Source: Macrocystis pyrifera (Eukaryota > Sar > Phaeophyceae > Laminariales > Laminariaceae). Taken from it: a stretch of 64,000 bases of DNA. Position numbers and translations under genes: made by a program. The notes below the pieces were generated by a model. The model ran no database searches. It was not told the DNA's origin and was given only the letters and a program-made list of their open reading frames with translations. The DNA lies in NCBI GenBank assembly GCA_031763025.1, contig JASSKH010000006.1, forward strand, positions 9,421,691 through 9,485,690, read 5' to 3'. Shown here piece by piece: positions 1-64,000 of this stretch. Numbering within the stretch: the stretch's first letter is position 1; each line of letters opens with the position of its first letter.

Positions 1-780
1 TCCGGCGCCCTCCCCTCGTGCCAAACGGCACTGGTATCTAGAGGCACACTATAATAATCATTCGTCTTAAATCCAGCGCCGCGCACGCCCGAAAAGAACA
101 ACTTACGAATTCGGCGAGATTTGAACCCCCGACCCACCCTAGGGAAATATACAGCACTAGCTGCTAGACCACTCATTCAGCGCTGACTCTGAAGAACAAA
201 AGCACAAACTTTCAAGAGTAAATAAAGAACAAACTCTACATTTCCGAAGTACTACCCAAACCTTTCAAGTCAGATAACATTTAATATGGACCGCAAACTC
301 TAAATTTCCGAAGTACTACCCAAACCTTTCAAGTTAGAAAACATTTAATATAGACCGCATACGCCCCCAGGCGCGTCATTGTCTCTCTCCAGCCTTATTA
401 ATAAACCCTCTCTGTTTTATGAGAAAATTATGCAAATCATGGAAAATATCATAGTAGTCATGCTCATCAAAATAAATGAAGACAAGATAACATACTGCTA
501 GAGATCGCAAGGAACCCCATTCGTCCGGACAAGAGTCTCCCCTTGTCCCCTACTCCCGCCATAGATACACAGATCGCGACGGTAATTTGAGATAGGATAC
601 ATTCGTTCACTTAATTTTTATTTGACGTTGAACCTACTCAAAAATTCCAAAAACTCTCGGCGCAATCCATATCGACCAGAACACAACTCGAAAAAACACA
701 ATGAAAATAGCAATCCAGATTCACAGGCAACCATATTTCAATAAGAACCACCTAATTCTCCGAACACTACTGCCGTTACC
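1..780. other. No gene seen; AT-rich flank
   Basis: I see no coding pattern here apart from a tRNA-like stretch near 117-171, listed separately. Positions 225-360 contain a short direct duplication of about 70 bases in which a phrase beginning aaactctacatttccgaag is followed by a near copy. Confidence 0.5.
110..185 (-). other. tRNA-like sequence (SINE head or tRNA pseudogene)
   Basis: On the minus strand TGGTCTAGCAG (171-161) fits the pol III A-box and GGTTCAAATCT (127-117) fits the B-box with one mismatch. They are spaced about as in a tRNA. The T-arm can pair, but I cannot build a matching acceptor stem or a clean anticodon arm, so this is more likely a tRNA-derived SINE head or a tRNA pseudogene than a working tRNA. 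Confidence 0.35.
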
Positions 781-935
781 TACGCCGCGACTGCCTCTCC
801 TTCCGGTCTCATGGCGTCACCGCAGCTCGGGTCATCCAGCTTGTCCTCCTGGGTGAAATCAAACGTCGCGTCCACAACATTGACCGGGGACACAGAAGGG
901 ATGGGGCGTGCATTCGAGCGATTAGGTCCGCATCG
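780..935 (-). CDS. Possible last exon of an unidentified minus-strand gene
   Basis: A short GC-rich patch in AT-rich surroundings. One minus-strand frame is open for roughly 50 codons and ends with TAG at 782-780. The predicted tail is acidic and looks protein-like, with VDATFDFTQEDKLDD in the middle and a final GEAVAA. No good pyrimidine tract or acceptor is visible upstream and no family is recognised. It may belong with the GC-rich minus-strand frames at 1958-3019. The + strand frame over the same bases looks like a shadow. Weak call. Confidence 0.2.
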   Translation of the reverse strand, partial: RCGPNRSNARPIPSVSPVNVVDATFDFTQEDKLDDPSCGDAMRPEGEAVAA

Positions 936-1957
936 GGTGTTTTTCTCATTTCACGCATTCACAGCTTGCAAACTCCTCTTTTATCACTATAACTATAATT
1001 CAACATCTCAAAAGCTACTGCAAATAAACATTTTATTGTCAACGAGAATACCGGGTCCCACATCAAACCCATCTATTCCTCGACCACTATATACTGCAGT
1101 ACGTACTTGGCGAACATATACAGCAGTACCATGCACACTGTTTTCGTCTCGGCTCCTACCCAAACCTCTACCATCATCAGCAGTAGTACCGGGGCAACAG
1201 ACGCTGGACGAGGGCGTGTTCTATTCTGCAGCCCAGTCAGTACTTTACTCAAATCTGTGCACTGTATACTCTGATGTTTCGATCTCAGTACCATACTACT
1301 TCTACTGCTGTACTGGCATAATATATTACTCCGTCCACAAATATCTTGCATTTCGGCGCTTAACAAGTAGCATGGGGTCGTGCTACACAGCTACACATCA
1401 ACCCAACAACTCACAAGCGAGTTACCCGCGTACAAAGAAGTAATTTTGTGTAATGCCGCAAACAGACTTGTAGCTGTAGTTGTGCACAAGGGTCCAGCAC
1501 ATACACCTCTTTCTGCTGTACTTGCTCGGTTCTGCCAGCATCAGACGAACGCAATGCCGAACTCAGCAATGGAGTGGGCATATCAACCCTATTACTGTAT
1601 ATGATTCAAGAAGATGCATATGGGCGAAGGGTCTTCGTGGAGTCATTGAGCTCACATCATTCGCACGTATCTCAACTAAATTCTAGGGGACTTTACCGTT
1701 CTTATTTCATGCTCATACTCGCATCGATACCCAGCCAAAGCCCTCGACCAGTCAAACATAAAAACAGACAGACGTCATAATCCTGCCGTCCGTCTACAGG
1801 ATAACTCGAACTTCAGTGAGGGAACCTATATATGTATACGTCTGTGCATCCCGTTCCCTTTCCAACATGCCGAAATCTCAGTCTCCAATGTTCGGAGATT
1901 ATCTACCATTCCTAAATCGATACACAATCGATCTAAAAACGGAAATCACCACAGCAA

Positions 1958-3019
1958 TCAATCAGCACAGTCAAACGTGCCTGGTGCGGACATACGTCCC
2001 TGCTGGTGGCGCCTCGGTCCCTTCTCTTTCATCCTTTCTCTCGTGGGACTGCGCATCCTGTCGTGCCCATGCGCTGATCCCGAACAGGTGATGCAGGCTC
2101 CTCCCCCTGCGCCCATCCTCACTCTCTCCCTCGTCTCCTTCCTCGGGGGCAACGTCCCCCCCATCAAACACCTGCGGACGTGGTGCTTCAGCAGTCCAGG
2201 CAAACGATTCTGCCAAAACACTTTCAGCGTCGCTCCCGCGGTCTCCACCTTCACCCCCGGCTCCTGCCGGCCTGCCAAATTCCCTGTTTCATCCTCTGTG
2301 TTACTTTCTACTTCTACGTCGCCAGCACGAAGCGAACTCGCAGATTCAGGCTGACGCCTGGCTATCCCGTGGTGTTGCAGCAGCGATGGTTGCGCGGCGG
2401 TCGAGACGACGGCGTCTGCAGCGGCGGTAGCGAAGACATGGGTTGCGGCGGCGGCGGCGGTCACGGCGGCGGCGGTAACGGTGGTTACTGCATGAGCTTC
2501 ATCGTCGCAACAAAAGTGCAGCAATCCTCTGACTGCTGACGTTGCTGCTGGCGCTGCTGCTGCCCCAGCAACTGCTACTCTCCAGCGCCTTCGCCACCAG
2601 TGTCGTCGACTGCTTTGGGGGCGGCGTCACTCATTTCCGACAGGCAGGGCCACCGGAGCAGTCGCAGTGAGAGGTTCGACGACCTCAAGCACAGAGTACA
2701 CCACACGCTGCGCCTCTAAAAAATATGAAGCCGTCGCAAACTTAGTTTGTCATCCCTCCTTGCTTGCCAGACCACACGAGCACCGACCAGGTCGGGACTT
2801 CGCTCAGAAGCTCGATCGCTGTAGCCCGGTCGCTGGTGTTGGAGGTTGGCTTTGGGGCTTCGCGAGCCACCCACGACATCCCAAGAGCGATGGCTTCTTA
2901 GCCGGTGCCGGAGCAAATATTCTGCCGCCGGCCGAGGTGCCCCGGGGAGCACGTCGTCCGTCGCTCGCCTCGTTGGTTGCACATTGACGGCCCTGTACGT
3001 ACTCTTTGTTCGGTAACAA
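1958..3019 (-). CDS. Possible minus-strand coding region, unrecognised
   Basis: This block is markedly richer in G+C than its flanks and keeps long open frames on the minus strand: 2524-1958 (188 codons, Ala/Val-rich start, then a charged stretch with EVESNTEDETGNLAGRQEPG) and 3019-2804 (71 codons, Pro/Lys-rich). A short frame starting MSDAAPKAVDDTGGEGAGE begins at 2634. No conserved domain is recognised and no exon structure can be fixed. The block carries GCN/CAG-type low-complexity runs, so the open frames could come from composition alone. It could be a low-complexity nuclear protein gene or an untranslated GC island. Confidence 0.22.
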
Positions 3020-3596
3020 ACGTTGACATACCTACGAAAATTAAGAGATATGTATTAGTGCGAAAGCTGATAGAGAGTGAGGCGGTTTACATCACCTAAT
3101 AATGTTAATTGGTACAAATAGAAGACAGCGGTAGCAACACCAGCAGCACGACATGTATGAAGCGTTTGAGCGGTGTTGTATGAAGCAAAGACAGACATAT
3201 GTACAGTATGGAGAATGATAGGTGTGAAATCATGTTTACGAATAAATGGACAGCGAAACAAACGCAAAATCGTACATTACAAATAAGTAAGGGGTCCCTA
3301 CGTTAGTAGCGGTTTCAGGCTTTGTCGACGGCTTGACACGCATACAAGAAAGGAATAATGAGATGTACCTGATAGCCTTGTAGGTGCGAGGAGCAAAGAT
3401 GAAACCAGAGGAAATGCATTGTGTGTGGTGGGTCTTAGAAGCGTTATAACATGCTATGTTCATAAACATACAAAGATGTTGACGTCGTGGTTGACTGCGA
3501 GGTATCATGATCGGTCTCGCACAAAAGTGAACAGTAAATCGTGTTCGAATGTATTATGTTTTGCTCAAAAATCTTTAAATATTATTATCGGGTGCT
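3020..3596. other. No gene seen
   Basis: AT-rich sequence between the GC-rich block and the three-copy repeat array. I see no exon, RNA gene or repeat that I can support. Confidence 0.4.
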
Positions 3597-5440
3597 GTAT
3601 CTCATCCACACTCCACCCAGCATATATGAACACACGCGATGTAGACGCTACTTTCTAGCTTCAAGAAACCCTACCTCAACCAACTGTTCATGGGCTTGAA
3701 AAACCCTTATCCACCCTCTTTTCAATCGGGCCAATGATTCGGTCCTTCTCCACAAACCCCAGAAATATTTCGTTCAAATACACACATAATTGTATTCAAT
3801 GTAAGCAGAGTTCGATATTAGCGAGATTTTTTCGTTCGAAGCAAGGTGATATAATAAAGAATCTGGATGCGGCGACGATGAAAAGATTACCCTGGTACCC
3901 AGTATTCCCACATTCGAAACGACAGCACCGTATGTAAACACAGACAAGTCTTAGTGGTCACCAAGTATGCTTGTATCAAATGTTCGATGGCCCATGCTGG
4001 AGTAATGTCTGAAGCTACTATTTTGAAGCAGGTTCGACAAAAGGTAAAGCCACGCAACATATCAGGTACCTGGCGGTGTTCGGTCGTTTAGGTTTACAGG
4101 CCCTTGGTGGTTAGTGGTGAGAAATGACAGAGATACGGGTGCACGGAATGTATCAAGGTGACTGATGTCGAACTATTCGAGAACGAGCGCATTTTAGCCA
4201 AACGTGCGTTGTACGAAACGTGTGTACACCGCATGTTCGGAGGGGTTTTTCTTCGACGAATTTGGACGTTATGGCAAGGAGTAGAGATAATCGAGTAAAT
4301 TTTGTTGTTTTTCTTGAGCCCATTATCCACGTGCCGTGCCGGAATGAGCGGTGAAGCCGTGTTTGGTGTTGCTCATGGATCCGGAATGCTTGTTAATGAG
4401 AGCTGGATCTCATCCATACTCTACCTGGGAGATACAAAGTAACCTCATGTGGGCTGCCACTTTCTAACGTCAAGAAACCCTACCTCAACCAACTGCACGC
4501 CCATGGCCTTGATAACCGTCTTCCCCACCCTTCTTCAATCCCACCCACTATTGAATATTTTTTCCCAAACGCAAGATTGTTCTTGTTAAATATAACACAT
4601 TCAATTTTATGCACGATAGGCGAAGTTCGACCTGAGCGATTTTTTATGGCGTTCGAAGATGGGAAATGGAGAAAGCGATCGGGATGAGGTGGTATTAAAG
4701 ACATACCCTGGTAGCCAGTATTAAAGCAATCGAAACGACAGCATCATGAAGACAGACAAGGCATTTAGGCCACAAAATATGGCTGGATCCCATTCACACT
4801 CCACCTAGCACATAACACACCCCACTCAGACTGCCACATCAGAACGTCATGAAACCCTACCTCAACCAACTACAACTTGATAACCCTCTTCCCCATCCCC
4901 TCTTCAATCCCGCCCACGATGCAATACATCTTCACAAATCCCACATTTTCTTCGTTATATCTACCTAGATTCAATTTTATGCACGATAGGCAAAGTTCGA
5001 CCATAGTGCTTTCCATTTCGTTCCAAGCAGGGAAATGGAAAAATGCGATCGGGATGAGGAGACGACGAAAACATACCGTGTGGTACCCGGTATTAAAACA
5101 CTCTACACGACAGCACCCGAAATACAGACATGGCCAAGAATACGAAACTAAAGGGTTGTCTCCAAGTATTACTGTGAAGCAGGATTGAATTGATGGCAAT
5201 AGGTGTAGCCACGTAGCATACCCTGTACCTCTTATTGTTTTGTTGTTTAGTGTTACAGGCTTATTGGTGTCAAGTAACGACAAAGGTGCAGGTGCATGGA
5301 ACGTGTCAAGGCAACTGGTATCGAACCAAGCAAGAACGAGCGGATCGTCTGCAAAACATGTTATACAAAACGTAGTGTACACCGCATCTTCGGAGGGGTG
5401 TCCCTTCGGGAAATGACGATGTTATGACACGGACTCGAGA
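3597..5440. repeat. Three-copy direct repeat array, about 800-bp unit
   Basis: Three units lie head to tail: 3597-4409, 4410-4793 and 4794-5440. Each opens with a phrase near catccacactccacc, then aaaccctacctcaaccaact, and carries attcaattttatgcacgat (units 2 and 3) and cgaaacgacagca. Units 1 and 3 share a second half that ends near tgtacaccgcat and ttcggaggggt. Unit 2 lacks that half, so it is a partial copy. The units have diverged by many substitutions. No coding potential is seen. Local duplication of a non-coding repeat is the simplest reading. Confidence 0.75.
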
Positions 5441-7097
5441 CGGGGCATGCAGGCTGTGAAATTCAGCAAAGTATTATCGCAGCGAAATTTGAAGCGACAC
5501 GATGTAATTACATACGAAGTATGAAATATGTTGGCCTGTTGACGCAGCTGCGAGTACAAACTTGCACGCAGAAACGATTATGCGAATAGTTGCCGCGTGA
5601 AACGTTTCAAGTTGTTCTGTCGGTATCATGTACGTTTGCAAGACGTACCTCCAACCGATCGGCAGAAGCAAAGAGGGAGGTACAGGCGCGTGTTGACATC
5701 TCCGCAGTGGTTGATGTATTCACCGTTATTTGTAAGGTGATTGAGAAGCACATGTTCGTGGTCGAAAGCAATGCACGGTGACCATGATAGGCACGTTTTA
5801 CGGTCGACGATGGCAATTGACGAGCTGTGTTCAGGGTTGACAATGACCATAAGAGAAGTGGATCACATATCACCAACACATGAGCAGGGAGGTGCAGGTT
5901 TAGGTGCTGATGCTGACTACTGTCTTTCATGAAGCAAAGTGCATACCACGCCGTGTTGTTGGTCGTTCGCGGCGGGATCTGGGTGCACTGGTTTGAGATT
6001 TAGTGTTTGCGCAGCCGAAGGTTTAATACTATGGTCCAGCTACGCTATGATGATATAGTTCACGTGTACCGCGACAGTTTCATGGAAGCACATCATACCG
6101 GTATAGGATAGCATCTATCAGGGGTATACACAGATCCATAAATATATGAATACATAATGAGTAGCACAGTTGTGTAACCATTCACAACAAACGAAAATAC
6201 TAATATACCCTGTATTTAAAGATTTACATCAGGTATATAATACCGGGTATGAGGTGCACCTCTGATATCATTATAGGATGATCGGAGAGTTTTGATTACA
6301 CTCACCCCCGCCTTCAATGTCTTGTAACCACGTGACCGTCATATACCATTCAGCCATTGCTGCTGGTCACTATATACGATGCACTCCTTTATAGCTGGGA
6401 TGATCACCATACATGGCATTGGTGCAGCGCAGTAGATTGTGTTGCTTCATTACTCGAAACAAATTGTAGGTGTGAAAATGGGGGGGAGGTGGGTTCGATC
6501 GGTAGGCACCGTCGGACCTGTTCATCGATAGCCATGGCCAGCCACAAACGGCTGTGCGAGGTGTCCATCGACAACCAATATCGACCACAACAGATAATGC
6601 AAGCCATCTATCGATAACTATTGTGGGTGACAATAATTTCAAGACCAGTTTCTTCATCATAGTCTTGCTTGAACAATAAGTTGAGGAAGTGACCTATCGA
6701 CAAACATTACTGTCGACAATAGTTGGAGAAATCTGTCTATGAGATACCCTTCGCCGACGACAATAACCTCGTCCATTGCATCGTATCGTAAAGATGTTTT
6801 TAGGTGTCTGGAGTGTCCTCCAGACCTAATCAAAATGTCTATTTCCCACATTTCACAACTCCCAAGTTGTTTTGACGGATGATTGGTCTAAGCCTGTCCC
6901 CCTTTGTTGGTTGATGTATCTCGACTTTACTATTATGTTCTTTTCGGAAACGGTTTTGAGTGAAATCATTGGATCGTTGTTGCTGACGGCGGTGATATGT
7001 AGGTGGATGGATACTGCTGACACCTGTGTCACGTGCATACGTGCGACGTTGTTCGGTCTGCGATCTCTGTTGCCAACGTCTCTGTTTCGCGTCTCAG
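5441..7097. other. No gene seen; presumed upstream intron of the receptor kinase
   Basis: Exon A at 7098 begins after a pyrimidine-rich acceptor, so this stretch is likely intronic if the gene starts further left. I looked for further propeller blades or a signal-peptide exon and found none that I can support. Confidence 0.4.
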
Positions 7098-7286
7098 AAT
7101 GGCACAGATGCTGACGATTTTATCGATGCCGCCGCAGCCGGTCCTAATGGTACCTACGTCTTCGTAGGAACCACCGGTGGAGACTGGAATCGTACCAATG
7201 CTGGGCTGAATCGTACCGATGCTGGGATGGTGGACTGGATAGCTTTCAAAGTTGATTCCGAGAGGAATATTCTCTGGAAGTGGCAG
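7098..7286 (+). CDS. Exon A: propeller blade 1 (63 codons)
   Basis: Acceptor tctcag, donor caggtgagt, phase 0 at both ends. The blade starts NGTDADDF and ends ILWKWQ. It is 7 codons longer than the usual 56 because a 21-bp segment is duplicated in tandem, giving NRTNAGL followed by NRTDAGM. Both halves carry an N-glycosylation sequon (NRT). It is an internal exon by its acceptor. Confidence 0.85.
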
Positions 7287-10200
7287 GTGAGTATTTGTTC
7301 AGGCATTTTTCCATTTGTTTAGATGATCATACGCAAGCCAAACGATTGATGTTGGACGAACTTACGGACGGCGCAGAAAATACTACCAGGTACGTGCAAG
7401 AGGGATTTTAGTAAAAAAAAGTATAAATTGAACCAGGTACGCTTTTCGGTAGATGCACCAATGAACGCCTTTCTACGAGGTATATCGGGACTAGGCTCCC
7501 ACAAACCAGATTAGCATCAACGGGGTTCTGAATGTCGCTGCTCGATATGAGGCATAACCGGTATTCCGCGGGCACGGTACCATCGCAGCCCCTCGAGATA
7601 TTTGCACGACTACAAGACTCAGCGTGATAGTCACTGGAATGTCTCGGACTCGTTTCTCCCATGCGCGTAGGAGCATTATGCCCCGTGAGATATGTGTGTG
7701 ATTTTAGGTCCAACGTACCTCATTCGGCAAGGTAGATGGTTGGGAGCCAAAATGGTGTCGTTTGCTTGTGTGCTGATAGGCAAGTGAGCAAACGCTAGAT
7801 AACGTGCTGGTCGCTAATTGGGCATCGTTACAGATAACAGTTGTGGGACTCGCAAGGTTTACGGTGCGGGCGCAGAAATTGGTTTTCAAAGTATGGTCCA
7901 TTTTTCCTTACAAAAGGGCAGAGCAATAGCACGCAGAGACGAGGAGGAATACGGTCCAACTTTGTTTCTGGCCGAACGGCATACCCACCACAGCAAAGGT
8001 TCAGGGCACACCTTGGGATGTCTAATTAATACAATTTTGCTGGAAAAACCGGAACACGAAAACTTAAGAACAAAATGTGGACAGGAGTTCTCGCTCTCCG
8101 AGGCGCTAAAGGTATTGTTTTACTGGACTACAGCGCACAACATGTACATTTTGCGATGAAGAATCACGATGTTCGTTCCATCGATCTTTAGATCCACACA
8201 ACAACGAGCTCAAACCGTTTAGAACTTGATGGAACCGAGACTCAAGATCCACAACTCGATTTCAGTAATCCTCCTGCAAAATTACCCAAAACTAAGCCAA
8301 TCGAGGCCTTGGCATTGCCCTGGGTGGGTTCCTCTTCGTCAGCCAATCGAGGCCTTGGCATTGCCCTGGGTGGGTTCCTCTTCGTCATGTGAATCTGTAT
8401 CCCCTCTTATTGTCTGCGTTCACACCAGACGTTTGTAAGAGCTACTTCTCTCTCTCGATGGTATTGTTGGGCTGTATCGAAGTAATTTTTCTTGTACGAA
8501 CGTTGCTAATACTGTGCGCAAACGACTACGACGCGGTACTCCATATTACGTGGTTACTGCATATAGTCCGCTCGCATTACTCATGGCCTTCAGCAACCTA
8601 ATTCACCTTGTATTTCTCTGTACTCCAAACATCGTGCATCTCTGTTTGGCAGAATGGAACGGACAAACACGATATTACCAGGGCTACAGCTATGGCGGAA
8701 GACGAGTCTATCGTCGTGGTAGGGCATCGCACGAACAACCCAGGCTTCCTGGCGACAAAACTCGACGCCGGTGGTACATTCCTGTGGCAGACGGAGGTGA
8801 CATACTGTGTGAATAGCTGCATTTACGGTATGTGTGCGAAGCGGCCTACACGAAGTAAAAGTGCGCCTGTAACGTCCAATCGTGGGAGCAGAGCTGCGCA
8901 AACTCTCCCAAAACGCCTAGTCTCCTGTTTTGACGGTTTCCGACTGCGTGTACTGTCAGTCTTACATTCCTCGCGCGTTTCATGGAACACTGACGTGTGC
9001 TGCATCAGTATCAACCCAAGTGCAAACAACGCCCGCGCCCGACGATGTCTGCACGCAGGACCGGGCACGTATGTACCAGGCATTTATACATGGAAATAAT
9101 CCCTGAACATCGCAGGACCAAAAAAAACTCTTGTCGGCCGTCAATGTGCTGCGTGATATTTTGTTCAACTTCCGGCCACCTTCTGCGAAAAATAATGAGC
9201 ACGTATCACAGGGGCGCCCGGCGGCTGGGATAGCATACACCTCACTATGCCCCCCCCCGCCCCATGATAATACCCCCCCCCCCCCTCGCCCCCGCGGCGT
9301 AGGAACATGTTTTTGTTACCCATTTAGTTTTTCCTCGTGGCATTTAGGTGGCAGATCTTAAGATTACGTAGTCGTGCCCATATCAAGGCCTCTTTCCCCT
9401 GCTGATGTACCTGGTATATGATATGATATTTTATACCGGCTATTTATACTATACAGTTTGTTTCTTGGTCGGGCACTGCATCGTCGTGTGGCAGGGTGTA
9501 CATAGTGGAATGGGTGTGTTGCTGTCGTCCCCTGATTCCCTGTTTGTGTCAAGCAGGGGGGAAGGAAGCTCTCCACCGTCCCCTGATTTACCGGCGGCTG
9601 GTGGGGGGGGGGGGGGGGTGTACTCGATAGGAGAGATGTACTCGATCTCATGCATAGCCGTAGTCGTATGACCATAGACCCTCGCATCCCTACAATGCCG
9701 GGAAAGAGCATGTCGGGTTTTCACCGACCAGGCAGACATTGCTTGCACCAAGCGCGAAGCGCCGTGAGGTGTCCGGCGAGTCGCATGAAGGGTGCGCTGC
9801 ATCCTACAAAGAACCGCTTGTGAGGCGGACCTGCATATGGGTGACAGCTTCAATGAGTTAGTTTAATTTCTGGTGTAGCCACTTGGGCTCCCTACCGTTC
9901 CCTAATGTTCCTTGTATCAAACGGGGGGGACGGCTTTCTACCGCCCCCTGATTTCCTTTGTATTAAGCAGGGAGGGGGGAAAAGGTTGCTTCATTTTTTC
10001 AGGAATATTGTCATGCGTAGAGGGACGGGACTATACCGCTGTCGGGACGGCCGAAGTTGAACAATTCGACGAGATGTGTCGAAAATAAAAAATCCTTCGC
10101 CCCCGCGTACCGTGAATTACTGAACGTGCATTGTTCGTGGAATCAAGATTATGCATTACTATATAACAATTTTACGCAGGTAAACCTACGTACTACTGTA

Positions 10201-13200
10201 CAAACTATTTTTTTAGCGACTGCATCCCGATATCTTGAGTGCAGCGGGATCGGTCCTACGTCCCTTAGATATTGTTATATACAGCACAGTACCCAATAAT
10301 CTTGCGTCGTTATTCTCTGCGTATCTGAGGTGTTCTGTTTTCAATAGAGGTGCATTAATGCTGACTGCTGTAGTACAGCACAAAAAGGAAGACGCAAGTA
10401 GATACAGTTGGAGGACAGCGCAGAAGGGAACACGCAAGTATATACAGTTGGAGGATTCGGGCGCTGCTTGGTACGATTAGAAGTTGCGCGTATAAGCTAT
10501 GACGCCGCTGGGAAAAACATAAACTACATCGAACGTCCTAGCAATACGGAGTAACAGTCACACCGAAACTGTTCGGTTGGAACTGTTGCTGTTAATATGG
10601 CGGGACAATAAAAAGGACGAGATGAACATCGAAAAAATGTTCACAGTGCCGTATCTTGCACACCCTGGTGGTATCGGGGCGCGTAACTTAACTTGTTGTG
10701 TACGTTGAAGGTTTCATTGTTTTATCAGTTTTTTGTCTGCACGACTACCCGACTGAACCATAAACGTTTCTTATTGCGCTCCCTGGCATACTGTTGCATT
10801 GCTGTGTTTTTCGATATAACTGCACTCTTATATATTACCGGCATGAGCGGAACCGCAGGCGCGCGTCAATATATGTTTTAGAGGATCCATGAACGTCGGA
10901 CATGGCTGCATTGCCCATATTAACCACTAGGAGCTAGGAAACGCCTTCTGCCGATCGTAGGTGTCCTGCGTGCTATTGTTTAGACTGTGCACTCTTCTGA
11001 GACATACTGGTATATTGTCACGGTCCGTGTTTAATTCACGCACGTGGATTGTGCAATTATGATGCGTACTACATACCATGCGTGCAATATTGCGATCGTT
11101 CGTTCTAAAAGCAAAAACCAAATTATTGGATCACATTTTCGTGCAGGCATCCGAATTATCGCCGAGGGATGGGCAAAAATTCAAAACCAAACAAAAAAAC
11201 CCGACCGCATCCCCATGTGGAAATAGGGATTGTATACGGTGCTCGGAATCGATAATCTTTGTGGTTCTCCAGACCGAATAGTAAATAAGTGAAAGGAAAT
11301 ACCTCGTTACAACGTCAATACAGTTTCGGAACACCCCGAAGAGATTTTTTCGTGAAACCTTCAACTAGTAACGCCGCGCCGCAATACATCTGCCTCACGT
11401 TAACCCAAAAAAAGATTTGCACTTACTGATGGAACCTTAGGTTCGACATTGGCGGCACGAACAGGGATATAGCTGACATGTTGACGAGACTTTTGCGCCA
11501 AGGCGCACCTTGGACGGTTCGGCGTGGGATAAAAGTGAAAGGGCTATTTTAAGTGTTTTATTTCCAACTCATATCGAAGGGCTCGCTTTCGAACTCTACC
11601 ACCAGTACCGCCGCGTGTTGTACTGGTGGTACAGAGAATCTCACACAGCCCGCAGCAGTGGTGTGAACATCGTACAGGAGTAGTACGTCGGGCTCTGGAC
11701 GAGGGACAGTCCTCCCTGAAATAGGACGGAAAAAACCCCTGGTGGTGCCCGTTCCTCTCGAGATACGTGGGTCCGTGTTCTGGGCGGTTAGCGGAGGTAG
11801 CTTGCGTTGTTGTTGTGGTCAAAGTTCATCAATATATGCCATACACACCGCTCTTTTCAACCCTGGCCAAGACACCGACGGCTGCTGTACTGTACCCGGT
11901 ATGCAAGTAGGGCTTCGCCGCGTATGCTCGTAGTGGCAAAGAGAGGTCTTAAGAGTAGGTGAACGGAAGCGGCATTAAACCAACCGTACTGCATAGGGGG
12001 GTATAGTAAAGCACGTTCGTTCTAGACAAAGGTATTGACGGCGAGTACTGCTGTATGAAGAACACCTTGGGTGTCAGGTATACATTGACGGACAGCAGCT
12101 ACAGTAGCAAGAGAAGCAATAACAGCAGCGCAGGTACACACATGGCAGCAGCAGAAGCAGCATCACGCGGTATACTCACTGTATATACACATATGTGCGT
12201 GGTACGTACGCATGTTTAGTACCGAAATATGCAAACGAGTAAAAGACTATCCTACCGGCTCTGTACGGTATATTTTATAAATTTTGAAATACGTCAGCTG
12301 TGAGTTCGACTGATTAAATAGTTGATGCTCAAAATATTTGTATGATATGTACGAACCGCAACAACCATGATTAGCGTAGTACCGTATCATGTCCTGTCAT
12401 AGGACGTGCATACGTACCACATATCATGCGTGTACTGCTGCAGCTGTATGTAGCACTTCTGGTATGACACTACGACAAGTGAACAGCATGCACGGACGGG
12501 CTAGAACCCCGTGGACTAATCCGCAGTGGACTTCCAAAGGGATATTTCAGTCTTCTTGCCGTTCGCACCTGGTAGTCTAGATCCTGAAAAATCCACCGAC
12601 AAAACCTGAAACAAAAACACACACAAAAAGCAAAACAAAAACGATTGTGGTAGTGTTGTATGTATTGCTGTGCTACTGGTAAGTCGCGTATCAGAAGGCG
12701 GTAGTACATAGCAATCCAGGGTCACATGAAAACTCAATCTTGGGGTTTGCGTGTAGATCATGGGATGACCATAAATGCAGTATAATAAATATATACCAGT
12801 ACGAGTACGTACTTTATTTTTTCGAAACAAAACTTGCTTTTAAAAAAGCGTAACTATATACTTTCTCAACGTTGAAGTGTGTCCAACCCTCGCATATTAA
12901 CGGAACTATCGCACGCGACGCCCTGCCCGGCGTAAAGAAAGCCGCTGGGCACCATGGTGGATGAGTCGACGCGCAATGTTCACGGCCTCGCGAGACAAAA
13001 TCCCGACATGGTCCCGAGGACCGCATGCAGTAGATGTATTTGAGGCTCCATTAAGAAAGTAGTTATCCGTGAAGGAACTGGCAAACAATAAATATGGCGA
13101 GCCTGTGACAGAGGCACTATATTACAATAAGAAATCAACGCCAGTGACACACAACTTGAGCACGGCCGAGGCGCCCTTAGCAGAGTGCGCAGACTACGGG

Positions 13201-14288
13201 TCAGCATCCACGATGACAGAGGTTCAGGCCGAGAGTTGCACCTTATCGCGTGGTATTGCAAAAATGTCTGAAACTAATGTCTCTCAAATGCTGCGACTCG
13301 CTCACGGCGAGGCATCGACTATGTTGTCCCTGTATTTTCAAGGGCTCCGCATGGGTCGCTGGCACCCATGCTTCGTATATGAACATCTATCAGTGTCAAT
13401 TCATACCTTATCGCTATCGCACATGATCATATTCCTGGATCGTATGAAGTACAAGGCGGGCTTCACCGCGGCAGGCTCACGCCGGCCCACGGCGTCGTGC
13501 ACGCCCTTGATGTCTGAGGACGTACAGGTATGCAACTCCGTGAAGCTGTTAGTGCGACAGTTACTGCTGCCAAGGAGAACATGAATAAAAAATGGGTGAA
13601 GAACGAAAACGCTTCAAACACTAAAAACACGAACATGGCCATCCGCCATCCGCCACAACAACGCATAACTCGTTCGTACAGCAGAAAGCAGCACTACAAA
13701 CTACTACGTACGAGGCGCTCGGCTTCTGTACTGTAATCTACTTATACAGATAGATACAAAACAGTTAGTTGAGCAGCAGTCGATCGAGTTAGTCCGCAGT
13801 ACGACGCGCGGGCGATTACATGGGTGGAGCAAACCCAGCAGCGTAAAGCAGCAGCATAGCGTACAGGTATGGTTCATGCCAAAAGTAAGATAGCACGAGA
13901 GCTTCCCTAAGACGCCAATAAAAGGACAGTCGCGGTCCTCGTAGAGCTTCCGAAGCAGCTGGGTCCATTTTTCAGCTTCAAGACGCGGAGACTGAAAGCG
14001 GTGATATGACTTGCATAAGTGACCATGCTTACGCGGATCAGCGGCAGGAACACGTCGCAGACGTATCAGCAGCATCGGCACCAGAGCAGCGCCAAGAGAC
14101 ACAACACTAGCGCATCATGCTCGACCGAGGCTGCCCCTGGCACATTACTCGGAGCAGGAGACCCCGGTGGTGCATAGGGTTGAAAGGCATAACAACATAT
14201 CAGACCGACCTACTCCGTGAGGAGGACTCCGAGTGTAGCAGCGGCAGCAACAGCAAAACAACACAGCAGCGGCGCGTGGCAGAAGCGG

Positions 14289-14332
<44 letters not shown>

Positions 14333-17300
14333 TAGCACATCACGCACTCCCGACGCCGCTCTCGGCGCAGCAGTCGAGGCAGGGGAATCTCGGTGGGGCA
14401 CGACGATGAGCACGGTGGTGCACGACGAGGAAAAAGGTAAAATGGCGTCCCCGATGGATTTGCCTTGTGGTAGATGAATCTCGTCCCTACTATTGACTCA
14501 AGTTGTGAGTTCGAGTCCCACCGTGTGCGTGCTGGTGCTCGTAGGGTCTTGTTCTTGTGTAAACGTGACGAGCCGAAAGCGGGTAGAGTGTGAGCTAGCC
14601 GAATTCGATGACTAATCGACGAGCGTTGGCAATGCTGAACTCCATCTACGATAAACATGAAACCACATACATGGGTGACAAAGTTATGACATGTACCTGT
14701 GACGACGGTTGTCCAGAAGCTGGAAAATAATCGTCAGAAACAATATATATATATATAAAACCAAATTACCCAGAAGCAAGCATTCCACCACGCACGCCCA
14801 AGGCCGCCCTGTCCAAGCAGTCGGGGCAGGGAAGCACGGGCGGGGACGATGAGGAAAAAATCGACATAACCCCCTGGAGGGTCAGCAACGAAACACAGTG
14901 CAGGCTGCCCTACTCCGTGATGGGAGCTGCTAAAGGGTAAAAACTAAACAACACGTGGTCGACGCACCTCGTCGTAACCCGCACACGTACTCCATTATAG
15001 CTTCAATATCTTCTTGGCGGTTACGTGAGAAAATGAAAAAGGCCATCACAACACAACCAAACTCCACGTTTAATGTGATACTGCCTTCTGCAAAACCCAA
15101 AGTCCTAGACATCGTTTGTACCTCTCTACCGTTTTACAGCTCCTCCCGTGGCGTAGGCTCACCCGATTTGGTCGAAACCAAAAACTCCGTCTCCTTTGCT
15201 TCACGGAGCCTGGTCGCCAGGCGTGAACAGTCGCGGCCGAGGAGGCTCGCGACGACCATGTGCTAGGCTAAGAATCTCAACATTCGTGCGGAAAACTCGT
15301 GGTTTCACACGTACGATAGCCCGAATCGGCAATTCCACACCCGTTTGTTCAACGCCCAACGCACAGCTCACGCGCGCTTTTCCAGAAGCTAGAGTGGAAA
15401 AGTCAGTTCAAATATACACATACCAACATAAGGCCCCACGCGTTGGAGGTGCTGGAATGAAACATTTTGCAAGCTGAACTACTGCGTGATGGGAGCTGCG
15501 TGAGCAGCAGAACAACAAAGCAGCGGTGGTACGTGGCATCACCAGCTGGCAACAGCACAGAGCACGGGAGACCGCGGCGGCAACAGCAGCAGCAGCAAGC
15601 ATTACATGACGCACGCCCGAGGCAACCCCGGCACAGCCGTCAAGGCAAGTGAGTACGGTGGGGCACCATGAAGAGGGACATAATTACACCCTCGAGGGTT
15701 AGCAACGACACACAGTGCAGGCTAACTTACTCCGTCAAAAGAGCTTCGTGAGGGTGTAAAAGCAACACGACATGGTGGTCGTATCTCGTCGTAACGCGCG
15801 CACGTACTTCTTCAGGGACTACATTTTTTCTTGGCGGCTATTACAAAACAAGAAACAACGCCTTCATAACACAGCCGGAGGTCCACCTTTCATGTACACT
15901 GCCTGCTGGTGAAGAACACTATCAAACATACCGGTTGTACATACACCACCGTACCGCTCTTCCCGCGGCGTGGGATGATCCGATTGAATTTAAAGAAACG
16001 ATCCCGTCTCCTCTGTCTCACGGAGACTGGTCGCCCAGCGTGCACAGCAGCCGCAGAGGCTCGCGATACTCGTTTCGCGCACGTATGCTAGCCTACGAAT
16101 CTCGAAACATATTTGCGGAAACCTCGTGCTTTCTGGTGTGTGTGTTGTTCACATTAAACCGTTCTTTGTACCCTTCGGTATTCAGCCCAACCAGTGTCGG
16201 TGCGGATTGTTCAACCCTAGAGAAATACACGTTCTGTGGTCACAAAATAACTCTTCAAAGATACTGTTGTAACATAGCGTCGTAGGTTAATTCGTATATA
16301 GTTTGGGATCAATGAGGCCTCCTGCTGCGATCAGCCGGAGACTCTCACCCGGGGTTACTACCCCCGCGTTGATTCTCTGGCAATGAACGCGGCACGTCGT
16401 CGCAGAGAGTAGCTACCCCGGCAAAATACACACTAAAACAACTGATGTCGTTGTCGACGGTACACCTCGCTACCAACGACGGGGGGGCGGGATGGTCTGT
16501 TTTCCCTAGCCTCTTTCTACTTTGTCGTGCTTTTGTCGAGCTGCGGTGTCGACCACGGAGTGGGCTTTAACCACTGCCTCCCAGTACAACAAGAGGCTTT
16601 TTCCGAAGAGGGGTTCGCCCCTCTGGCGTCCCCTCTCTTCTTCCTTCGAGATTACTGTTGTAACATAGCGTCGTAGGTTAATTCGTATATAGTTTGGGAT
16701 CAATGAGGCCTCTCTGCTGCGGCATAAGATCACACCCATACTTGTTTCCCTTTTCTTATCTCAGTGTCGCCGCTCGATCATCTCTTATCCTTTCTCGTGC
16801 GGGTACCTTTCCTTTATCATCATGCCCAAACTTCTAGCCTAGTCTTTCATGGGTTCTGCGAACGCCGGCTGTCCCGTGGGAATGCCGCGTATGATTTCCC
16901 GAACCCCTCCTACAGTGGTAAAGCGTCTGCCTGGATGAAGGCCGTGTCTCGCGAACGTTTCGCTCCGTTCGACGCCGACGCGGATGCTGTCATCCCTACG
17001 TATCTGCTGGCTACGGCCGCGGACCTCCATCCAACGTATTCCATGAGGACGTCCATGGCCGTCCCATCCATGTGGTGACTCGCCGCCCCCCCCCTACCCG
17101 AAAAGAGTGCAGCGAGTACCGCTTGTGCTCCATACCCGCCGCTCTCAAGTGGACCTGGAGGTTCGAGGTCACCTGCGCCGGCGTTAGCGCCATCTTCCCC
17201 TTGTCTCCGCTCTCGAGGACGCTCGGGAAAAGGAACCCCGAGTCCTCCGCGAGTGCCCACTGCATGGACTCCGCCGCCTGCCGGTATTCGATCATGGCCG

Positions 17301-20300
17301 CCACGGCACATATTTCACGGCATTCCACGTTCCTTCGCACCACTACCGCTTGGAACGACTCCCTCAGCGTTTTACCGAATAAGAAATTAAAAATGAACCC
17401 CTCGCCTCTAGGCATCTGCAACACCTGGGACGCCAGTGCTACTGACAATTCGAAGCCACGCTTCATCGTGTGGAAAGCGACACAGAAAATCGCCACGTCC
17501 CGTACCATGGCGAATCGTTCTGCCGCCGTTGGCAGGGCAGGCACGCGACGGCGCATGTCGCCGACCAGCTTTTGCAGCTGACTCGCCACCAATGGGGGTG
17601 CTTGCTTCACCGACACCCCCCCTCGCCGCTGTTCTTCTTGCGCGTTAGCCAAGTATCCCCGTACTAGCGGGCTCGCTACGGGGTTCCCTCGTTGCTCGAC
17701 GGGATCCCAGTCGCTGTGCTTGCCCAGCTGCTCTATCATGGCCGTTTCAGCTTCGAGACTTTCCCTTTATCTAGGGACGCTGCCGCGTACCGCTTCCGAC
17801 ACCTTCCATTGCTCATGCACTGGGAGCTGTCGTCCAGCCCCACCCCCAGGCATGTCCCGTCGTGCACCCACTTAGTGCCATTCCAGTGTGAATCCAACCA
17901 ACATAACCACTCGAAGACGTCTACGTCGGTTGCTGTCTGCCACCCCCTCCCGTTATTCGTCCTCGTGCGTAGGAACGCATCGAATTCGTCGGCTACTCGA
18001 CATTTCCGCTGCTGACCGGCCTTTCCTGCCAACGCCGCCAGCACTTCCCTTATCCGATTCTCGAGCTTTTCATCTACAATTTCGACTGGCGCATCGTCGG
18101 TTCGAGGTACCGGGGGGCCTCGGTACGCGGGGTGTTTGCATGACTGACAGTACGTGTACGATCCTAAATTAATTCCCTGACACCGCGGGCAGAGCACGCG
18201 CGGGATGAAGTCGGCCGCCCGAGTGGCCCCATATGGGAGCTTTCCCACGGCTCCGTCCTCGTACCGCTGGGGTGACCGTGCAGCACCCGCGAGGCGGAGG
18301 GGAAAGGGGGCGGGGCGGGGGGGGGGGGGGTTGTCCTGTCAACTTACGTCACCCGTTTCGGAAGTCTACCTCGACTGCGCGCATTCCGTGCCGCGCGTAC
18401 ACGTAATCGCGCACTCCGTCCTGGTGATGGGGGTAGCCGAAACTGCCTGTCGGTAGCAGTACGAGTGCCCGTACGCTCGCGCGGCTGACCTGTGAGAACC
18501 AGTACGCGCGCACGTCTGGGAGGACGATCACGGCGTGTGCTTTACACTCGGCCAGGTACTGGATCACGTGTCCCACCATGACGGGAGGCGGGAAGCAGTA
18601 GCCGAACGCCCTTGTGATCCTCCCCGGCGTCGCTGCTACGTTTTGACGGAAGACGTCGACCCCCGCCGACCCCTCACAGTGGTACCGCGAGAAAAACGGC
18701 AACCTCCTCTTTTCGCCCGTCCTCGTGGCGGAACCCGCTTGGGCGTTTTCGGACGATGCCATGAGGTCGACGGTGAATTCCCCAAAGAACGATTGTAACG
18801 GTTGGAACGCCACTGGCCGAAGACGGATTATATCGGCCAGTCCTGGTCTAGTGATGGCGTCAGCCGACTGGTTGTCGGCCGTCGGCACCCATCGCAGGGA
18901 CAGCCAAAAACCTTGGGCCACCTGGAGCTCTAATAAGCCGACCAGTAGCCCGTGAGTGATGGGATTTCTCGACCGACCTTTATTAAACGCGTCCACCACG
19001 GAGCGGTTGTCGACGTCCATCACTAGCTGCGCTCGCCGGAGCTGTCCCGGGTGCACTCGGCAGCACTCCGTCAGCACTTCCAGCAGCGCGAACATCTCTT
19101 TTGCATTAATATGACGCGGCAACCACTCATGGGGGAACCCCCCCCCTCCCGCGGAGAACTCGCCCCCCGGCATCGAAACCACACCCCCCCACTGATTCGA
19201 CGACGCGTCAGAAGCGGCGACGGTAACCTGGGAGGCGAAATGGCGCGGTTTGTACCACGGCCCGTCCTGCGACGTCGCCGATAAGCCAAGCCATATGCGT
19301 AGCTCTGCTCGCAGATCGGGTTTTTTGCACAGCTCTATCTCCCGCCCCTTCGCTTTCGCGATCGCCGCGAACATGTAATGCGTCCACAGAGACGCCGGGC
19401 GGATCGCGACCGACATACTGACGCACTTTCCCGCGATTTTTTCCAACATCTTCACGGTGGTTGTGCCTTTCTCCAGGACCGCTCGGATCAGAGAGTGAAG
19501 TTTCTGGAGCTTGTCGTCCGGGACCCGGAACGAGGTGGTAGTCGAGTCGCACAAGATACCGAGGTATCGTTGTATCCTCGACGGCTTCAGGTCGCACTTC
19601 GTATCAGACAGAAAATAAAACCGCAAAAATACGAGACCAGCATTCCCACGTGAATGGCCTCCGCGGCGGACAACCATTGGGTCTCGTCGGAGTGACCGAA
19701 CGTAGAGGAGGAGTTACAGTACCAAGCGTCGTCGATGTAGGCCAGGACGGGGATTCCGCGACAACGCAGATACGCCGCTTTTGCCTCGCTGAGCGAGTGG
19801 TAGCATACCGGGCTCTCGTTCCAACCGAAAGGGATGGTAGTACACACATAGTCTGTTCCCGCGTACTCGATCCCGAAGAGCGGCCAGCTCGCGGGCTGCA
19901 AGCTCAGATTGTGGAAACCGGAGCGGTCGTCCAAACTGCCCATAAAGACACCCTCCGCGACTTCCGCTACCCTTACCACCGTGTCCATTTTGAAGGGAAC
20001 GTGGCGGCAGCATTCGTTGAGCGCCCTTGCGTCGATGACTAGTCGCGGCTTCGAAGGTTCGACCGACAGCGGCAGCACCAGCCGGGGTCGCGTTGGGCCA
20101 TCCGGACCTCGGACGTCGGCCCACTTCACCAAGCATCCGCGTGTCCAGAGGGCGGCGACTTCCGATCGTACGAATCCGGCGTGTTCTTTTGGTATGCGGT
20201 TGGGGAGCGACGCCCCCGGGAACGCGTCCCGCCGGTATGGGGACGCCCGCGATGTACCGCGAAATTCTGGGGTAAGGAAATCGAATACGCTCACTCCCTC

Positions 20301-23300
20301 CTTGAGGTGTGCGAGCAATTACGCTTTCTGTGGGTGGCCCCGCAGCACGACCCTTTCCCAGAACTCATGGCGGTGGTTCAGACCCCCCGGGACGAAGTCC
20401 GCCCCATTCTTTCCCGCGTCATGCATGGGCGCTTCCTACGGCATGCGGGCTCAGTTTTCGTCGGATGGATTTCGCTCTACGTCGGCCACCGTCGGCATGT
20501 AATCAACGTTCGGCTCGTCGTGCGTTCCCGCCCAGCTTTGTTCTTCGGCGGACAGAGGTGGGGTGGCTGGGATCGCAACTCCTACTTCTTGATGCCTCCG
20601 CGTTAGGTTCGCGCGCCATACGTCGGCGGACACCTATCACGGGCGATACGGCATGAGGTACGTGTAGTTGTGTATGTATTTTTAGAAAAAGTTTACGAGC
20701 ACCGATGGTAATCGGTGTGCTACTTAATACATGAGTAGGAGTTGAGTCAATGCGAACGTAGATTACGATGCGACTGTGACCAGACGCACCCGCCGAGAGA
20801 CAAGGCGGACGTAAGGGCGATCAATTGCAACGACACTTCGGACATAGACTCCGTCCATAACATATATATTTACCTCTATCTGTAAGGGTACTTACTCCGT
20901 CTACGGCGCGTGGAACAGTGGTCAAATAGAGTGAATATATAGTCTTGGTGGGACCGAAGGTGTCGTTGGTACTAAATCGTGGTACGAGTATCTCGCGCGC
21001 GCCTGCGGGCTACGAGTGTGAGTTTCTCCGTTCTTCCGCCTGTGAGCTCGTGGCGAGCGTGCGTCCTCGGGGACCCACTCCCGAGTGGCACGGACTGAAA
21101 TACCTGAATACGTGCTATGGTGCTTGCTTTGTCGCCGTTGCTTCTCTCCGGGGATTTGCAAATCTGCGTGGGCGTTATCCTTCGGGGTGGACGTGCCCGC
21201 CGTAAATACCCATCGGGACCCGTAGATTTCAACCAGAAGAATAAAGTGAATAAGATAAATACGTCACGGAAACAAGAAACCTATCTCCTGCAAGCAGTCA
21301 GATCCTACGACGAACGTGAGTAAACGCATCCCTGGGGACCCGCACGGGGACGAGAAAGGACATGTGGAACGCGCAGTGAAGGGAGCGTCGGGAGAGATGG
21401 CGCACATAGGGAAACCCCCCACTCTTGTGAGATACCCCACCGGCCCGTGGTTTTATGGAGTAGATACGATGGTCGGTACGATCGGACGGGTTACGTACGT
21501 CCGGGGCACCCTGACGCGGTGTGTCGAGTATGCCGTGCTGTACCAGCTGGGCCGAGAAGCGGCTCCTCGATCACACAAATAGAATACCGACGCAGTGAGT
21601 TCGTGCAATAGGATACTTGGGATCCGTCATTCCAATGTTCATATTACTGAAGGCGTGCCCCCCGCTGCGAGCCTGAAACTGGCCTCGCTCTGAGCCCGGA
21701 GACTCCTTATCCCCTCTGTCGTCTCTCTCCGCTATCGTACCGTCCCCCGCTACGGATGGGGCCGGTCCTGTCCGATGGGTTTCTGTGGATTACTCGACAT
21801 GCTTCTCGTCGCGACTACCTGTCGCGCCGCATTCCGTGTGCAAAATACGCTGTGGCTATCGTTTACCCTCTCGCTATGGTCACCGTTACTCGTGGCCCTC
21901 ATCGCTTCGATGGCCGCTTCTCGCCGCTACTACTACGTCATTCGATTGTTCGAATGCCCCCCTTGACCCCCCCGGTATCGTGCCCGTTCCCGCCGCTACG
22001 CTAAACGCTCTCCCCCCCCCGCCGCTACGCTTGCCGCCTGTCGCCCGGCCGTCCCCCCGCCCTTGCCTCCGACACCGTCGTAGAATACGCCCGTCGACTA
22101 GCGGTTCTCCCGGCAAGCAGGCCAGCCGGAGACATAGTAAATTCCAGTAAAGCACCGTAAAGACCATAAGTTAAATACTCGTAAAATACCATAGTACACG
22201 GGGAAAAATACAGTCCTACCCGTGTCGATCGCCGGTCCCGGCGGGCAGGCCCGCCGGAGACATAGTAAGTTACAGTAAAATACCGTAAAGCCCGTGAATA
22301 AAATACTCGTAAAATACCATAGTACACGGTACACGGGGAAATAAAATACAGTCCTACCCGTGTCGATCGCCGGTCCCGGCGGGCAGGCCAGCCGTGGGCA
22401 TAGTAAGTTACAGTAAAATACCGTAAAGACCGTGAACAGAATACCCGTAAAATACCATAGTACACGGGGAATAAAATACAGTCCTACCCGTGTCGATCGC
22501 CGGTACCGTCCCTATGCGCCCACGTCTCGCCGCCCCCCCGCCCGCCCCCAACCGCGGCCGTCCTACACCACCGGCCCGGATGGGTTGGTGCAGGCGGCCT
22601 GCCGGTGGCCCGCTAGTTTGCAGTTAAGGCAAACCTGCCACGCGCACGTCAGGTAGGAGTGAAAGGGGTCGCGCCCCGCGCCGCGGCAGTTCCGGCAGAT
22701 CTCCCCCAGCTGAGGATTTCCCGGCGAATTCCGCTGTTGGGTCTGCGCCGCCTGATGTTGAGCCGCCCGCTTCGCGCGGATTGCTGCGATGTCGGTAGGC
22801 GAGAGCTGCGCTGCTCCCATTCCCCCGTTCCCGCCCCCCGGTCCCCCTCGCCCACGGCCGGACCCGGTGCGTGTCAACTATGGTCCGTAGTGGCCCGGGA
22901 CCGCCCCTGCGCTACCCTGGGGAAACCTCCGAGGTCCTGCGGCCTGTGCGGGGGGGTACGGCGCCGTGAAGCCGTTTCCCTGGCACGCGCCGACGGCCGC
23001 CAGCGAGGCCTGCTTGCGTCGCCCCCCCCCCCCCCCCGTCGGGCCCCCCAGGCCTCCGAGTCCGGTCACGCCGGGGTGTCCGAACGGAGAGGCGACGGAG
23101 CCCCCATACCCTACCTCGGACGGATGGGTAAAGTGGTTCTTGGTGAGGGCATGGACCTTACGCAGCTCCGCGCAGTCCGCCTCATGCAGCTCTTGAGACA
23201 CCCCTTGCACGGAGGGGAGCATCTTGGAGAATACGCCGAGAACGATCCGCGGGTTGCCTCACGCCGCCACCATGCGTCCCCCGCGCGCAATAGTGTCGCT

Positions 23301-26300
23301 AAGGACCTTTCTCGCGTCGAGGAGATTAAGGTCCGTCGCCATTTTCATCGCCGTCTGCAGAGGCGGCACTAGGTCGTACCAGGTGAACATCGCGTCCACG
23401 TCCCGCATCACTTCGAGTGCCGGGTCGAGTTTCAGGCGCAAGTGCCGCCGGCGGTGTGCCGGTCGATATAAGCGGGGGGGGGGGGGGGAGGGACCGGTGC
23501 TTCGTGTCAGCATGATTTCGTTCGTCGATGCCTCGTGCGTAGGCGTAATCGGGGTTGAACCGTGAGGCGGCCGGGTGCGAGCTCGCCTTGCGTGGTAGGT
23601 TCGTGTCAGCATGATTTCGTTCGTCGACGTCTCGTGCGTAGTGGTCAGCCGGGGTTGAACCGTGGGACCGCAGTGTACGTAATAACCTTGCATGGTTGGG
23701 GATTAAACACTGCTCGCTCGTGGGGGCGGAAATGTCACCGTGTGCTCGAACGTGTCGGGGATTCAACCCTGTTTTCGTGATCGGGGTTGTGACCCAGGAC
23801 TCGCCGAGTATGTGCGTTGGGATGGACTGCCGATGTATCGATAGCCGGTCGGGGGTGTGACCCTATGTGCTCGCTCGTTCGTATTGGGGATTCGCCCTGG
23901 CGTGCTTACTGTGACCTCGTAAACCAGAACCGCTCGCAGGAGTAAGCACCTCAGCATGCCCCGGTGCCCCCTCCCTACTGCCAACTCTTATGAGCAAAGA
24001 GTACATATGGGGCTACGGTACACACGCAAGTCTATGTGTTTCCCTATTTTTTAACCTATTTAGTCCCCCGTGATCGTCGCGGTCCGGGGATTTAACCCGT
24101 CGTATTCGACCGCATTCGTCGGGGATTCAGCCCTGTTTACTTGCTGTGGCCGTCGTGCCAGCCAGCCATCGCTCGTATGTCCCTTCGGGGTTTAAACCCT
24201 GCGGGCGCGCCCGGGCCGTCGCGCCCGGCCGCCGCTAATTGAGTGGTTGGGGTCATACTCTCAAGGGCTATGTGTATCTGCGTCGTGGTAGGCACTGATC
24301 GGCCGTTAATATCGATGACCATACGATTTAGTAATGTATATACCCGTACGTACCGTGGGAAAGTGAGTACGCGGAGGCGGACGCGGTACAATGCACGCGG
24401 GATGATTCATAACGGGGTGTATTGTCGGACGGTCGGAACTGCTGCACGTACGTACCCGACCCCGCGCTACGACAGCCGTGATACAGCAGTCCCCGCTTTC
24501 GCACTAGGGTAAAATAAATACCCGAACGCGCGGTCCGTCGTCTTCGGCCACGTTGGTAGGGGATTAAACCCTTTTTGCTTGCTGTAGCCGTAGTGCCAAC
24601 CGGCCGTCGCTCGTTCGTCCCTTCGGGGTTAGACCCGACGGGCGCGCCCGGGCCGTCGCGCCCGGCCGCCGCTAACGGAGTGAGTGGGGTTGTACTCTCG
24701 AGGTCGACGTGTATATGCTTCGGGGGCCTTGATCGGCGATATATATGCGTATACCCAAAGGTACCGTGGGTAGGCGCGTACGCGGGGTGAGCGCGGCACA
24801 GTGCTCGCGGGATTATTTCAGGACAAGGTGTATAGTCGGGCGGTCCGGGCTGCTGTACGTACGTATCCGGTCCTGCGCTAAGACGGCCGTGATACAGCAG
24901 TCCCTGCCTTCGCAAATAGAGTAAATACGCCTACCCGACCGCGGTCGGGTGTTCGGGTCCCGTTTCCTGTGTGGGTCCTAGGCCCCAGTGGGCCGAAAGC
25001 TTTCCGAACCGCATGTGTAGTCCGTCGCTATAGCCCGGTGCAATTGCTGTATATACGGACACGCCGGTTCGCCCGCTGTGAGTTGGGCCGATTGGTTGGT
25101 GGGTACCTGGGGCTCGACCCCCTGACTGCGGTTAACGGAACTAGCTTTCTGCTGTAACGTGTGTTCTACGCCCCCGTGGGCCGAGGGTGCCTGGTGTCGA
25201 AGCCGGTGTTATAGAGGAGGGGTAGGGGTGTAAATCGATGTCAAGGCCGCTGTTCCCGACGCTAACCTGGTATAGTTTTTGTTTTTTGTTTTTTTTGTTT
25301 TTTTGTTTTTTACGCTTTTTGTGGGTTCGATCGGTGCAGCGGGTGATACACTCTTTTCGCCCATGCGAGGTACAGCGATCGAATGCGCGCGACAGCAGTA
25401 CGAGGCATACGTTCCCCTGTACAGTACAGCGATATCTGCCGCGAACCTAGGCACGAATACGTGTTCTTTGTGGCGACCCTTGTACTGTTGCCCTACTCAG
25501 TACGCGAGCGGATACGACGCGTACCATTATGGACAAGCGGTCCTCTACGGAGGAGTTGAGTTCGTACACACGTAGAGCATGAGAAATGGGCTACGCACAC
25601 TACCCGCGCGGCCTGCAGTGCCGCCTCCCCCAACCTGCTCTCACAAGAAACGCAACGAAACGACAGCGAACACGAAGTCTCACGCTCTCACACACCTCGC
25701 GCGGGATCTCGGACGACCGTACCAACTCGACCAGCTTATTGTTCTCGACCCGCTGGATCGCCTCCGCTGCTGCCGTCCGCTGCGCCGCCGTCGTGTTGGT
25801 CGCCGACGCCGCTGACGTCACGCCGGGCGCCGTCTCCTTGCCGGGTGTGCCTCCCAGAGTTGGGCCCTTCCCGGATGTAGCCGCCACCCTCGTACGCGCT
25901 GTCTCGGCCACGATGTTCTGCTGCTGCTCCCAGGGGGCCCGTTCGTGGGCAGTGGACGGCTGCTGCACCTCCGCGACCACCGAAGTCGATGCAGGTAGGG
26001 CAGCGGTCTGCGCTGTTGGTTCTTGCTCCGGGGCTGCGGGCACGAGTAGAGGGGGCAAGTACACTGTCTTGCCCTTGTGGAGCAGAATGGGCCTCAGGGC
26101 CTCCAGCGCCCAGACCACCACCACCAACACCCTCACCCCCTCCGCGTTCTTGAATGCTGCGGTACCGACGGCTGAGGCCGATACTGCCGTGACCTCTGCC
26201 ATCACCGGGAAGGCCGAGGTGGCGTCTTCCCCCCGAGCCGCCACGAGCGGGGCTAGGCGCTCGACTGCCTCCACGATGGTGAGCTTAGAGAAGTTCGCCC

Positions 26301-29300
26301 CGTCGTGGTGGAGCACTCGCGTCCGGTCCAGAATGCGTGGTTGCCCACGCATACCCGCCTTGGTGCACGGAAGCTCCCCGCGCACCCAGCCGGGTTCCAG
26401 CGGGGAGGCGCCCGAAGCCATGGCTGCCTCTGACATAACTCTGTTTTCCCTAGCCTCTTTCTACTTTGTCGTGCTGTTGTCGAGCTGCGGTGTCGATCAC
26501 GGAGTGGGTTTTAACCACTGCCTCCCAGTACAACAAGAGGCTTTTTCCGAAGAGGGGTTCGCCCTGCTGGCGTCCCCTCTCTTCTTCCTTCGAGATTACT
26601 ACATCACTAGGTAACGTAAAATAGCACGAATCGGTGATTGGACATTCGTTTCTCCAACGCCCAACGCTCAACGCACGCCCCACGGCGAGGCGCGAGACCG
26701 GCCACCCCAGCCCATATTTCGCACTCGTTTGCCGCCATGACCTGCCAAAAGCCGAATATGCTGTCGCCCCTCTCGGTTCGGCCAAGAAGAGGTCCAACCT
26801 GTGTGCTGGCATCGAAAACGAACGAGCATAGGTGTCGGTTGACGGCACATTTTCTCCTTGACGAGTAGTTGTGAAGGACATCTCGATGACAAATTGAATA
26901 CGATATTCTAGAAGAGCATCGGACTGGCGAACGGTAGGCCTGATGAGGCAAAGGTAGGCCAACAACAAAAAATATTTTGCCACGAGACTTCGGTAATCAA
27001 GTATTGACCATTCAGCTGGTCCAACTCTTCGCTGACGTGGTTGAAATGTTGCTTGTATCAACGAGCAGAGCACAATCGGCCAGCCGGCAGGCAGGGCGAG
27101 GTGCGAGCACGCCCGACGCCGCCCCCGACGCAGTCGGGATCGGGGACCCGACGCAGTCGGGATCGGGGATCAAGATGGAGCAACTTTGTCCCGTAAGATG
27201 AACCGCATCTCGCGCTATCACGAACAACGCCAGAAGATACGTCTTAGAAACGCTGAGGAGCGTTTTCAGAGCACAGGGACAACAATATCATGCTTGCGTT
27301 ATTGTTGCTTCTATGTCACACATACATGATGAAGTCAATGCCATGTGTTGCAGAAGGTATTGCCAAGATATCAAAAGTATGTACACGCAGAATATATGCT
27401 TGTTATCTCAACCTTGGTTTTGGTGAAGCCGACGCCAAGTGTTGTATAATGATGAAATCGATCTCGCCATTTTCGGACGTGTTAATCTGTTGTCTTTACG
27501 TTTCAGGCTTGTTCGTTTGAGAGTCCATTTAGTTCCAGTTATTCGGATATTCATTGTGAGGCCGAGTATTAGGGGAAATGTTTGAAGGCCTCTCACAACT
27601 GATCCCCCCCCCCCCCCCCCCCAAATACGCGATTTACTGGGCGGCACGGCCACCAGCGGTAGACTCGTCAGGATGCTTCCCTTAGGCGTCCGAGAGCTTT
27701 CTTAAACAGTTTTCGGTTTCTCCAGTGTCGTAGTTGGAAAGTTCGTCGGTGTCGCCAGAACTGAAGACACCATAATTTTTCACCAAACAATCTTGGAAAA
27801 TCAATTTCGTCTGAGCCCAGCATCGACAAACTCATATTCTTGAGCCGAGAAATAGTTCCCCACAATAGGTGGTCTTACAATAGCTACGATGATGAATCAT
27901 TTCCAGGTATCAATATGTTTCATTTTAAATATTGCTTCTCATTTGATGTTCATTCTTTGTTTCTCCGTTCTCAGCTTCGTCTCAGACACCGGAGATGACT
28001 TGGCTCAATACAAATACAGCGGAATATATTATTATTCAGCTCCCGACGACGTGTGTTAAACTCACTACTCTTACAAGGGTAAGTGAATATAAAATTCTAG
28101 ACGCTCCCCCCCAAAAATAATACAAGTTGAACAAAGTACGTATTACGAAGCTTTGTTGACGCCGGCTGGTCAGCAAGATGTGGTCGAAATGCTACATCTA
28201 AGCCGCACGTGCGTTGTTGTTTTGATCTTGTTTATATCTTGCTATGCGTGTAGTTAGATTGTTCTTTTGTGTTATTCAGAAGTTCATTTATATATGATGT
28301 ATTTTATATTTTGTTCAAGCTTGGTTCAATTACGGTTGTTTTGGGTTTATGCCTGACTATTGGCTGGCCAAGGGTGGCACAAACAAAGCGATCTTTTCGT
28401 ACCAACTTAATCCAACCTGAACAAACCAGCGCCGCCAAGATGTGATCAGATTATGAATGGCAAGATGAAATGCTTGTTGGTAAACGTACGACGCTTTGTT
28501 GCTCTTGGGTGCACGAACTATATATAACCGTCCATCACAACGAATGGTCTACAACAACCCGACCAAGAGCTGCGTAACGAATAGCGCCAATGGGCAGACG
28601 ACCACATGTAAAAAAGGGAGCAACTTGGAGCAGCCCACTCAGATTTCATTCGACTTCTTCTCTTCCCTCTTAGGCAATTGTTTGGCGAAGCTTCGGCCGT
28701 TTATCTTCAAACGGCTTGCACTCAAAGGTTGGTCAATAAAATGCATTTGGACCATTTGTGGCTACCGCCGTTAACCCCTTCAGCACTTCAGTCCCTTTTT
28801 GGGGACAAAGCAGTCAAAATCCGAGTAAGTTGTCGCCAAACGGGACTGCAGTACTAAACGATTTAAGCTCAGGATTCTTGCAGCCAGCAGAGAGACCACA
28901 CCATGGCGCAACAACGCTTGAGCTTGGTTCTTACCCCATCCAGTCGGGATGTTTCGGGTGTCGACCAATCGCGACGATGTACGTGCGCGTGTGTGTGCGT
29001 GATTGATAGAAAAGCAGGGAGACGCTCGTCTCGTGCTTGTCTTATATCGCCGCGTTTTTTCGACGGTTAAAAGAAAGCAATTGCTCTCGCCGCGTTATAC
29101 CAAAAGCTATACCAGTGGCTTTTAAAGAAGAGCCTCGTGGTGACTAAGCTCGAGTCCTCTGCCTGATGTACGTTGCCTAGGCTGCTAGAGTTTAGGATCA
29201 GGCTGCACAAGGCAATGTGTCAGGCGGTGTTAGTTCGCCTACTTGGTAAATACAAAGATGTCCACAATGTAGTGGTGTTTTTTCATCTCTGAACTCTGAA

Positions 29301-32300
29301 TGCTCCGATCAATGATGAATTGACTTGATAGTACCCAGTTCAAGTGCTTTCGTCTACAGCAACCCCTAGTTTAAGGTCAAGTGATTTCTTGTGTAGAGTA
29401 AATAGCATTGAGTGATATCTCGGAGTGCAGGCCATATCGGTAGTAGCCACAGATTTTGAAAAGCTGAGGGTACTCGCAGCATGAGCAGCACAGAACATAC
29501 AAACCACCAGTCTTCACAGTTCGAGGTAAATCGAACCGTGGGGAATACTGCCAGTGCTCGCAGTACTTCCTCAGCATTGCCCGCCGAAAGTAACATGCTC
29601 TACGTAGTGGGCATCTGGGCAGCACAGCAGAAATTTCTAAGGGAGTATGGAAACATAGGAACCAAGCCGGTAATGTACAGCAGCACTAAGGAACTTACAT
29701 CAACCTAAACAATTAATGGAAGGCTAAGTAGACTAACAGGGTCGAAGATGACCCGCAAAGAAGGGCGAAAGTCGAAGCGAGCAATAAGGACAATGTCGAA
29801 CAAGGATGTACGGCCATTACTTGCAGTATGGGCACTGTCGAACCTGATATACTGTCAATACTGGCAACATCTCTAGCATTCTCCCCCGAGAACACTTCGT
29901 TACTGTACTGTAGTACTGATCATCTGATTGAGTGCAGCACAAAAGTATATTTCCAGTAGTATCGAAGAAACAGAACCAAGCCGGCTTATACGTATCTATA
30001 GACAGTCAATGAACTATAGCTATCGGTGGACGAACAGAGTCGACGACGACCTGCAAAGAAAGGTGGAAAATTAAAGCGAGGAAGAACCAGCTTTTCGCAA
30101 GCTCGTGTTTGGTTATTTTTTAAGAGAATGGTTTGCGATCTCCCCGTTCAACCCCTTGAGGCTGTACGCGGCCTGCCACTTATTGCCCTTCTCGTGAGAC
30201 TCTTGGAGTCGCCCCACGGTAGGGGTTGCACCTTTTGGGCGAAGGTTTCTCACCAATGGAGTTCCTTACGTGAGGAACTACCAGTTAGGATGAAAATTTT
30301 ACTCGTGTATTCGTTTTAGGACTAGCGCGTGCCGGTCGGATGGTCCGAACGAAAATTCTTCCAAGCATTGCATCGGGTGAGATATAGAGTTCCTAATGTG
30401 AGGGGCTCAGGAACGTCGAGAGCACCCGTAGTGTGGGATGGCTCACTTGTAGACTACCTTATACAGATACTACTGAAAAAAGAACGTAATGTTGAACAAA
30501 ACGGAACTCTCAAAATATCCTCGAATCTAACCGTCAGCTTTAGAAATTGTGTAGCCGAATAACGGTCGTTATTTCTTTCTTGTTTGTCGTAAATTAACGG
30601 AAGCGTGAAATAATTCCGTGGGGCATATGACGCGTTTTACGACAGAGGCAGAAGATTTCCGCTACAATGGTTTCTGTATGACGGCGCTCCTTAACCCACA
30701 ATCGTCGCAATGCTAAGCTTGTTTCGAAAAATGGCTTAATTGTAGGCTTGGGCGATGGGATTATTCATCGGGATGCGGTTCGATTCTTGCTGCAGTCAGG
30801 TTTCGGGTGAGGTATTGAGCTCCTGAAGTGAGGAGCCTCAGAAAATTTAGGGTGAACCTTCAGTGTAGATCGTCTCCTGTTTTATATATCGTTATCGCCT
30901 AATATCATGTTTGATAAGGTTGCAACGCTCGTCCATGTCACGAATCGTCCAAGTCAGCGGCGCATGCGCAGGCCGTCCGATAGATCGTGCCGCTAGAGTT
31001 GCCCCGACTCCTAGAGAGGTGACCGCACCTCGCCGCACCCCGCGATTGTGGCTTGAATCAGCATATGACGCGGCAAAGCCATCCACGACATAAAATGGCT
31101 TGCGATTTCGTGTTTGGACGACTTCTACGATAAAAGTACCATATTTCCGGTAGTTGTTTTGCTGAATGACGGGATCCCTTGACCCCAAATCTTCGGAATG
31201 TCTATCTTGTTGCGGAAATAACGTTATGATATATTTTGGCCATGGGGTTATTCATCGGGATCCGACTTGATTTTTGATGTAACCAATTTTCGGGTGAGGC
31301 ATGGAGCTCCTAAAGTGAGGAGACTCAGAAAAAATGGGGTGAACCTCTATCGTAGAACGCCTCTTTATGTCGGCTATGCCGGTGGGTCGGCTCTGCCGAC
31401 TGGACGAATAGACCTTTCGTTGTGCCCTGCACATTCTGCGAACAGCCACGGGCTGGAAATGATCTTGGCAGATGCACTTGATCCATCCTGGACAGCAGCG
31501 CCGAGTGGCACGGCGCAAACAGCTCACACCATGCGCCGACTCAAAGTTCTGCGACGATGGGAGGCTTTTCCGCGGCAAGATATATCAGTTACCAGGTTTT
31601 TCCGGGGCAGAAGACAACGTAAAATCAAACTGAGGATCCTGGAGATGTTCTCGAAACACGAAAAAAATACCTCCGGTTTATGACGATCCTAAGCCTACCA
31701 ATCTCCACAATTTACGACGAAATGGAAGCTTAGAAACATGTTTACGGAACAAGAGTGTCAGTCGTCAACAGCTGAGTGGTGTCGGGCCCCTGCTCCCCTC
31801 GATCTATCAGATAAGGCGGGGTTAAACGCGGCCGGGCTGAACAGTCTTGGGGTCGCCCCCGACCGCGCGCGGCGAAAACGCGGACAAAGGCGGGGTAGTG
31901 CGACCCGCCAAGAGAGCGGCCGAGTAAGCGATGGCGAGCGGACGAGCCAAACGCATTTGAATGCTGCGGCCCGAACTTCAGTACAAAGCTGGAGATCCCC
32001 AGTGCGGTCTCAGGCTCTCCCTCTTGAGGGGCGGAGGTTGAGTGCAAACGATCCTATATATATGGATTCGACGGAAGCAACGTTGTGAGTCTGTGAACAC
32101 TTCTGATGTTGTATACCAGGTACCTAAGTATTCCTCAAAACTCTCTCGTTCACTTCTTGTCAAGCATTATTAACTGCTGCTCCTCCTGCGGCTCCGGCTC
32201 CTGCTGCTGCTGCTTTTTCTTCTGTCATACTGTACAGAACCCTGAGAGATGTTTTGATCGAACTATATCCGTATAGGCCTGACACACCGCTTTCTCGAAC

Positions 32301-35300
32301 AATGACAAAGACATCCACTGCTACGGACTTCAAGGGCCGTTTCTAACGAACGAAGTAGATCATGATTTGTGAGATTTTTTTCTTGAATCGTGATTTTGTG
32401 TCGTGAATCACCACAAACATAATAACGACTCCTGACGCCAACGGTTTTAGCTTTTATCTAAAAATAAATCAAAATTACGATCCAGGACTTTCGTCGTGTG
32501 TCGAAATACACCTAATCAAGGCACTACGCAACCCACGAGAACTAACGGTCTCCAAAGGCCGGTTTGGGGGCAGTAGACTCTGCTGACAACGAACAGCTAC
32601 CCAAGACACTGCTGGGCGCCGGTAAACGAGCACGCTGTGGCATCCAAATTTCCAGGAGGAATCACAGATGTAAGACTAAAGCGCAAATGCTTTGAGAATG
32701 TCACAGGTCAGGCCGGGCAGACGGCCCGAGAGATGGAGTCTCGCGGACCGGACTTGGCCGACGATCGGTGCGATCGTAATCCGGTTGGCTGGGTCCGTCT
32801 TCGCCTCGCGATTGGAATATATCACAGGCCGGGCCAGGCGCGATCGCCCCGGCCCGGCCTGGCCGTGGCCCATTAGCCAGATTTGACTCCACCCGCGAAA
32901 ACCTTTAGATTTGAAATATCGATTTGTTTACAATTTGCTAATATCAGGAGAAGTGACGTTTTCCAGCTTTTTTCATTGTAACTGAAGTGTCACAGATCAT
33001 AGTCATCCCCAAAACCCGCGAATCGTTTTTTTTTTTCCCTTCGTGAAAGAAACAATCGTCGGACGCAGGATTGTGTATTTATTGATTGTACGAGGAACTT
33101 CGCGTAGCGGGCGGTTCCTCCCGTTTCGCTCGGTCACGAGGAAGAACAGAACGGAACAGATGACCTAGACAACTAGGTGCAAACAGGCGACTTGGAAACG
33201 ACAATATCAATATGCTCCTTCCCTGAAAAGCACCCGAACATCTCATGCTTGTACGTACGTATATGTTTGTTTCTTATTCTGATGTGCACGAAAGAGAAAA
33301 CACAGCACGCCACAGCACCGTAAAAGTAATGAAATTTAAGACGAATTTTTGCAAAAACAAAAAGTGTCAAAATTGTCCCCTCTCATGAAATTATTTTCGG
33401 TCTCATTAGACCACATCGCGCGGGTCAAAGGAAAATTAGAACAGCAGTACTTCGCTCAACCTCGTACGCTGCTCGCCTCTCTCGCTATCACCTCGGCGCC
33501 TATGTGGTCCGGGAAAAGCTTTCCTCCCTCTCTGCCAAAACGTGAGACCCGTCCCTCGACTCGCGCGTATCCCAGTGGCCTTCGTTCGCCTGCTCGACAA
33601 CGTCAGTGTACAGACTTCGAAACTCTCTCAGCATGGTCGCAAAACTAAGTACCGAGTAAATGGTCTTTCTCACACAATGACCCTTATAGACTCGACATAT
33701 TTTATCCAATTCCACACCAGGAGGGCAGACAGAGCCCATTAATGCTCCAGTCATGTCTTGATGGACACGCGACGCCTAGTTTCGAAAACGGCAACCGCAT
33801 TCCTTTCAATCCCCCCTGTACTCGCCAGCTCCCACGCACAGCCGCAACGGCGCTTGGCTCGCCCGTGCAGCCGTGGTTCGTGTACACGCAAGCACACGAT
33901 ACAAAATAAAAAAGAGGCTCCCGCCGGCAAGTGATAGCAAGAAAGGGTGTCACAATGGGAGCTCCGAGATGCCAGGGATGTTTCAACCGAGCACTCTCCG
34001 GAACAAAATCCCTAAAAATAAGTCTATGCTTGCAATACTGTCGTAACATCGCGTCGTACGTTAATTCGTATATAGTTTGGGATCAATGAGGCCTCCTGCT
34101 GCGACCAGCGGGAGACTCTCACCCAGGGTTACTACTCCCGCGTTGGTTGTCTAGCAATCAACGCGGCACCTCGTCGCAGAGAGTAGATACCCCGGTAAAA
34201 TAAACACTAACAAAACTGATGTCGTTGTCGACGGTACACCTCGCTACCAACGATGGGCGGGCGGGATGGTCTGTTTTTTTCCTAGCCTCTTTCTACTTTT
34301 GTCGTGCTGTTGTAGCGCTGCGATATCGCTCACGGAGTGATACTCAATCACTGCCTCCCCATACAACAACGAGGCTTTCCCGAAAAGGGATCCACCCTGC
34401 TGGCGTCTCCTCTTTTCTGGTCCAGATTACTGTTGTAACATCGCGTCGTACGTTAATTCGTATATAATTTGGGATCAATGAGGCCTCTCTCTGCTGCGGC
34501 TTGAGATCACACCCATACTTGTTGACCCTTCTCATATCTCAATGTCGTCGCTCTTTTGATGCGTATCCTTTTTGCGGGTGCCTTCTATTCCTTATTGTCC
34601 CAAAACTTGTAGTCTAGTTGATTAGGGGTTCTGCTACCGTTGGTTGTCCCGTCGGAACGTCGTGTACGATTTTCCAGACCCCTCTGACAGTGATACGCGC
34701 TGAGGTATGCGATCGCGGTGTGATGCACCCGGAACGCGTTTACCTTGTCGGCACGCAGTGTTGTAGCGTGTCTCCGTGCGGTTCTTCCGGAACAAACATA
34801 TGTTTAGACCAACTATTATGGGAAAAATTTGAAGGGGTCTCAGAACTGTTTTTTTTTGCCGAAAAACCGCGATTTACTCAACGGGACTGTCAAAAACCAC
34901 CGGTAGACTCCTCAGGATGCCCCCCTTAGTTTTCCGAGAGCTTTCTCGAGCACTTTTCCGTTTCTCCAGAGTCGTCGTAGGACTGTTCGTCCATATTTCC
35001 AGTTCTGAGGACATCGTGATTTTTCATCAAAAATCCTCGAAGATCCACTATTTCTGGCCCCAGTTCTGACCAACAGCCTTATTTCTGACCCTCCAGAGAA
35101 AAGTGATTGGCAACTCCAAAATTCAAATTAGGACTCTGGAGAAACGGGAAATTGTTCCTGCAAGCTCGCAAAAAACTACGGGGAGCATTTTGAGGAGTCT
35201 ATCGGTGTTTCTGGCTTTCCCGCCAAGTAAAACGCGTATATTCGGCCTAAAACCCCAGTTCTGAGAGCTCAGAAATAATTTCCCATAATAGTTGGTCTTA

Positions 35301-38300
35301 TGTCGTGCTTGAGGGGCGACAAAGGCGGAGCGTTTATGTAGGTGGCTCCCACACTATATTTTCTCAGATACCGCAGCCCGCCCCTCACGTTAGTTACCAT
35401 ACGCTTTCGTGTAATGAAGCACGCATAACGTCTGCCACAGTCGGCATGTTTTCTACGTTTCGCTTGGTCCTCGCCCCCTCATCCCATTTGTTCCTCGACT
35501 TTCAGATTTGGGGAAAAATGGGAACGAGAAACCTACTTCTCGGTGCCTCCGTGATAGGGGCACGAGCCATACACTGGCAGATCCCATCACGCTTGATACG
35601 GCACGATGTAGAATTATGTTTGTTATAGCAAGCAATTACAGGCACCTGAGATACGCTCGCCCTCTCGAAGAAACCAGAACGTGGGAACTGATTACGTAAT
35701 CGTACAGCAGCAGTAACAACCTTTCCGTTCGTACAGCAGTAGAGGGATTTATCATCGCAGTAAAGCCTCGTTCGTGGTTACACTACACGCTCAGAAGCCA
35801 CCAAACTAATATCGACTCCACCGGGGTCTCGCGAGGCGCTGAGTTCTTCGTGGTCCCAGTTCGCTCCGACGTCCGACGCCTGCGCCCGGCTCTTTCTGGC
35901 GCGGACCGATGCTCTTGTCGTACTCCACAGTCAGCATTACATGGGACAGGTCCGGATTTCAAGTCCTCCTTTCTTTGCATTTCAGCCAGTTCCGCTCCCG
36001 ACGAAAAGGGAGCGGGGCGGCCGCCGCAGCGATCGCTGCATTCGTCATAATCTCTGTTTTTTACTAGCCTCTTTCTACTTTGTCGTGCTGTTGTAGAGCT
36101 GCGATATCGCTCACGGAGTGATACTCAATCACTATCTCCCCATACAACAACGAGGCTTTCCCGAAAAGGGATCCACCCTGCTGGCGTCCCCTCTTTTCTG
36201 GTCCAGATTACATGTCACCTGAACGCTGGCTTCAAAAACTGGTAAAGCATGCAAGACGGCTACTACTGCTATCTACATCAACGCGTGTGAGATATAGGGT
36301 GATCAAAGTTCATCAATGCAAGTTTGGCACACCGTACCATGGCGCATAGATCAACTGCTATTGCACAGGGTATATACGTGGTATGTCGGACGCAACGTTG
36401 TGTAAGGATTAACTCTCTTGGCTTTGTAAACATGTCAGGAAGTACCTGGAATACCCGAGGTCCGGCTATTACCTGTTGTTAGCGTGCAAGAGTGCTGCTG
36501 TTGTAAAACTGCACAGGAGTTTTGTCATATGACGTCAATCCTCCTCTGCCATGTGGTTCGGGATAAATAGATATGCTCGACTGCTGTACGTACTGATTAC
36601 TTGAGCATTAGGTGACGGCCTTCAGTCCTAATCTGTGCTTTCTCCTGCGGCCGCTCCCATGAGCCATGATAACGACATCCCCAGTACCAAGTAGATCCAT
36701 CGAGTTGATATGTACGTAGTAGTTGTTGTGTTCTACCTGGTATACTTGAAACGCTGTTTGTCGCCTCTTGTCTAGCACGCGAAAGGCATCAACTTCTGTT
36801 CCACTATGCAAATGCGTTGATCGCAACAGTGTCAATATGTACGCTGTTCATGTTGTAATTTTGATGTGAGCTTAGCAAACCTGGAACGCTGGCGTTTACT
36901 CCTGGTTTAGCATTCAAGACTGCTGCTACTGCTGTTGTCATACTGTATATGGTTTGTTTCGGAGATATGATGTGGATCCTTCTCCGGTCTTCGGTTCGAG
37001 ATATATGATATTTCTTTATCTACTGAGTGTTTCAGGGTTCGATGCTGGACTCCCCTGCTGATCTGTGCGTTCTCCTAAAAAGCACTGCAGGCTGTACTTA
37101 GTGTATCCTTGACTACAATTGAGCAGATTGGCATGTCTCGTGCGGCATCGTCCCGCACCGTCGAGCGCCTTCGTCGAAACGCGTCTCTCAGTCTTGAAGA
37201 CATGTCTCCGGATCGGCGTCGTATGGCGTCAGCAGGACACTACCACCCACCTTGACCCTAAATATCTCCTGCCCCTCATTACCGCAGCGTCAACCACAGT
37301 GGGCAGGAAATCACGTCGCCCTGGCCAAAATTACACTTGATGTCCTTGATCGCAGCCTTCAGTACTCGGCGCGGGCCATGGTGGGGTCTAGATGCGTTCC
37401 TTTAAAATATATATAATTATATGGCTTTTTTCAGTACTGAAGCGTTTTGGAACTTCCCCGTTCCCTTTGCGCACTGCTCATCTAACCACTCACGAGCTTA
37501 CATCATGATTTGTTATATTTTCATGTCTTTGTTTCTAGACCGATGTAATTTTATAGACTCTGCTCGTTGTCTCTGATCCACCCCTTTCCGGCATTATCCG
37601 GCCTTAACGCTTTGGTGTAAGAAAAACCAAATGTTTTCAGGAAAGTAAAAGTAGTAGTACGAGTTAGTAGTGTTGCTGTTCCTGTAGTAGTACAGTAATG
37701 TAGCAATATCGTTTCCTTCCAGTATGGGCGCAGTCAGACGTTTAGGTGCCTAGCAGGGACAACGGCCGTGCTGTGCACGACGTACGGATAATTACTGTAT
37801 ACCTGGTACATAACAACGGGGACGTCGATATGACAGCGGTAATGTGTCGTCCAAGGAATTGGTAACCAATGCCCCGGTTTGGCTCTGCATTTGTTTCTGT
37901 TGGGGTTCTATACAGGGCCCTCGATCTCACCTATCGACTGTTCATTGCTACTACTGAGTTATCTCGATGATTTCCAACATGTGTACCCAACCCTAAACAC
38001 CATGACGTAATACCTTAAACGTACTATCGCTTTTGGGTCCCTAAAAGTATCACCCATCGTTTAGGGCATGCGCAGAGCAATGGCGACCATGTGCCTGCCA
38101 TGCCGGGGCTCCCGTTCTCTCTATATATCGATTATATGGTTGCATTCGATGTTGCCATCCTTGGTTGTCCGCGGCAACGTTAAGACACGTCGCAACACGC
38201 ATGCTTCAGGGGTGTAGTCCCCAAGCGACAAAACATGAAGAGTATTGTTCAAACTTCATTCAATCCCAATGTTGCAAACGTCCAGGATGGCACGGCCGGG

Positions 38301-41300
38301 GTAGACATCGCCACAGGAGTTGCGCTGGCAGAAGATGGTTCGGCAGTCCTATCTGGGTCGACCACGGGCCACTGGAACGCGACCAATCTCGGCGAACCTG
38401 ATTTCGCTGCGGTGAAACTAGACGTGAATGGAGCACTATTGTGGAAGTGGCAGGTAACCACGATGTATTCCATACGTAATCGAATTCCACTTTGAATGCG
38501 GTTAGTATCATCCATTGGCGCACTGTGCTTCGTTCAGAAGACTTGTGGGTTGGAAATAAAATTACTTCGGCTGTCGTTGTACTTACAGGGATGGAAACAA
38601 TGCGGAACTCTGGCCTCACACAGACAGCTCTTATGCGTAACAGTCGTCACACCCAAACACTAAATAACCCCACTGCGGATGTTGACGGCACCAACGTGTG
38701 GGTAGCAACCCATCCCTGTGAGTATTGTCAAAACGACCGCGCTCTTGGCGATATTCGATTCGGAACGTTCTTTTTTCCGACAGAAACCATCAAACAGTAT
38801 TTGTAATGAGGCAGGCTTTGACCGAGGCGTTCAGATCCGTCATGAATGGAACCAAGTCCACCAGCCGAACGCATCGTGGAACCTGCAGCATGGATAGTGA
38901 ATTGCACCGCGTTTACACAACAGGTGCAGGCTGCAGTATATTATCCCTGCTTTCGGTGACGGTCATTTCACGAATTCATAGCCCTAAGCAGCAGTTGAGG
39001 GACACATTTCAACCTAAGCACACTTAGATTCCCCTGGATAGACATTTTGCTGCCGTGACGCTTCTGATGACCACGTGGACAGCCGCTACCGCATACATGG
39101 CAACATGTTATGGTTGGCACATTCTCCATACCGACATAGTGGGCAAGGAGTGTCTAGTCATTATATGCTACATAAAATATATAGGTACAGGCAGTGTTGT
39201 TGTCTCACGTATCTGGGTGGTGTCGAATCACTAGCATGTCCGACTCTTACCGAAAGGCGCAAATATATCATGCCGAGCCCGCGTGCGAGGAACACATCGC
39301 ATAGATGATGCCTCGAGCACAATATAAATACCACGTATCCGCGTACCAGCATCGAACACCGCAGCACCAGAAACAGGCTTTCTCTCGTCGGTGCCCTGTC
39401 ACCCCACGCGCTTTTCTCGTTGAGTGGGGAGCATTCTCGCAGAAACCAGCAGAAATTCTACCCTAGAGAAGTTTCTGTTATAAGATTCAGAATTGTGCCT
39501 GTATCCGTTTCGTTCGCACCGGGAGGAAATTACCTGCAGTGCCACACTACCGACTTTGTCGGCAGAACTCGTTGTATGGCGTTTAGCCAGTCTCCCCACC
39601 AAACCCTTGACTCTTGCCTTTCCCGCTTATGTTGTGTCCCTGCCAGGATGGAACATCTTCGACTGACAGTTTCGAAGCCGTAGCCCTAATGGAGGACGGG
39701 TCGTTCATCTTGACTGGGTATTCAGAAGGAAGTTGGAATGGTGCGAACAAGGGTGCGGCTGATTTTGTTGCCCTGAAGATCGATTCCGATGGGAAAGAAA
39801 TATGGAAATGGCAGGTGAGTTTGTTTGCTTCCTTTTTCAAAACCGTTCCTACAGTATGTATTTCTTCACAACCGGGAGTTTTTGTGGTTAGATGCTGGTG
39901 GTTAAAAACAGCACAATCTTCTAAACGACCATCTAGCGTACCAGGCACGTGGAAATTATTCTGCGTAACGGAGATATCCGAACCAAAGATGACAATGACC
40001 GGAACGTGCCTTGAAAACTGTTGTTGGCATCTCACAAAGGTCTCGATTTATTCTTCAATTACCAACATGTTTGCCGTTGCACAACACAAAGCTTTGGTTC
40101 TAGTACATTCGTGCGTCCCACTGAGTGATGCATGGTTCGTGGCATGCGCACCTCTTGCACAAGGTTTGACGGAAGGGAGACCTATTGATAGGAACCTATC
40201 GGTAGTTGGTCATTACCCCCGGCACTACTATGGCGGCGGCGTTCCGGCCGGGGACCGGCTTGTACCTGTTTGCGGTCAATCTTCTGCATATAGCAGGCGG
40301 GTCGGGCCGTGCTGCAGTTTCCGAAAGGACTAAGCACTTAAGTTGCGCCGCTTCAGCTTTCTCTCGTTGACACTCTAGCTAGCTTTATGGATTTCGGTAT
40401 ACGACTTGTTGGAGCAAACCGTTCGAGTCGGAAAACAGGTCTCCATATCGCTAGGTTTAAAATGTGCTAACATCCTGAGGCCCTGAGCCTGCTCGTGTAC
40501 GTATACCTTGGTTAGACTTTTCAGACGCTCATTATTTGGGTGGAAGGCTGATCACGAGCCTAGTCACGATTGCGATTTCCCGAGCGTTTGAAGCAGCCTA
40601 CCTGGTTGCCTTCAATGTCCCGGTTGCGTACGTAGAGCGTCCGCCAGGTCCGTCTTGTCTCGGCTGTTGGTTGTGTCAAGGTTAGGTTGAATTCGCACAT
40701 TATACAATTTATCATGATCATGATTAGGCGGGAGGTACAGCAGATAACATATATGTATTTCATCGTTATTCCCCTTATAGAAGTCATCTGCAGGACATGA
40801 ATGCATGGAGATCAACGTCAATTCAATTCGACACAATGTTAATTTCTGGGGGTCGGTAGAGTGGGTCTACGGCAAGTGATGGCGGGGTAGATGTATCACG
40901 TTGTATTTGGTCTGTTGAATCGATGCGGGTGTTGTACCCAAACAAACGCTTCCTCCGTCGGCGTCCGATAGGATGGAACGGCGGACGCCGACATTTTCTC
41001 CGCCGTATCGGTGGGAACAGCAGGGTCGGTGTTCTTGGCAGGACACACACGCGGAAACTGGAGTGGGGACAACAGTGGTGGTGAGGATTTCGCGGCCTGC
41101 AAGCTTGACGCCGATGGCAACGAAGTATGGAGATGGCAGGTATGCGTTACACAGCAGAAACATAGTACACTCCTTGGCGATTGTCATTTCTTCCACCACA
41201 AGGTGACCGAAATTGTATCGTAGTTCGTTTTGCAAAAAGCCGAACGCAAACGGTTCGGCAGTGCTTCGGCACATGGCGTTTTTTTCAGAGGTGCACCAAG

Positions 41301-44300
41301 AACAACTGTGTAACCAATTGTTGCCCTGCCAATGGTAGCGCGAAGTTAAAAAAAAAAAAAAAAAAATTGCATGAAAAAACAGCCGAAAATATCCTCGTGC
41401 CGCCGCTGTGGGAAAAAAGGGAAAAAATGTTTGATTTTTCCCTTCTTTTTTTTTGTAACGGCTGCAGGCGGCGCAATTTGTATTATCTCGTTGCAAATTG
41501 TCAACACGCTGACAAAAATCAGCTCGTGCGACGATAGATGCTCGATCTCGATATAGACTCAGCCCACGGCCAATCCGCTTGGTGTTGGGCAAGGCCAACG
41601 AGAATAGATGACGGCATCGAAGATAGAAAGTGAATACATGCTATAGGGGGCGAGAGCTTGCCGGCGGCGTCCTGCGGTATCCTCTTAAACCTGTTTTTTT
41701 TTGCTTTTTTGCTATTCGAGGCGGATCGAGAATTTTTGTCTTCTGTTTGGTACACACCAGTGGCTAATTGTTTTTATATCGTACGCCTGGCCAGCGCCCG
41801 CCACACGTCACTGGCCACTGTGTGAAGACGGTGACCCAAGGGTGGGTTGGAGCCCTAACGAGCGCACTCCGTCATAATTCATGACGCAATCGTTGGTTTT
41901 GTCGATCGATGTCTGTCGAGGACTCGGAATCTCGCCGCTTCGAACCGAAGATCGGGGTGAGTCTTTCTCAAGCTGATCTTGGCCCGACATCGGCCCCAGA
42001 TTTGCCTCTTTCGGGCTCTTCTAAACGTGCCCATAGGAAGCGTGTTCTAATTTCTTTTGGCGGATATCTTTGGAATTCAAACTTTTTATTGATACTTCGC
42101 GTTCCCGTTGGCATAGGTCTAAAACCGATGTTCAATATGTTTTGTCATTTATCGTTTTCGTAACTGCCACTTCGTCAGTTGGACACCTTCCTAGCTGTTT
42201 AGTGTCCCCTTGGTGATGAAAATGTGACCATACGATCCTCACGGTACCCCACCAAGCCAAAGCACCGCCATCACTCCCTCGACTTTCTGAATCATACTTT
42301 CGAGTGCTTTGTAAACACGTAAATGTACAACGGCTAATATGTGCAGAAATAATCGCCCACACACGTTGCAATACACCCGTGGTTCTCAAAATCGCGCTAA
42401 TGGAAATTGTTTGCTGCCAATCTTGACAAAGCATACGTTCGGCGTCGCCGACTCTGTCGCAAGCGTTCTGTTCCCGTCTCTACATTGAGAAAAATTACGC
42501 GGCAGGGGACGAAATCGTGGCTTGATATGTTCTGGCCTGGTTGCGCTCGTCAAGTTTGACACGTCCAGTTAGCTTTATACGAACAGTATTCTTCCGGGAC
42601 TCGGGCGGGCTTGCCTCGGTCCGGTTGAGTGAACGAAACGTCTTCAAAGTAATACATAAATATGTGGTAAAAAGTTGATCATGTGAAGTACTCTTAACAG
42701 AAAGGTAGCACACCTACCGTGCTACTCCTCGTTATATGAAAAATCACTACTAACAAGTTTTGTATTGGTCGCCTGTTCTCCTCTCAGAATGGCACAGCCG
42801 TGGAAGACCGTTTGCTAAGTGTCTTGGTAGGCGATAGTGAGTCTGTGGTTATGGCCGGGCATACGATGGGTGATTGGGAAATCGTCAATGCGGCCGGTGG
42901 TGATTTCGCAGCCGTCAAGCTGGATGAGCACGGTACTCATATCTGGTCATGGCAGGTGACTCGTCTTCCTATTTTGTGACATACTTTCTGCATTGACGAT
43001 CTGTTGACTGAATAGATAGTTTCCATATCCAAACGACACGGTGGTGAAACTCGCAAATAACGATGCGTGCAACGAAACGGGTTGCACACTTTGTCCAAAG
43101 CCTTTCTGAATGACGGGACTCCTTAACTAAGTAGCTACTCAAAATCTTTGAAATACGGTAAGGTATGTTCAATATCCCTCCCGTACGGCAGTGGATCATC
43201 GGATGAAGTCTGTAGATTATTTCAAAATCATTAATTTGGGCGAGGTGTACAGGTCCCCAACTGAGGGCCCTCATAAAACGATGTGGTAAATCCTACCATA
43301 GCACGCGTGAAACACCTACCGCCTTCGACTACTTTAACTACGACTATACGCGGCCACTTTCCCTCCCGCAGGCCGGAACGGACGTTGACGACGGTGCGCA
43401 TGCCATCGTTCCGGGCGGATCTAACTCCGAGTTTCTCCTGGCTGGATTCACCTTGGGGACGTGGTTCTCCGATACCAAAGGCAACCGGGATTTCGCTGCA
43501 GTGATGCTCAACACGAGCATCTGCACAAGCATTGAGCCTACGCCAACTCCGACAGGGACCCCGACGCCAGGAAATTCCCCACCACCGTCCTCATCACCAT
43601 TCGTTGAAACACCTTTGCCGTCTGGACAAGCTTCAGAACCCACGTCAACACCAACGCTCCACGGCTCTCCATCGTCAGCTCAACCTACATCATTTCCCAC
43701 CCTGGCGACCAACCCCGCTGTCGACATCACGTTGATGGTGATCGTAGTCGTGCTATCTTGTATCGTTGGCCTGGTTGGGGTTGCGACCGCGGGGTGGCTT
43801 TATCGCAGACATCGTCGACAACACAATACGCACACGGATTCACCCTCCTCCGTTCCGGGTACTGGTTCTGTCGTCGCAAGGTCCAACGTCTCCTTCTCCC
43901 ATGTCGTCATTGCGCCTGGTGATATTAATCCTTCACGAAACGATCGTTGTCCGCCAAACGAAGAAGGCGCTCGGTTCTCGAACGTTCAGGAGCGTGAGAC
44001 CATGCCTCGGGCTGTGTCGTCAGAGTCAATCGGTACCGCACTCTATGAACCAGACATGAAGGAGGCGAATGCAGCCGGTGCGTCAACCGCGCTCAACAAC
44101 TCCTTGCGGCGATTTGGTGGCACACATGCAAATGATGGCAGTCACCAAGAACAAACACCCTCCGTGTCTGGAACTATCGTAGCGCTCCCCGGTTCGACCA
44201 TGGCTGAAATTTATAACAGAGAAGTATCTCCAGGAGGCAGTCGTCCAAATCCAGCACGTGGTCTTGGTATTCGTCACGCGGTGATTTGTGCAGCGCAGGA

Positions 44301-47300
44301 GGTATCGCTGGCATCCCAAATTCCCGGCGTGTCCGAGGTGGCGGGGCTGGTGATCGTCCTCATGAACCTAATGAAGGACAACGCCGAACTCACGGGTGCG
44401 GTTGAAAGCACTGTCAAGCGTTGCCGCTCCGTTTTGCTTCTAGTCAAGCGCGCAGCCGATGTGCTTGATGAGGTAGGTTTCAGCCTGCCTATTAGGTGGG
44501 AAGCGATGTCGTTCGATCACCTCGCTTAGCGTCGTTTTTCTTCATTTTCCCGAGAAAAAAAATACTTGAACGAAGCATATAGGCCGATCCGACCACGTAC
44601 GAGTTCAGGCATATCGTGTTATGAACCCATTGCTACGCTACGTAAAAAGCACGACATTTAATGCAAATGCACGAAAGATTCTGGGTGGTAGTCTGGGTGG
44701 TAGGGCGGATTGTTTCCAATACGTGTTTGCTCGGTATTCCCGGTACATAGCGAGGGAGTACGCGTGCAAGTAAGTCACAAGTACCAACGTTTTGGGTTTC
44801 TGGCGTGTATCAGCCGCCACGGTCAGCGTTGGGGCTGAGTGTTTAATTTAACTTTAAAATCAACTAACCGTACGAAGTATATACAGTGAACGGTTTGACA
44901 GGACTACCTGTCAACGCCACTCCATAGCAAACGAGAAAGGTTCAACTTCGTGATATAACCACCTCTTGGCCGTATCGGCCGACGGTGCTGATTCAAAAAT
45001 TTGCCTTGGAACGCGATGTCGAGTTATTCACTCTCACTATACATGTTTGTCTGTAACAAGCAAAGTTCGTCGCACGGCCTGCTGTCGAAAGGGTTAGTTG
45101 GTTGGAACTATTGTTTGTGTTTCACTGATCGTCAGTGGTTGACGAAGATGTCTGGGTTTAACGATGAAAGCAATCGACGCTCAGGCTATGTCTCCACCAG
45201 ACGGCAAGCCGCGTTTATATCATTGTTTTATCGAAAACAGCCTTTGACGAAGGTATATTTGTGGTTTGATGTACAACCTGACTAACGTAAACGAGGTCTG
45301 TAAACTTCACATTTTTCCTTGTCGTACGCACGCTGCGAAAATACGTGATACCCGATGGACGCTCTAGGTTGACAACGCTATCGACCAAGCGCATAGTGCC
45401 TTGATCGAGGATGTGCGCGATGCCGTCGGTGACCTGATTGATGTCATAAAAACGTACAGGAGCAAGGGGAAAATCTCTCAAGTTGTGAGGTCGACTTTGT
45501 TCAAACGGCGCAAGGAAGAGGCAGAGGTGGTCATCGAAGCTGCCACCTCTCGACTGCACGTAAGCTGCAAAATGACGAGCCGCACCTACGTCGTTAGAGT
45601 AGTTTTGACGCTGAACCGCTCACTGGTGTATGGCCTTCTTCATCAGGAAGGCCTTCGCGAAGCAGACTTGAAATAGGGTATTGCAGCCACCCGACACATG
45701 GCACTGAAAATTGCCTCTGGTGGTTTGTTTGGGGGCCTAACGCTAACACTTATGCAGCCGCAGCCCTAATCCCAGACATGTGCTCAGCAGCTGCGATTTT
45801 GTTAGTTGTGTGTACTGTAGAGGCCATTCATCGTCCTGACGGGGATCAGGATGTATTACTTACCTAGCATAGTCATGTGGAGCGTGAAGTGGCTGCTACA
45901 GTACTGCAAGTACGGAGCACTGACGACGTGGTTTACCCGTGAATTGTGTAATAAAATCCCAGTTTTCTTCGTACGTGTCAAACGCCTCGTGATGGTTCGA
46001 ACGCCCAGGGGCGTGACGTTGCCCATTATTCTCACGAGACACGTTGATGACAACCCAAACGGTCGTGAACGAGTTTTTTTTAAGCACGGTATATTGTGTC
46101 ATGTGCGCTCCAGTTCGGCTTGCAAGTACAGGCTGGGGACTATTTGAAGAAGCTCGGGCAAGACGTGCGGGCGCATCTGTATCCCCAGCTCGAAGAAACC
46201 GAGGTAAGAATGGCGGTCGGTCTTGGGTCGAGAGCCGATACCTGGATGGTCGTCATTTAGTTTGACAAACCACTAATATGTTCAAAATTTAAATTTGTGT
46301 GGACTATTGATAAAAACCGCAGCGCAAATTCTATGCGCCGATGACGTTGGACGTGTACTGATTTACAGTTATCGTTTCAGTGTGAAGCACGTCGGACTGA
46401 AGTTCAAACAGTGTGTCTAGATCTCATTTTTTGCCGCGTGTTGCCTGTCGCGCTACTAACAAGTCTCCAAATATCGGATTGTGGCTCGCAGGGAATTTTT
46501 CTTTGCGAGGCTCGACGCCTGCGACGCCAACGCAATCTTGATACCGTTGAGATCCCTGAAAGTCATGTGACCATAACCGACGAGTTGCTGGGCAAGGGCG
46601 GATTTGGCGCTGTTTACATCGCAGACTACAACGGTCGGAACGCTGCAGCCAAGGTGAGTAGCTCATATATCTTCAGTTTACACGGAGCAGAAAAGATGGG
46701 ACACCAATAATTGAGAAGTGCACACAACCTCATACTAGAAGGTGAAAAATCCCTGCCAGCTGCCCGCGAAGGGTCAATGTTCTCACATTCCATTCAGATG
46801 ATTTTCGCCTGGGTCGGAATGTATTGCTGTTTGTTAATTTGGTACGACTGTCATACAAACGCGCAGTTCGCATAATATTGTGAAGTCTCGCCATTTCATG
46901 TCTGGCCCTTGCACGTATGTCAACGTTTCAGGTTGTGCAAGTGCAGCACGACCTCGGGAGACTCAGTACCCTCAAGGAGGAGACGGCATGCGGAGTCGAG
47001 CAACATGGCCCGGAGGTGGGTGTCCAACGCGCCCGCCGTAAAGCGTTTTGGAGAGAGTTACAAGCAATGATCCGCCTGAGGAGCCCGCACACGGTGAATG
47101 TGTACGGAGCCATAACGTCTCGTGAAGATCGTCTTGTCCTTGTCATGGAGCTCCTGCCGGGCGGAGACCTTCGCGCGCTGTTGAAGGATGCGATAGAACC
47201 GCTTGCCGAGGCGCGCGCTCAGGGCATTGTCAGAGATATCTGCGCGGGAATGGCGTTCTTGCATCACAAGGAGACAGTGCATGGAGACTTGAAGTCGCCC

Positions 47301-48559
47301 AACGTGCTGTTAGATGGATGTGGAAGGGCTAAGGTGACGCCATGGTGTACGCTACGTTAGGCGTACGGTCGACCCAAGTGCCCGATATTTTTAGGCTCGA
47401 AGAGCTCAGCGCTTCACCCAATACCCAAACAATTCAAACAATGTTCACTCTGCTGTTCAAATGTCAGCGAGGCTTAATGGTATGGAAATATAATCAAATT
47501 GAACTATACCTTTCAATTTGTCAGTCGAAGAGCCCTGTCAGAAACAATCTGTTTGGCCATTGCTACTTCTATCGTAGAACGGGTGCGACATCTAGAGTAA
47601 ATACGTTGAAGTGAGGGCTAGAGTGATTACGCTGTTGGCGCTCGTTTCGACAATACAGTATTTGGGGGGGTCTGAGAGTTAACCCACTTGTTGCACGTTG
47701 TGAACTTGTTTAAATGAGCTATCAACATCGTCGCAAAACGTGTGAACGATATCTTGATCAAGTCAATCGCTTCGGTATCCCTATCTTTCATTATTCAGAT
47801 TGGGGATTTCGGGACCTCCAGATGGCCACAGCTCACGAATTCCACGGGCCTGATCACTCACACCACCCACACTGGCCACAGCACACAAATGAGTTTTGCG
47901 TGGGCTGCTCCAGAGGTGAGGAGTATGCGTACTGTTGTCAAGAGTTAGTGGTTTGACGTCGAACGCTGCTGTTAAAGGCCGCCGTAGATGAGTCCAAACA
48001 CGCGCTGCTTCGGCTAGCTTGTTTGATGCTCAAAATTTACCGTCTAGGAGACAGATGTTTTGCAAGCTACCGTGAGCTGCCGATACAGATGCCTGTTACT
48101 GCCTAACGAGGTACGTCCCAGCAGTACCAGTGTGCCTTTTTATTAGTCCGCCTTTGTGTTTCTTGGTCTGTCCTTCGCGTTGGTAAGGGTGAATACTTGT
48201 TGCAAATATTCGATTCAGCCTTTTTCCGCTGTCGCGTCGTGAGGGACGTTTCCCACACCTTTGCTCCGTCTATTTATTCTCTGACTCGTTAGGTCCTTGA
48301 GTCCAAGGGCACGTCCTTCGCGAGCGACGTATACAGCTTCGGAATTGTTGTGTGGGAAGTGCTCTCCAGGAACATTCCGTGGGCGGGCGAAGCTTGTCCT
48401 AGAGACATTTACGCGCGCGTGGTATTCAAAGGAGATCGACCGGAAATACCTTCTGACGCGTCAGCTGTGATGGCCCGAATCCTAGTCGCCTGTTGGGCTG
48501 GGGAGCCGGAGACGCGTCCAACATTCAGCAGTATCGTGAAGTGGCTCAATGGCCAGTAG
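7098..48559 (+). CDS. Receptor-type TKL kinase: SBBP-like propeller, membrane span, MLKL-like helical bundle, kinase (5' incomplete)
   Basis: Thirteen exons spliced at phase 0 give about 1,142 residues in the window (fewer if the longest form of exon J is not used). The order is seven propeller units of about 56 residues, a Pro/Thr/Ser stalk, a 24-residue membrane span (43732-43803), a linker of about 150 residues, a helical bundle (44260 to 46203) and a kinase domain (46567-48556). Kinase motifs are GKGGFGAVY, AAAK, FWREL, HGDLKSPN, GDFG, AAPE and SDVYSFG. Repeat units follow D/N-GT-x-x-D, a GS(x)2-3G turn, DFAAVKLD and WKWQ, as in SBBP beta-propeller repeats. This predicts a type I surface receptor kinase. 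The N-terminus and signal peptide are not found. Known: TKL kinases are numerous in stramenopiles and brown algae have their own receptor kinases. Inferred: the ligand is extracellular and the helical bundle may act at the membrane. Confidence 0.85.
7287..8652 (+). other. Intron A-B (1,366 bp)
   Basis: GTGAGT donor and ggcag acceptor. It contains an exact 46-bp tandem duplication at 8295-8386. I see no other feature. Confidence 0.7.
8295..8386. repeat. Exact 46-bp tandem duplication
   Basis: Unit agccaatcgaggccttggca and onward to cttcgtc occupies 8295-8340 and is repeated without change at 8341-8386. The identity suggests a recent slippage or repair event inside the intron. Confidence 0.9.
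8653..8796 (+). CDS. Exon B: propeller blade 2 (48 codons)
   Basis: Acceptor ttggcag, donor gaggtgaca, phase 0. The blade begins NGTDKHDI and carries FLATKLD and FLWQTE. It is 8 codons shorter than the 56-codon standard. The loop between the second and third strands is reduced and the terminal WKWQ is altered to WQTE. Confidence 0.8.
10391..10455. repeat. Short direct duplication
   Basis: Two near-identical copies of acgcaagtanatacagttgg, about 41 bases apart, lie inside the large intron. No function is evident. Confidence 0.7.
13525..16260. repeat. CAG-rich non-coding repeat, copy 1, left part
   Basis: Matches the unsplit copy at 51140-55475 in the same order. Shared landmarks are gcagcactacaaa with a following gagcagcagtcgatcga, then the CAG-rich stretch, cgacctactccgtgagg, a pol III B-box-like gagttcgagtccc near 14508, and the block at 15075-15380 that parallels 53490-53780. 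Long open frames here (for example on the minus strand at 14200-14658) come from the triplet runs and are not taken as genes. The repeat is interrupted at 16261 by the DIRS-like element and resumes at 26601. Confidence 0.7.
14291..14331. repeat. CAG trinucleotide microsatellite
   Basis: About a dozen uninterrupted CAG (read as AGC/GCA in other phases) units inside the CAG-rich repeat. Similar shorter runs occur at 15586-15600, 51470-51550 and 53130-53156, always in the same repeat family. Confidence 0.9.
16261..16721 (-). repeat. DIRS-like element 3' repeats B1-A2-B2
   Basis: B2 is 16261-16321, A2 is 16497-16655 and B1 is 16654-16712. B copies share taacatagcgtcgtaggtta and gggatcaatgaggcctc. 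A2 matches A1 at the other end of the element. About 175 bases of further sequence (16322-16496) lie between B2 and A2 and recur in the smaller relative at 34035-36211. Confidence 0.85.
17011..18248 (-). mobile_element. Tyrosine recombinase region of the DIRS-like element
   Basis: Encodes the integration enzyme that in this order replaces a DDE integrase. Near 18190-18130 there is a zinc-ribbon-like CPRC...CQSC pair. A helical core-binding region follows. The catalytic part has MKRGFELS (first Arg), HSFRVGG (the H-x-x-R box) and SRYVG with the likely nucleophilic Tyr near 17.0 kb. The order and spacing fit the DIRS family of tyrosine recombinases. It lies 3' of the RNase H region, as expected. 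The region is treated as a fossil and its state is not analysed further. Confidence 0.8.
18349..20318 (-). mobile_element. Reverse transcriptase and RNase H region of the DIRS-like element
   Basis: The reverse transcriptase part (about 20310-19600) has RLVIDARALN and GSLDDRSGF upstream of the YIDD active-site box in VLAYIDDAWYC. The RNase H part (about 19240-18800) has ASDASSNQWGG, KEMFALLE, MDVDNRSV and ADNQSADAI, the acidic positions expected for the family. DIRS elements carry RT-RNase H between Gag and the recombinase, which is the order here. Confidence 0.85.
22117..22505. repeat. Three-unit tandem repeat inside the DIRS-like element
   Basis: Units of about 127-138 bp begin near 22117, 22244 and 22382. 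Each contains gtaaaataccatagtacacg and tcctacccgtgtcgatcgcc. It lies between the RT and Gag-like regions. No coding role is apparent. Confidence 0.85.
22563..23766 (-). mobile_element. Gag-like region with zinc knuckle
   Basis: The end nearest RT (22877-22563) carries CLNCKLAGHRQAAC, a C-x2-C-x4-H-x4-C zinc knuckle, preceded by a further CRNC pair. Upstream is Gly/Pro-rich and charged sequence of the kind found in Gag-like nucleic-acid-binding proteins. In this order of elements the protein packages the RNA. The assignment rests on the knuckle and on its place upstream of RT. Confidence 0.6.
23501..23698. repeat. Two-unit direct repeat (99-bp period)
   Basis: ttcgtgtcagcatgatttcg starts at 23501 and again at 23600, each followed by ggggttgaaccgtg. 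Further downstream phrases such as ggggattcaaccc look related. It lies inside the DIRS-like element. Confidence 0.8.
24121..24960. repeat. Two-unit direct repeat (438-bp period)
   Basis: Unit 1 is 24121-24558 and unit 2 is 24559 to about 24960. Shared phrases are cgggcgcgcccgggccgtcg, gccgtgatacagcagtccc and ttgctgtngccgt. It lies inside the 5' half of the DIRS-like element and explains part of its unusual length. Confidence 0.85.
25600..26436 (-). mobile_element. First open frame of the DIRS-like element, Gag-like N-terminal part
   Basis: A 278-codon minus-strand frame beginning just inside repeat A1. The protein is Ala/Val/Thr-rich with a middle low-complexity segment and no enzyme motif. 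Its place, first in the element and next to the terminal repeat, fits a Gag-like structural protein. No closer homology is recognised. Confidence 0.55.
26441..26600 (-). repeat. DIRS-like element 5' repeat A1
   Basis: About 160 bp, nearly identical to A2 at 16497-16655 and in the same orientation. It includes tagcctctttctactttgtc and ends cgagattact. It marks the 5' end of the element. Confidence 0.85.
26601..27285. repeat. CAG-rich non-coding repeat, copy 1, right part
   Basis: Resumes the repeat interrupted at 16261. It parallels 53711-55475 of the unsplit copy: aaaatag then cgaatcgg, ccccagcccata, gtcggttgacggcacatttt, ttggccacgaga-like sequence near 26980, and acgctgaggagcg near 27250. 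A small tandem duplication of gacgcagtcgggatcgggga lies at 27127-27170. This shows the DIRS-like element inserted into a pre-existing repeat. Confidence 0.7.
27560..27874. mobile_element. Degenerate MITE relic (same family as 34807-35297)
   Basis: The left arm and the middle of the foldback MITE at 34807-35297 can be followed here (cgcgatttact, cggtagactc, agagctttctt, gtttctccag), and the right tip ends caataggtggtc. Most of the right arm is gone. The left tip is diverged (ggccgagtatt). A run of 19 C occurs at 27604-27622. Confidence 0.6.
27875..30255. other. No gene seen
   Basis: Intronic sequence without an exon or a repeat that I can define. Open frames are short and have no recognisable motifs. 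Confidence 0.4.
30256..31375. repeat. Hairpin-bearing repeat family, four copies
   Basis: Two longer units, about 30611-30890 and 31095-31375, share cgggtgagg, gagctcct, gtgagga, ctcagaaaa and gggtgaacct, 488 bases apart. Shorter relatives lie at 30256-30285 and 30370-30440. Each contains an inverted repeat around a six-base loop: gttcct/aggaac at 30261-30278, a weaker ttcct/agggg pair near 30390, gctcct/aggagc at 30819-30836, and ctcct/aggag at 31307-31322. A diverged fifth copy lies at 43070-43300. Confidence 0.6.
31376..34034. other. No gene seen
   Basis: Intronic sequence. 31780-32040 is GC-rich and 32705-32870 has a self-complementary cggcccggcctggcc-type stretch. I see no exon or RNA gene that I can support. 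Confidence 0.4.
34035..36211 (-). mobile_element. Internally deleted, non-autonomous relative of the DIRS-like element, 2.2 kb
   Basis: Has the same end structure as the 10.3-kb element: B2 near 34035-34095, A2 near 34271-34434, B1 near 34434-34493 and A1 near 36050-36211. Inside it keeps only short stretches that match the large element (34620-34720 with 16850-16940, and 35400-35610 with 20440-20650). All coding regions are absent, so it could only move with help from a full-length copy. It is more diverged from the large element than A1 is from A2 there, so it belongs to a different subfamily. A foldback MITE is inserted inside it. Confidence 0.8.
34807..35297. mobile_element. Foldback MITE, Harbinger-like, 491 bp
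   Basis: The tips are perfect inverted repeats beginning gaccaactattatgggaaa, and the inverted similarity continues imperfectly for roughly 170-190 bases into each arm, so a single strand could fold into a long hairpin. It is flanked by TTA on both sides (34804-34806 and 35298-35300). A 3-bp TWA duplication is typical of PIF/Harbinger elements. No transposase is encoded. It interrupts the deleted DIRS relative and is therefore younger than it. Confidence 0.8.
36212..38285. other. No gene seen
   Basis: Last part of the large intron. There is no exon or repeat that I can define before the acceptor of exon C at 38285. Confidence 0.4.
38286..38453 (+). CDS. Exon C: propeller blade 3 (56 codons)
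   Basis: Acceptor cgtccag, donor caggtaacc, phase 0. Begins DGTAGVDI and includes EDGSAVLSGSTTGHW, DFAAVKLDVNG and LLWKWQ. This is the standard 56-residue SBBP-like unit and carries an NAT sequon. Confidence 0.88.
38454..39646 (+). other. Intron C-D (1,193 bp)
   Basis: A gggatgg phrase at 38588 after a cag resembles an exon start, but the frame closes quickly and no blade motifs follow. Nothing else is seen. Confidence 0.6.
39647..39814 (+). CDS. Exon D: propeller blade 4 (56 codons)
   Basis: Acceptor tgccag, donor caggtgagt, phase 0. Begins DGTSSTDS and includes EDGSFILTGYSEGSW, DFVALKIDSDG and IWKWQ. Confidence 0.88.
39815..40971 (+). other. Intron D-E (1,157 bp)
   Basis: No feature is seen apart from the pyrimidine-rich tract before the atag acceptor. 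Confidence 0.6.
40972..41139 (+). CDS. Exon E: propeller blade 5 (56 codons)
   Basis: Acceptor cgatag (a TAG rather than CAG acceptor), donor caggtatgc, phase 0. Begins DGTADADI and includes FLAGHTRGNW, DFAACKLDADG and VWRWQ. It has an NWS sequon. Length and phase match the other standard blades. Confidence 0.87.
41140..42787 (+). other. Intron E-F (1,648 bp)
   Basis: Contains an A run near 41347-41366 and several T-rich stretches, which generate spurious Lys- or Phe-rich frames. No exon or repeat is supported. Confidence 0.6.
42788..42955 (+). CDS. Exon F: propeller blade 6 (56 codons)
   Basis: Acceptor ctctcag, donor caggtgact, phase 0. Begins NGTAVEDR and includes VVMAGHTMGDW, DFAAVKLDEHG and IWSWQ. 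The exon is too short to stand out as an open frame alone, but its length, phase and motifs match its neighbours exactly. Confidence 0.87.
43070..43300. repeat. Diverged fifth copy of the hairpin-bearing repeat
   Basis: Shares ctgaatgacggga with 31152, a gggcgaggtgtac phrase like the cgggtgagg of the copies near 30.8 and 31.3 kb, and a hairpin-like ggtccc...gggccc at 43252-43270. It spans most of intron F-G and stops shortly before the acceptor of exon G. Confidence 0.45.
43372..44472 (+). CDS. Exon G: blade 7, stalk, membrane span, linker and first helices of the MLKL-like region
   Basis: 367 codons, acceptor cgcag, donor gaggtaggt, phase 0. Blade 7 begins AGTDVDDG and has FLLAGFTLGTW and DFAAVML, but it lacks the closing WKWQ strand, as expected if the propeller is closed by a strand from the N-terminus. 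A Pro/Thr/Ser stalk (43522-43731) suits O-glycosylation. The membrane span LMVIVVVLSCIVGLVGVATA continues to WLY (43732-43803) and is followed by basic RRHRR, the stop-transfer signal of a type I protein. A polar linker runs to about 44259. From 44260, amphipathic helices with CAAQEV, IPGVSEVAGLVIVLMNL and KRCRSVLLLVKRAADVLDE resemble the MLKL N-terminal domain. Confidence 0.87.
43732..43803 (+). other. Transmembrane segment of the receptor kinase
   Basis: Twenty-four hydrophobic residues from LMVIVVVL to GWLY with basic RRHRR on the cytosolic side. It is the only clear membrane span in the placed exons. It puts the propeller outside and the kinase inside the cell. Confidence 0.88.
44473..45367 (+). 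other. Intron G-H (895 bp)
   Basis: GTAGGT donor and ctctag acceptor. I see no other feature. Confidence 0.65.
45368..45559 (+). CDS. Exon H: middle helices of the MLKL-like bundle (64 codons)
   Basis: Acceptor ctctag, donor cacgtaagc, phase 0. The segment has VDNAIDQAHSALIEDVRDAV and, further on, DLIDVIKTYRSKGKI, LFKRRKEEAEVVIEA and TSRLH. A helix with a conserved-looking Tyr and basic turn, then a basic kink, then another helix is the pattern of MLKL_NTD and HeLo-like four-helix bundles. I judge this from pattern alone; a profile search would decide. Confidence 0.8.
45560..46131 (+). other. Intron H-I (572 bp)
   Basis: GTAAGC donor and gtacag acceptor. No other feature. Confidence 0.65.
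46132..46203 (+). CDS. Exon I: last helix of the bundle (24 codons)
   Basis: Acceptor gtacag, donor gaggtaaga, phase 0. It encodes AGDYLKKLGQDVRAHLYPQL and then EETE, an amphipathic helix that would close the bundle. It is very short but keeps the frame on both sides. Confidence 0.7.
46381..46653 (+). CDS. Exon J: link to the kinase and glycine-rich loop (91 codons, or split)
   Basis: Acceptor tttcag, donor aaggtgagt, phase 0. The certain part is 46492-46653, with VTITDELLGKGGFGAVYIAD (Gly-rich loop) and NAAAK, whose Lys is the ATP-binding VAIK-type residue (codon 46651-46653). The first part is open but odd and hydrophobic. Two other readings keep the frame: an exon starting at 46492 after tcgcag, with a tactaac branch-point-like site upstream, or a 30-base exon 46381-46410 with a gtgtgt donor followed by an 81-base intron. 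Confidence 0.75.
46932..47333 (+). CDS. Exon K: kinase N-lobe and catalytic loop (134 codons)
   Basis: Acceptor tttcag, donor aaggtgacg, phase 0. Contains the alpha-C helix FWRELQAMIRL with the salt-bridge Glu, the hinge VMELLPGGDL, and the catalytic loop VHGDLKSPNVLLD. The Asp codon is 47286-47288 and the Asn is 47301-47303. The Arg of the usual HRD is Gly, so this is a non-RD type kinase. A loop between beta-3 and alpha-C is longer than in most kinases. Confidence 0.88.
47334..47798 (+). other. Intron K-L (465 bp)
   Basis: GTGACG donor and attcag acceptor. No other feature. Confidence 0.65.
47799..47915 (+). CDS. Exon L: activation segment (39 codons)
   Basis: Acceptor attcag, donor gaggtgagg, phase 0. 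Runs from IGDFGTSRW to FAWAAPE. The DFG Asp codon is 47805-47807, and the activation loop is rich in Thr and Ser, giving several possible phosphorylation sites. Confidence 0.87.
48293..48559 (+). CDS. Exon M: kinase C-lobe and stop (88 codons plus TAG)
   Basis: Acceptor cgttag, phase 0, stop TAG at 48557-48559. Contains SDVYSFGIVVWEVLSRNIPW, then GDRPEIP, CWAGEPETRPTF, where the Arg is the conserved C-lobe residue. The protein ends 11 residues after this motif (WLNGQ), so there is no C-terminal extension. Confidence 0.88.
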   Translation, partial: VLESKGTSFASDVYSFGIVVWEVLSRNIPWAGEACPRDIYARVVFKGDRPEIPSDASAVMARILVACWAGEPETRPTFSSIVKWLNGQ

Positions 48560-51063
48560 AATCACATACCGTATCGCGGATGAAATCACTAGGGCTGGTT
48601 TTATAGGTGTGTGGAATCCAGTATGTCTCGTCTTGAGCACCATAAGCGGGAGCCCAGCGGCTGGGGTGTGTACTGACGACGAGATGTCATAAACCAGACG
48701 TCGGTCGCTAACGAGGGCAAACGGACTCGGCCAGACGATAGGGGGTGTTCTAACGAGGGGGAGTGCTAGCGGTATCCTTGATTGCTATGGAGTGCGAACA
48801 GACCCCGGCAGACTGTAGGGACCTAATTTGGGTGTCACAACAGGGGGGGGGGGTACAGGGGGTGTACCAATAAGGGGGTGAGTTGATAAAGGTTATGCTG
48901 ATGCATGGGGGGTTTGATATGAAGCTAGTTTTTGTTTTTTATTCCCACGCAATGTCGGTGATAGTAAGGTTCATTCTACCGGTAACTCGGGAATGACAAC
49001 GAAAAAACACCGACTTTCTGCGATCTCGGAAAAGCGTTGCACGACAACCGACACTACATGTGATGACGAAATTCCCGAGGTCTGTACCTTAGAGGCCTTG
49101 TCGCACTAAAACGCTAACTGCCGATGTATTTCTATCGTCTTTTGTTTCCGGCCCACACCCAGGAGGAAAAAGGTCCTGTACCGAATATCAGTACCGAATA
49201 TTGCAGTCTGTGTTAAGTTGTAATGGCAACTCTGTGAATGGCCACAAAACTACCGTTCACGTAGCGGTTACCGGCAAAAAAAAACAAAACATAAACAACT
49301 CTGATTCAGGCTCATACGGGTATCCATACCATGTTTGTGTGTTGTGGATGAATTGCGTAGACTGGTTGTGATACGTTTGAGACGGATATGTTGTCAGGCG
49401 TATGTCCGAAAGGGTTGTGGAATCGCGCTTACCCCCGGTGATAAAACTACGGTCGAATAACGATTCAAAACAACATACGCAGTGTGTGCGTTCGTAGAAG
49501 GTGTAATTCAAATGGTATTTGCTATTGATTTCATGCGTGAAATACCGTACTGCAGCATGTACGTCGGAAATTCAATATGAAAAACTTCAGAGGGCACTCT
49601 ATAACACTTGTATCAGTATTGATGTGTACTCCTAGACGTATGCACTGCCGGCGTTGTTACGTGAGTGCAGTGTCGCTAGTAGCCAGTTTAGGTGTTGCAG
49701 CCTTGCACGTGGCATGCGGCGAGATGCGGCCTCTGTTCGTGTTGAACATCTACACGTGCGTTCCCGTGGAGTCACATAGCATTGTCGCAGAAGGTAGACT
49801 CTTCGATGTTCTACGGCTACGTGAGGAGCCAACCCATTTTTCCTTCCCGCCGTTTGCGACGTTCGGGTGAGGATTCTCAAATATGTTTGGTTGCAAGTCT
49901 CGTCGAGAGATATTGTCTACGCCGGCTAAACCAGCACGGACACTCCTTGGTTGATTTTCTCCCAGCGCTTAAGGCTATACGTCGAACGAACTGGAGCAGA
50001 GTTGTTATACTACGGTTGAACAGTCTTTCCTAATCATACTACGTCCGAGGTTGGTGCGTAGAGTCCAACCTCTCCCGCGAGATAGAAGTACGATACCCGT
50101 ACGAAACTGATAGGTTAATTTCACTAATCGAGCGTGTCGGTTTACATTTGTAACGCATTCGTTTCTCTCTCGTGCCAATATAACTATTCACAGTGTATCC
50201 GCGAAGTGCCGACTTCGAGGAAAGCGGGGCGTCAACGACGTTTGTAGATGCTGGTCATAATCATCCGATATCCGAGGCGGACTTGGGCCCCTATGGGTTC
50301 AACCGCTTGACGATCGCTATTGTATGTCGAGGGTTACACCAGTCGGAAATTTGAGGAAGTCCCATTATGAAAAAGTCCGTAGCTACACATGCTACACATG
50401 GACAGTGCTGGCTTCAGCCGCCGTGCTCCTACGCAGAGACGCCCATCGCGACTCTTGGTGACCTCGTGAACCGGCTTCCGTGACAGTGCCGCAATTTGAA
50501 AACGTGCGCCACGAGCGTGTCTGATAAATAGCTAACTGGCACGCCACAACCTCGGTCAATTATTACTGGGCGTTTAGAGCCGTCCCAAGCGAGTCGACCA
50601 CGGCTGATGTGCGAGTGAGTTTGGGGGTGTATACGTGCAGTATCGGAGCGGAGAGAACCCTGGTCCAGGCGCCGTCAGGCACTTTGCCATCTACCTGCTG
50701 CACAGCCCATGCTCCACGAAGGCTTCTGAGAGGGCTCTTGAGGACAAGGAGGCTTCGACAGATGTGAAAAGAAAATCCGTCAATATTCGAGTGTCTGCCA
50801 CTGGCCCATTACGAACACCCGCGAGTAGTAGGACAGGCTTTGATATACAGACCGTGGATATATGCCTGAATCTAAAACGTGTGGCTGAAAACAGCGGTGC
50901 ACTAACAACACGTTTTCAGATCAGAGGTGCATACCCTGGATATGTTCAGCATCATCATTGTTTACGGTGCGACACACGTTCAACATTGTTTCTGGACAAT
51001 GACGCGATTCAAGTACAGTAGATATGAATGCTGTGAACCAAGTTGAACCGATATATAAGTATG

Positions 51064-51099
<36 letters not shown>

Positions 51100-51139
51100 T
51101 ACGAGAGGGGCTTCGCCGCGGCTCCGCGAATGCCCGTAA
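48560..51139. other. No gene seen; downstream of the receptor kinase
   Basis: I see no polyadenylation signal that I would defend and no further gene. G runs lie at 48843-48852. Open frames at 49577-49870 and 50635-51021 (+) have no recognised motifs. A TA dinucleotide run is at 51067-51095. Confidence 0.45.
51067..51095. repeat. TA dinucleotide microsatellite
   Basis: About 14 units of TA just before the left end of the second CAG-rich repeat copy. Shorter runs are at 14742-14757 and 58713-58729. Confidence 0.9.
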
Positions 51140-54100
51140 TGGCTATGGGCGTAGCGGTGTGCAACTCGAGGCTGTTAGGGCACAGTGCTGCCAAGGGGTG
51201 CATTAAAAAAATATATATTGGAGTGATGAGAAAGAAAACGCTGCGAACACGAGAAGAACAAGCATTGCCATCCGCCATCCGGTCCGACAACGCATTACTC
51301 GTTCCTATATGGCAGCAAGAAGCACTACAAAGTACTGCGTACGAGACGATCGGCGTCCCTACTGTATACGTCCTGTACAGATAGATACAAAAAAATTAGT
51401 TGAGCAGCAGTCGATCGAGTTTATCGGCAATACGAAGCCCGGACGATTGCGTTGGTGCGGCAAGCTCAGCGGCAGCAAGCAGCAGCACTAGCAGCAGGAC
51501 ATACATAGCAGTAGCACCAGAACAGTGGATGAACAGCGGCAGCAGCAGTAGTAGCAGCACATCATGCACACCCGAGGCTGTCCCTGTCACAACAGTAGGG
51601 GCAGGGGAGCCCGGTGGCGCACGAGGAGGACAGGCATTACGATATATCTCAGGCCGACCTACTCCGTGAGGGGGCCTGCGTGAGCAGCAGCAACAGGAAC
51701 AGTAGACCAACACAGCAGCTGCCCCTAGCAGCAGCACCAGAGCAGCAGCATAGCGGTAGTAGCTGCAGTAGTAGCACATCACGGACGTTCCAGGCAGCCC
51801 ACGGCACAGTCGAGGCCGGGGAGCACGAGGGCACGACGAGGAAAGCTAAATGGCGTCCCCGATGGAGTTTCTTTGTGGTTGGTGAATCCGTCTCCACTCA
51901 AGTCGAGTTGTGGGATTGAGTCTCACCGAGTGCGTGCTCGTGCTCGTAGGAACTTTGTCCTACCTGAAAACATGACGAGCGACAAGCGCGAGAGCTTGAT
52001 GTACCCTGGTTGCCGGCTGACCGGGTGTGCTGTTGCTCGATTTCTACAGATTCCGAAACATTTGAAATAGGTCAGCTGACCAGTTGAGTGGTCTCTAATG
52101 GATTTATCACAGTGTCGCGGCCAAAGGTTTTGGTTGACGGCCTAGCTTTACCCCATCAGGGTACCCCTGTGGCCCGTCAAACCCTCTTCTGATATATAAC
52201 TTAGGTCGACTTACTCTGCGAAGGGGACTGCGTGAGCAGCAACTGCAGAGCCTTGCAGCAGCTGGACGTAGCAGCAGCAGCAGGACTTTTGAATTTTTTC
52301 TCGTGTACACGCTCGCACAGCCCAGACGGGGCGCGAAAAGCATTTCAAAGGGTTTGCACGGGACGAAGCACGGATTTCACAGGATATGCCCAAATTTCAC
52401 GGGACTACTTTGCACGGGATCGGGATTTGAAAAAAAAGCGCGGGACGGGATTGTATTCCATGGGATCAGTTTGGACATTGACAAGATTTTCAAACCTCCA
52501 CGGCATCACGAGATCATCCCGTACCCCGCGGAGTCCTGCGGTATGTTTACAACCGGAAAAATCCCGAGGAAAGCCCTGCCAATTTCAAGTCCTAATTCGC
52601 AGTGGTTCACGAGATACGACCTTCGGATGCTTTATCCTTTTTCGGCTGGCCCAGCTCGAACGTACGAGACGCTCGGCATCCGTACTGTATATTCCGTATG
52701 CGTATCGATACAGAGCAATTAATAATAGTTGGGCAGCAGTCGATCGATTCTAATCGGCACTACGAAGCGCCGGCGACTAGGTTGGCGCAGTAAGCTCACA
52801 ACAGCAAGCACCAGTAGCATAGCGTACTGGTACGTACCACAAAAGTACTACGCTGGCACGAGACCTACCAACAAAATTTCAAATGCGAGACGGTGCTCGT
52901 ACAGATTCCGAAGCAGAGACGGGTTCGTCCGTATTTCAGCTTTAATGCGGAGACACATGACCGATACATAGGAGTTGACTTGCATATTTACCATGCTCAT
53001 GGAGGTTAGCAGCAAAAAACATATTGCAGGAATAATAGCAGCACTGCAGCAGCGGGAGCAGCAGTAGCAGAACAGGACAGTAGCCACACATACATAGTAG
53101 CAGCACCAGAGCAACGGATGAGCAGCGGCAGCAGCAGCAGCAGCAGCAGCAGCAGCGCATCATGCGGGACCGAGGCTGAATCTGGCACAACAGTCGGAGC
53201 AGGGGAGCCCGGTCGCTCATGAGGAGGAAGAAGGGCGACATCGTCGTCGTACCTCGTTGTAACCGATGCATGTTCATATGTTCATGACTTTTATTTTCGC
53301 TTGGCGGTTACACGATGAATAATGAAAACGCCTTCACAATAAAGTCGAAACTTCACGCCTCATGTTGATACTGGCCCAATGACAACGACGATTACTCGTC
53401 ATTGCAATTGCTGGTGCCTAATGGGAATGACTATTCTCCATTGATGGCAATCATTGCCATTACTGCTGCCTGCTGCGTGTAAGCAAAACACGAAATCGTA
53501 GACACCGTTTGTACCTCCACCACTGCACCGCTCCACCCGCGGCGTGGACTGGTCCGATTCGGTCGAAATCAAAGACCCCGTTTTCTCTGCCTAACGGACC
53601 CTGGTCGCTCGGCGTGCACAGCAGCGGAAGAGGCTCGCGACGCTTGTTTCGACCATATGCTAGACAACGAACCTCAACATATTTGCGCAAAACTCGTGCT
53701 TTCACACTTAAAATAGACCGAATCGGAATTTCGACACACACACGTTTCAGGGACGCCCAACTCTCAACACACCAGCAACGGCGGAACAAGAGACCGGTCA
53801 CCCCAGCCCATATTCCCCACACTCTTGCGGCCATGAGCTGTCGAAAGCCGTGGAGGATTCGGCCTCTCCCGTTCCGGGCAAAGGAGAGCGGTCCAATCTG
53901 GGTGCTGGCATCGAAAACAGAAAAATTTACCGTCACGAACGAGCATAGATGTCGGTTGACGGCACATTTTCCCCTTGACAGGCAGCCGTCAATGGCATGT
54001 TCAGCTCCGCAGGGGGGACACTTTGTATCCCTGGACAAGTTTGCCTATTAAGTCGGTACTCGTGGGTGTTCACATGTCTGGGTTGCTTAGAGATAGAAGA

Positions 54101-55475
54101 GCAGCTTTATTCCGTTCGTGCACGCGGAGACTGAGGCCAAGTTCGTGCCCCTCTGGAAAACCCCTGGTTTTCCACCTAAGATACGCCTTCCAAATATTAC
54201 AAATACGATACCAGTGCCTGAACCCAGGTAATTACCGGGCTTTGAACCTCATCCAAGGTCGTACCATAACGCTAGCCCACTCTGATGAGCCGTATATGCA
54301 GAATTATGGACAATTCATGAAAACCCCATTCCACCAACTAGAACATGAGTCGAAGATGCGGCTCCTCAAAAGCCACTCCCACATCAATGAACAGCAAGGC
54401 AACGAGGCCGGCAGAGTACGTAAAACGAAATGAAAGGAAGACCTACCCTTCAGGGGCAGGAGGAAATCGTCAATGAAATCCATCGCCAAGCCACCCGCAA
54501 CACGGGGGGGGGGAGGCGAGGAAGATGCATGGAAAAACGTAAAATGAATACCAAACACGAGAAGAAAAATAACACGGAAGACGACAAGGACTACCTAAAC
54601 CCAGCCCACAACTCTGGAAAGGCGTCTTGTGCCACAAATGAGTGGCCCGATTACCCAGACCAGCCCCGACACTGAGCGGGGGGGGTAGGCAGGACAAATT
54701 GCGTAAAAACCGTCCTCAACCCAGCCCAAGAAAAGCAAAACAAACCAGAAACACGTCGAGCAGAAAACCCCCCGACCCAAAAACTCAGAAAACGTCAAGA
54801 AGTAGAAAAAAAAAACACCCCCACAAATCCAGGAAAGTGACACGAAAAAATCTATCGCCTCGGCGCCACGGACGCAAGCTTTCAGGGACACTCCATTGTA
54901 TCTCAGTGCTCAAACCTTCATAGTTGAAGAGAGGGGTTGACGGGTTAAAGGTAGGCCTGACGGGGCAAAGGTAGACCGTCAACCAAAATCTTTGGCCACG
55001 AGAACAATAAATCAAGTATCGACCACTCAACTCGTCCAATTCACAGCGCATGTTTTTATGAAAAGCTTACCAAGAAACGAGCACAGCACAACAGTCCACA
55101 ACTGTGACGACATCATAATGGTAAAAACTATAATGGAAGAAGGCTTGACGGGCTAAGAGTAGGCCTGACGGAGCAAAGACAGGCCGACAACCAAATACTT
55201 TGGCCACGAGACTGTTATAAATCAAGCATCGACCACTCAACTGGTCACACTCACAGCTAACGTATTCACACCCGGCCAGCCGGGGGCCAGGGCACGGCGC
55301 AAGCATCCCCGAGGCCGCCCCAGACACAGTAGGGGTCGGGGATCACGACGAGGCAGTTTCATCCGGAGATGTGAACCTCATCTCGCGGTAACACGAACAA
55401 CGCAAAAAATACGTCTACGAAACGCTGAGGAGCGCTGAGGGCACAGGGCCAACCATATCGTATATATCTATCCCT
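51140..55475. repeat. CAG-rich non-coding repeat, copy 2 (unsplit)
   Basis: Parallels copy 1 (13525-16260 plus 26601-27285). It has gcaactcgaggctgttag, gcagcactacaaa-like sequence, gagcagcagtcgatcga at 51399 and a variant at 52730, CAG runs, cgacctactccgtgagg, the tail with gattgagtctcaccg near 51917, then the 53490-53990 and 55230-55475 blocks. A block around 52650-52830 repeats 51340-51490. Another direct duplication lies at 54925-55050 and 55135-55260. The G/C- and A-rich 54490-54800 stretch is not shared. There is no coding motif. It could be a large non-autonomous element with a pol III-like segment. Confidence 0.7.
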
Positions 55476-56540
55476 AGAATACGCCCCTTTCTTACACATG
55501 CCAAGGACCCACGGTTCGACCGCTTCCCTCAGCCCCCGTGCACAATAACTCGCAAAGTAACGACAAAAGTGGCTCTTCACTCAAACCAAAAACAGGATCC
55601 CAGCATATTTGCAGCATACGTTTTGTTTTTAATTGTCTTGAAGCGTAATACGGTAGACGCTGGGGTAGTTCCCACTGTGTACGCCTTCTCTCCTTGAGGC
55701 GCTTTCTACGTTGCCCAAACCATAGTGAAACATAAACTGATAACAACAATCTCACGGCTTAGGCATAGGACGAACAGTATTATAAGTCGTTGAAATGGCT
55801 CCCACGACATTGGGTAGTTCCACGGTTGAGGAGCGTTGTCGATCAAAGCAATAACGGCCACAATGTGCTTGTAGCCCTCAATTGCTGCACGACTTGCTTT
55901 TAGATCAATTGTTTCCGTGTAACCAAAGGAATATCTTTGGGGATCCCGTCGCCAGATGATGGAATCACGGAAAGCGTACGCAAGGTGCCACCGTCACACC
56001 AGCAATAATATGTTGGCAGGCCCAACATGGGTTCTTTTTCATCTCGCATGTGAAGAAGAAGCAGTACGTATCCAGTACGGTCGGGGCATCCTCAGCATAT
56101 TCGACAGCAATTTGCTGAATAGGTTATTCTCACAAGTATCAACCATTGAGGTTGTTGTCGTAACCCTGTTGACATTTATGGCTATTACTGAATTGCTCCA
56201 CCTGTGACACACCGACTTAATCGCCTTGTTTCCATCTCTTCGCGGAGCACTAACCCGTAGCACCAAAATCGATTCACAGGAGATATTCTGTGGACGGCAT
56301 GGCCAGAAACAGAATATATATACGGTTGTGGTCATGCTTACGACTATGCGACTGCTCGATCGTATCGTGATTTCTTCAACGAAAACGTGGAGGCGGCGTT
56401 CGGAGAGAGGGCGGGGTGGACGCGCTTACGGCATGTACTACTTAGGGACAGCTTCAATGATTCGATCGAAAGGGCCGCATGACCGGCTGCGTCACTGCGG
56501 CATGTTATGTTTGGGACTGGCTTGAATTCTCTAGTTCAGG
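55476..56540. other. No gene seen
   Basis: Between the CAG-rich repeat and the FNIP relic. The open frames are short and have no recognised motif. Confidence 0.4.
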
Positions 56541-56542
56541 AG

Positions 56543-56850
56543 GTAGTGTGGCCACGTTGGACGCAGGCTTTAACGTGTGGGTTAACGTTCACCCCAGGGC
56601 CGATTGAGCATCATGTCTGCCTCTTGAAAGTTTTTGACATTTTGGGCTGGATTTAACCAAACTGTAGAAAGCGTTAAGTGGCCGGCTTCGTTGCTGTATG
56701 TGACGTTTGGTTCACCCTCCAACCAGCCTTCCACTACCGTTGCGTTGCCGGCCTCGGTGAAGCGCTTGGAGTTTGCGACGTTGCTCAACAAACCGACCCC
56801 AGCGGTTCGGTGGCCAGCCTCGCTAGTCCAGCGGGGTTGTGGCGTGGCCG
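56543..56850 (+). pseudogene. Relic of an FNIP-repeat protein gene
   Basis: A 22-residue (66-bp) repeat is visible on the + strand. Units with VKWPASLLYVTFGSPSNQPS, VALPASVKRLEFA and VRWPASLVQ start near 56673, 56739 and 56805, and an upstream stretch from 56543 reads VVWP, LTCGLTF and GPIEH. This fits the FNIP pattern of WPxSL, LxFG and FNQP. The first unit is in a different frame from the others and no start, stop or splice sites fit, so this is a decayed piece of a host gene. FNIP proteins are leucine-rich-repeat-like and thought to bind other proteins. Such genes are numerous in amoebae, some stramenopiles and giant viruses. Confidence 0.7.
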
Positions 56851-59800
56851 GCTAGTTTGCACCGTGTGCATTTCGAGTGTTTCTTCGACTAATATATACC
56901 CGGAGACAACTTCTTCGTATTGTCGTCTTCGTTGCGGTGGTCGGAATCCAGTCATCTCTTCAATCAACCCCTGTGTGATGCCTTGTGGCATAATCCACTG
57001 CCGTTTTTGGTGTTTGGTCATCGGTTTGAGCAGTCACTTGAACCCGCCTCGTCGCCTACTTCTCTGGAAGCAGGCCGTGCACAGGATTGATCGGCATATC
57101 GGTTTGCTCAAATATGGGGTGAAGGCTCGGATGACGCCGGGTGGTGACGGGTTCGATGCTTTAAAGAAAACATGGATTCACAATGTTCTGCATTTTACAG
57201 TAGCGGTTACGCATTTCGAGTATTAGTATGAACCATCCGACTTCGCTTTATTTCGGATCAGTCAGTGGGAAATTGCAGCGTGTTCGGGCTCTTTGGGACG
57301 TGTTGTTATACATAGGTCCTCAAGCCAGGTTCCATGTATTGGGAGTAGTAAATTATCAGGTTTGCATGGCGTTTTGTCAACCTTCACGGATTACCCTGAT
57401 CGTCTTACCGGCCTTGTATCGACGACGGATGTTTATGGAAGGCGTAAGCCAGTCAGTAAGTGTTTAGGGTTTTCACTTTGGAGAGGCAATTGAGGTTGAC
57501 AGGGTTGCTTTAAAAATGAAAGCATGTACATGCTCGTCCGGCGGCGGCGAAAATCAATTGTTTCATCTCTAACGTTGTCGTTCCCTTTCGATGTAAGCTA
57601 GCCACTGTACCTTGGGGGACCCTGCAGGCTGTAAATAAGCTTCAGGAGGTTACGCGCGTATAAATATACACTTTACCCCGTCAATATTATATGTCACTTT
57701 AGGGTTTACTATATGTTTCCTCTAAAAACCATCTCTACTGGTAAATCGCTTTGACCATGGTGTTCGCAGTGCACTTATTCGACCTCGGTTGTTTTCACCG
57801 TGGTTGAAACATCTACGCTCAAGCACACCACCACCATGTCCTCGCGGTGGTACATTCATGTGTGATAGGTGCTGCTTCCCATAAAGGTGTCGTGGTTCTG
57901 CTCGGTAAGTTCGGCGAGAATCGCGGTCCGCGTCTGCGAATGCAGTTCGTCCTTGGTCAAGGACTTGAGTCACGTTCCAAGACAACAGTCGAAACATCGA
58001 TGACCAAGCAAGCCACGGCCACTCCAGTCGCGACGGCGGCTTCGCACGTGTCACCCACCGCTGCCCACGAAGTCTCATAGTTCCGCTCGGAACATTCGGC
58101 GAGAAATCGCATTTTAACTTTTTGAAAAAGTAGACGCTGTTCCAGGGTCATACGTAGGACAAAATCATGAAGTCTGGTGTGCTTAATTTACAAAACTCCA
58201 AGGGCCATCACCGTAAATCTTTACATTGATGATGATATAGAGTAACACGCGATGATCGTAATGCCATCATATCAAATTTGAGTCGTTCTATAGTGTCAAA
58301 CACTCATCTTTACACCCTTGACAGAGAAGGTCTTGCCTTGCCGGCTCTGGCTCGTAAGGTCGCTGGGCACATATTTTGTACAGTGCACATGGCCGTAAAA
58401 CTTTATAAACGTGTGCAATGAACGAGTGCTCGCGGTACAGTGTACCAAGAATGGGCGTCATGAAGATCAGTGTTGATATGTTACCTTGTGACCGTGTCCG
58501 CAGGTATCCGAGAAGTCTCGTGGGACTCTGTAGGCGCGATGCCGACTGCCCTGGCCAAAGGATTGATTTGGATTGTGTGTATAAAACTAGGTACAAAGGC
58601 TCGCACAGCGAATGGACAGCAGTCCGGTTGCGCCGTTCTGAGTGGTCGCCAAGAACAACCACCGAGTGCTCGCGATACAGAACACTGACGGGTGCACCTT
58701 CAAGAGCGGTGTAGATATATATATATATCGTAGCTGTATCCGGCACCTATGGACTCCTTCGTGCATGACCGCGAGTGTGCTGAAGTGACAGTAGTTTCCG
58801 TGCCCTCCTCCAAAGCGAACTTCTTCGCTTAGGTTTGGAAAGTTAACTCCAGGCGTTTGATTGGTAGATTTCTCCTACTGCTGTAGCCAAGTGCATTCCG
58901 TAGCATATAGGTCGTCCTGCCTACATACTTAGTTAATTGCCCTCCCTCAACACCTAGGGACACATGTACTCGGCGTAAGGCACCGCTAACTGACACGCCA
59001 CCAGAGTACCGCCAATATTTCTGCGGTATCAATTGAACTGCAACGAACAAGGTATGTTCCGGCTGCACCGTCGCTGCATGGAAAATGCACCAGGGTGAAA
59101 GACATGTGCAACAGTGGTAGAATGTAGAAACATTCGAACACTTCGCTTTACGTGTATATTTCACATTGGTGCGTTTGTTCGGGGAATATATTAACGAGTG
59201 CATTATAGCTGACTCCGTACGTACCTCTATGCATGCCCTCACAGGCACCACCCAGACCTACTCTACTCCCGTTCCTGCGTCAAGAAGCTCGTGAACAACA
59301 CGATCCACTGCTGAGTTATTTGTGATTTTTTGCGAGTAAATTGCGTTCGGTTACTTCGACCTGCTCTACTGCTGTGTCCAGCCGTCGCATCTTGCAGTCA
59401 AGACGTTCTCATACGTCATGCGTACCCCATGTACCGTATCTGCAACATCTCCAGGCGAAGCATAGCTGGTAGTTTTTACCCAGTTCAAAATATATTCCGG
59501 CATCTCCAGCCAGCTGCGCCCTTTATTGTGTCTCGAGGGGGCAGGAGATATATCGTCGAGGTTGACCAAGTCTCTTTTCTCTCTGTCTGGGAGACATGCC
59601 TGGCTCTCCCCGAGCCAGATGAATATTGAAAGTTCTGCTGCGGTGCTATCTAAGTACAACAGTATGACATTCTGCGAGATACTATCGAAGGGGGTCATTT
59701 TTGTACGATTTATTTGATCAACAATCCTACACTTCAGCCACACCATGGCGTTAGGTCAACATGGCACCCGCGGACGTGGAAATAGACGCAATTATCATGT

Positions 59801-60239
59801 CTCCGTGTCAGCTACCCTTGCTCGCGGCCGAAACGTCGAAACCACCGCCCCGCCCATTGTTTGACCAAAACCATGAGTTACACGTGGGGCGGGTAGATTA
59901 TGGCGGCGAGTACCAAGCTGATTTTTGTCTTATTATTATTTCTCTCGGTAGCGTGTTTCAGTTGTTTTTTGTGGTGGGCTAATAATTGTGTGTTTAAGTT
60001 TGTTTCACTGCGTTTAGGGAACCTACAGGTTTCACTATTAGTACTAATTCCATCACGTCAAATTACAAGAAGGGTGTCCGAGATATTTGAATCCCGATCT
60101 GTTCATTGGTTGTATCGACTTCTGAGTTCGCTGATCAACTTGATGAGGTAACTTTGCTTATTTATACTGAGATGCTTGGTGCCAATGTGAGCTAGCTGGT
60201 CCTTTGCCCTCATGCGTTTGACGGCGGTTCTGCCTTTTT
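56851..60239. other. No gene seen
   Basis: I find no domain, splice-site series or clear repeat. An open frame on the + strand at 56678-57226 overlaps the FNIP relic in another frame. Frames at 57722-58078 (minus), 58288-58746 (minus) and 59366-59746 (minus) have no recognisable motif. Confidence 0.4.
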
Positions 60240-63200
60240 GGCTAGCATCTGGACATAGTGCCGTTGAGCCACTTGCTTGGCTCGCGAACTAAGGCCCGAT
60301 TTCCGGCGACGTGCAGACCCGACGTGTTATCGATGCACGGTGGTACGCTGTCAAGCCATATGCCGAATTCCAGTTCCTTCGTCATGTTCGAGCAGACCAC
60401 CGCCACCGTAGTCGCTTGCACAGCGGGCACGGCCTCTGCCTTCACTGTGGATATCACTGTCAACCCCTCAAGAGCTACCTTAAAAACTAAGCAGGGACTT
60501 CAAAAGGAAAACCAAATACGAGGACATCGATCGGTTGTTGTCCGTCTAATAACCCCAAGTTATATCCGACAAGGCAGTCAACATGAAACCACCTTGCTTG
60601 TATGCAATTACGAAATCCACTGTGCTGACCAGGTAGCAAATTAGATGTTTGGCTGCCGCTATGTGAGCTTAGGTTGCATCCGAAAAGGCAGTCAACATGA
60701 AGCCACATCGCTTGTAGGTTATGGCGAAGTCTATCTTTCCGGCCAGGTAGCGAATTACATGTTTTGCGGCCGGTCTGTGAGCTTTGGGCGATATACTCAT
60801 CGATCTCGCCCTTTTGTCGACGGCATATACGATGACATACAGATTCACCAAGTTAATTTAAAGTGCCCATTTCGTGATGGCCTGGACACACTGTTTAGTC
60901 TCTTTTCTTTGAACCCTCTCTTCCGCGTCGCTCAGGCAAAGCTCGTTTTCGACACCAGGCGCATACCCTAGACTGTAGCTTGCCATATTGTATCACTCTA
61001 GCAGGGACTTGGTACAGATTTCCTCAATGATGGTCACCCTCCCCTCCTCTCAGTTAAGGGTGACACCCATCTCGAGCGCCGGTGACGCCCATCCCGAGCA
61101 TGGGTGTCACGTCTCTCATGTCCGTAATTGGGAAACGAATCGCCAGCTTGCGTAATCTACGTCAGCCGCAAGACGTAGTTTCCAAGCAGGCGAACGTCGT
61201 CGACGTATATGGCCAGGATGGCCATGGCGCTGCCCGCCAAGTAGGTGTAGACGCAGGGATCCGACTTGAGATTTTATAGCCGAGGTCCTCCAGATGTTCG
61301 TCGATCGTGGCCCACGTCGGCTTTGGCGGAGCCCCTATTCGCTTTTCCAAGATACTATTACCAGTAGGCCTCCGTTTTCGTCGAATTCTTCCTCTTCCTG
61401 GTCCCATCTCGACATACAATTCCTCGGTGACATCGTCGTTCAGAAAGTCGGTGTCGAGGTCTAGCTGTCAACACTCCGGAATATGCACCGCCGCCATCGC
61501 TAGAACACGACGGATGCTCTGGCGTCCGCTAAACGAGAGCGAACGTGCTGCCGCAATCAATCCCGGAATTTCCCCCGACCCCAGGACAACGACGCGTCCC
61601 TTGGGTTAGTTCTAGGCCTTGACCTTGTAGACGCATTTAGCATTGATGAGCTTGTGGTCTGTGAGGACGGCAGTCACCGGCAAGAGGGTGTAGGCTTTGT
61701 CACTGTTCAGGCTTGCCACTGCTTTCTTTGAGGCCGCTCTCCGCTCTCCACTGTGTCTTTTAGCCTGGAGAGTCATGGGATTATTGAAAGAGCTTACACC
61801 TGTTTCCGCAACTTTCCCGCCATACAGCTTGAATTGTTGGTTGCGGCGTAGGCGTATTACACTCTGCGCCGTACATATCGTGCGTGATATCCAACATGTT
61901 GGCCTTGGTGTAGAGTCTCAGACGTCGGACCTCAGACTGAGCGGGTCTATTGGTCATCGCTGTTAGGTGAGCAAATTGGGGTTGGTGTTACACCATACGG
62001 AGGATTGGGCGGCACTACCAGCACGCGTAACCGCTGGTGGGAATTCTAGACACGAATGCAACCGTTGTTGGAGCGGCGTCGATTCAGGCAGCAGTGCTCC
62101 CAAGGCGTCTGCCGCCGATGATACCGACTGCGCCGGCGGTTGGATAGCGCCTCGCTGTGATCCACCCTGCGTCGGCACTCTCCCGGGCATAGCCCTTCTG
62201 GCAGTGGTCCTGCAGTGCCTCTGACTGGACAGTACATCCCTGCTGGTGATCTCGCTGATCTTCTCCAAAGAGTTCTGCTACCGACGAGATGGGTAAGAGC
62301 CTTGCCATGGTGATGTGATCTGCAGGTGCACCGGGAAAGGATCCAACACCGAACACCGACGTTTAACGGTCGATACCTCCAGAACTTCGTCATCTGTGAC
62401 GTAGTTGTGGTCGTCTATGCCGCCGCTCAACGGAATAGTCTGCGTCGAACGTTCGTCCGGCAGTCGCGGCAGTAGGCGCGACGGCGTTCTGTTGAGGTTG
62501 GAGTTCCTACTCTCTATAATGCGGATGGTGGCAGGCTTGTAGACGCAGTAGCTCTTGTTGATGTTGCTGTATCCCACCAGTTGTTCTTCCATAGCCTTGA
62601 GCTCAAGCGTTCAAGAATAAGGTTCAATATACAGGTAGACCCGGGAACCGATGTCACCAAGAAGTCACTAATCCAGCTGCATCCCGTGTAATAACTTGTA
62701 CGTGGACTGCAGGCCAATCGCGGAGTCGGGCAACCTGTTGCCCAGAAACACCGCAGTGAACCTCGAATCTCCCCAGAGAAATCAATTTACACCGCATCAT
62801 AACTGCAATACTGCTTCCAACGCTGTTGCACATATCGATGTTCTGAGGGGTGTTGGTGCTGGCGTAGTCGAGCGACACCTCCGCCTAAAAGAAACGAGCC
62901 CTGGGACTTGATGTCGATGGACTCGTAGCCTCTGTCAACGCTCCACCGCTCGATGCGGAAACCGCTCGGAATCGTCCCATATAGTAACTATGCGTGGGGC
63001 TTGGTCAACGTGTCGTGCTTGGACTTTATCGGTGAAGTCCACTTGCACTCTAGGTGTGTTCATCGGAAATCTTGGTCACGCACTCGCAGCCCCTATGTGC
63101 TTCTGGGGTTGCTATTTATTTGGTGAAAAACTGTTGAGAAGAGGGTATCAACTTGCGATCGACGATGTTGGGATGTGCCAGCTTGTGACTCTTGCCCACG

Positions 63201-64000
63201 GCGCACACGCCGCAGTCTGACACAGGCCCATCGAAGCTCACTCTTATGTTGTTCGGATTGTTCGAGAGATGTAGGCGTATGTGATTGAGGCGTCCTAGTA
63301 GCCGATACCACAGGTCGGCGTTAGCAGCAGACAGCACTATCAGCTCCGGCCCTTTGCTGTCGTCCGTGAGAACTAGCAAGAAATTGTCGAGATGGTTCCC
63401 CGACTCTTGAAGTTAACTTGTGAACTTGTTTGCCTGCAGCCTTGCTTTGTCAAATCAAAATATGGACACGACGCCGTTGCGTATCGCTTGCTGCACCGAG
63501 AACAGGTTACGCCCTTGGCGAGGCGCATTCAGACAAGAACGTCCGACCATGCGTCGCATGCCTTTGTCGTCAATGACGTGGCCCTGGAAGACTCCTTGCG
63601 CAATATCATTCAATTGCCCCCACGCGGCGGTTAACATTGTTTGCGGCACCTCCAAAACCTTGTGATCTACCAGGCTATCTCGAAGTTCGGGGATGATTGC
63701 ATCGTCGGAATCATGCCTCGACGCACCACTGTTCACAAGTATAACGATGAAGCCATGGCCATAGGCAGCCCGCGGTCCAGCTGTGAGACCTGTCGGGATA
63801 TCCGATCCGTCCTCCGTGTTGGTGATGCCCCCACATGGCTCGGGCTGTAAACTAGTGTCCGTGACCACTGTGTGCTTGCATGAGTTGCCAATCGAGAACC
63901 ACAGATAGTACCACCACTAAACGACGGGTCATTGCCGTCGAACCCTTGACGGTTTGCGCTCGGAAACCCAGTTTATTGTCCGGTTCTTCGTTGGCCATGA
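60240..64000 (-). mobile_element. Broken Copia-like LTR retroelement, runs off the right edge
   Basis: On the minus strand, parts appear in the Copia (Pseudoviridae-type) order: a protease-like region near 63.7 kb, a Gag-pre-integrase region (63379-63116, with LWYRLLGRLNHIRLHLS and the CGVCAVGKSHK zinc-binding-like part), integrase-derived sequence, a reverse transcriptase region near 61.0-61.45 kb, and an RNase H region near 60.9-60.24 kb with PAAKHVIRYLAGKIDFAITY. The Gag end lies beyond the window and no LTR was found. It is broken in several places and looks old. It is listed as a fossil and no gene is called. Confidence 0.7.
60540..60760. repeat. Direct duplication inside the Copia-like relic
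   Basis: Two adjacent units of about 115 bp, each with aggcagtcaacatgaa followed by ccac and ggccaggtagc-like sequence. They lie in the RNase H end of the relic. Confidence 0.65.

What the first reader, a model, noticed from the sequence alone, without database searches (positions are those of the whole stretch)
7098..48559. A receptor joining an SBBP-like propeller, an MLKL-like helical bundle and a TKL kinase in one chain
Seen: seven blade-like units, a stalk, one membrane span, an amphipathic helical region with KRCRSVLLLVKRA, TYRSKGKI and LFKRRKEE, then a kinase with the standard motifs. Known: in MLKL the N-terminal four-helix bundle disrupts membranes when the (pseudo)kinase is activated, and HeLo-type domains in fungi have similar death roles. 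Inferred: here the bundle is tethered next to the membrane by a receptor span, so ligand sensing could be linked directly to a membrane-acting domain. I know of no described receptor with this order.
Basis: partly seen in the sequence, partly recalled or inferred. Interest (0 to 1): 0.85.

Follow-up and report, generated by a model that had tools for sequence, protein, structure and literature searches.

The report
Beta-propeller receptor kinase with helical bundle
This stretch of a eukaryotic genome most likely encodes a cell-surface receptor with a propeller-shaped sensor outside and an enzyme (kinase) inside, joined by a helical module that may belong to the family of cell-death bundles, though that last point is only weakly supported so far.

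Summary
The sequence features are real. Thirteen open exons (A-M, 7098-48559, + strand) have GT-AG borders and join in phase 0. Seven encode one propeller blade each; a profile made without exon F finds F at 6.8e-17. The ectodomain matches the CylK propeller (1.8e-36) and, below cut-off, an SBBP lipoprotein model (3.1e-30). A Ser/Thr/Pro stalk, one membrane span, a linker, a helical region and a TKL-type kinase with a non-RD HGD loop follow. The MLKL part is only partly supported: Pfam MLKL_N does not match, though it matches a human control, and pairwise comparison with MLKL gave nothing. The spliced helical region matches Rx_N, a plant NLR coiled-coil family, at 1.3e-4 to 5.8e-5: below cut-off, yet better than 20 of 20 pattern-preserving shuffles (best 0.0022), and only across the G-H splice. 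The 5' exon is missing and B-C is a 29.5-kb gap, so one transcript is inferred. Best reading: a TKL receptor kinase with a probable HeLo/CC-like bundle, a new variant of a known kind.

The parts
7098..7286 (+). Exon A: propeller blade 1 (63 aa), phase 0
   Evidence: HMM E 6.1e-25 (in training set), splice AG/GT
8653..8796 (+). Exon B: propeller blade 2 (48 aa, shortened, lacks the GxWNxxN loop)
   Evidence: HMM E 2.6e-18 (in training set)
38286..38453 (+). Exon C: propeller blade 3 (56 aa)
   Evidence: HMM E 1.2e-27 (in training set)
39647..39814 (+). Exon D: propeller blade 4 (56 aa)
   Evidence: HMM E 1.4e-28 (in training set)
40972..41139 (+). Exon E: propeller blade 5 (56 aa)
   Evidence: HMM E 3.8e-28 (in training set)
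42788..42955 (+). Exon F: propeller blade 6 (56 aa)
   Evidence: HMM E 5.7e-17 (domain 6.8e-17), not in the training set: independent hit
43372..44472 (+). Exon G: blade 7 (no last strand), Ser/Thr/Pro stalk, membrane span, juxtamembrane linker, helices alpha0-alpha2 of the bundle
   Evidence: HMM E 4.7e-21 for the blade (in training set); exon model
43726..43782 (+). Core of the single predicted membrane span (ITLMVIVVVLSCIVGLVGV)
   Evidence: Kyte-Doolittle 2.97 over 19 residues, highest of the protein; place
44332..44379 (+). Helix alpha1 of the bundle, hydrophobic (SEVAGLVIVLMNLMKD)
   Evidence: AF2 single-sequence helix, low confidence (pLDDT about 68-72); part of the second most hydrophobic stretch of the protein (1.67)
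44383..44469 (+). Helix alpha2 with KRCRSVLLLVKRA
   Evidence: AF2 single-sequence helix, pLDDT about 65-77
45368..45559 (+). Exon H: helices alpha3 and alpha4 (hairpin)
   Evidence: AF2 single-sequence, pLDDT 89.6, helices 2-32 and 35-63; Rx_N match spans the G-H junction
46132..46203 (+). Exon I: possible brace between bundle and kinase
   Evidence: exon model; helicity not tested
46492..46653 (+). Exon J: start of kinase N-lobe (GKGGFG loop, AAAK)
   Evidence: PF07714 8.4e-51 for the joined exons J-M
46932..47333 (+). Exon K: kinase alphaC to catalytic loop (HGDLKSPN), with an insertion before alphaC
47799..47915 (+). Exon L: kinase GDFG to APE
48293..48559 (+). Exon M: kinase C-lobe and stop codon
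8797..38285 (+). 29,489-bp inferred intron between blades 2 and 3, holding retroelement sequence

Best explanation
A seven-bladed SBBP/CylK-type propeller, one phase-0 exon per blade, is held outside the cell on a Ser/Thr/Pro-rich stalk and a single membrane span. Inside, a long linker leads to a helical bundle of the HeLo/CC type, a short brace and a non-RD TKL kinase that keeps its catalytic Lys, Asp, Asn and DFG. Most likely mechanism: ligand (for example a wall or microbial polysaccharide) clusters the propellers, the kinases are brought together and become active, and phosphorylation of the brace or bundle releases the bundle from the kinase. The freed bundle then either recruits partners and oligomerises or inserts its hydrophobic alpha1 into the same membrane. 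Shown: exons, blades, span, kinase motifs. Weakly shown: bundle identity. Inferred: one transcript, ligand type, clustering, release, any membrane action.
For: 13 of 13 exons open, AG/GT-bounded and in phase 0. Independent blade F hit. CylK propeller E 1.8e-36, NF047494 3.1e-30 and TIGR02608 2.4e-8 (both below their curated cut-offs). Kinase PF07714 8.4e-51, CTR1 5.8e-39. No other kinase or bundle piece in the window's ORFs at E up to 1 apart from one 0.51 hit on the minus strand. Rx_N 1.3e-4 (184 aa) / 5.8e-5 (135 aa) only when G and H are joined; G alone and H alone give no Rx_N. 0 of 20 pattern-preserving shuffles of the 135-aa form match Rx_N, best shuffle match of any family 0.0022; 0 of 2 exact reversed forms match it. 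Helical single-sequence models. Seven blades on one strand fit one closed propeller (inference). Papers (passages read) place HeLo/HELL, the MLKL 4HB and plant CC/CCR in one structural superfamily and stress a hydrophobic helix 1 (PMC10197012, PMC12881547, PMC10951266), and associate non-RD kinases with innate immunity (PMC8463890).
Against: Rx_N is below its curated cut-off (22.5-23.6 against 27.7 bits). No MLKL_N and no family named HeLo, SesA or Goodbye in the answers (the tool's filters drop most matches above 0.1). Pairwise scores to human MLKL, MLA10, ZAR1 and NRC3 are no better than shuffles (330, 334, 276 and 60 of 500 shuffles score at least as high), and in a three-sequence CC profile nine of 500 shuffles outscore the real sequence. 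One shuffle matched SesA at 0.051, so the hydrophobic pattern alone can mimic this superfamily weakly. No PDB relative of the bundle by sequence (best E 0.068). alpha4 is not amphipathic by its moment. 5' exon missing; long B-C intron; no RNA evidence. Word-based scans found no relative of the bundle or kinase in viral contigs, of the kinase in genome contigs, or of the propeller in either; the bundle was not scanned in genome contigs.
Confidence: 0.5

Rival explanations
1. An ordinary stramenopile-type TKL receptor kinase whose juxtamembrane helices are only a dimerisation or autoregulatory coiled coil, with no HeLo/CC ancestry and no membrane or cell-death role; signalling is by the kinase alone.
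For: TKL kinases with membrane spans are abundant in at least one stramenopile (99 of 354 P. infestans kinases, with one to nine spans each, all TKL; PMC3019232, passages). The Rx_N match is sub-threshold, MLKL_N is absent, pairwise tests are negative. Exon H models as a plain helical hairpin.
Against: The Rx_N match beats 20 of 20 pattern-preserving shuffles and needs the splice junction. The order bundle, brace, kinase with a hydrophobic first helix is that of MLKL and Pm13 (passages).
Confidence: 0.33
2. Two neighbouring genes: blades A and B belong to another (possibly broken) propeller gene upstream, and the receptor kinase starts at or before exon C.
For: 29,489 bp separate B from C and hold retroelement sequence. 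Blade B is short and ends WQTE instead of WxWQ. No first exon found.
Against: A and B are open, in phase 0 and on the same strand, and their addition makes exactly seven blades. No second kinase or bundle piece lies in the window (one noise-level minus-strand hit, E 0.51).
Confidence: 0.15
3. The reader's version, a stronger form of the best explanation: a tethered MLKL executioner whose four-helix bundle perforates the membrane directly when the receptor is engaged.
For: Bundle and span in one chain, hydrophobic alpha1, kinase in cis; HeLo/4HB domains act on membranes in animals, plants and fungi (passages).
Against: No MLKL_N match; the kinase keeps its catalytic residues, unlike the animal MLKL pseudokinase; about 156 residues separate the span core from the first predicted bundle helix, so closeness to the membrane is loose; nothing functional is known.
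Confidence: 0.15

Closest known systems
CylK propeller (PDB 7fh6, 7ron) and SBBP-repeat propeller proteins of bacteria (NF047494, Gloeothece WP_013334454.1)
   Same: Blade sequence (GT..D....A...DG...aG.t.G.....n.G..D...kld..G...W..q). CylK's propeller is, as I recall, also seven-bladed
   Different: The bacterial relatives are, by annotation or recollection, lipoproteins, sorted surface proteins or enzymes without span and kinase; here each blade is one exon and the propeller is the ectodomain of a kinase
Plant and animal MLKL (Pm13, AtMLKL, human MLKL)
   Same: Order helical bundle, brace, kinase
   Different: No MLKL_N profile match; propeller, stalk and membrane span in front; catalytic residues kept (animal MLKL is a pseudokinase); bundle identity only by a weak Rx_N match
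Plant CNL coiled-coil domains (Rx_N; MLA10, ZAR1) and fungal HeLo/HELL domains
   Same: Weak profile match to Rx_N covering positions 6-84 of 93; hydrophobic first helix
   Different: Not at an N-terminus, no NLR, sub-threshold score, no pairwise signal
Stramenopile TKL receptor kinases (oomycete subfamilies 2-4; brown-algal LRR receptor kinases)
   Same: Ectodomain, membrane span, kinase (TKL in the oomycete case)
   Different: Propeller instead of LRR, helical bundle between span and kinase
Brown-algal receptor kinases with beta-propeller ectodomain (Denoeud et al. 2024, Cell; recalled, not held and not read)
   Same: Propeller, span, kinase, if my recollection is right
   Different: I do not know whether a helical bundle was described there

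Membership tests
SBBP/CylK-type beta-propeller | Tandem blades with the SBBP/CylK consensus, here seven | tested here: met
   Seven blade exons; CylK E 1.8e-36
SBBP/CylK-type beta-propeller | Score over the curated cut-off of an SBBP-repeat model | tested here: not met
   NF047494 105.3 bits against 400 (an equivalog cut-off), TIGR02608 33.7 against 76.5; no SBBP family in the Pfam answer
MLKL | MLKL_N (PF22215) domain | tested here: not met
   Not in the answers at a limit of E 10; human MLKL control 2.2e-61
MLKL | Bundle-brace-kinase order | tested here: inconclusive
   Order present in the exon model; brace helices not modelled
MLKL (animal) | Pseudokinase | tested here: not met
   Gly loop, Lys, catalytic Asp, Asn, DFG and APE are present
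HeLo/HELL/CC four-helix bundle superfamily | Profile match over the curated cut-off | tested here: not met
   Rx_N 22.5 and 23.6 bits against 27.7; above 20 of 20 shuffles
HeLo/HELL/CC four-helix bundle superfamily | Four-helix bundle fold | tested here: inconclusive
HeLo/HELL/CC four-helix bundle superfamily | Hydrophobic, membrane-prone helix 1 | tested here: met
   Part of the second most hydrophobic stretch of the protein, 1.67; hydropathy only
HeLo/HELL/CC four-helix bundle superfamily | Cytotoxic or membrane-permeabilising activity | not testable with these tools
   needs expression
TKL receptor kinase | TKL-type kinase domain over cut-off | tested here: met
   PF07714 173.2 bits against 23.1; best PDB match CTR1; the TKL label rests on that match, no tree was made
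TKL receptor kinase | Single membrane span | tested here: met
   One stretch of 2.97, next 1.67; hydropathy only
TKL receptor kinase | Signal peptide | tested here: inconclusive
   Only weak candidates upstream, best placed 6935-6991
Brown-algal beta-propeller receptor kinases (recalled) | Propeller ectodomain, span, kinase in brown algae | not testable with these tools
   Paper not held; no eukaryote collection; organism of the window unknown

The most novel reading that the evidence does not exclude
A cell-surface receptor that carries its own executioner: a HeLo/CC-type four-helix bundle sits in cis between the membrane span and an active kinase, so that ligand binding by a bacterial-type propeller could open a pore or channel in the same membrane without a separate NLR or MLKL. 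If the host is a brown alga, this would be in a lineage for which my searches listed no described MLKL-type pathway.
Probability: 0.2. Interest if true: 0.82.

Novelty: new variant of a known kind. Interest (0 to 1): 0.52.

Why it matters
As far as I know, surface receptor kinases and HeLo-type bundles are usually separate proteins. If the bundle is confirmed, this gene links outside sensing to a possible membrane-acting domain in one chain and gives an entry to cell death and immunity outside animals, plants and fungi. The exon-per-blade layout, all in phase 0, would also let blades be shuffled or skipped. Brown algae are reported to shuffle and alternatively splice LRR exons of ROCO genes, there in phase 2 (PMC11378527, section 11 read).

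Tried and rejected
Strict MLKL membership: rejected after the Pfam control and pairwise tests.

First exon: a scan for a signal-peptide exon upstream of 7098 gave seven weak candidates, and a scan of 1-43400 for a phase-0 exon ending in a blade-closing strand gave two unconvincing matches. 6935-6991 (MFFSETVLSEIIGSLLLTA) would join in phase to exon A but lacks the closing strand, so I do not claim it.

Relatives: none by pattern scan plus tblastn for the bundle and the propeller in viral contigs, the propeller and the kinase in genome contigs and the kinase in viral contigs. These scans need near-exact 8-residue words and the collections hold no eukaryotes as such, so they say nothing about brown algae. 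tblastn in plasmids found 14 bacterial records with propeller relatives, all under 60% identity (12 listed, 22-31%).

Structure: only contiguous window pieces were folded (collected in 43 and 39). I did not search fold libraries with them, because a helical hairpin or a pLDDT 65 fragment would match anything helical.

Papers: ten searches. None of the titles and abstract starts listed names a receptor with propeller, span, HeLo-type bundle and kinase. The library lacks most subscription papers and the 2024 Cell paper, so this is not proof of absence.

A slip found on checking: the reversed control was typed by hand and differs from the exact reverse at three places near one end. I repeated it with exact reversed sequences of both lengths; no Rx_N match either, best family 0.091. 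My notebook entry speaks of a four-sequence coiled-coil profile; it held three.

Full report
What was checked. The finding says that one chain joins an SBBP-like propeller, an MLKL-like bundle and a TKL kinase between 7098 and 48559. I rebuilt the exons from the DNA. Thirteen open pieces, A to M, are each a multiple of three long, are preceded by AG in 13 of 13 cases and followed by GT in 12 of 12 internal cases, and join in one frame to 1105 residues and a stop at 48559. I chose the borders by eye from the peptides, so the phase agreement is consistent with the model rather than an independent test.

Ectodomain. An HMM made from six blades (A-E and G) finds seven ORFs in the window at E 5.7e-17 or better; the next is at 0.21. 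Blade F was not in the model, so it is an independent hit. The joined seven blades match CylK in the PDB (1.8e-36, three stretches), the NCBIfam SBBP lipoprotein model (3.1e-30) and the delta-60 repeat (2.4e-8), both of the latter below those models' curated cut-offs. That CylK's matched part is a seven-bladed propeller is recalled. Pfam gave no meaningful match. tblastn finds propeller relatives in 14 bacterial plasmid records, two of the 12 listed annotated as SBBP repeat proteins. So 'SBBP-like' is right. Blade A has seven extra residues and blade B lacks the loop and ends differently. Blade G has no last strand. In a closed propeller that strand would come from the N-terminus (general knowledge of propellers), so at least one upstream coding exon is missing from the model; a scan gave no convincing one.

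Stalk and span. After blade G come 64 residues of which 40 are Ser, Thr or Pro, then one strong hydrophobic stretch (2.97), then basic residues (RRHRRQ), which fits a type I span. Nine N-glycosylation sequons lie in the ectodomain model.

Helical region. 156 residues lie between the span core and the first predicted helix. Single-sequence AlphaFold2 on the contiguous pieces gives helices at 18-38, 45-60 and 62-90 of the 44200-44472 piece (mean pLDDT 64.7, low) and a hairpin of two long helices for exon H (89.6). Pfam on the joined sequence gives Rx_N at 1.3e-4 (184 aa) and 5.8e-5 (135 aa), below the curated cut-off of 27.7 bits, along positions 6-83 or 6-84 of 93 and across the G-H splice; G alone and H alone give no Rx_N. 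Exact reversed forms of both lengths give no Rx_N, best family 0.091. Twenty shuffles of the 135-aa form that keep the hydrophobic pattern give no Rx_N and no match better than 0.0022; one gives SesA at 0.051. Against this reading: MLKL_N does not appear while a human MLKL control matches it at 2.2e-61. Smith-Waterman scores to MLKL, MLA10, ZAR1 and NRC3 are matched or beaten by 330, 334, 276 and 60 of 500 shuffles, and in a profile of three coiled-coil sequences nine of 500 shuffles score higher. The PDB has no sequence relative (best E 0.068). By a simple moment alpha2 and alpha3 are amphipathic (0.37, 0.41) and alpha4 is not (0.02). I therefore put the bundle's membership in the HeLo/CC/MLKL superfamily at a little over one half, and count membership in MLKL proper as not met. 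As a yardstick, the human MLKL control itself matches another Pfam family, DUF7792, at 4.2e-5, also below cut-off; I recall that this family is related, which no call tested.

Kinase. Exons J-M give PF07714 at 8.4e-51 over positions 4-256 of 258 and CTR1 as best PDB match, hence TKL-type; no tree was made. The glycine loop (GKGGFG), Lys (AAAK), catalytic Asp and Asn (HGDLKSPN), GDFG and APE are present. The Arg before the catalytic Asp is Gly: a non-RD kinase. [quoted passage not shown] This is a hint, not proof.

One gene or two. All exons share strand and phase and the blades add up to seven. A search of the window's ORFs with the kinase and the bundle finds only the exons of this gene (one further hit, E 0.51, minus strand). 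The B-C gap is 29,489 bp and holds a retroelement: direct repeats of 161 nt at 16496 and 26440, 97% alike, and a weak reverse transcriptase match on the minus strand (E 8.4e-4, below cut-off). Insertion would explain part of the length. RNA evidence is needed.

Comparison with the known. Stramenopile TKL receptor kinases are known: in P. infestans 99 of 354 kinases have predicted spans, all TKL (PMC3019232, passages), and brown algae have LRR receptor kinases (PMC8307928, passages). I recall that Denoeud et al. 2024 (Cell) reported brown-algal receptor kinases with beta-propeller ectodomains; the paper is not held and I read nothing of it. If right, propeller-span-kinase is known and the bundle is the possible news. 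Bundle-brace-kinase is the plan of MLKL and of Pm13 from Aegilops longissima, whose modelled bundle is reported to superimpose on animal MLKL, AtMLKL and the NRG1 CCR domain (PMC10951266, passages). Fungal NLRs with a HeLo domain fused on are called an 'all-in-one' architecture (PMC12881547, passages); a receptor kinase with such a domain would be a parallel case. One repeat per exon with shuffling is reported for brown-algal LRR-ROCO genes, there in phase 2 (PMC11378527: outline and abstract, section 11 and passages).

Organism.

Verdict. A real and well-formed receptor-kinase gene, ordinary in its kinase and well supported in its propeller, with a helical module whose HeLo/CC nature is suggested but not shown. 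New variant of a known kind.

Noticed in passing
16244-26600, minus strand ORFs at about 17011-20318: Retroelement inside the B-C intron: 161-nt direct repeats at 16496 and 26440 (97% alike), a weak reverse-transcriptase match (RVT_1, 8.4e-4, below cut-off) and long minus-strand ORFs that look to me like RNase H and a tyrosine recombinase, as in DIRS-type elements (that label is recalled; Pfam did not call them).
   Followed up: partly
34018-34490 and 36054-36214: Further diverged copies (65-92%) of the repeats found at 16244-16715, so probably a second, degraded element of the same family.
   Followed up: no
61162-63916, minus strand: Copia-like pol fragments: one of three ORFs scanned matches the retroviral SH3-like domain at 1e-4 (below cut-off); the other two gave no Pfam match, and the Copia label is recalled.
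   Followed up: partly
22077-22467: Three tandem copies of a 125-nt unit (75-94% alike to the middle one) spaced 128 and 138 nt.
   Followed up: no
46932-47333: The kinase has about 24 residues more than CTR1 between the ATP-binding lysine region and helix alphaC (29 against 5 unaligned residues), and its catalytic loop is HGD (non-RD).
   Followed up: partly
8653-8796: Blade B is eight residues shorter than C-F, lacks the GxWNxxNxG loop and ends WQTE; it may mark a functional edge of the propeller or an eroding exon.
   Followed up: no
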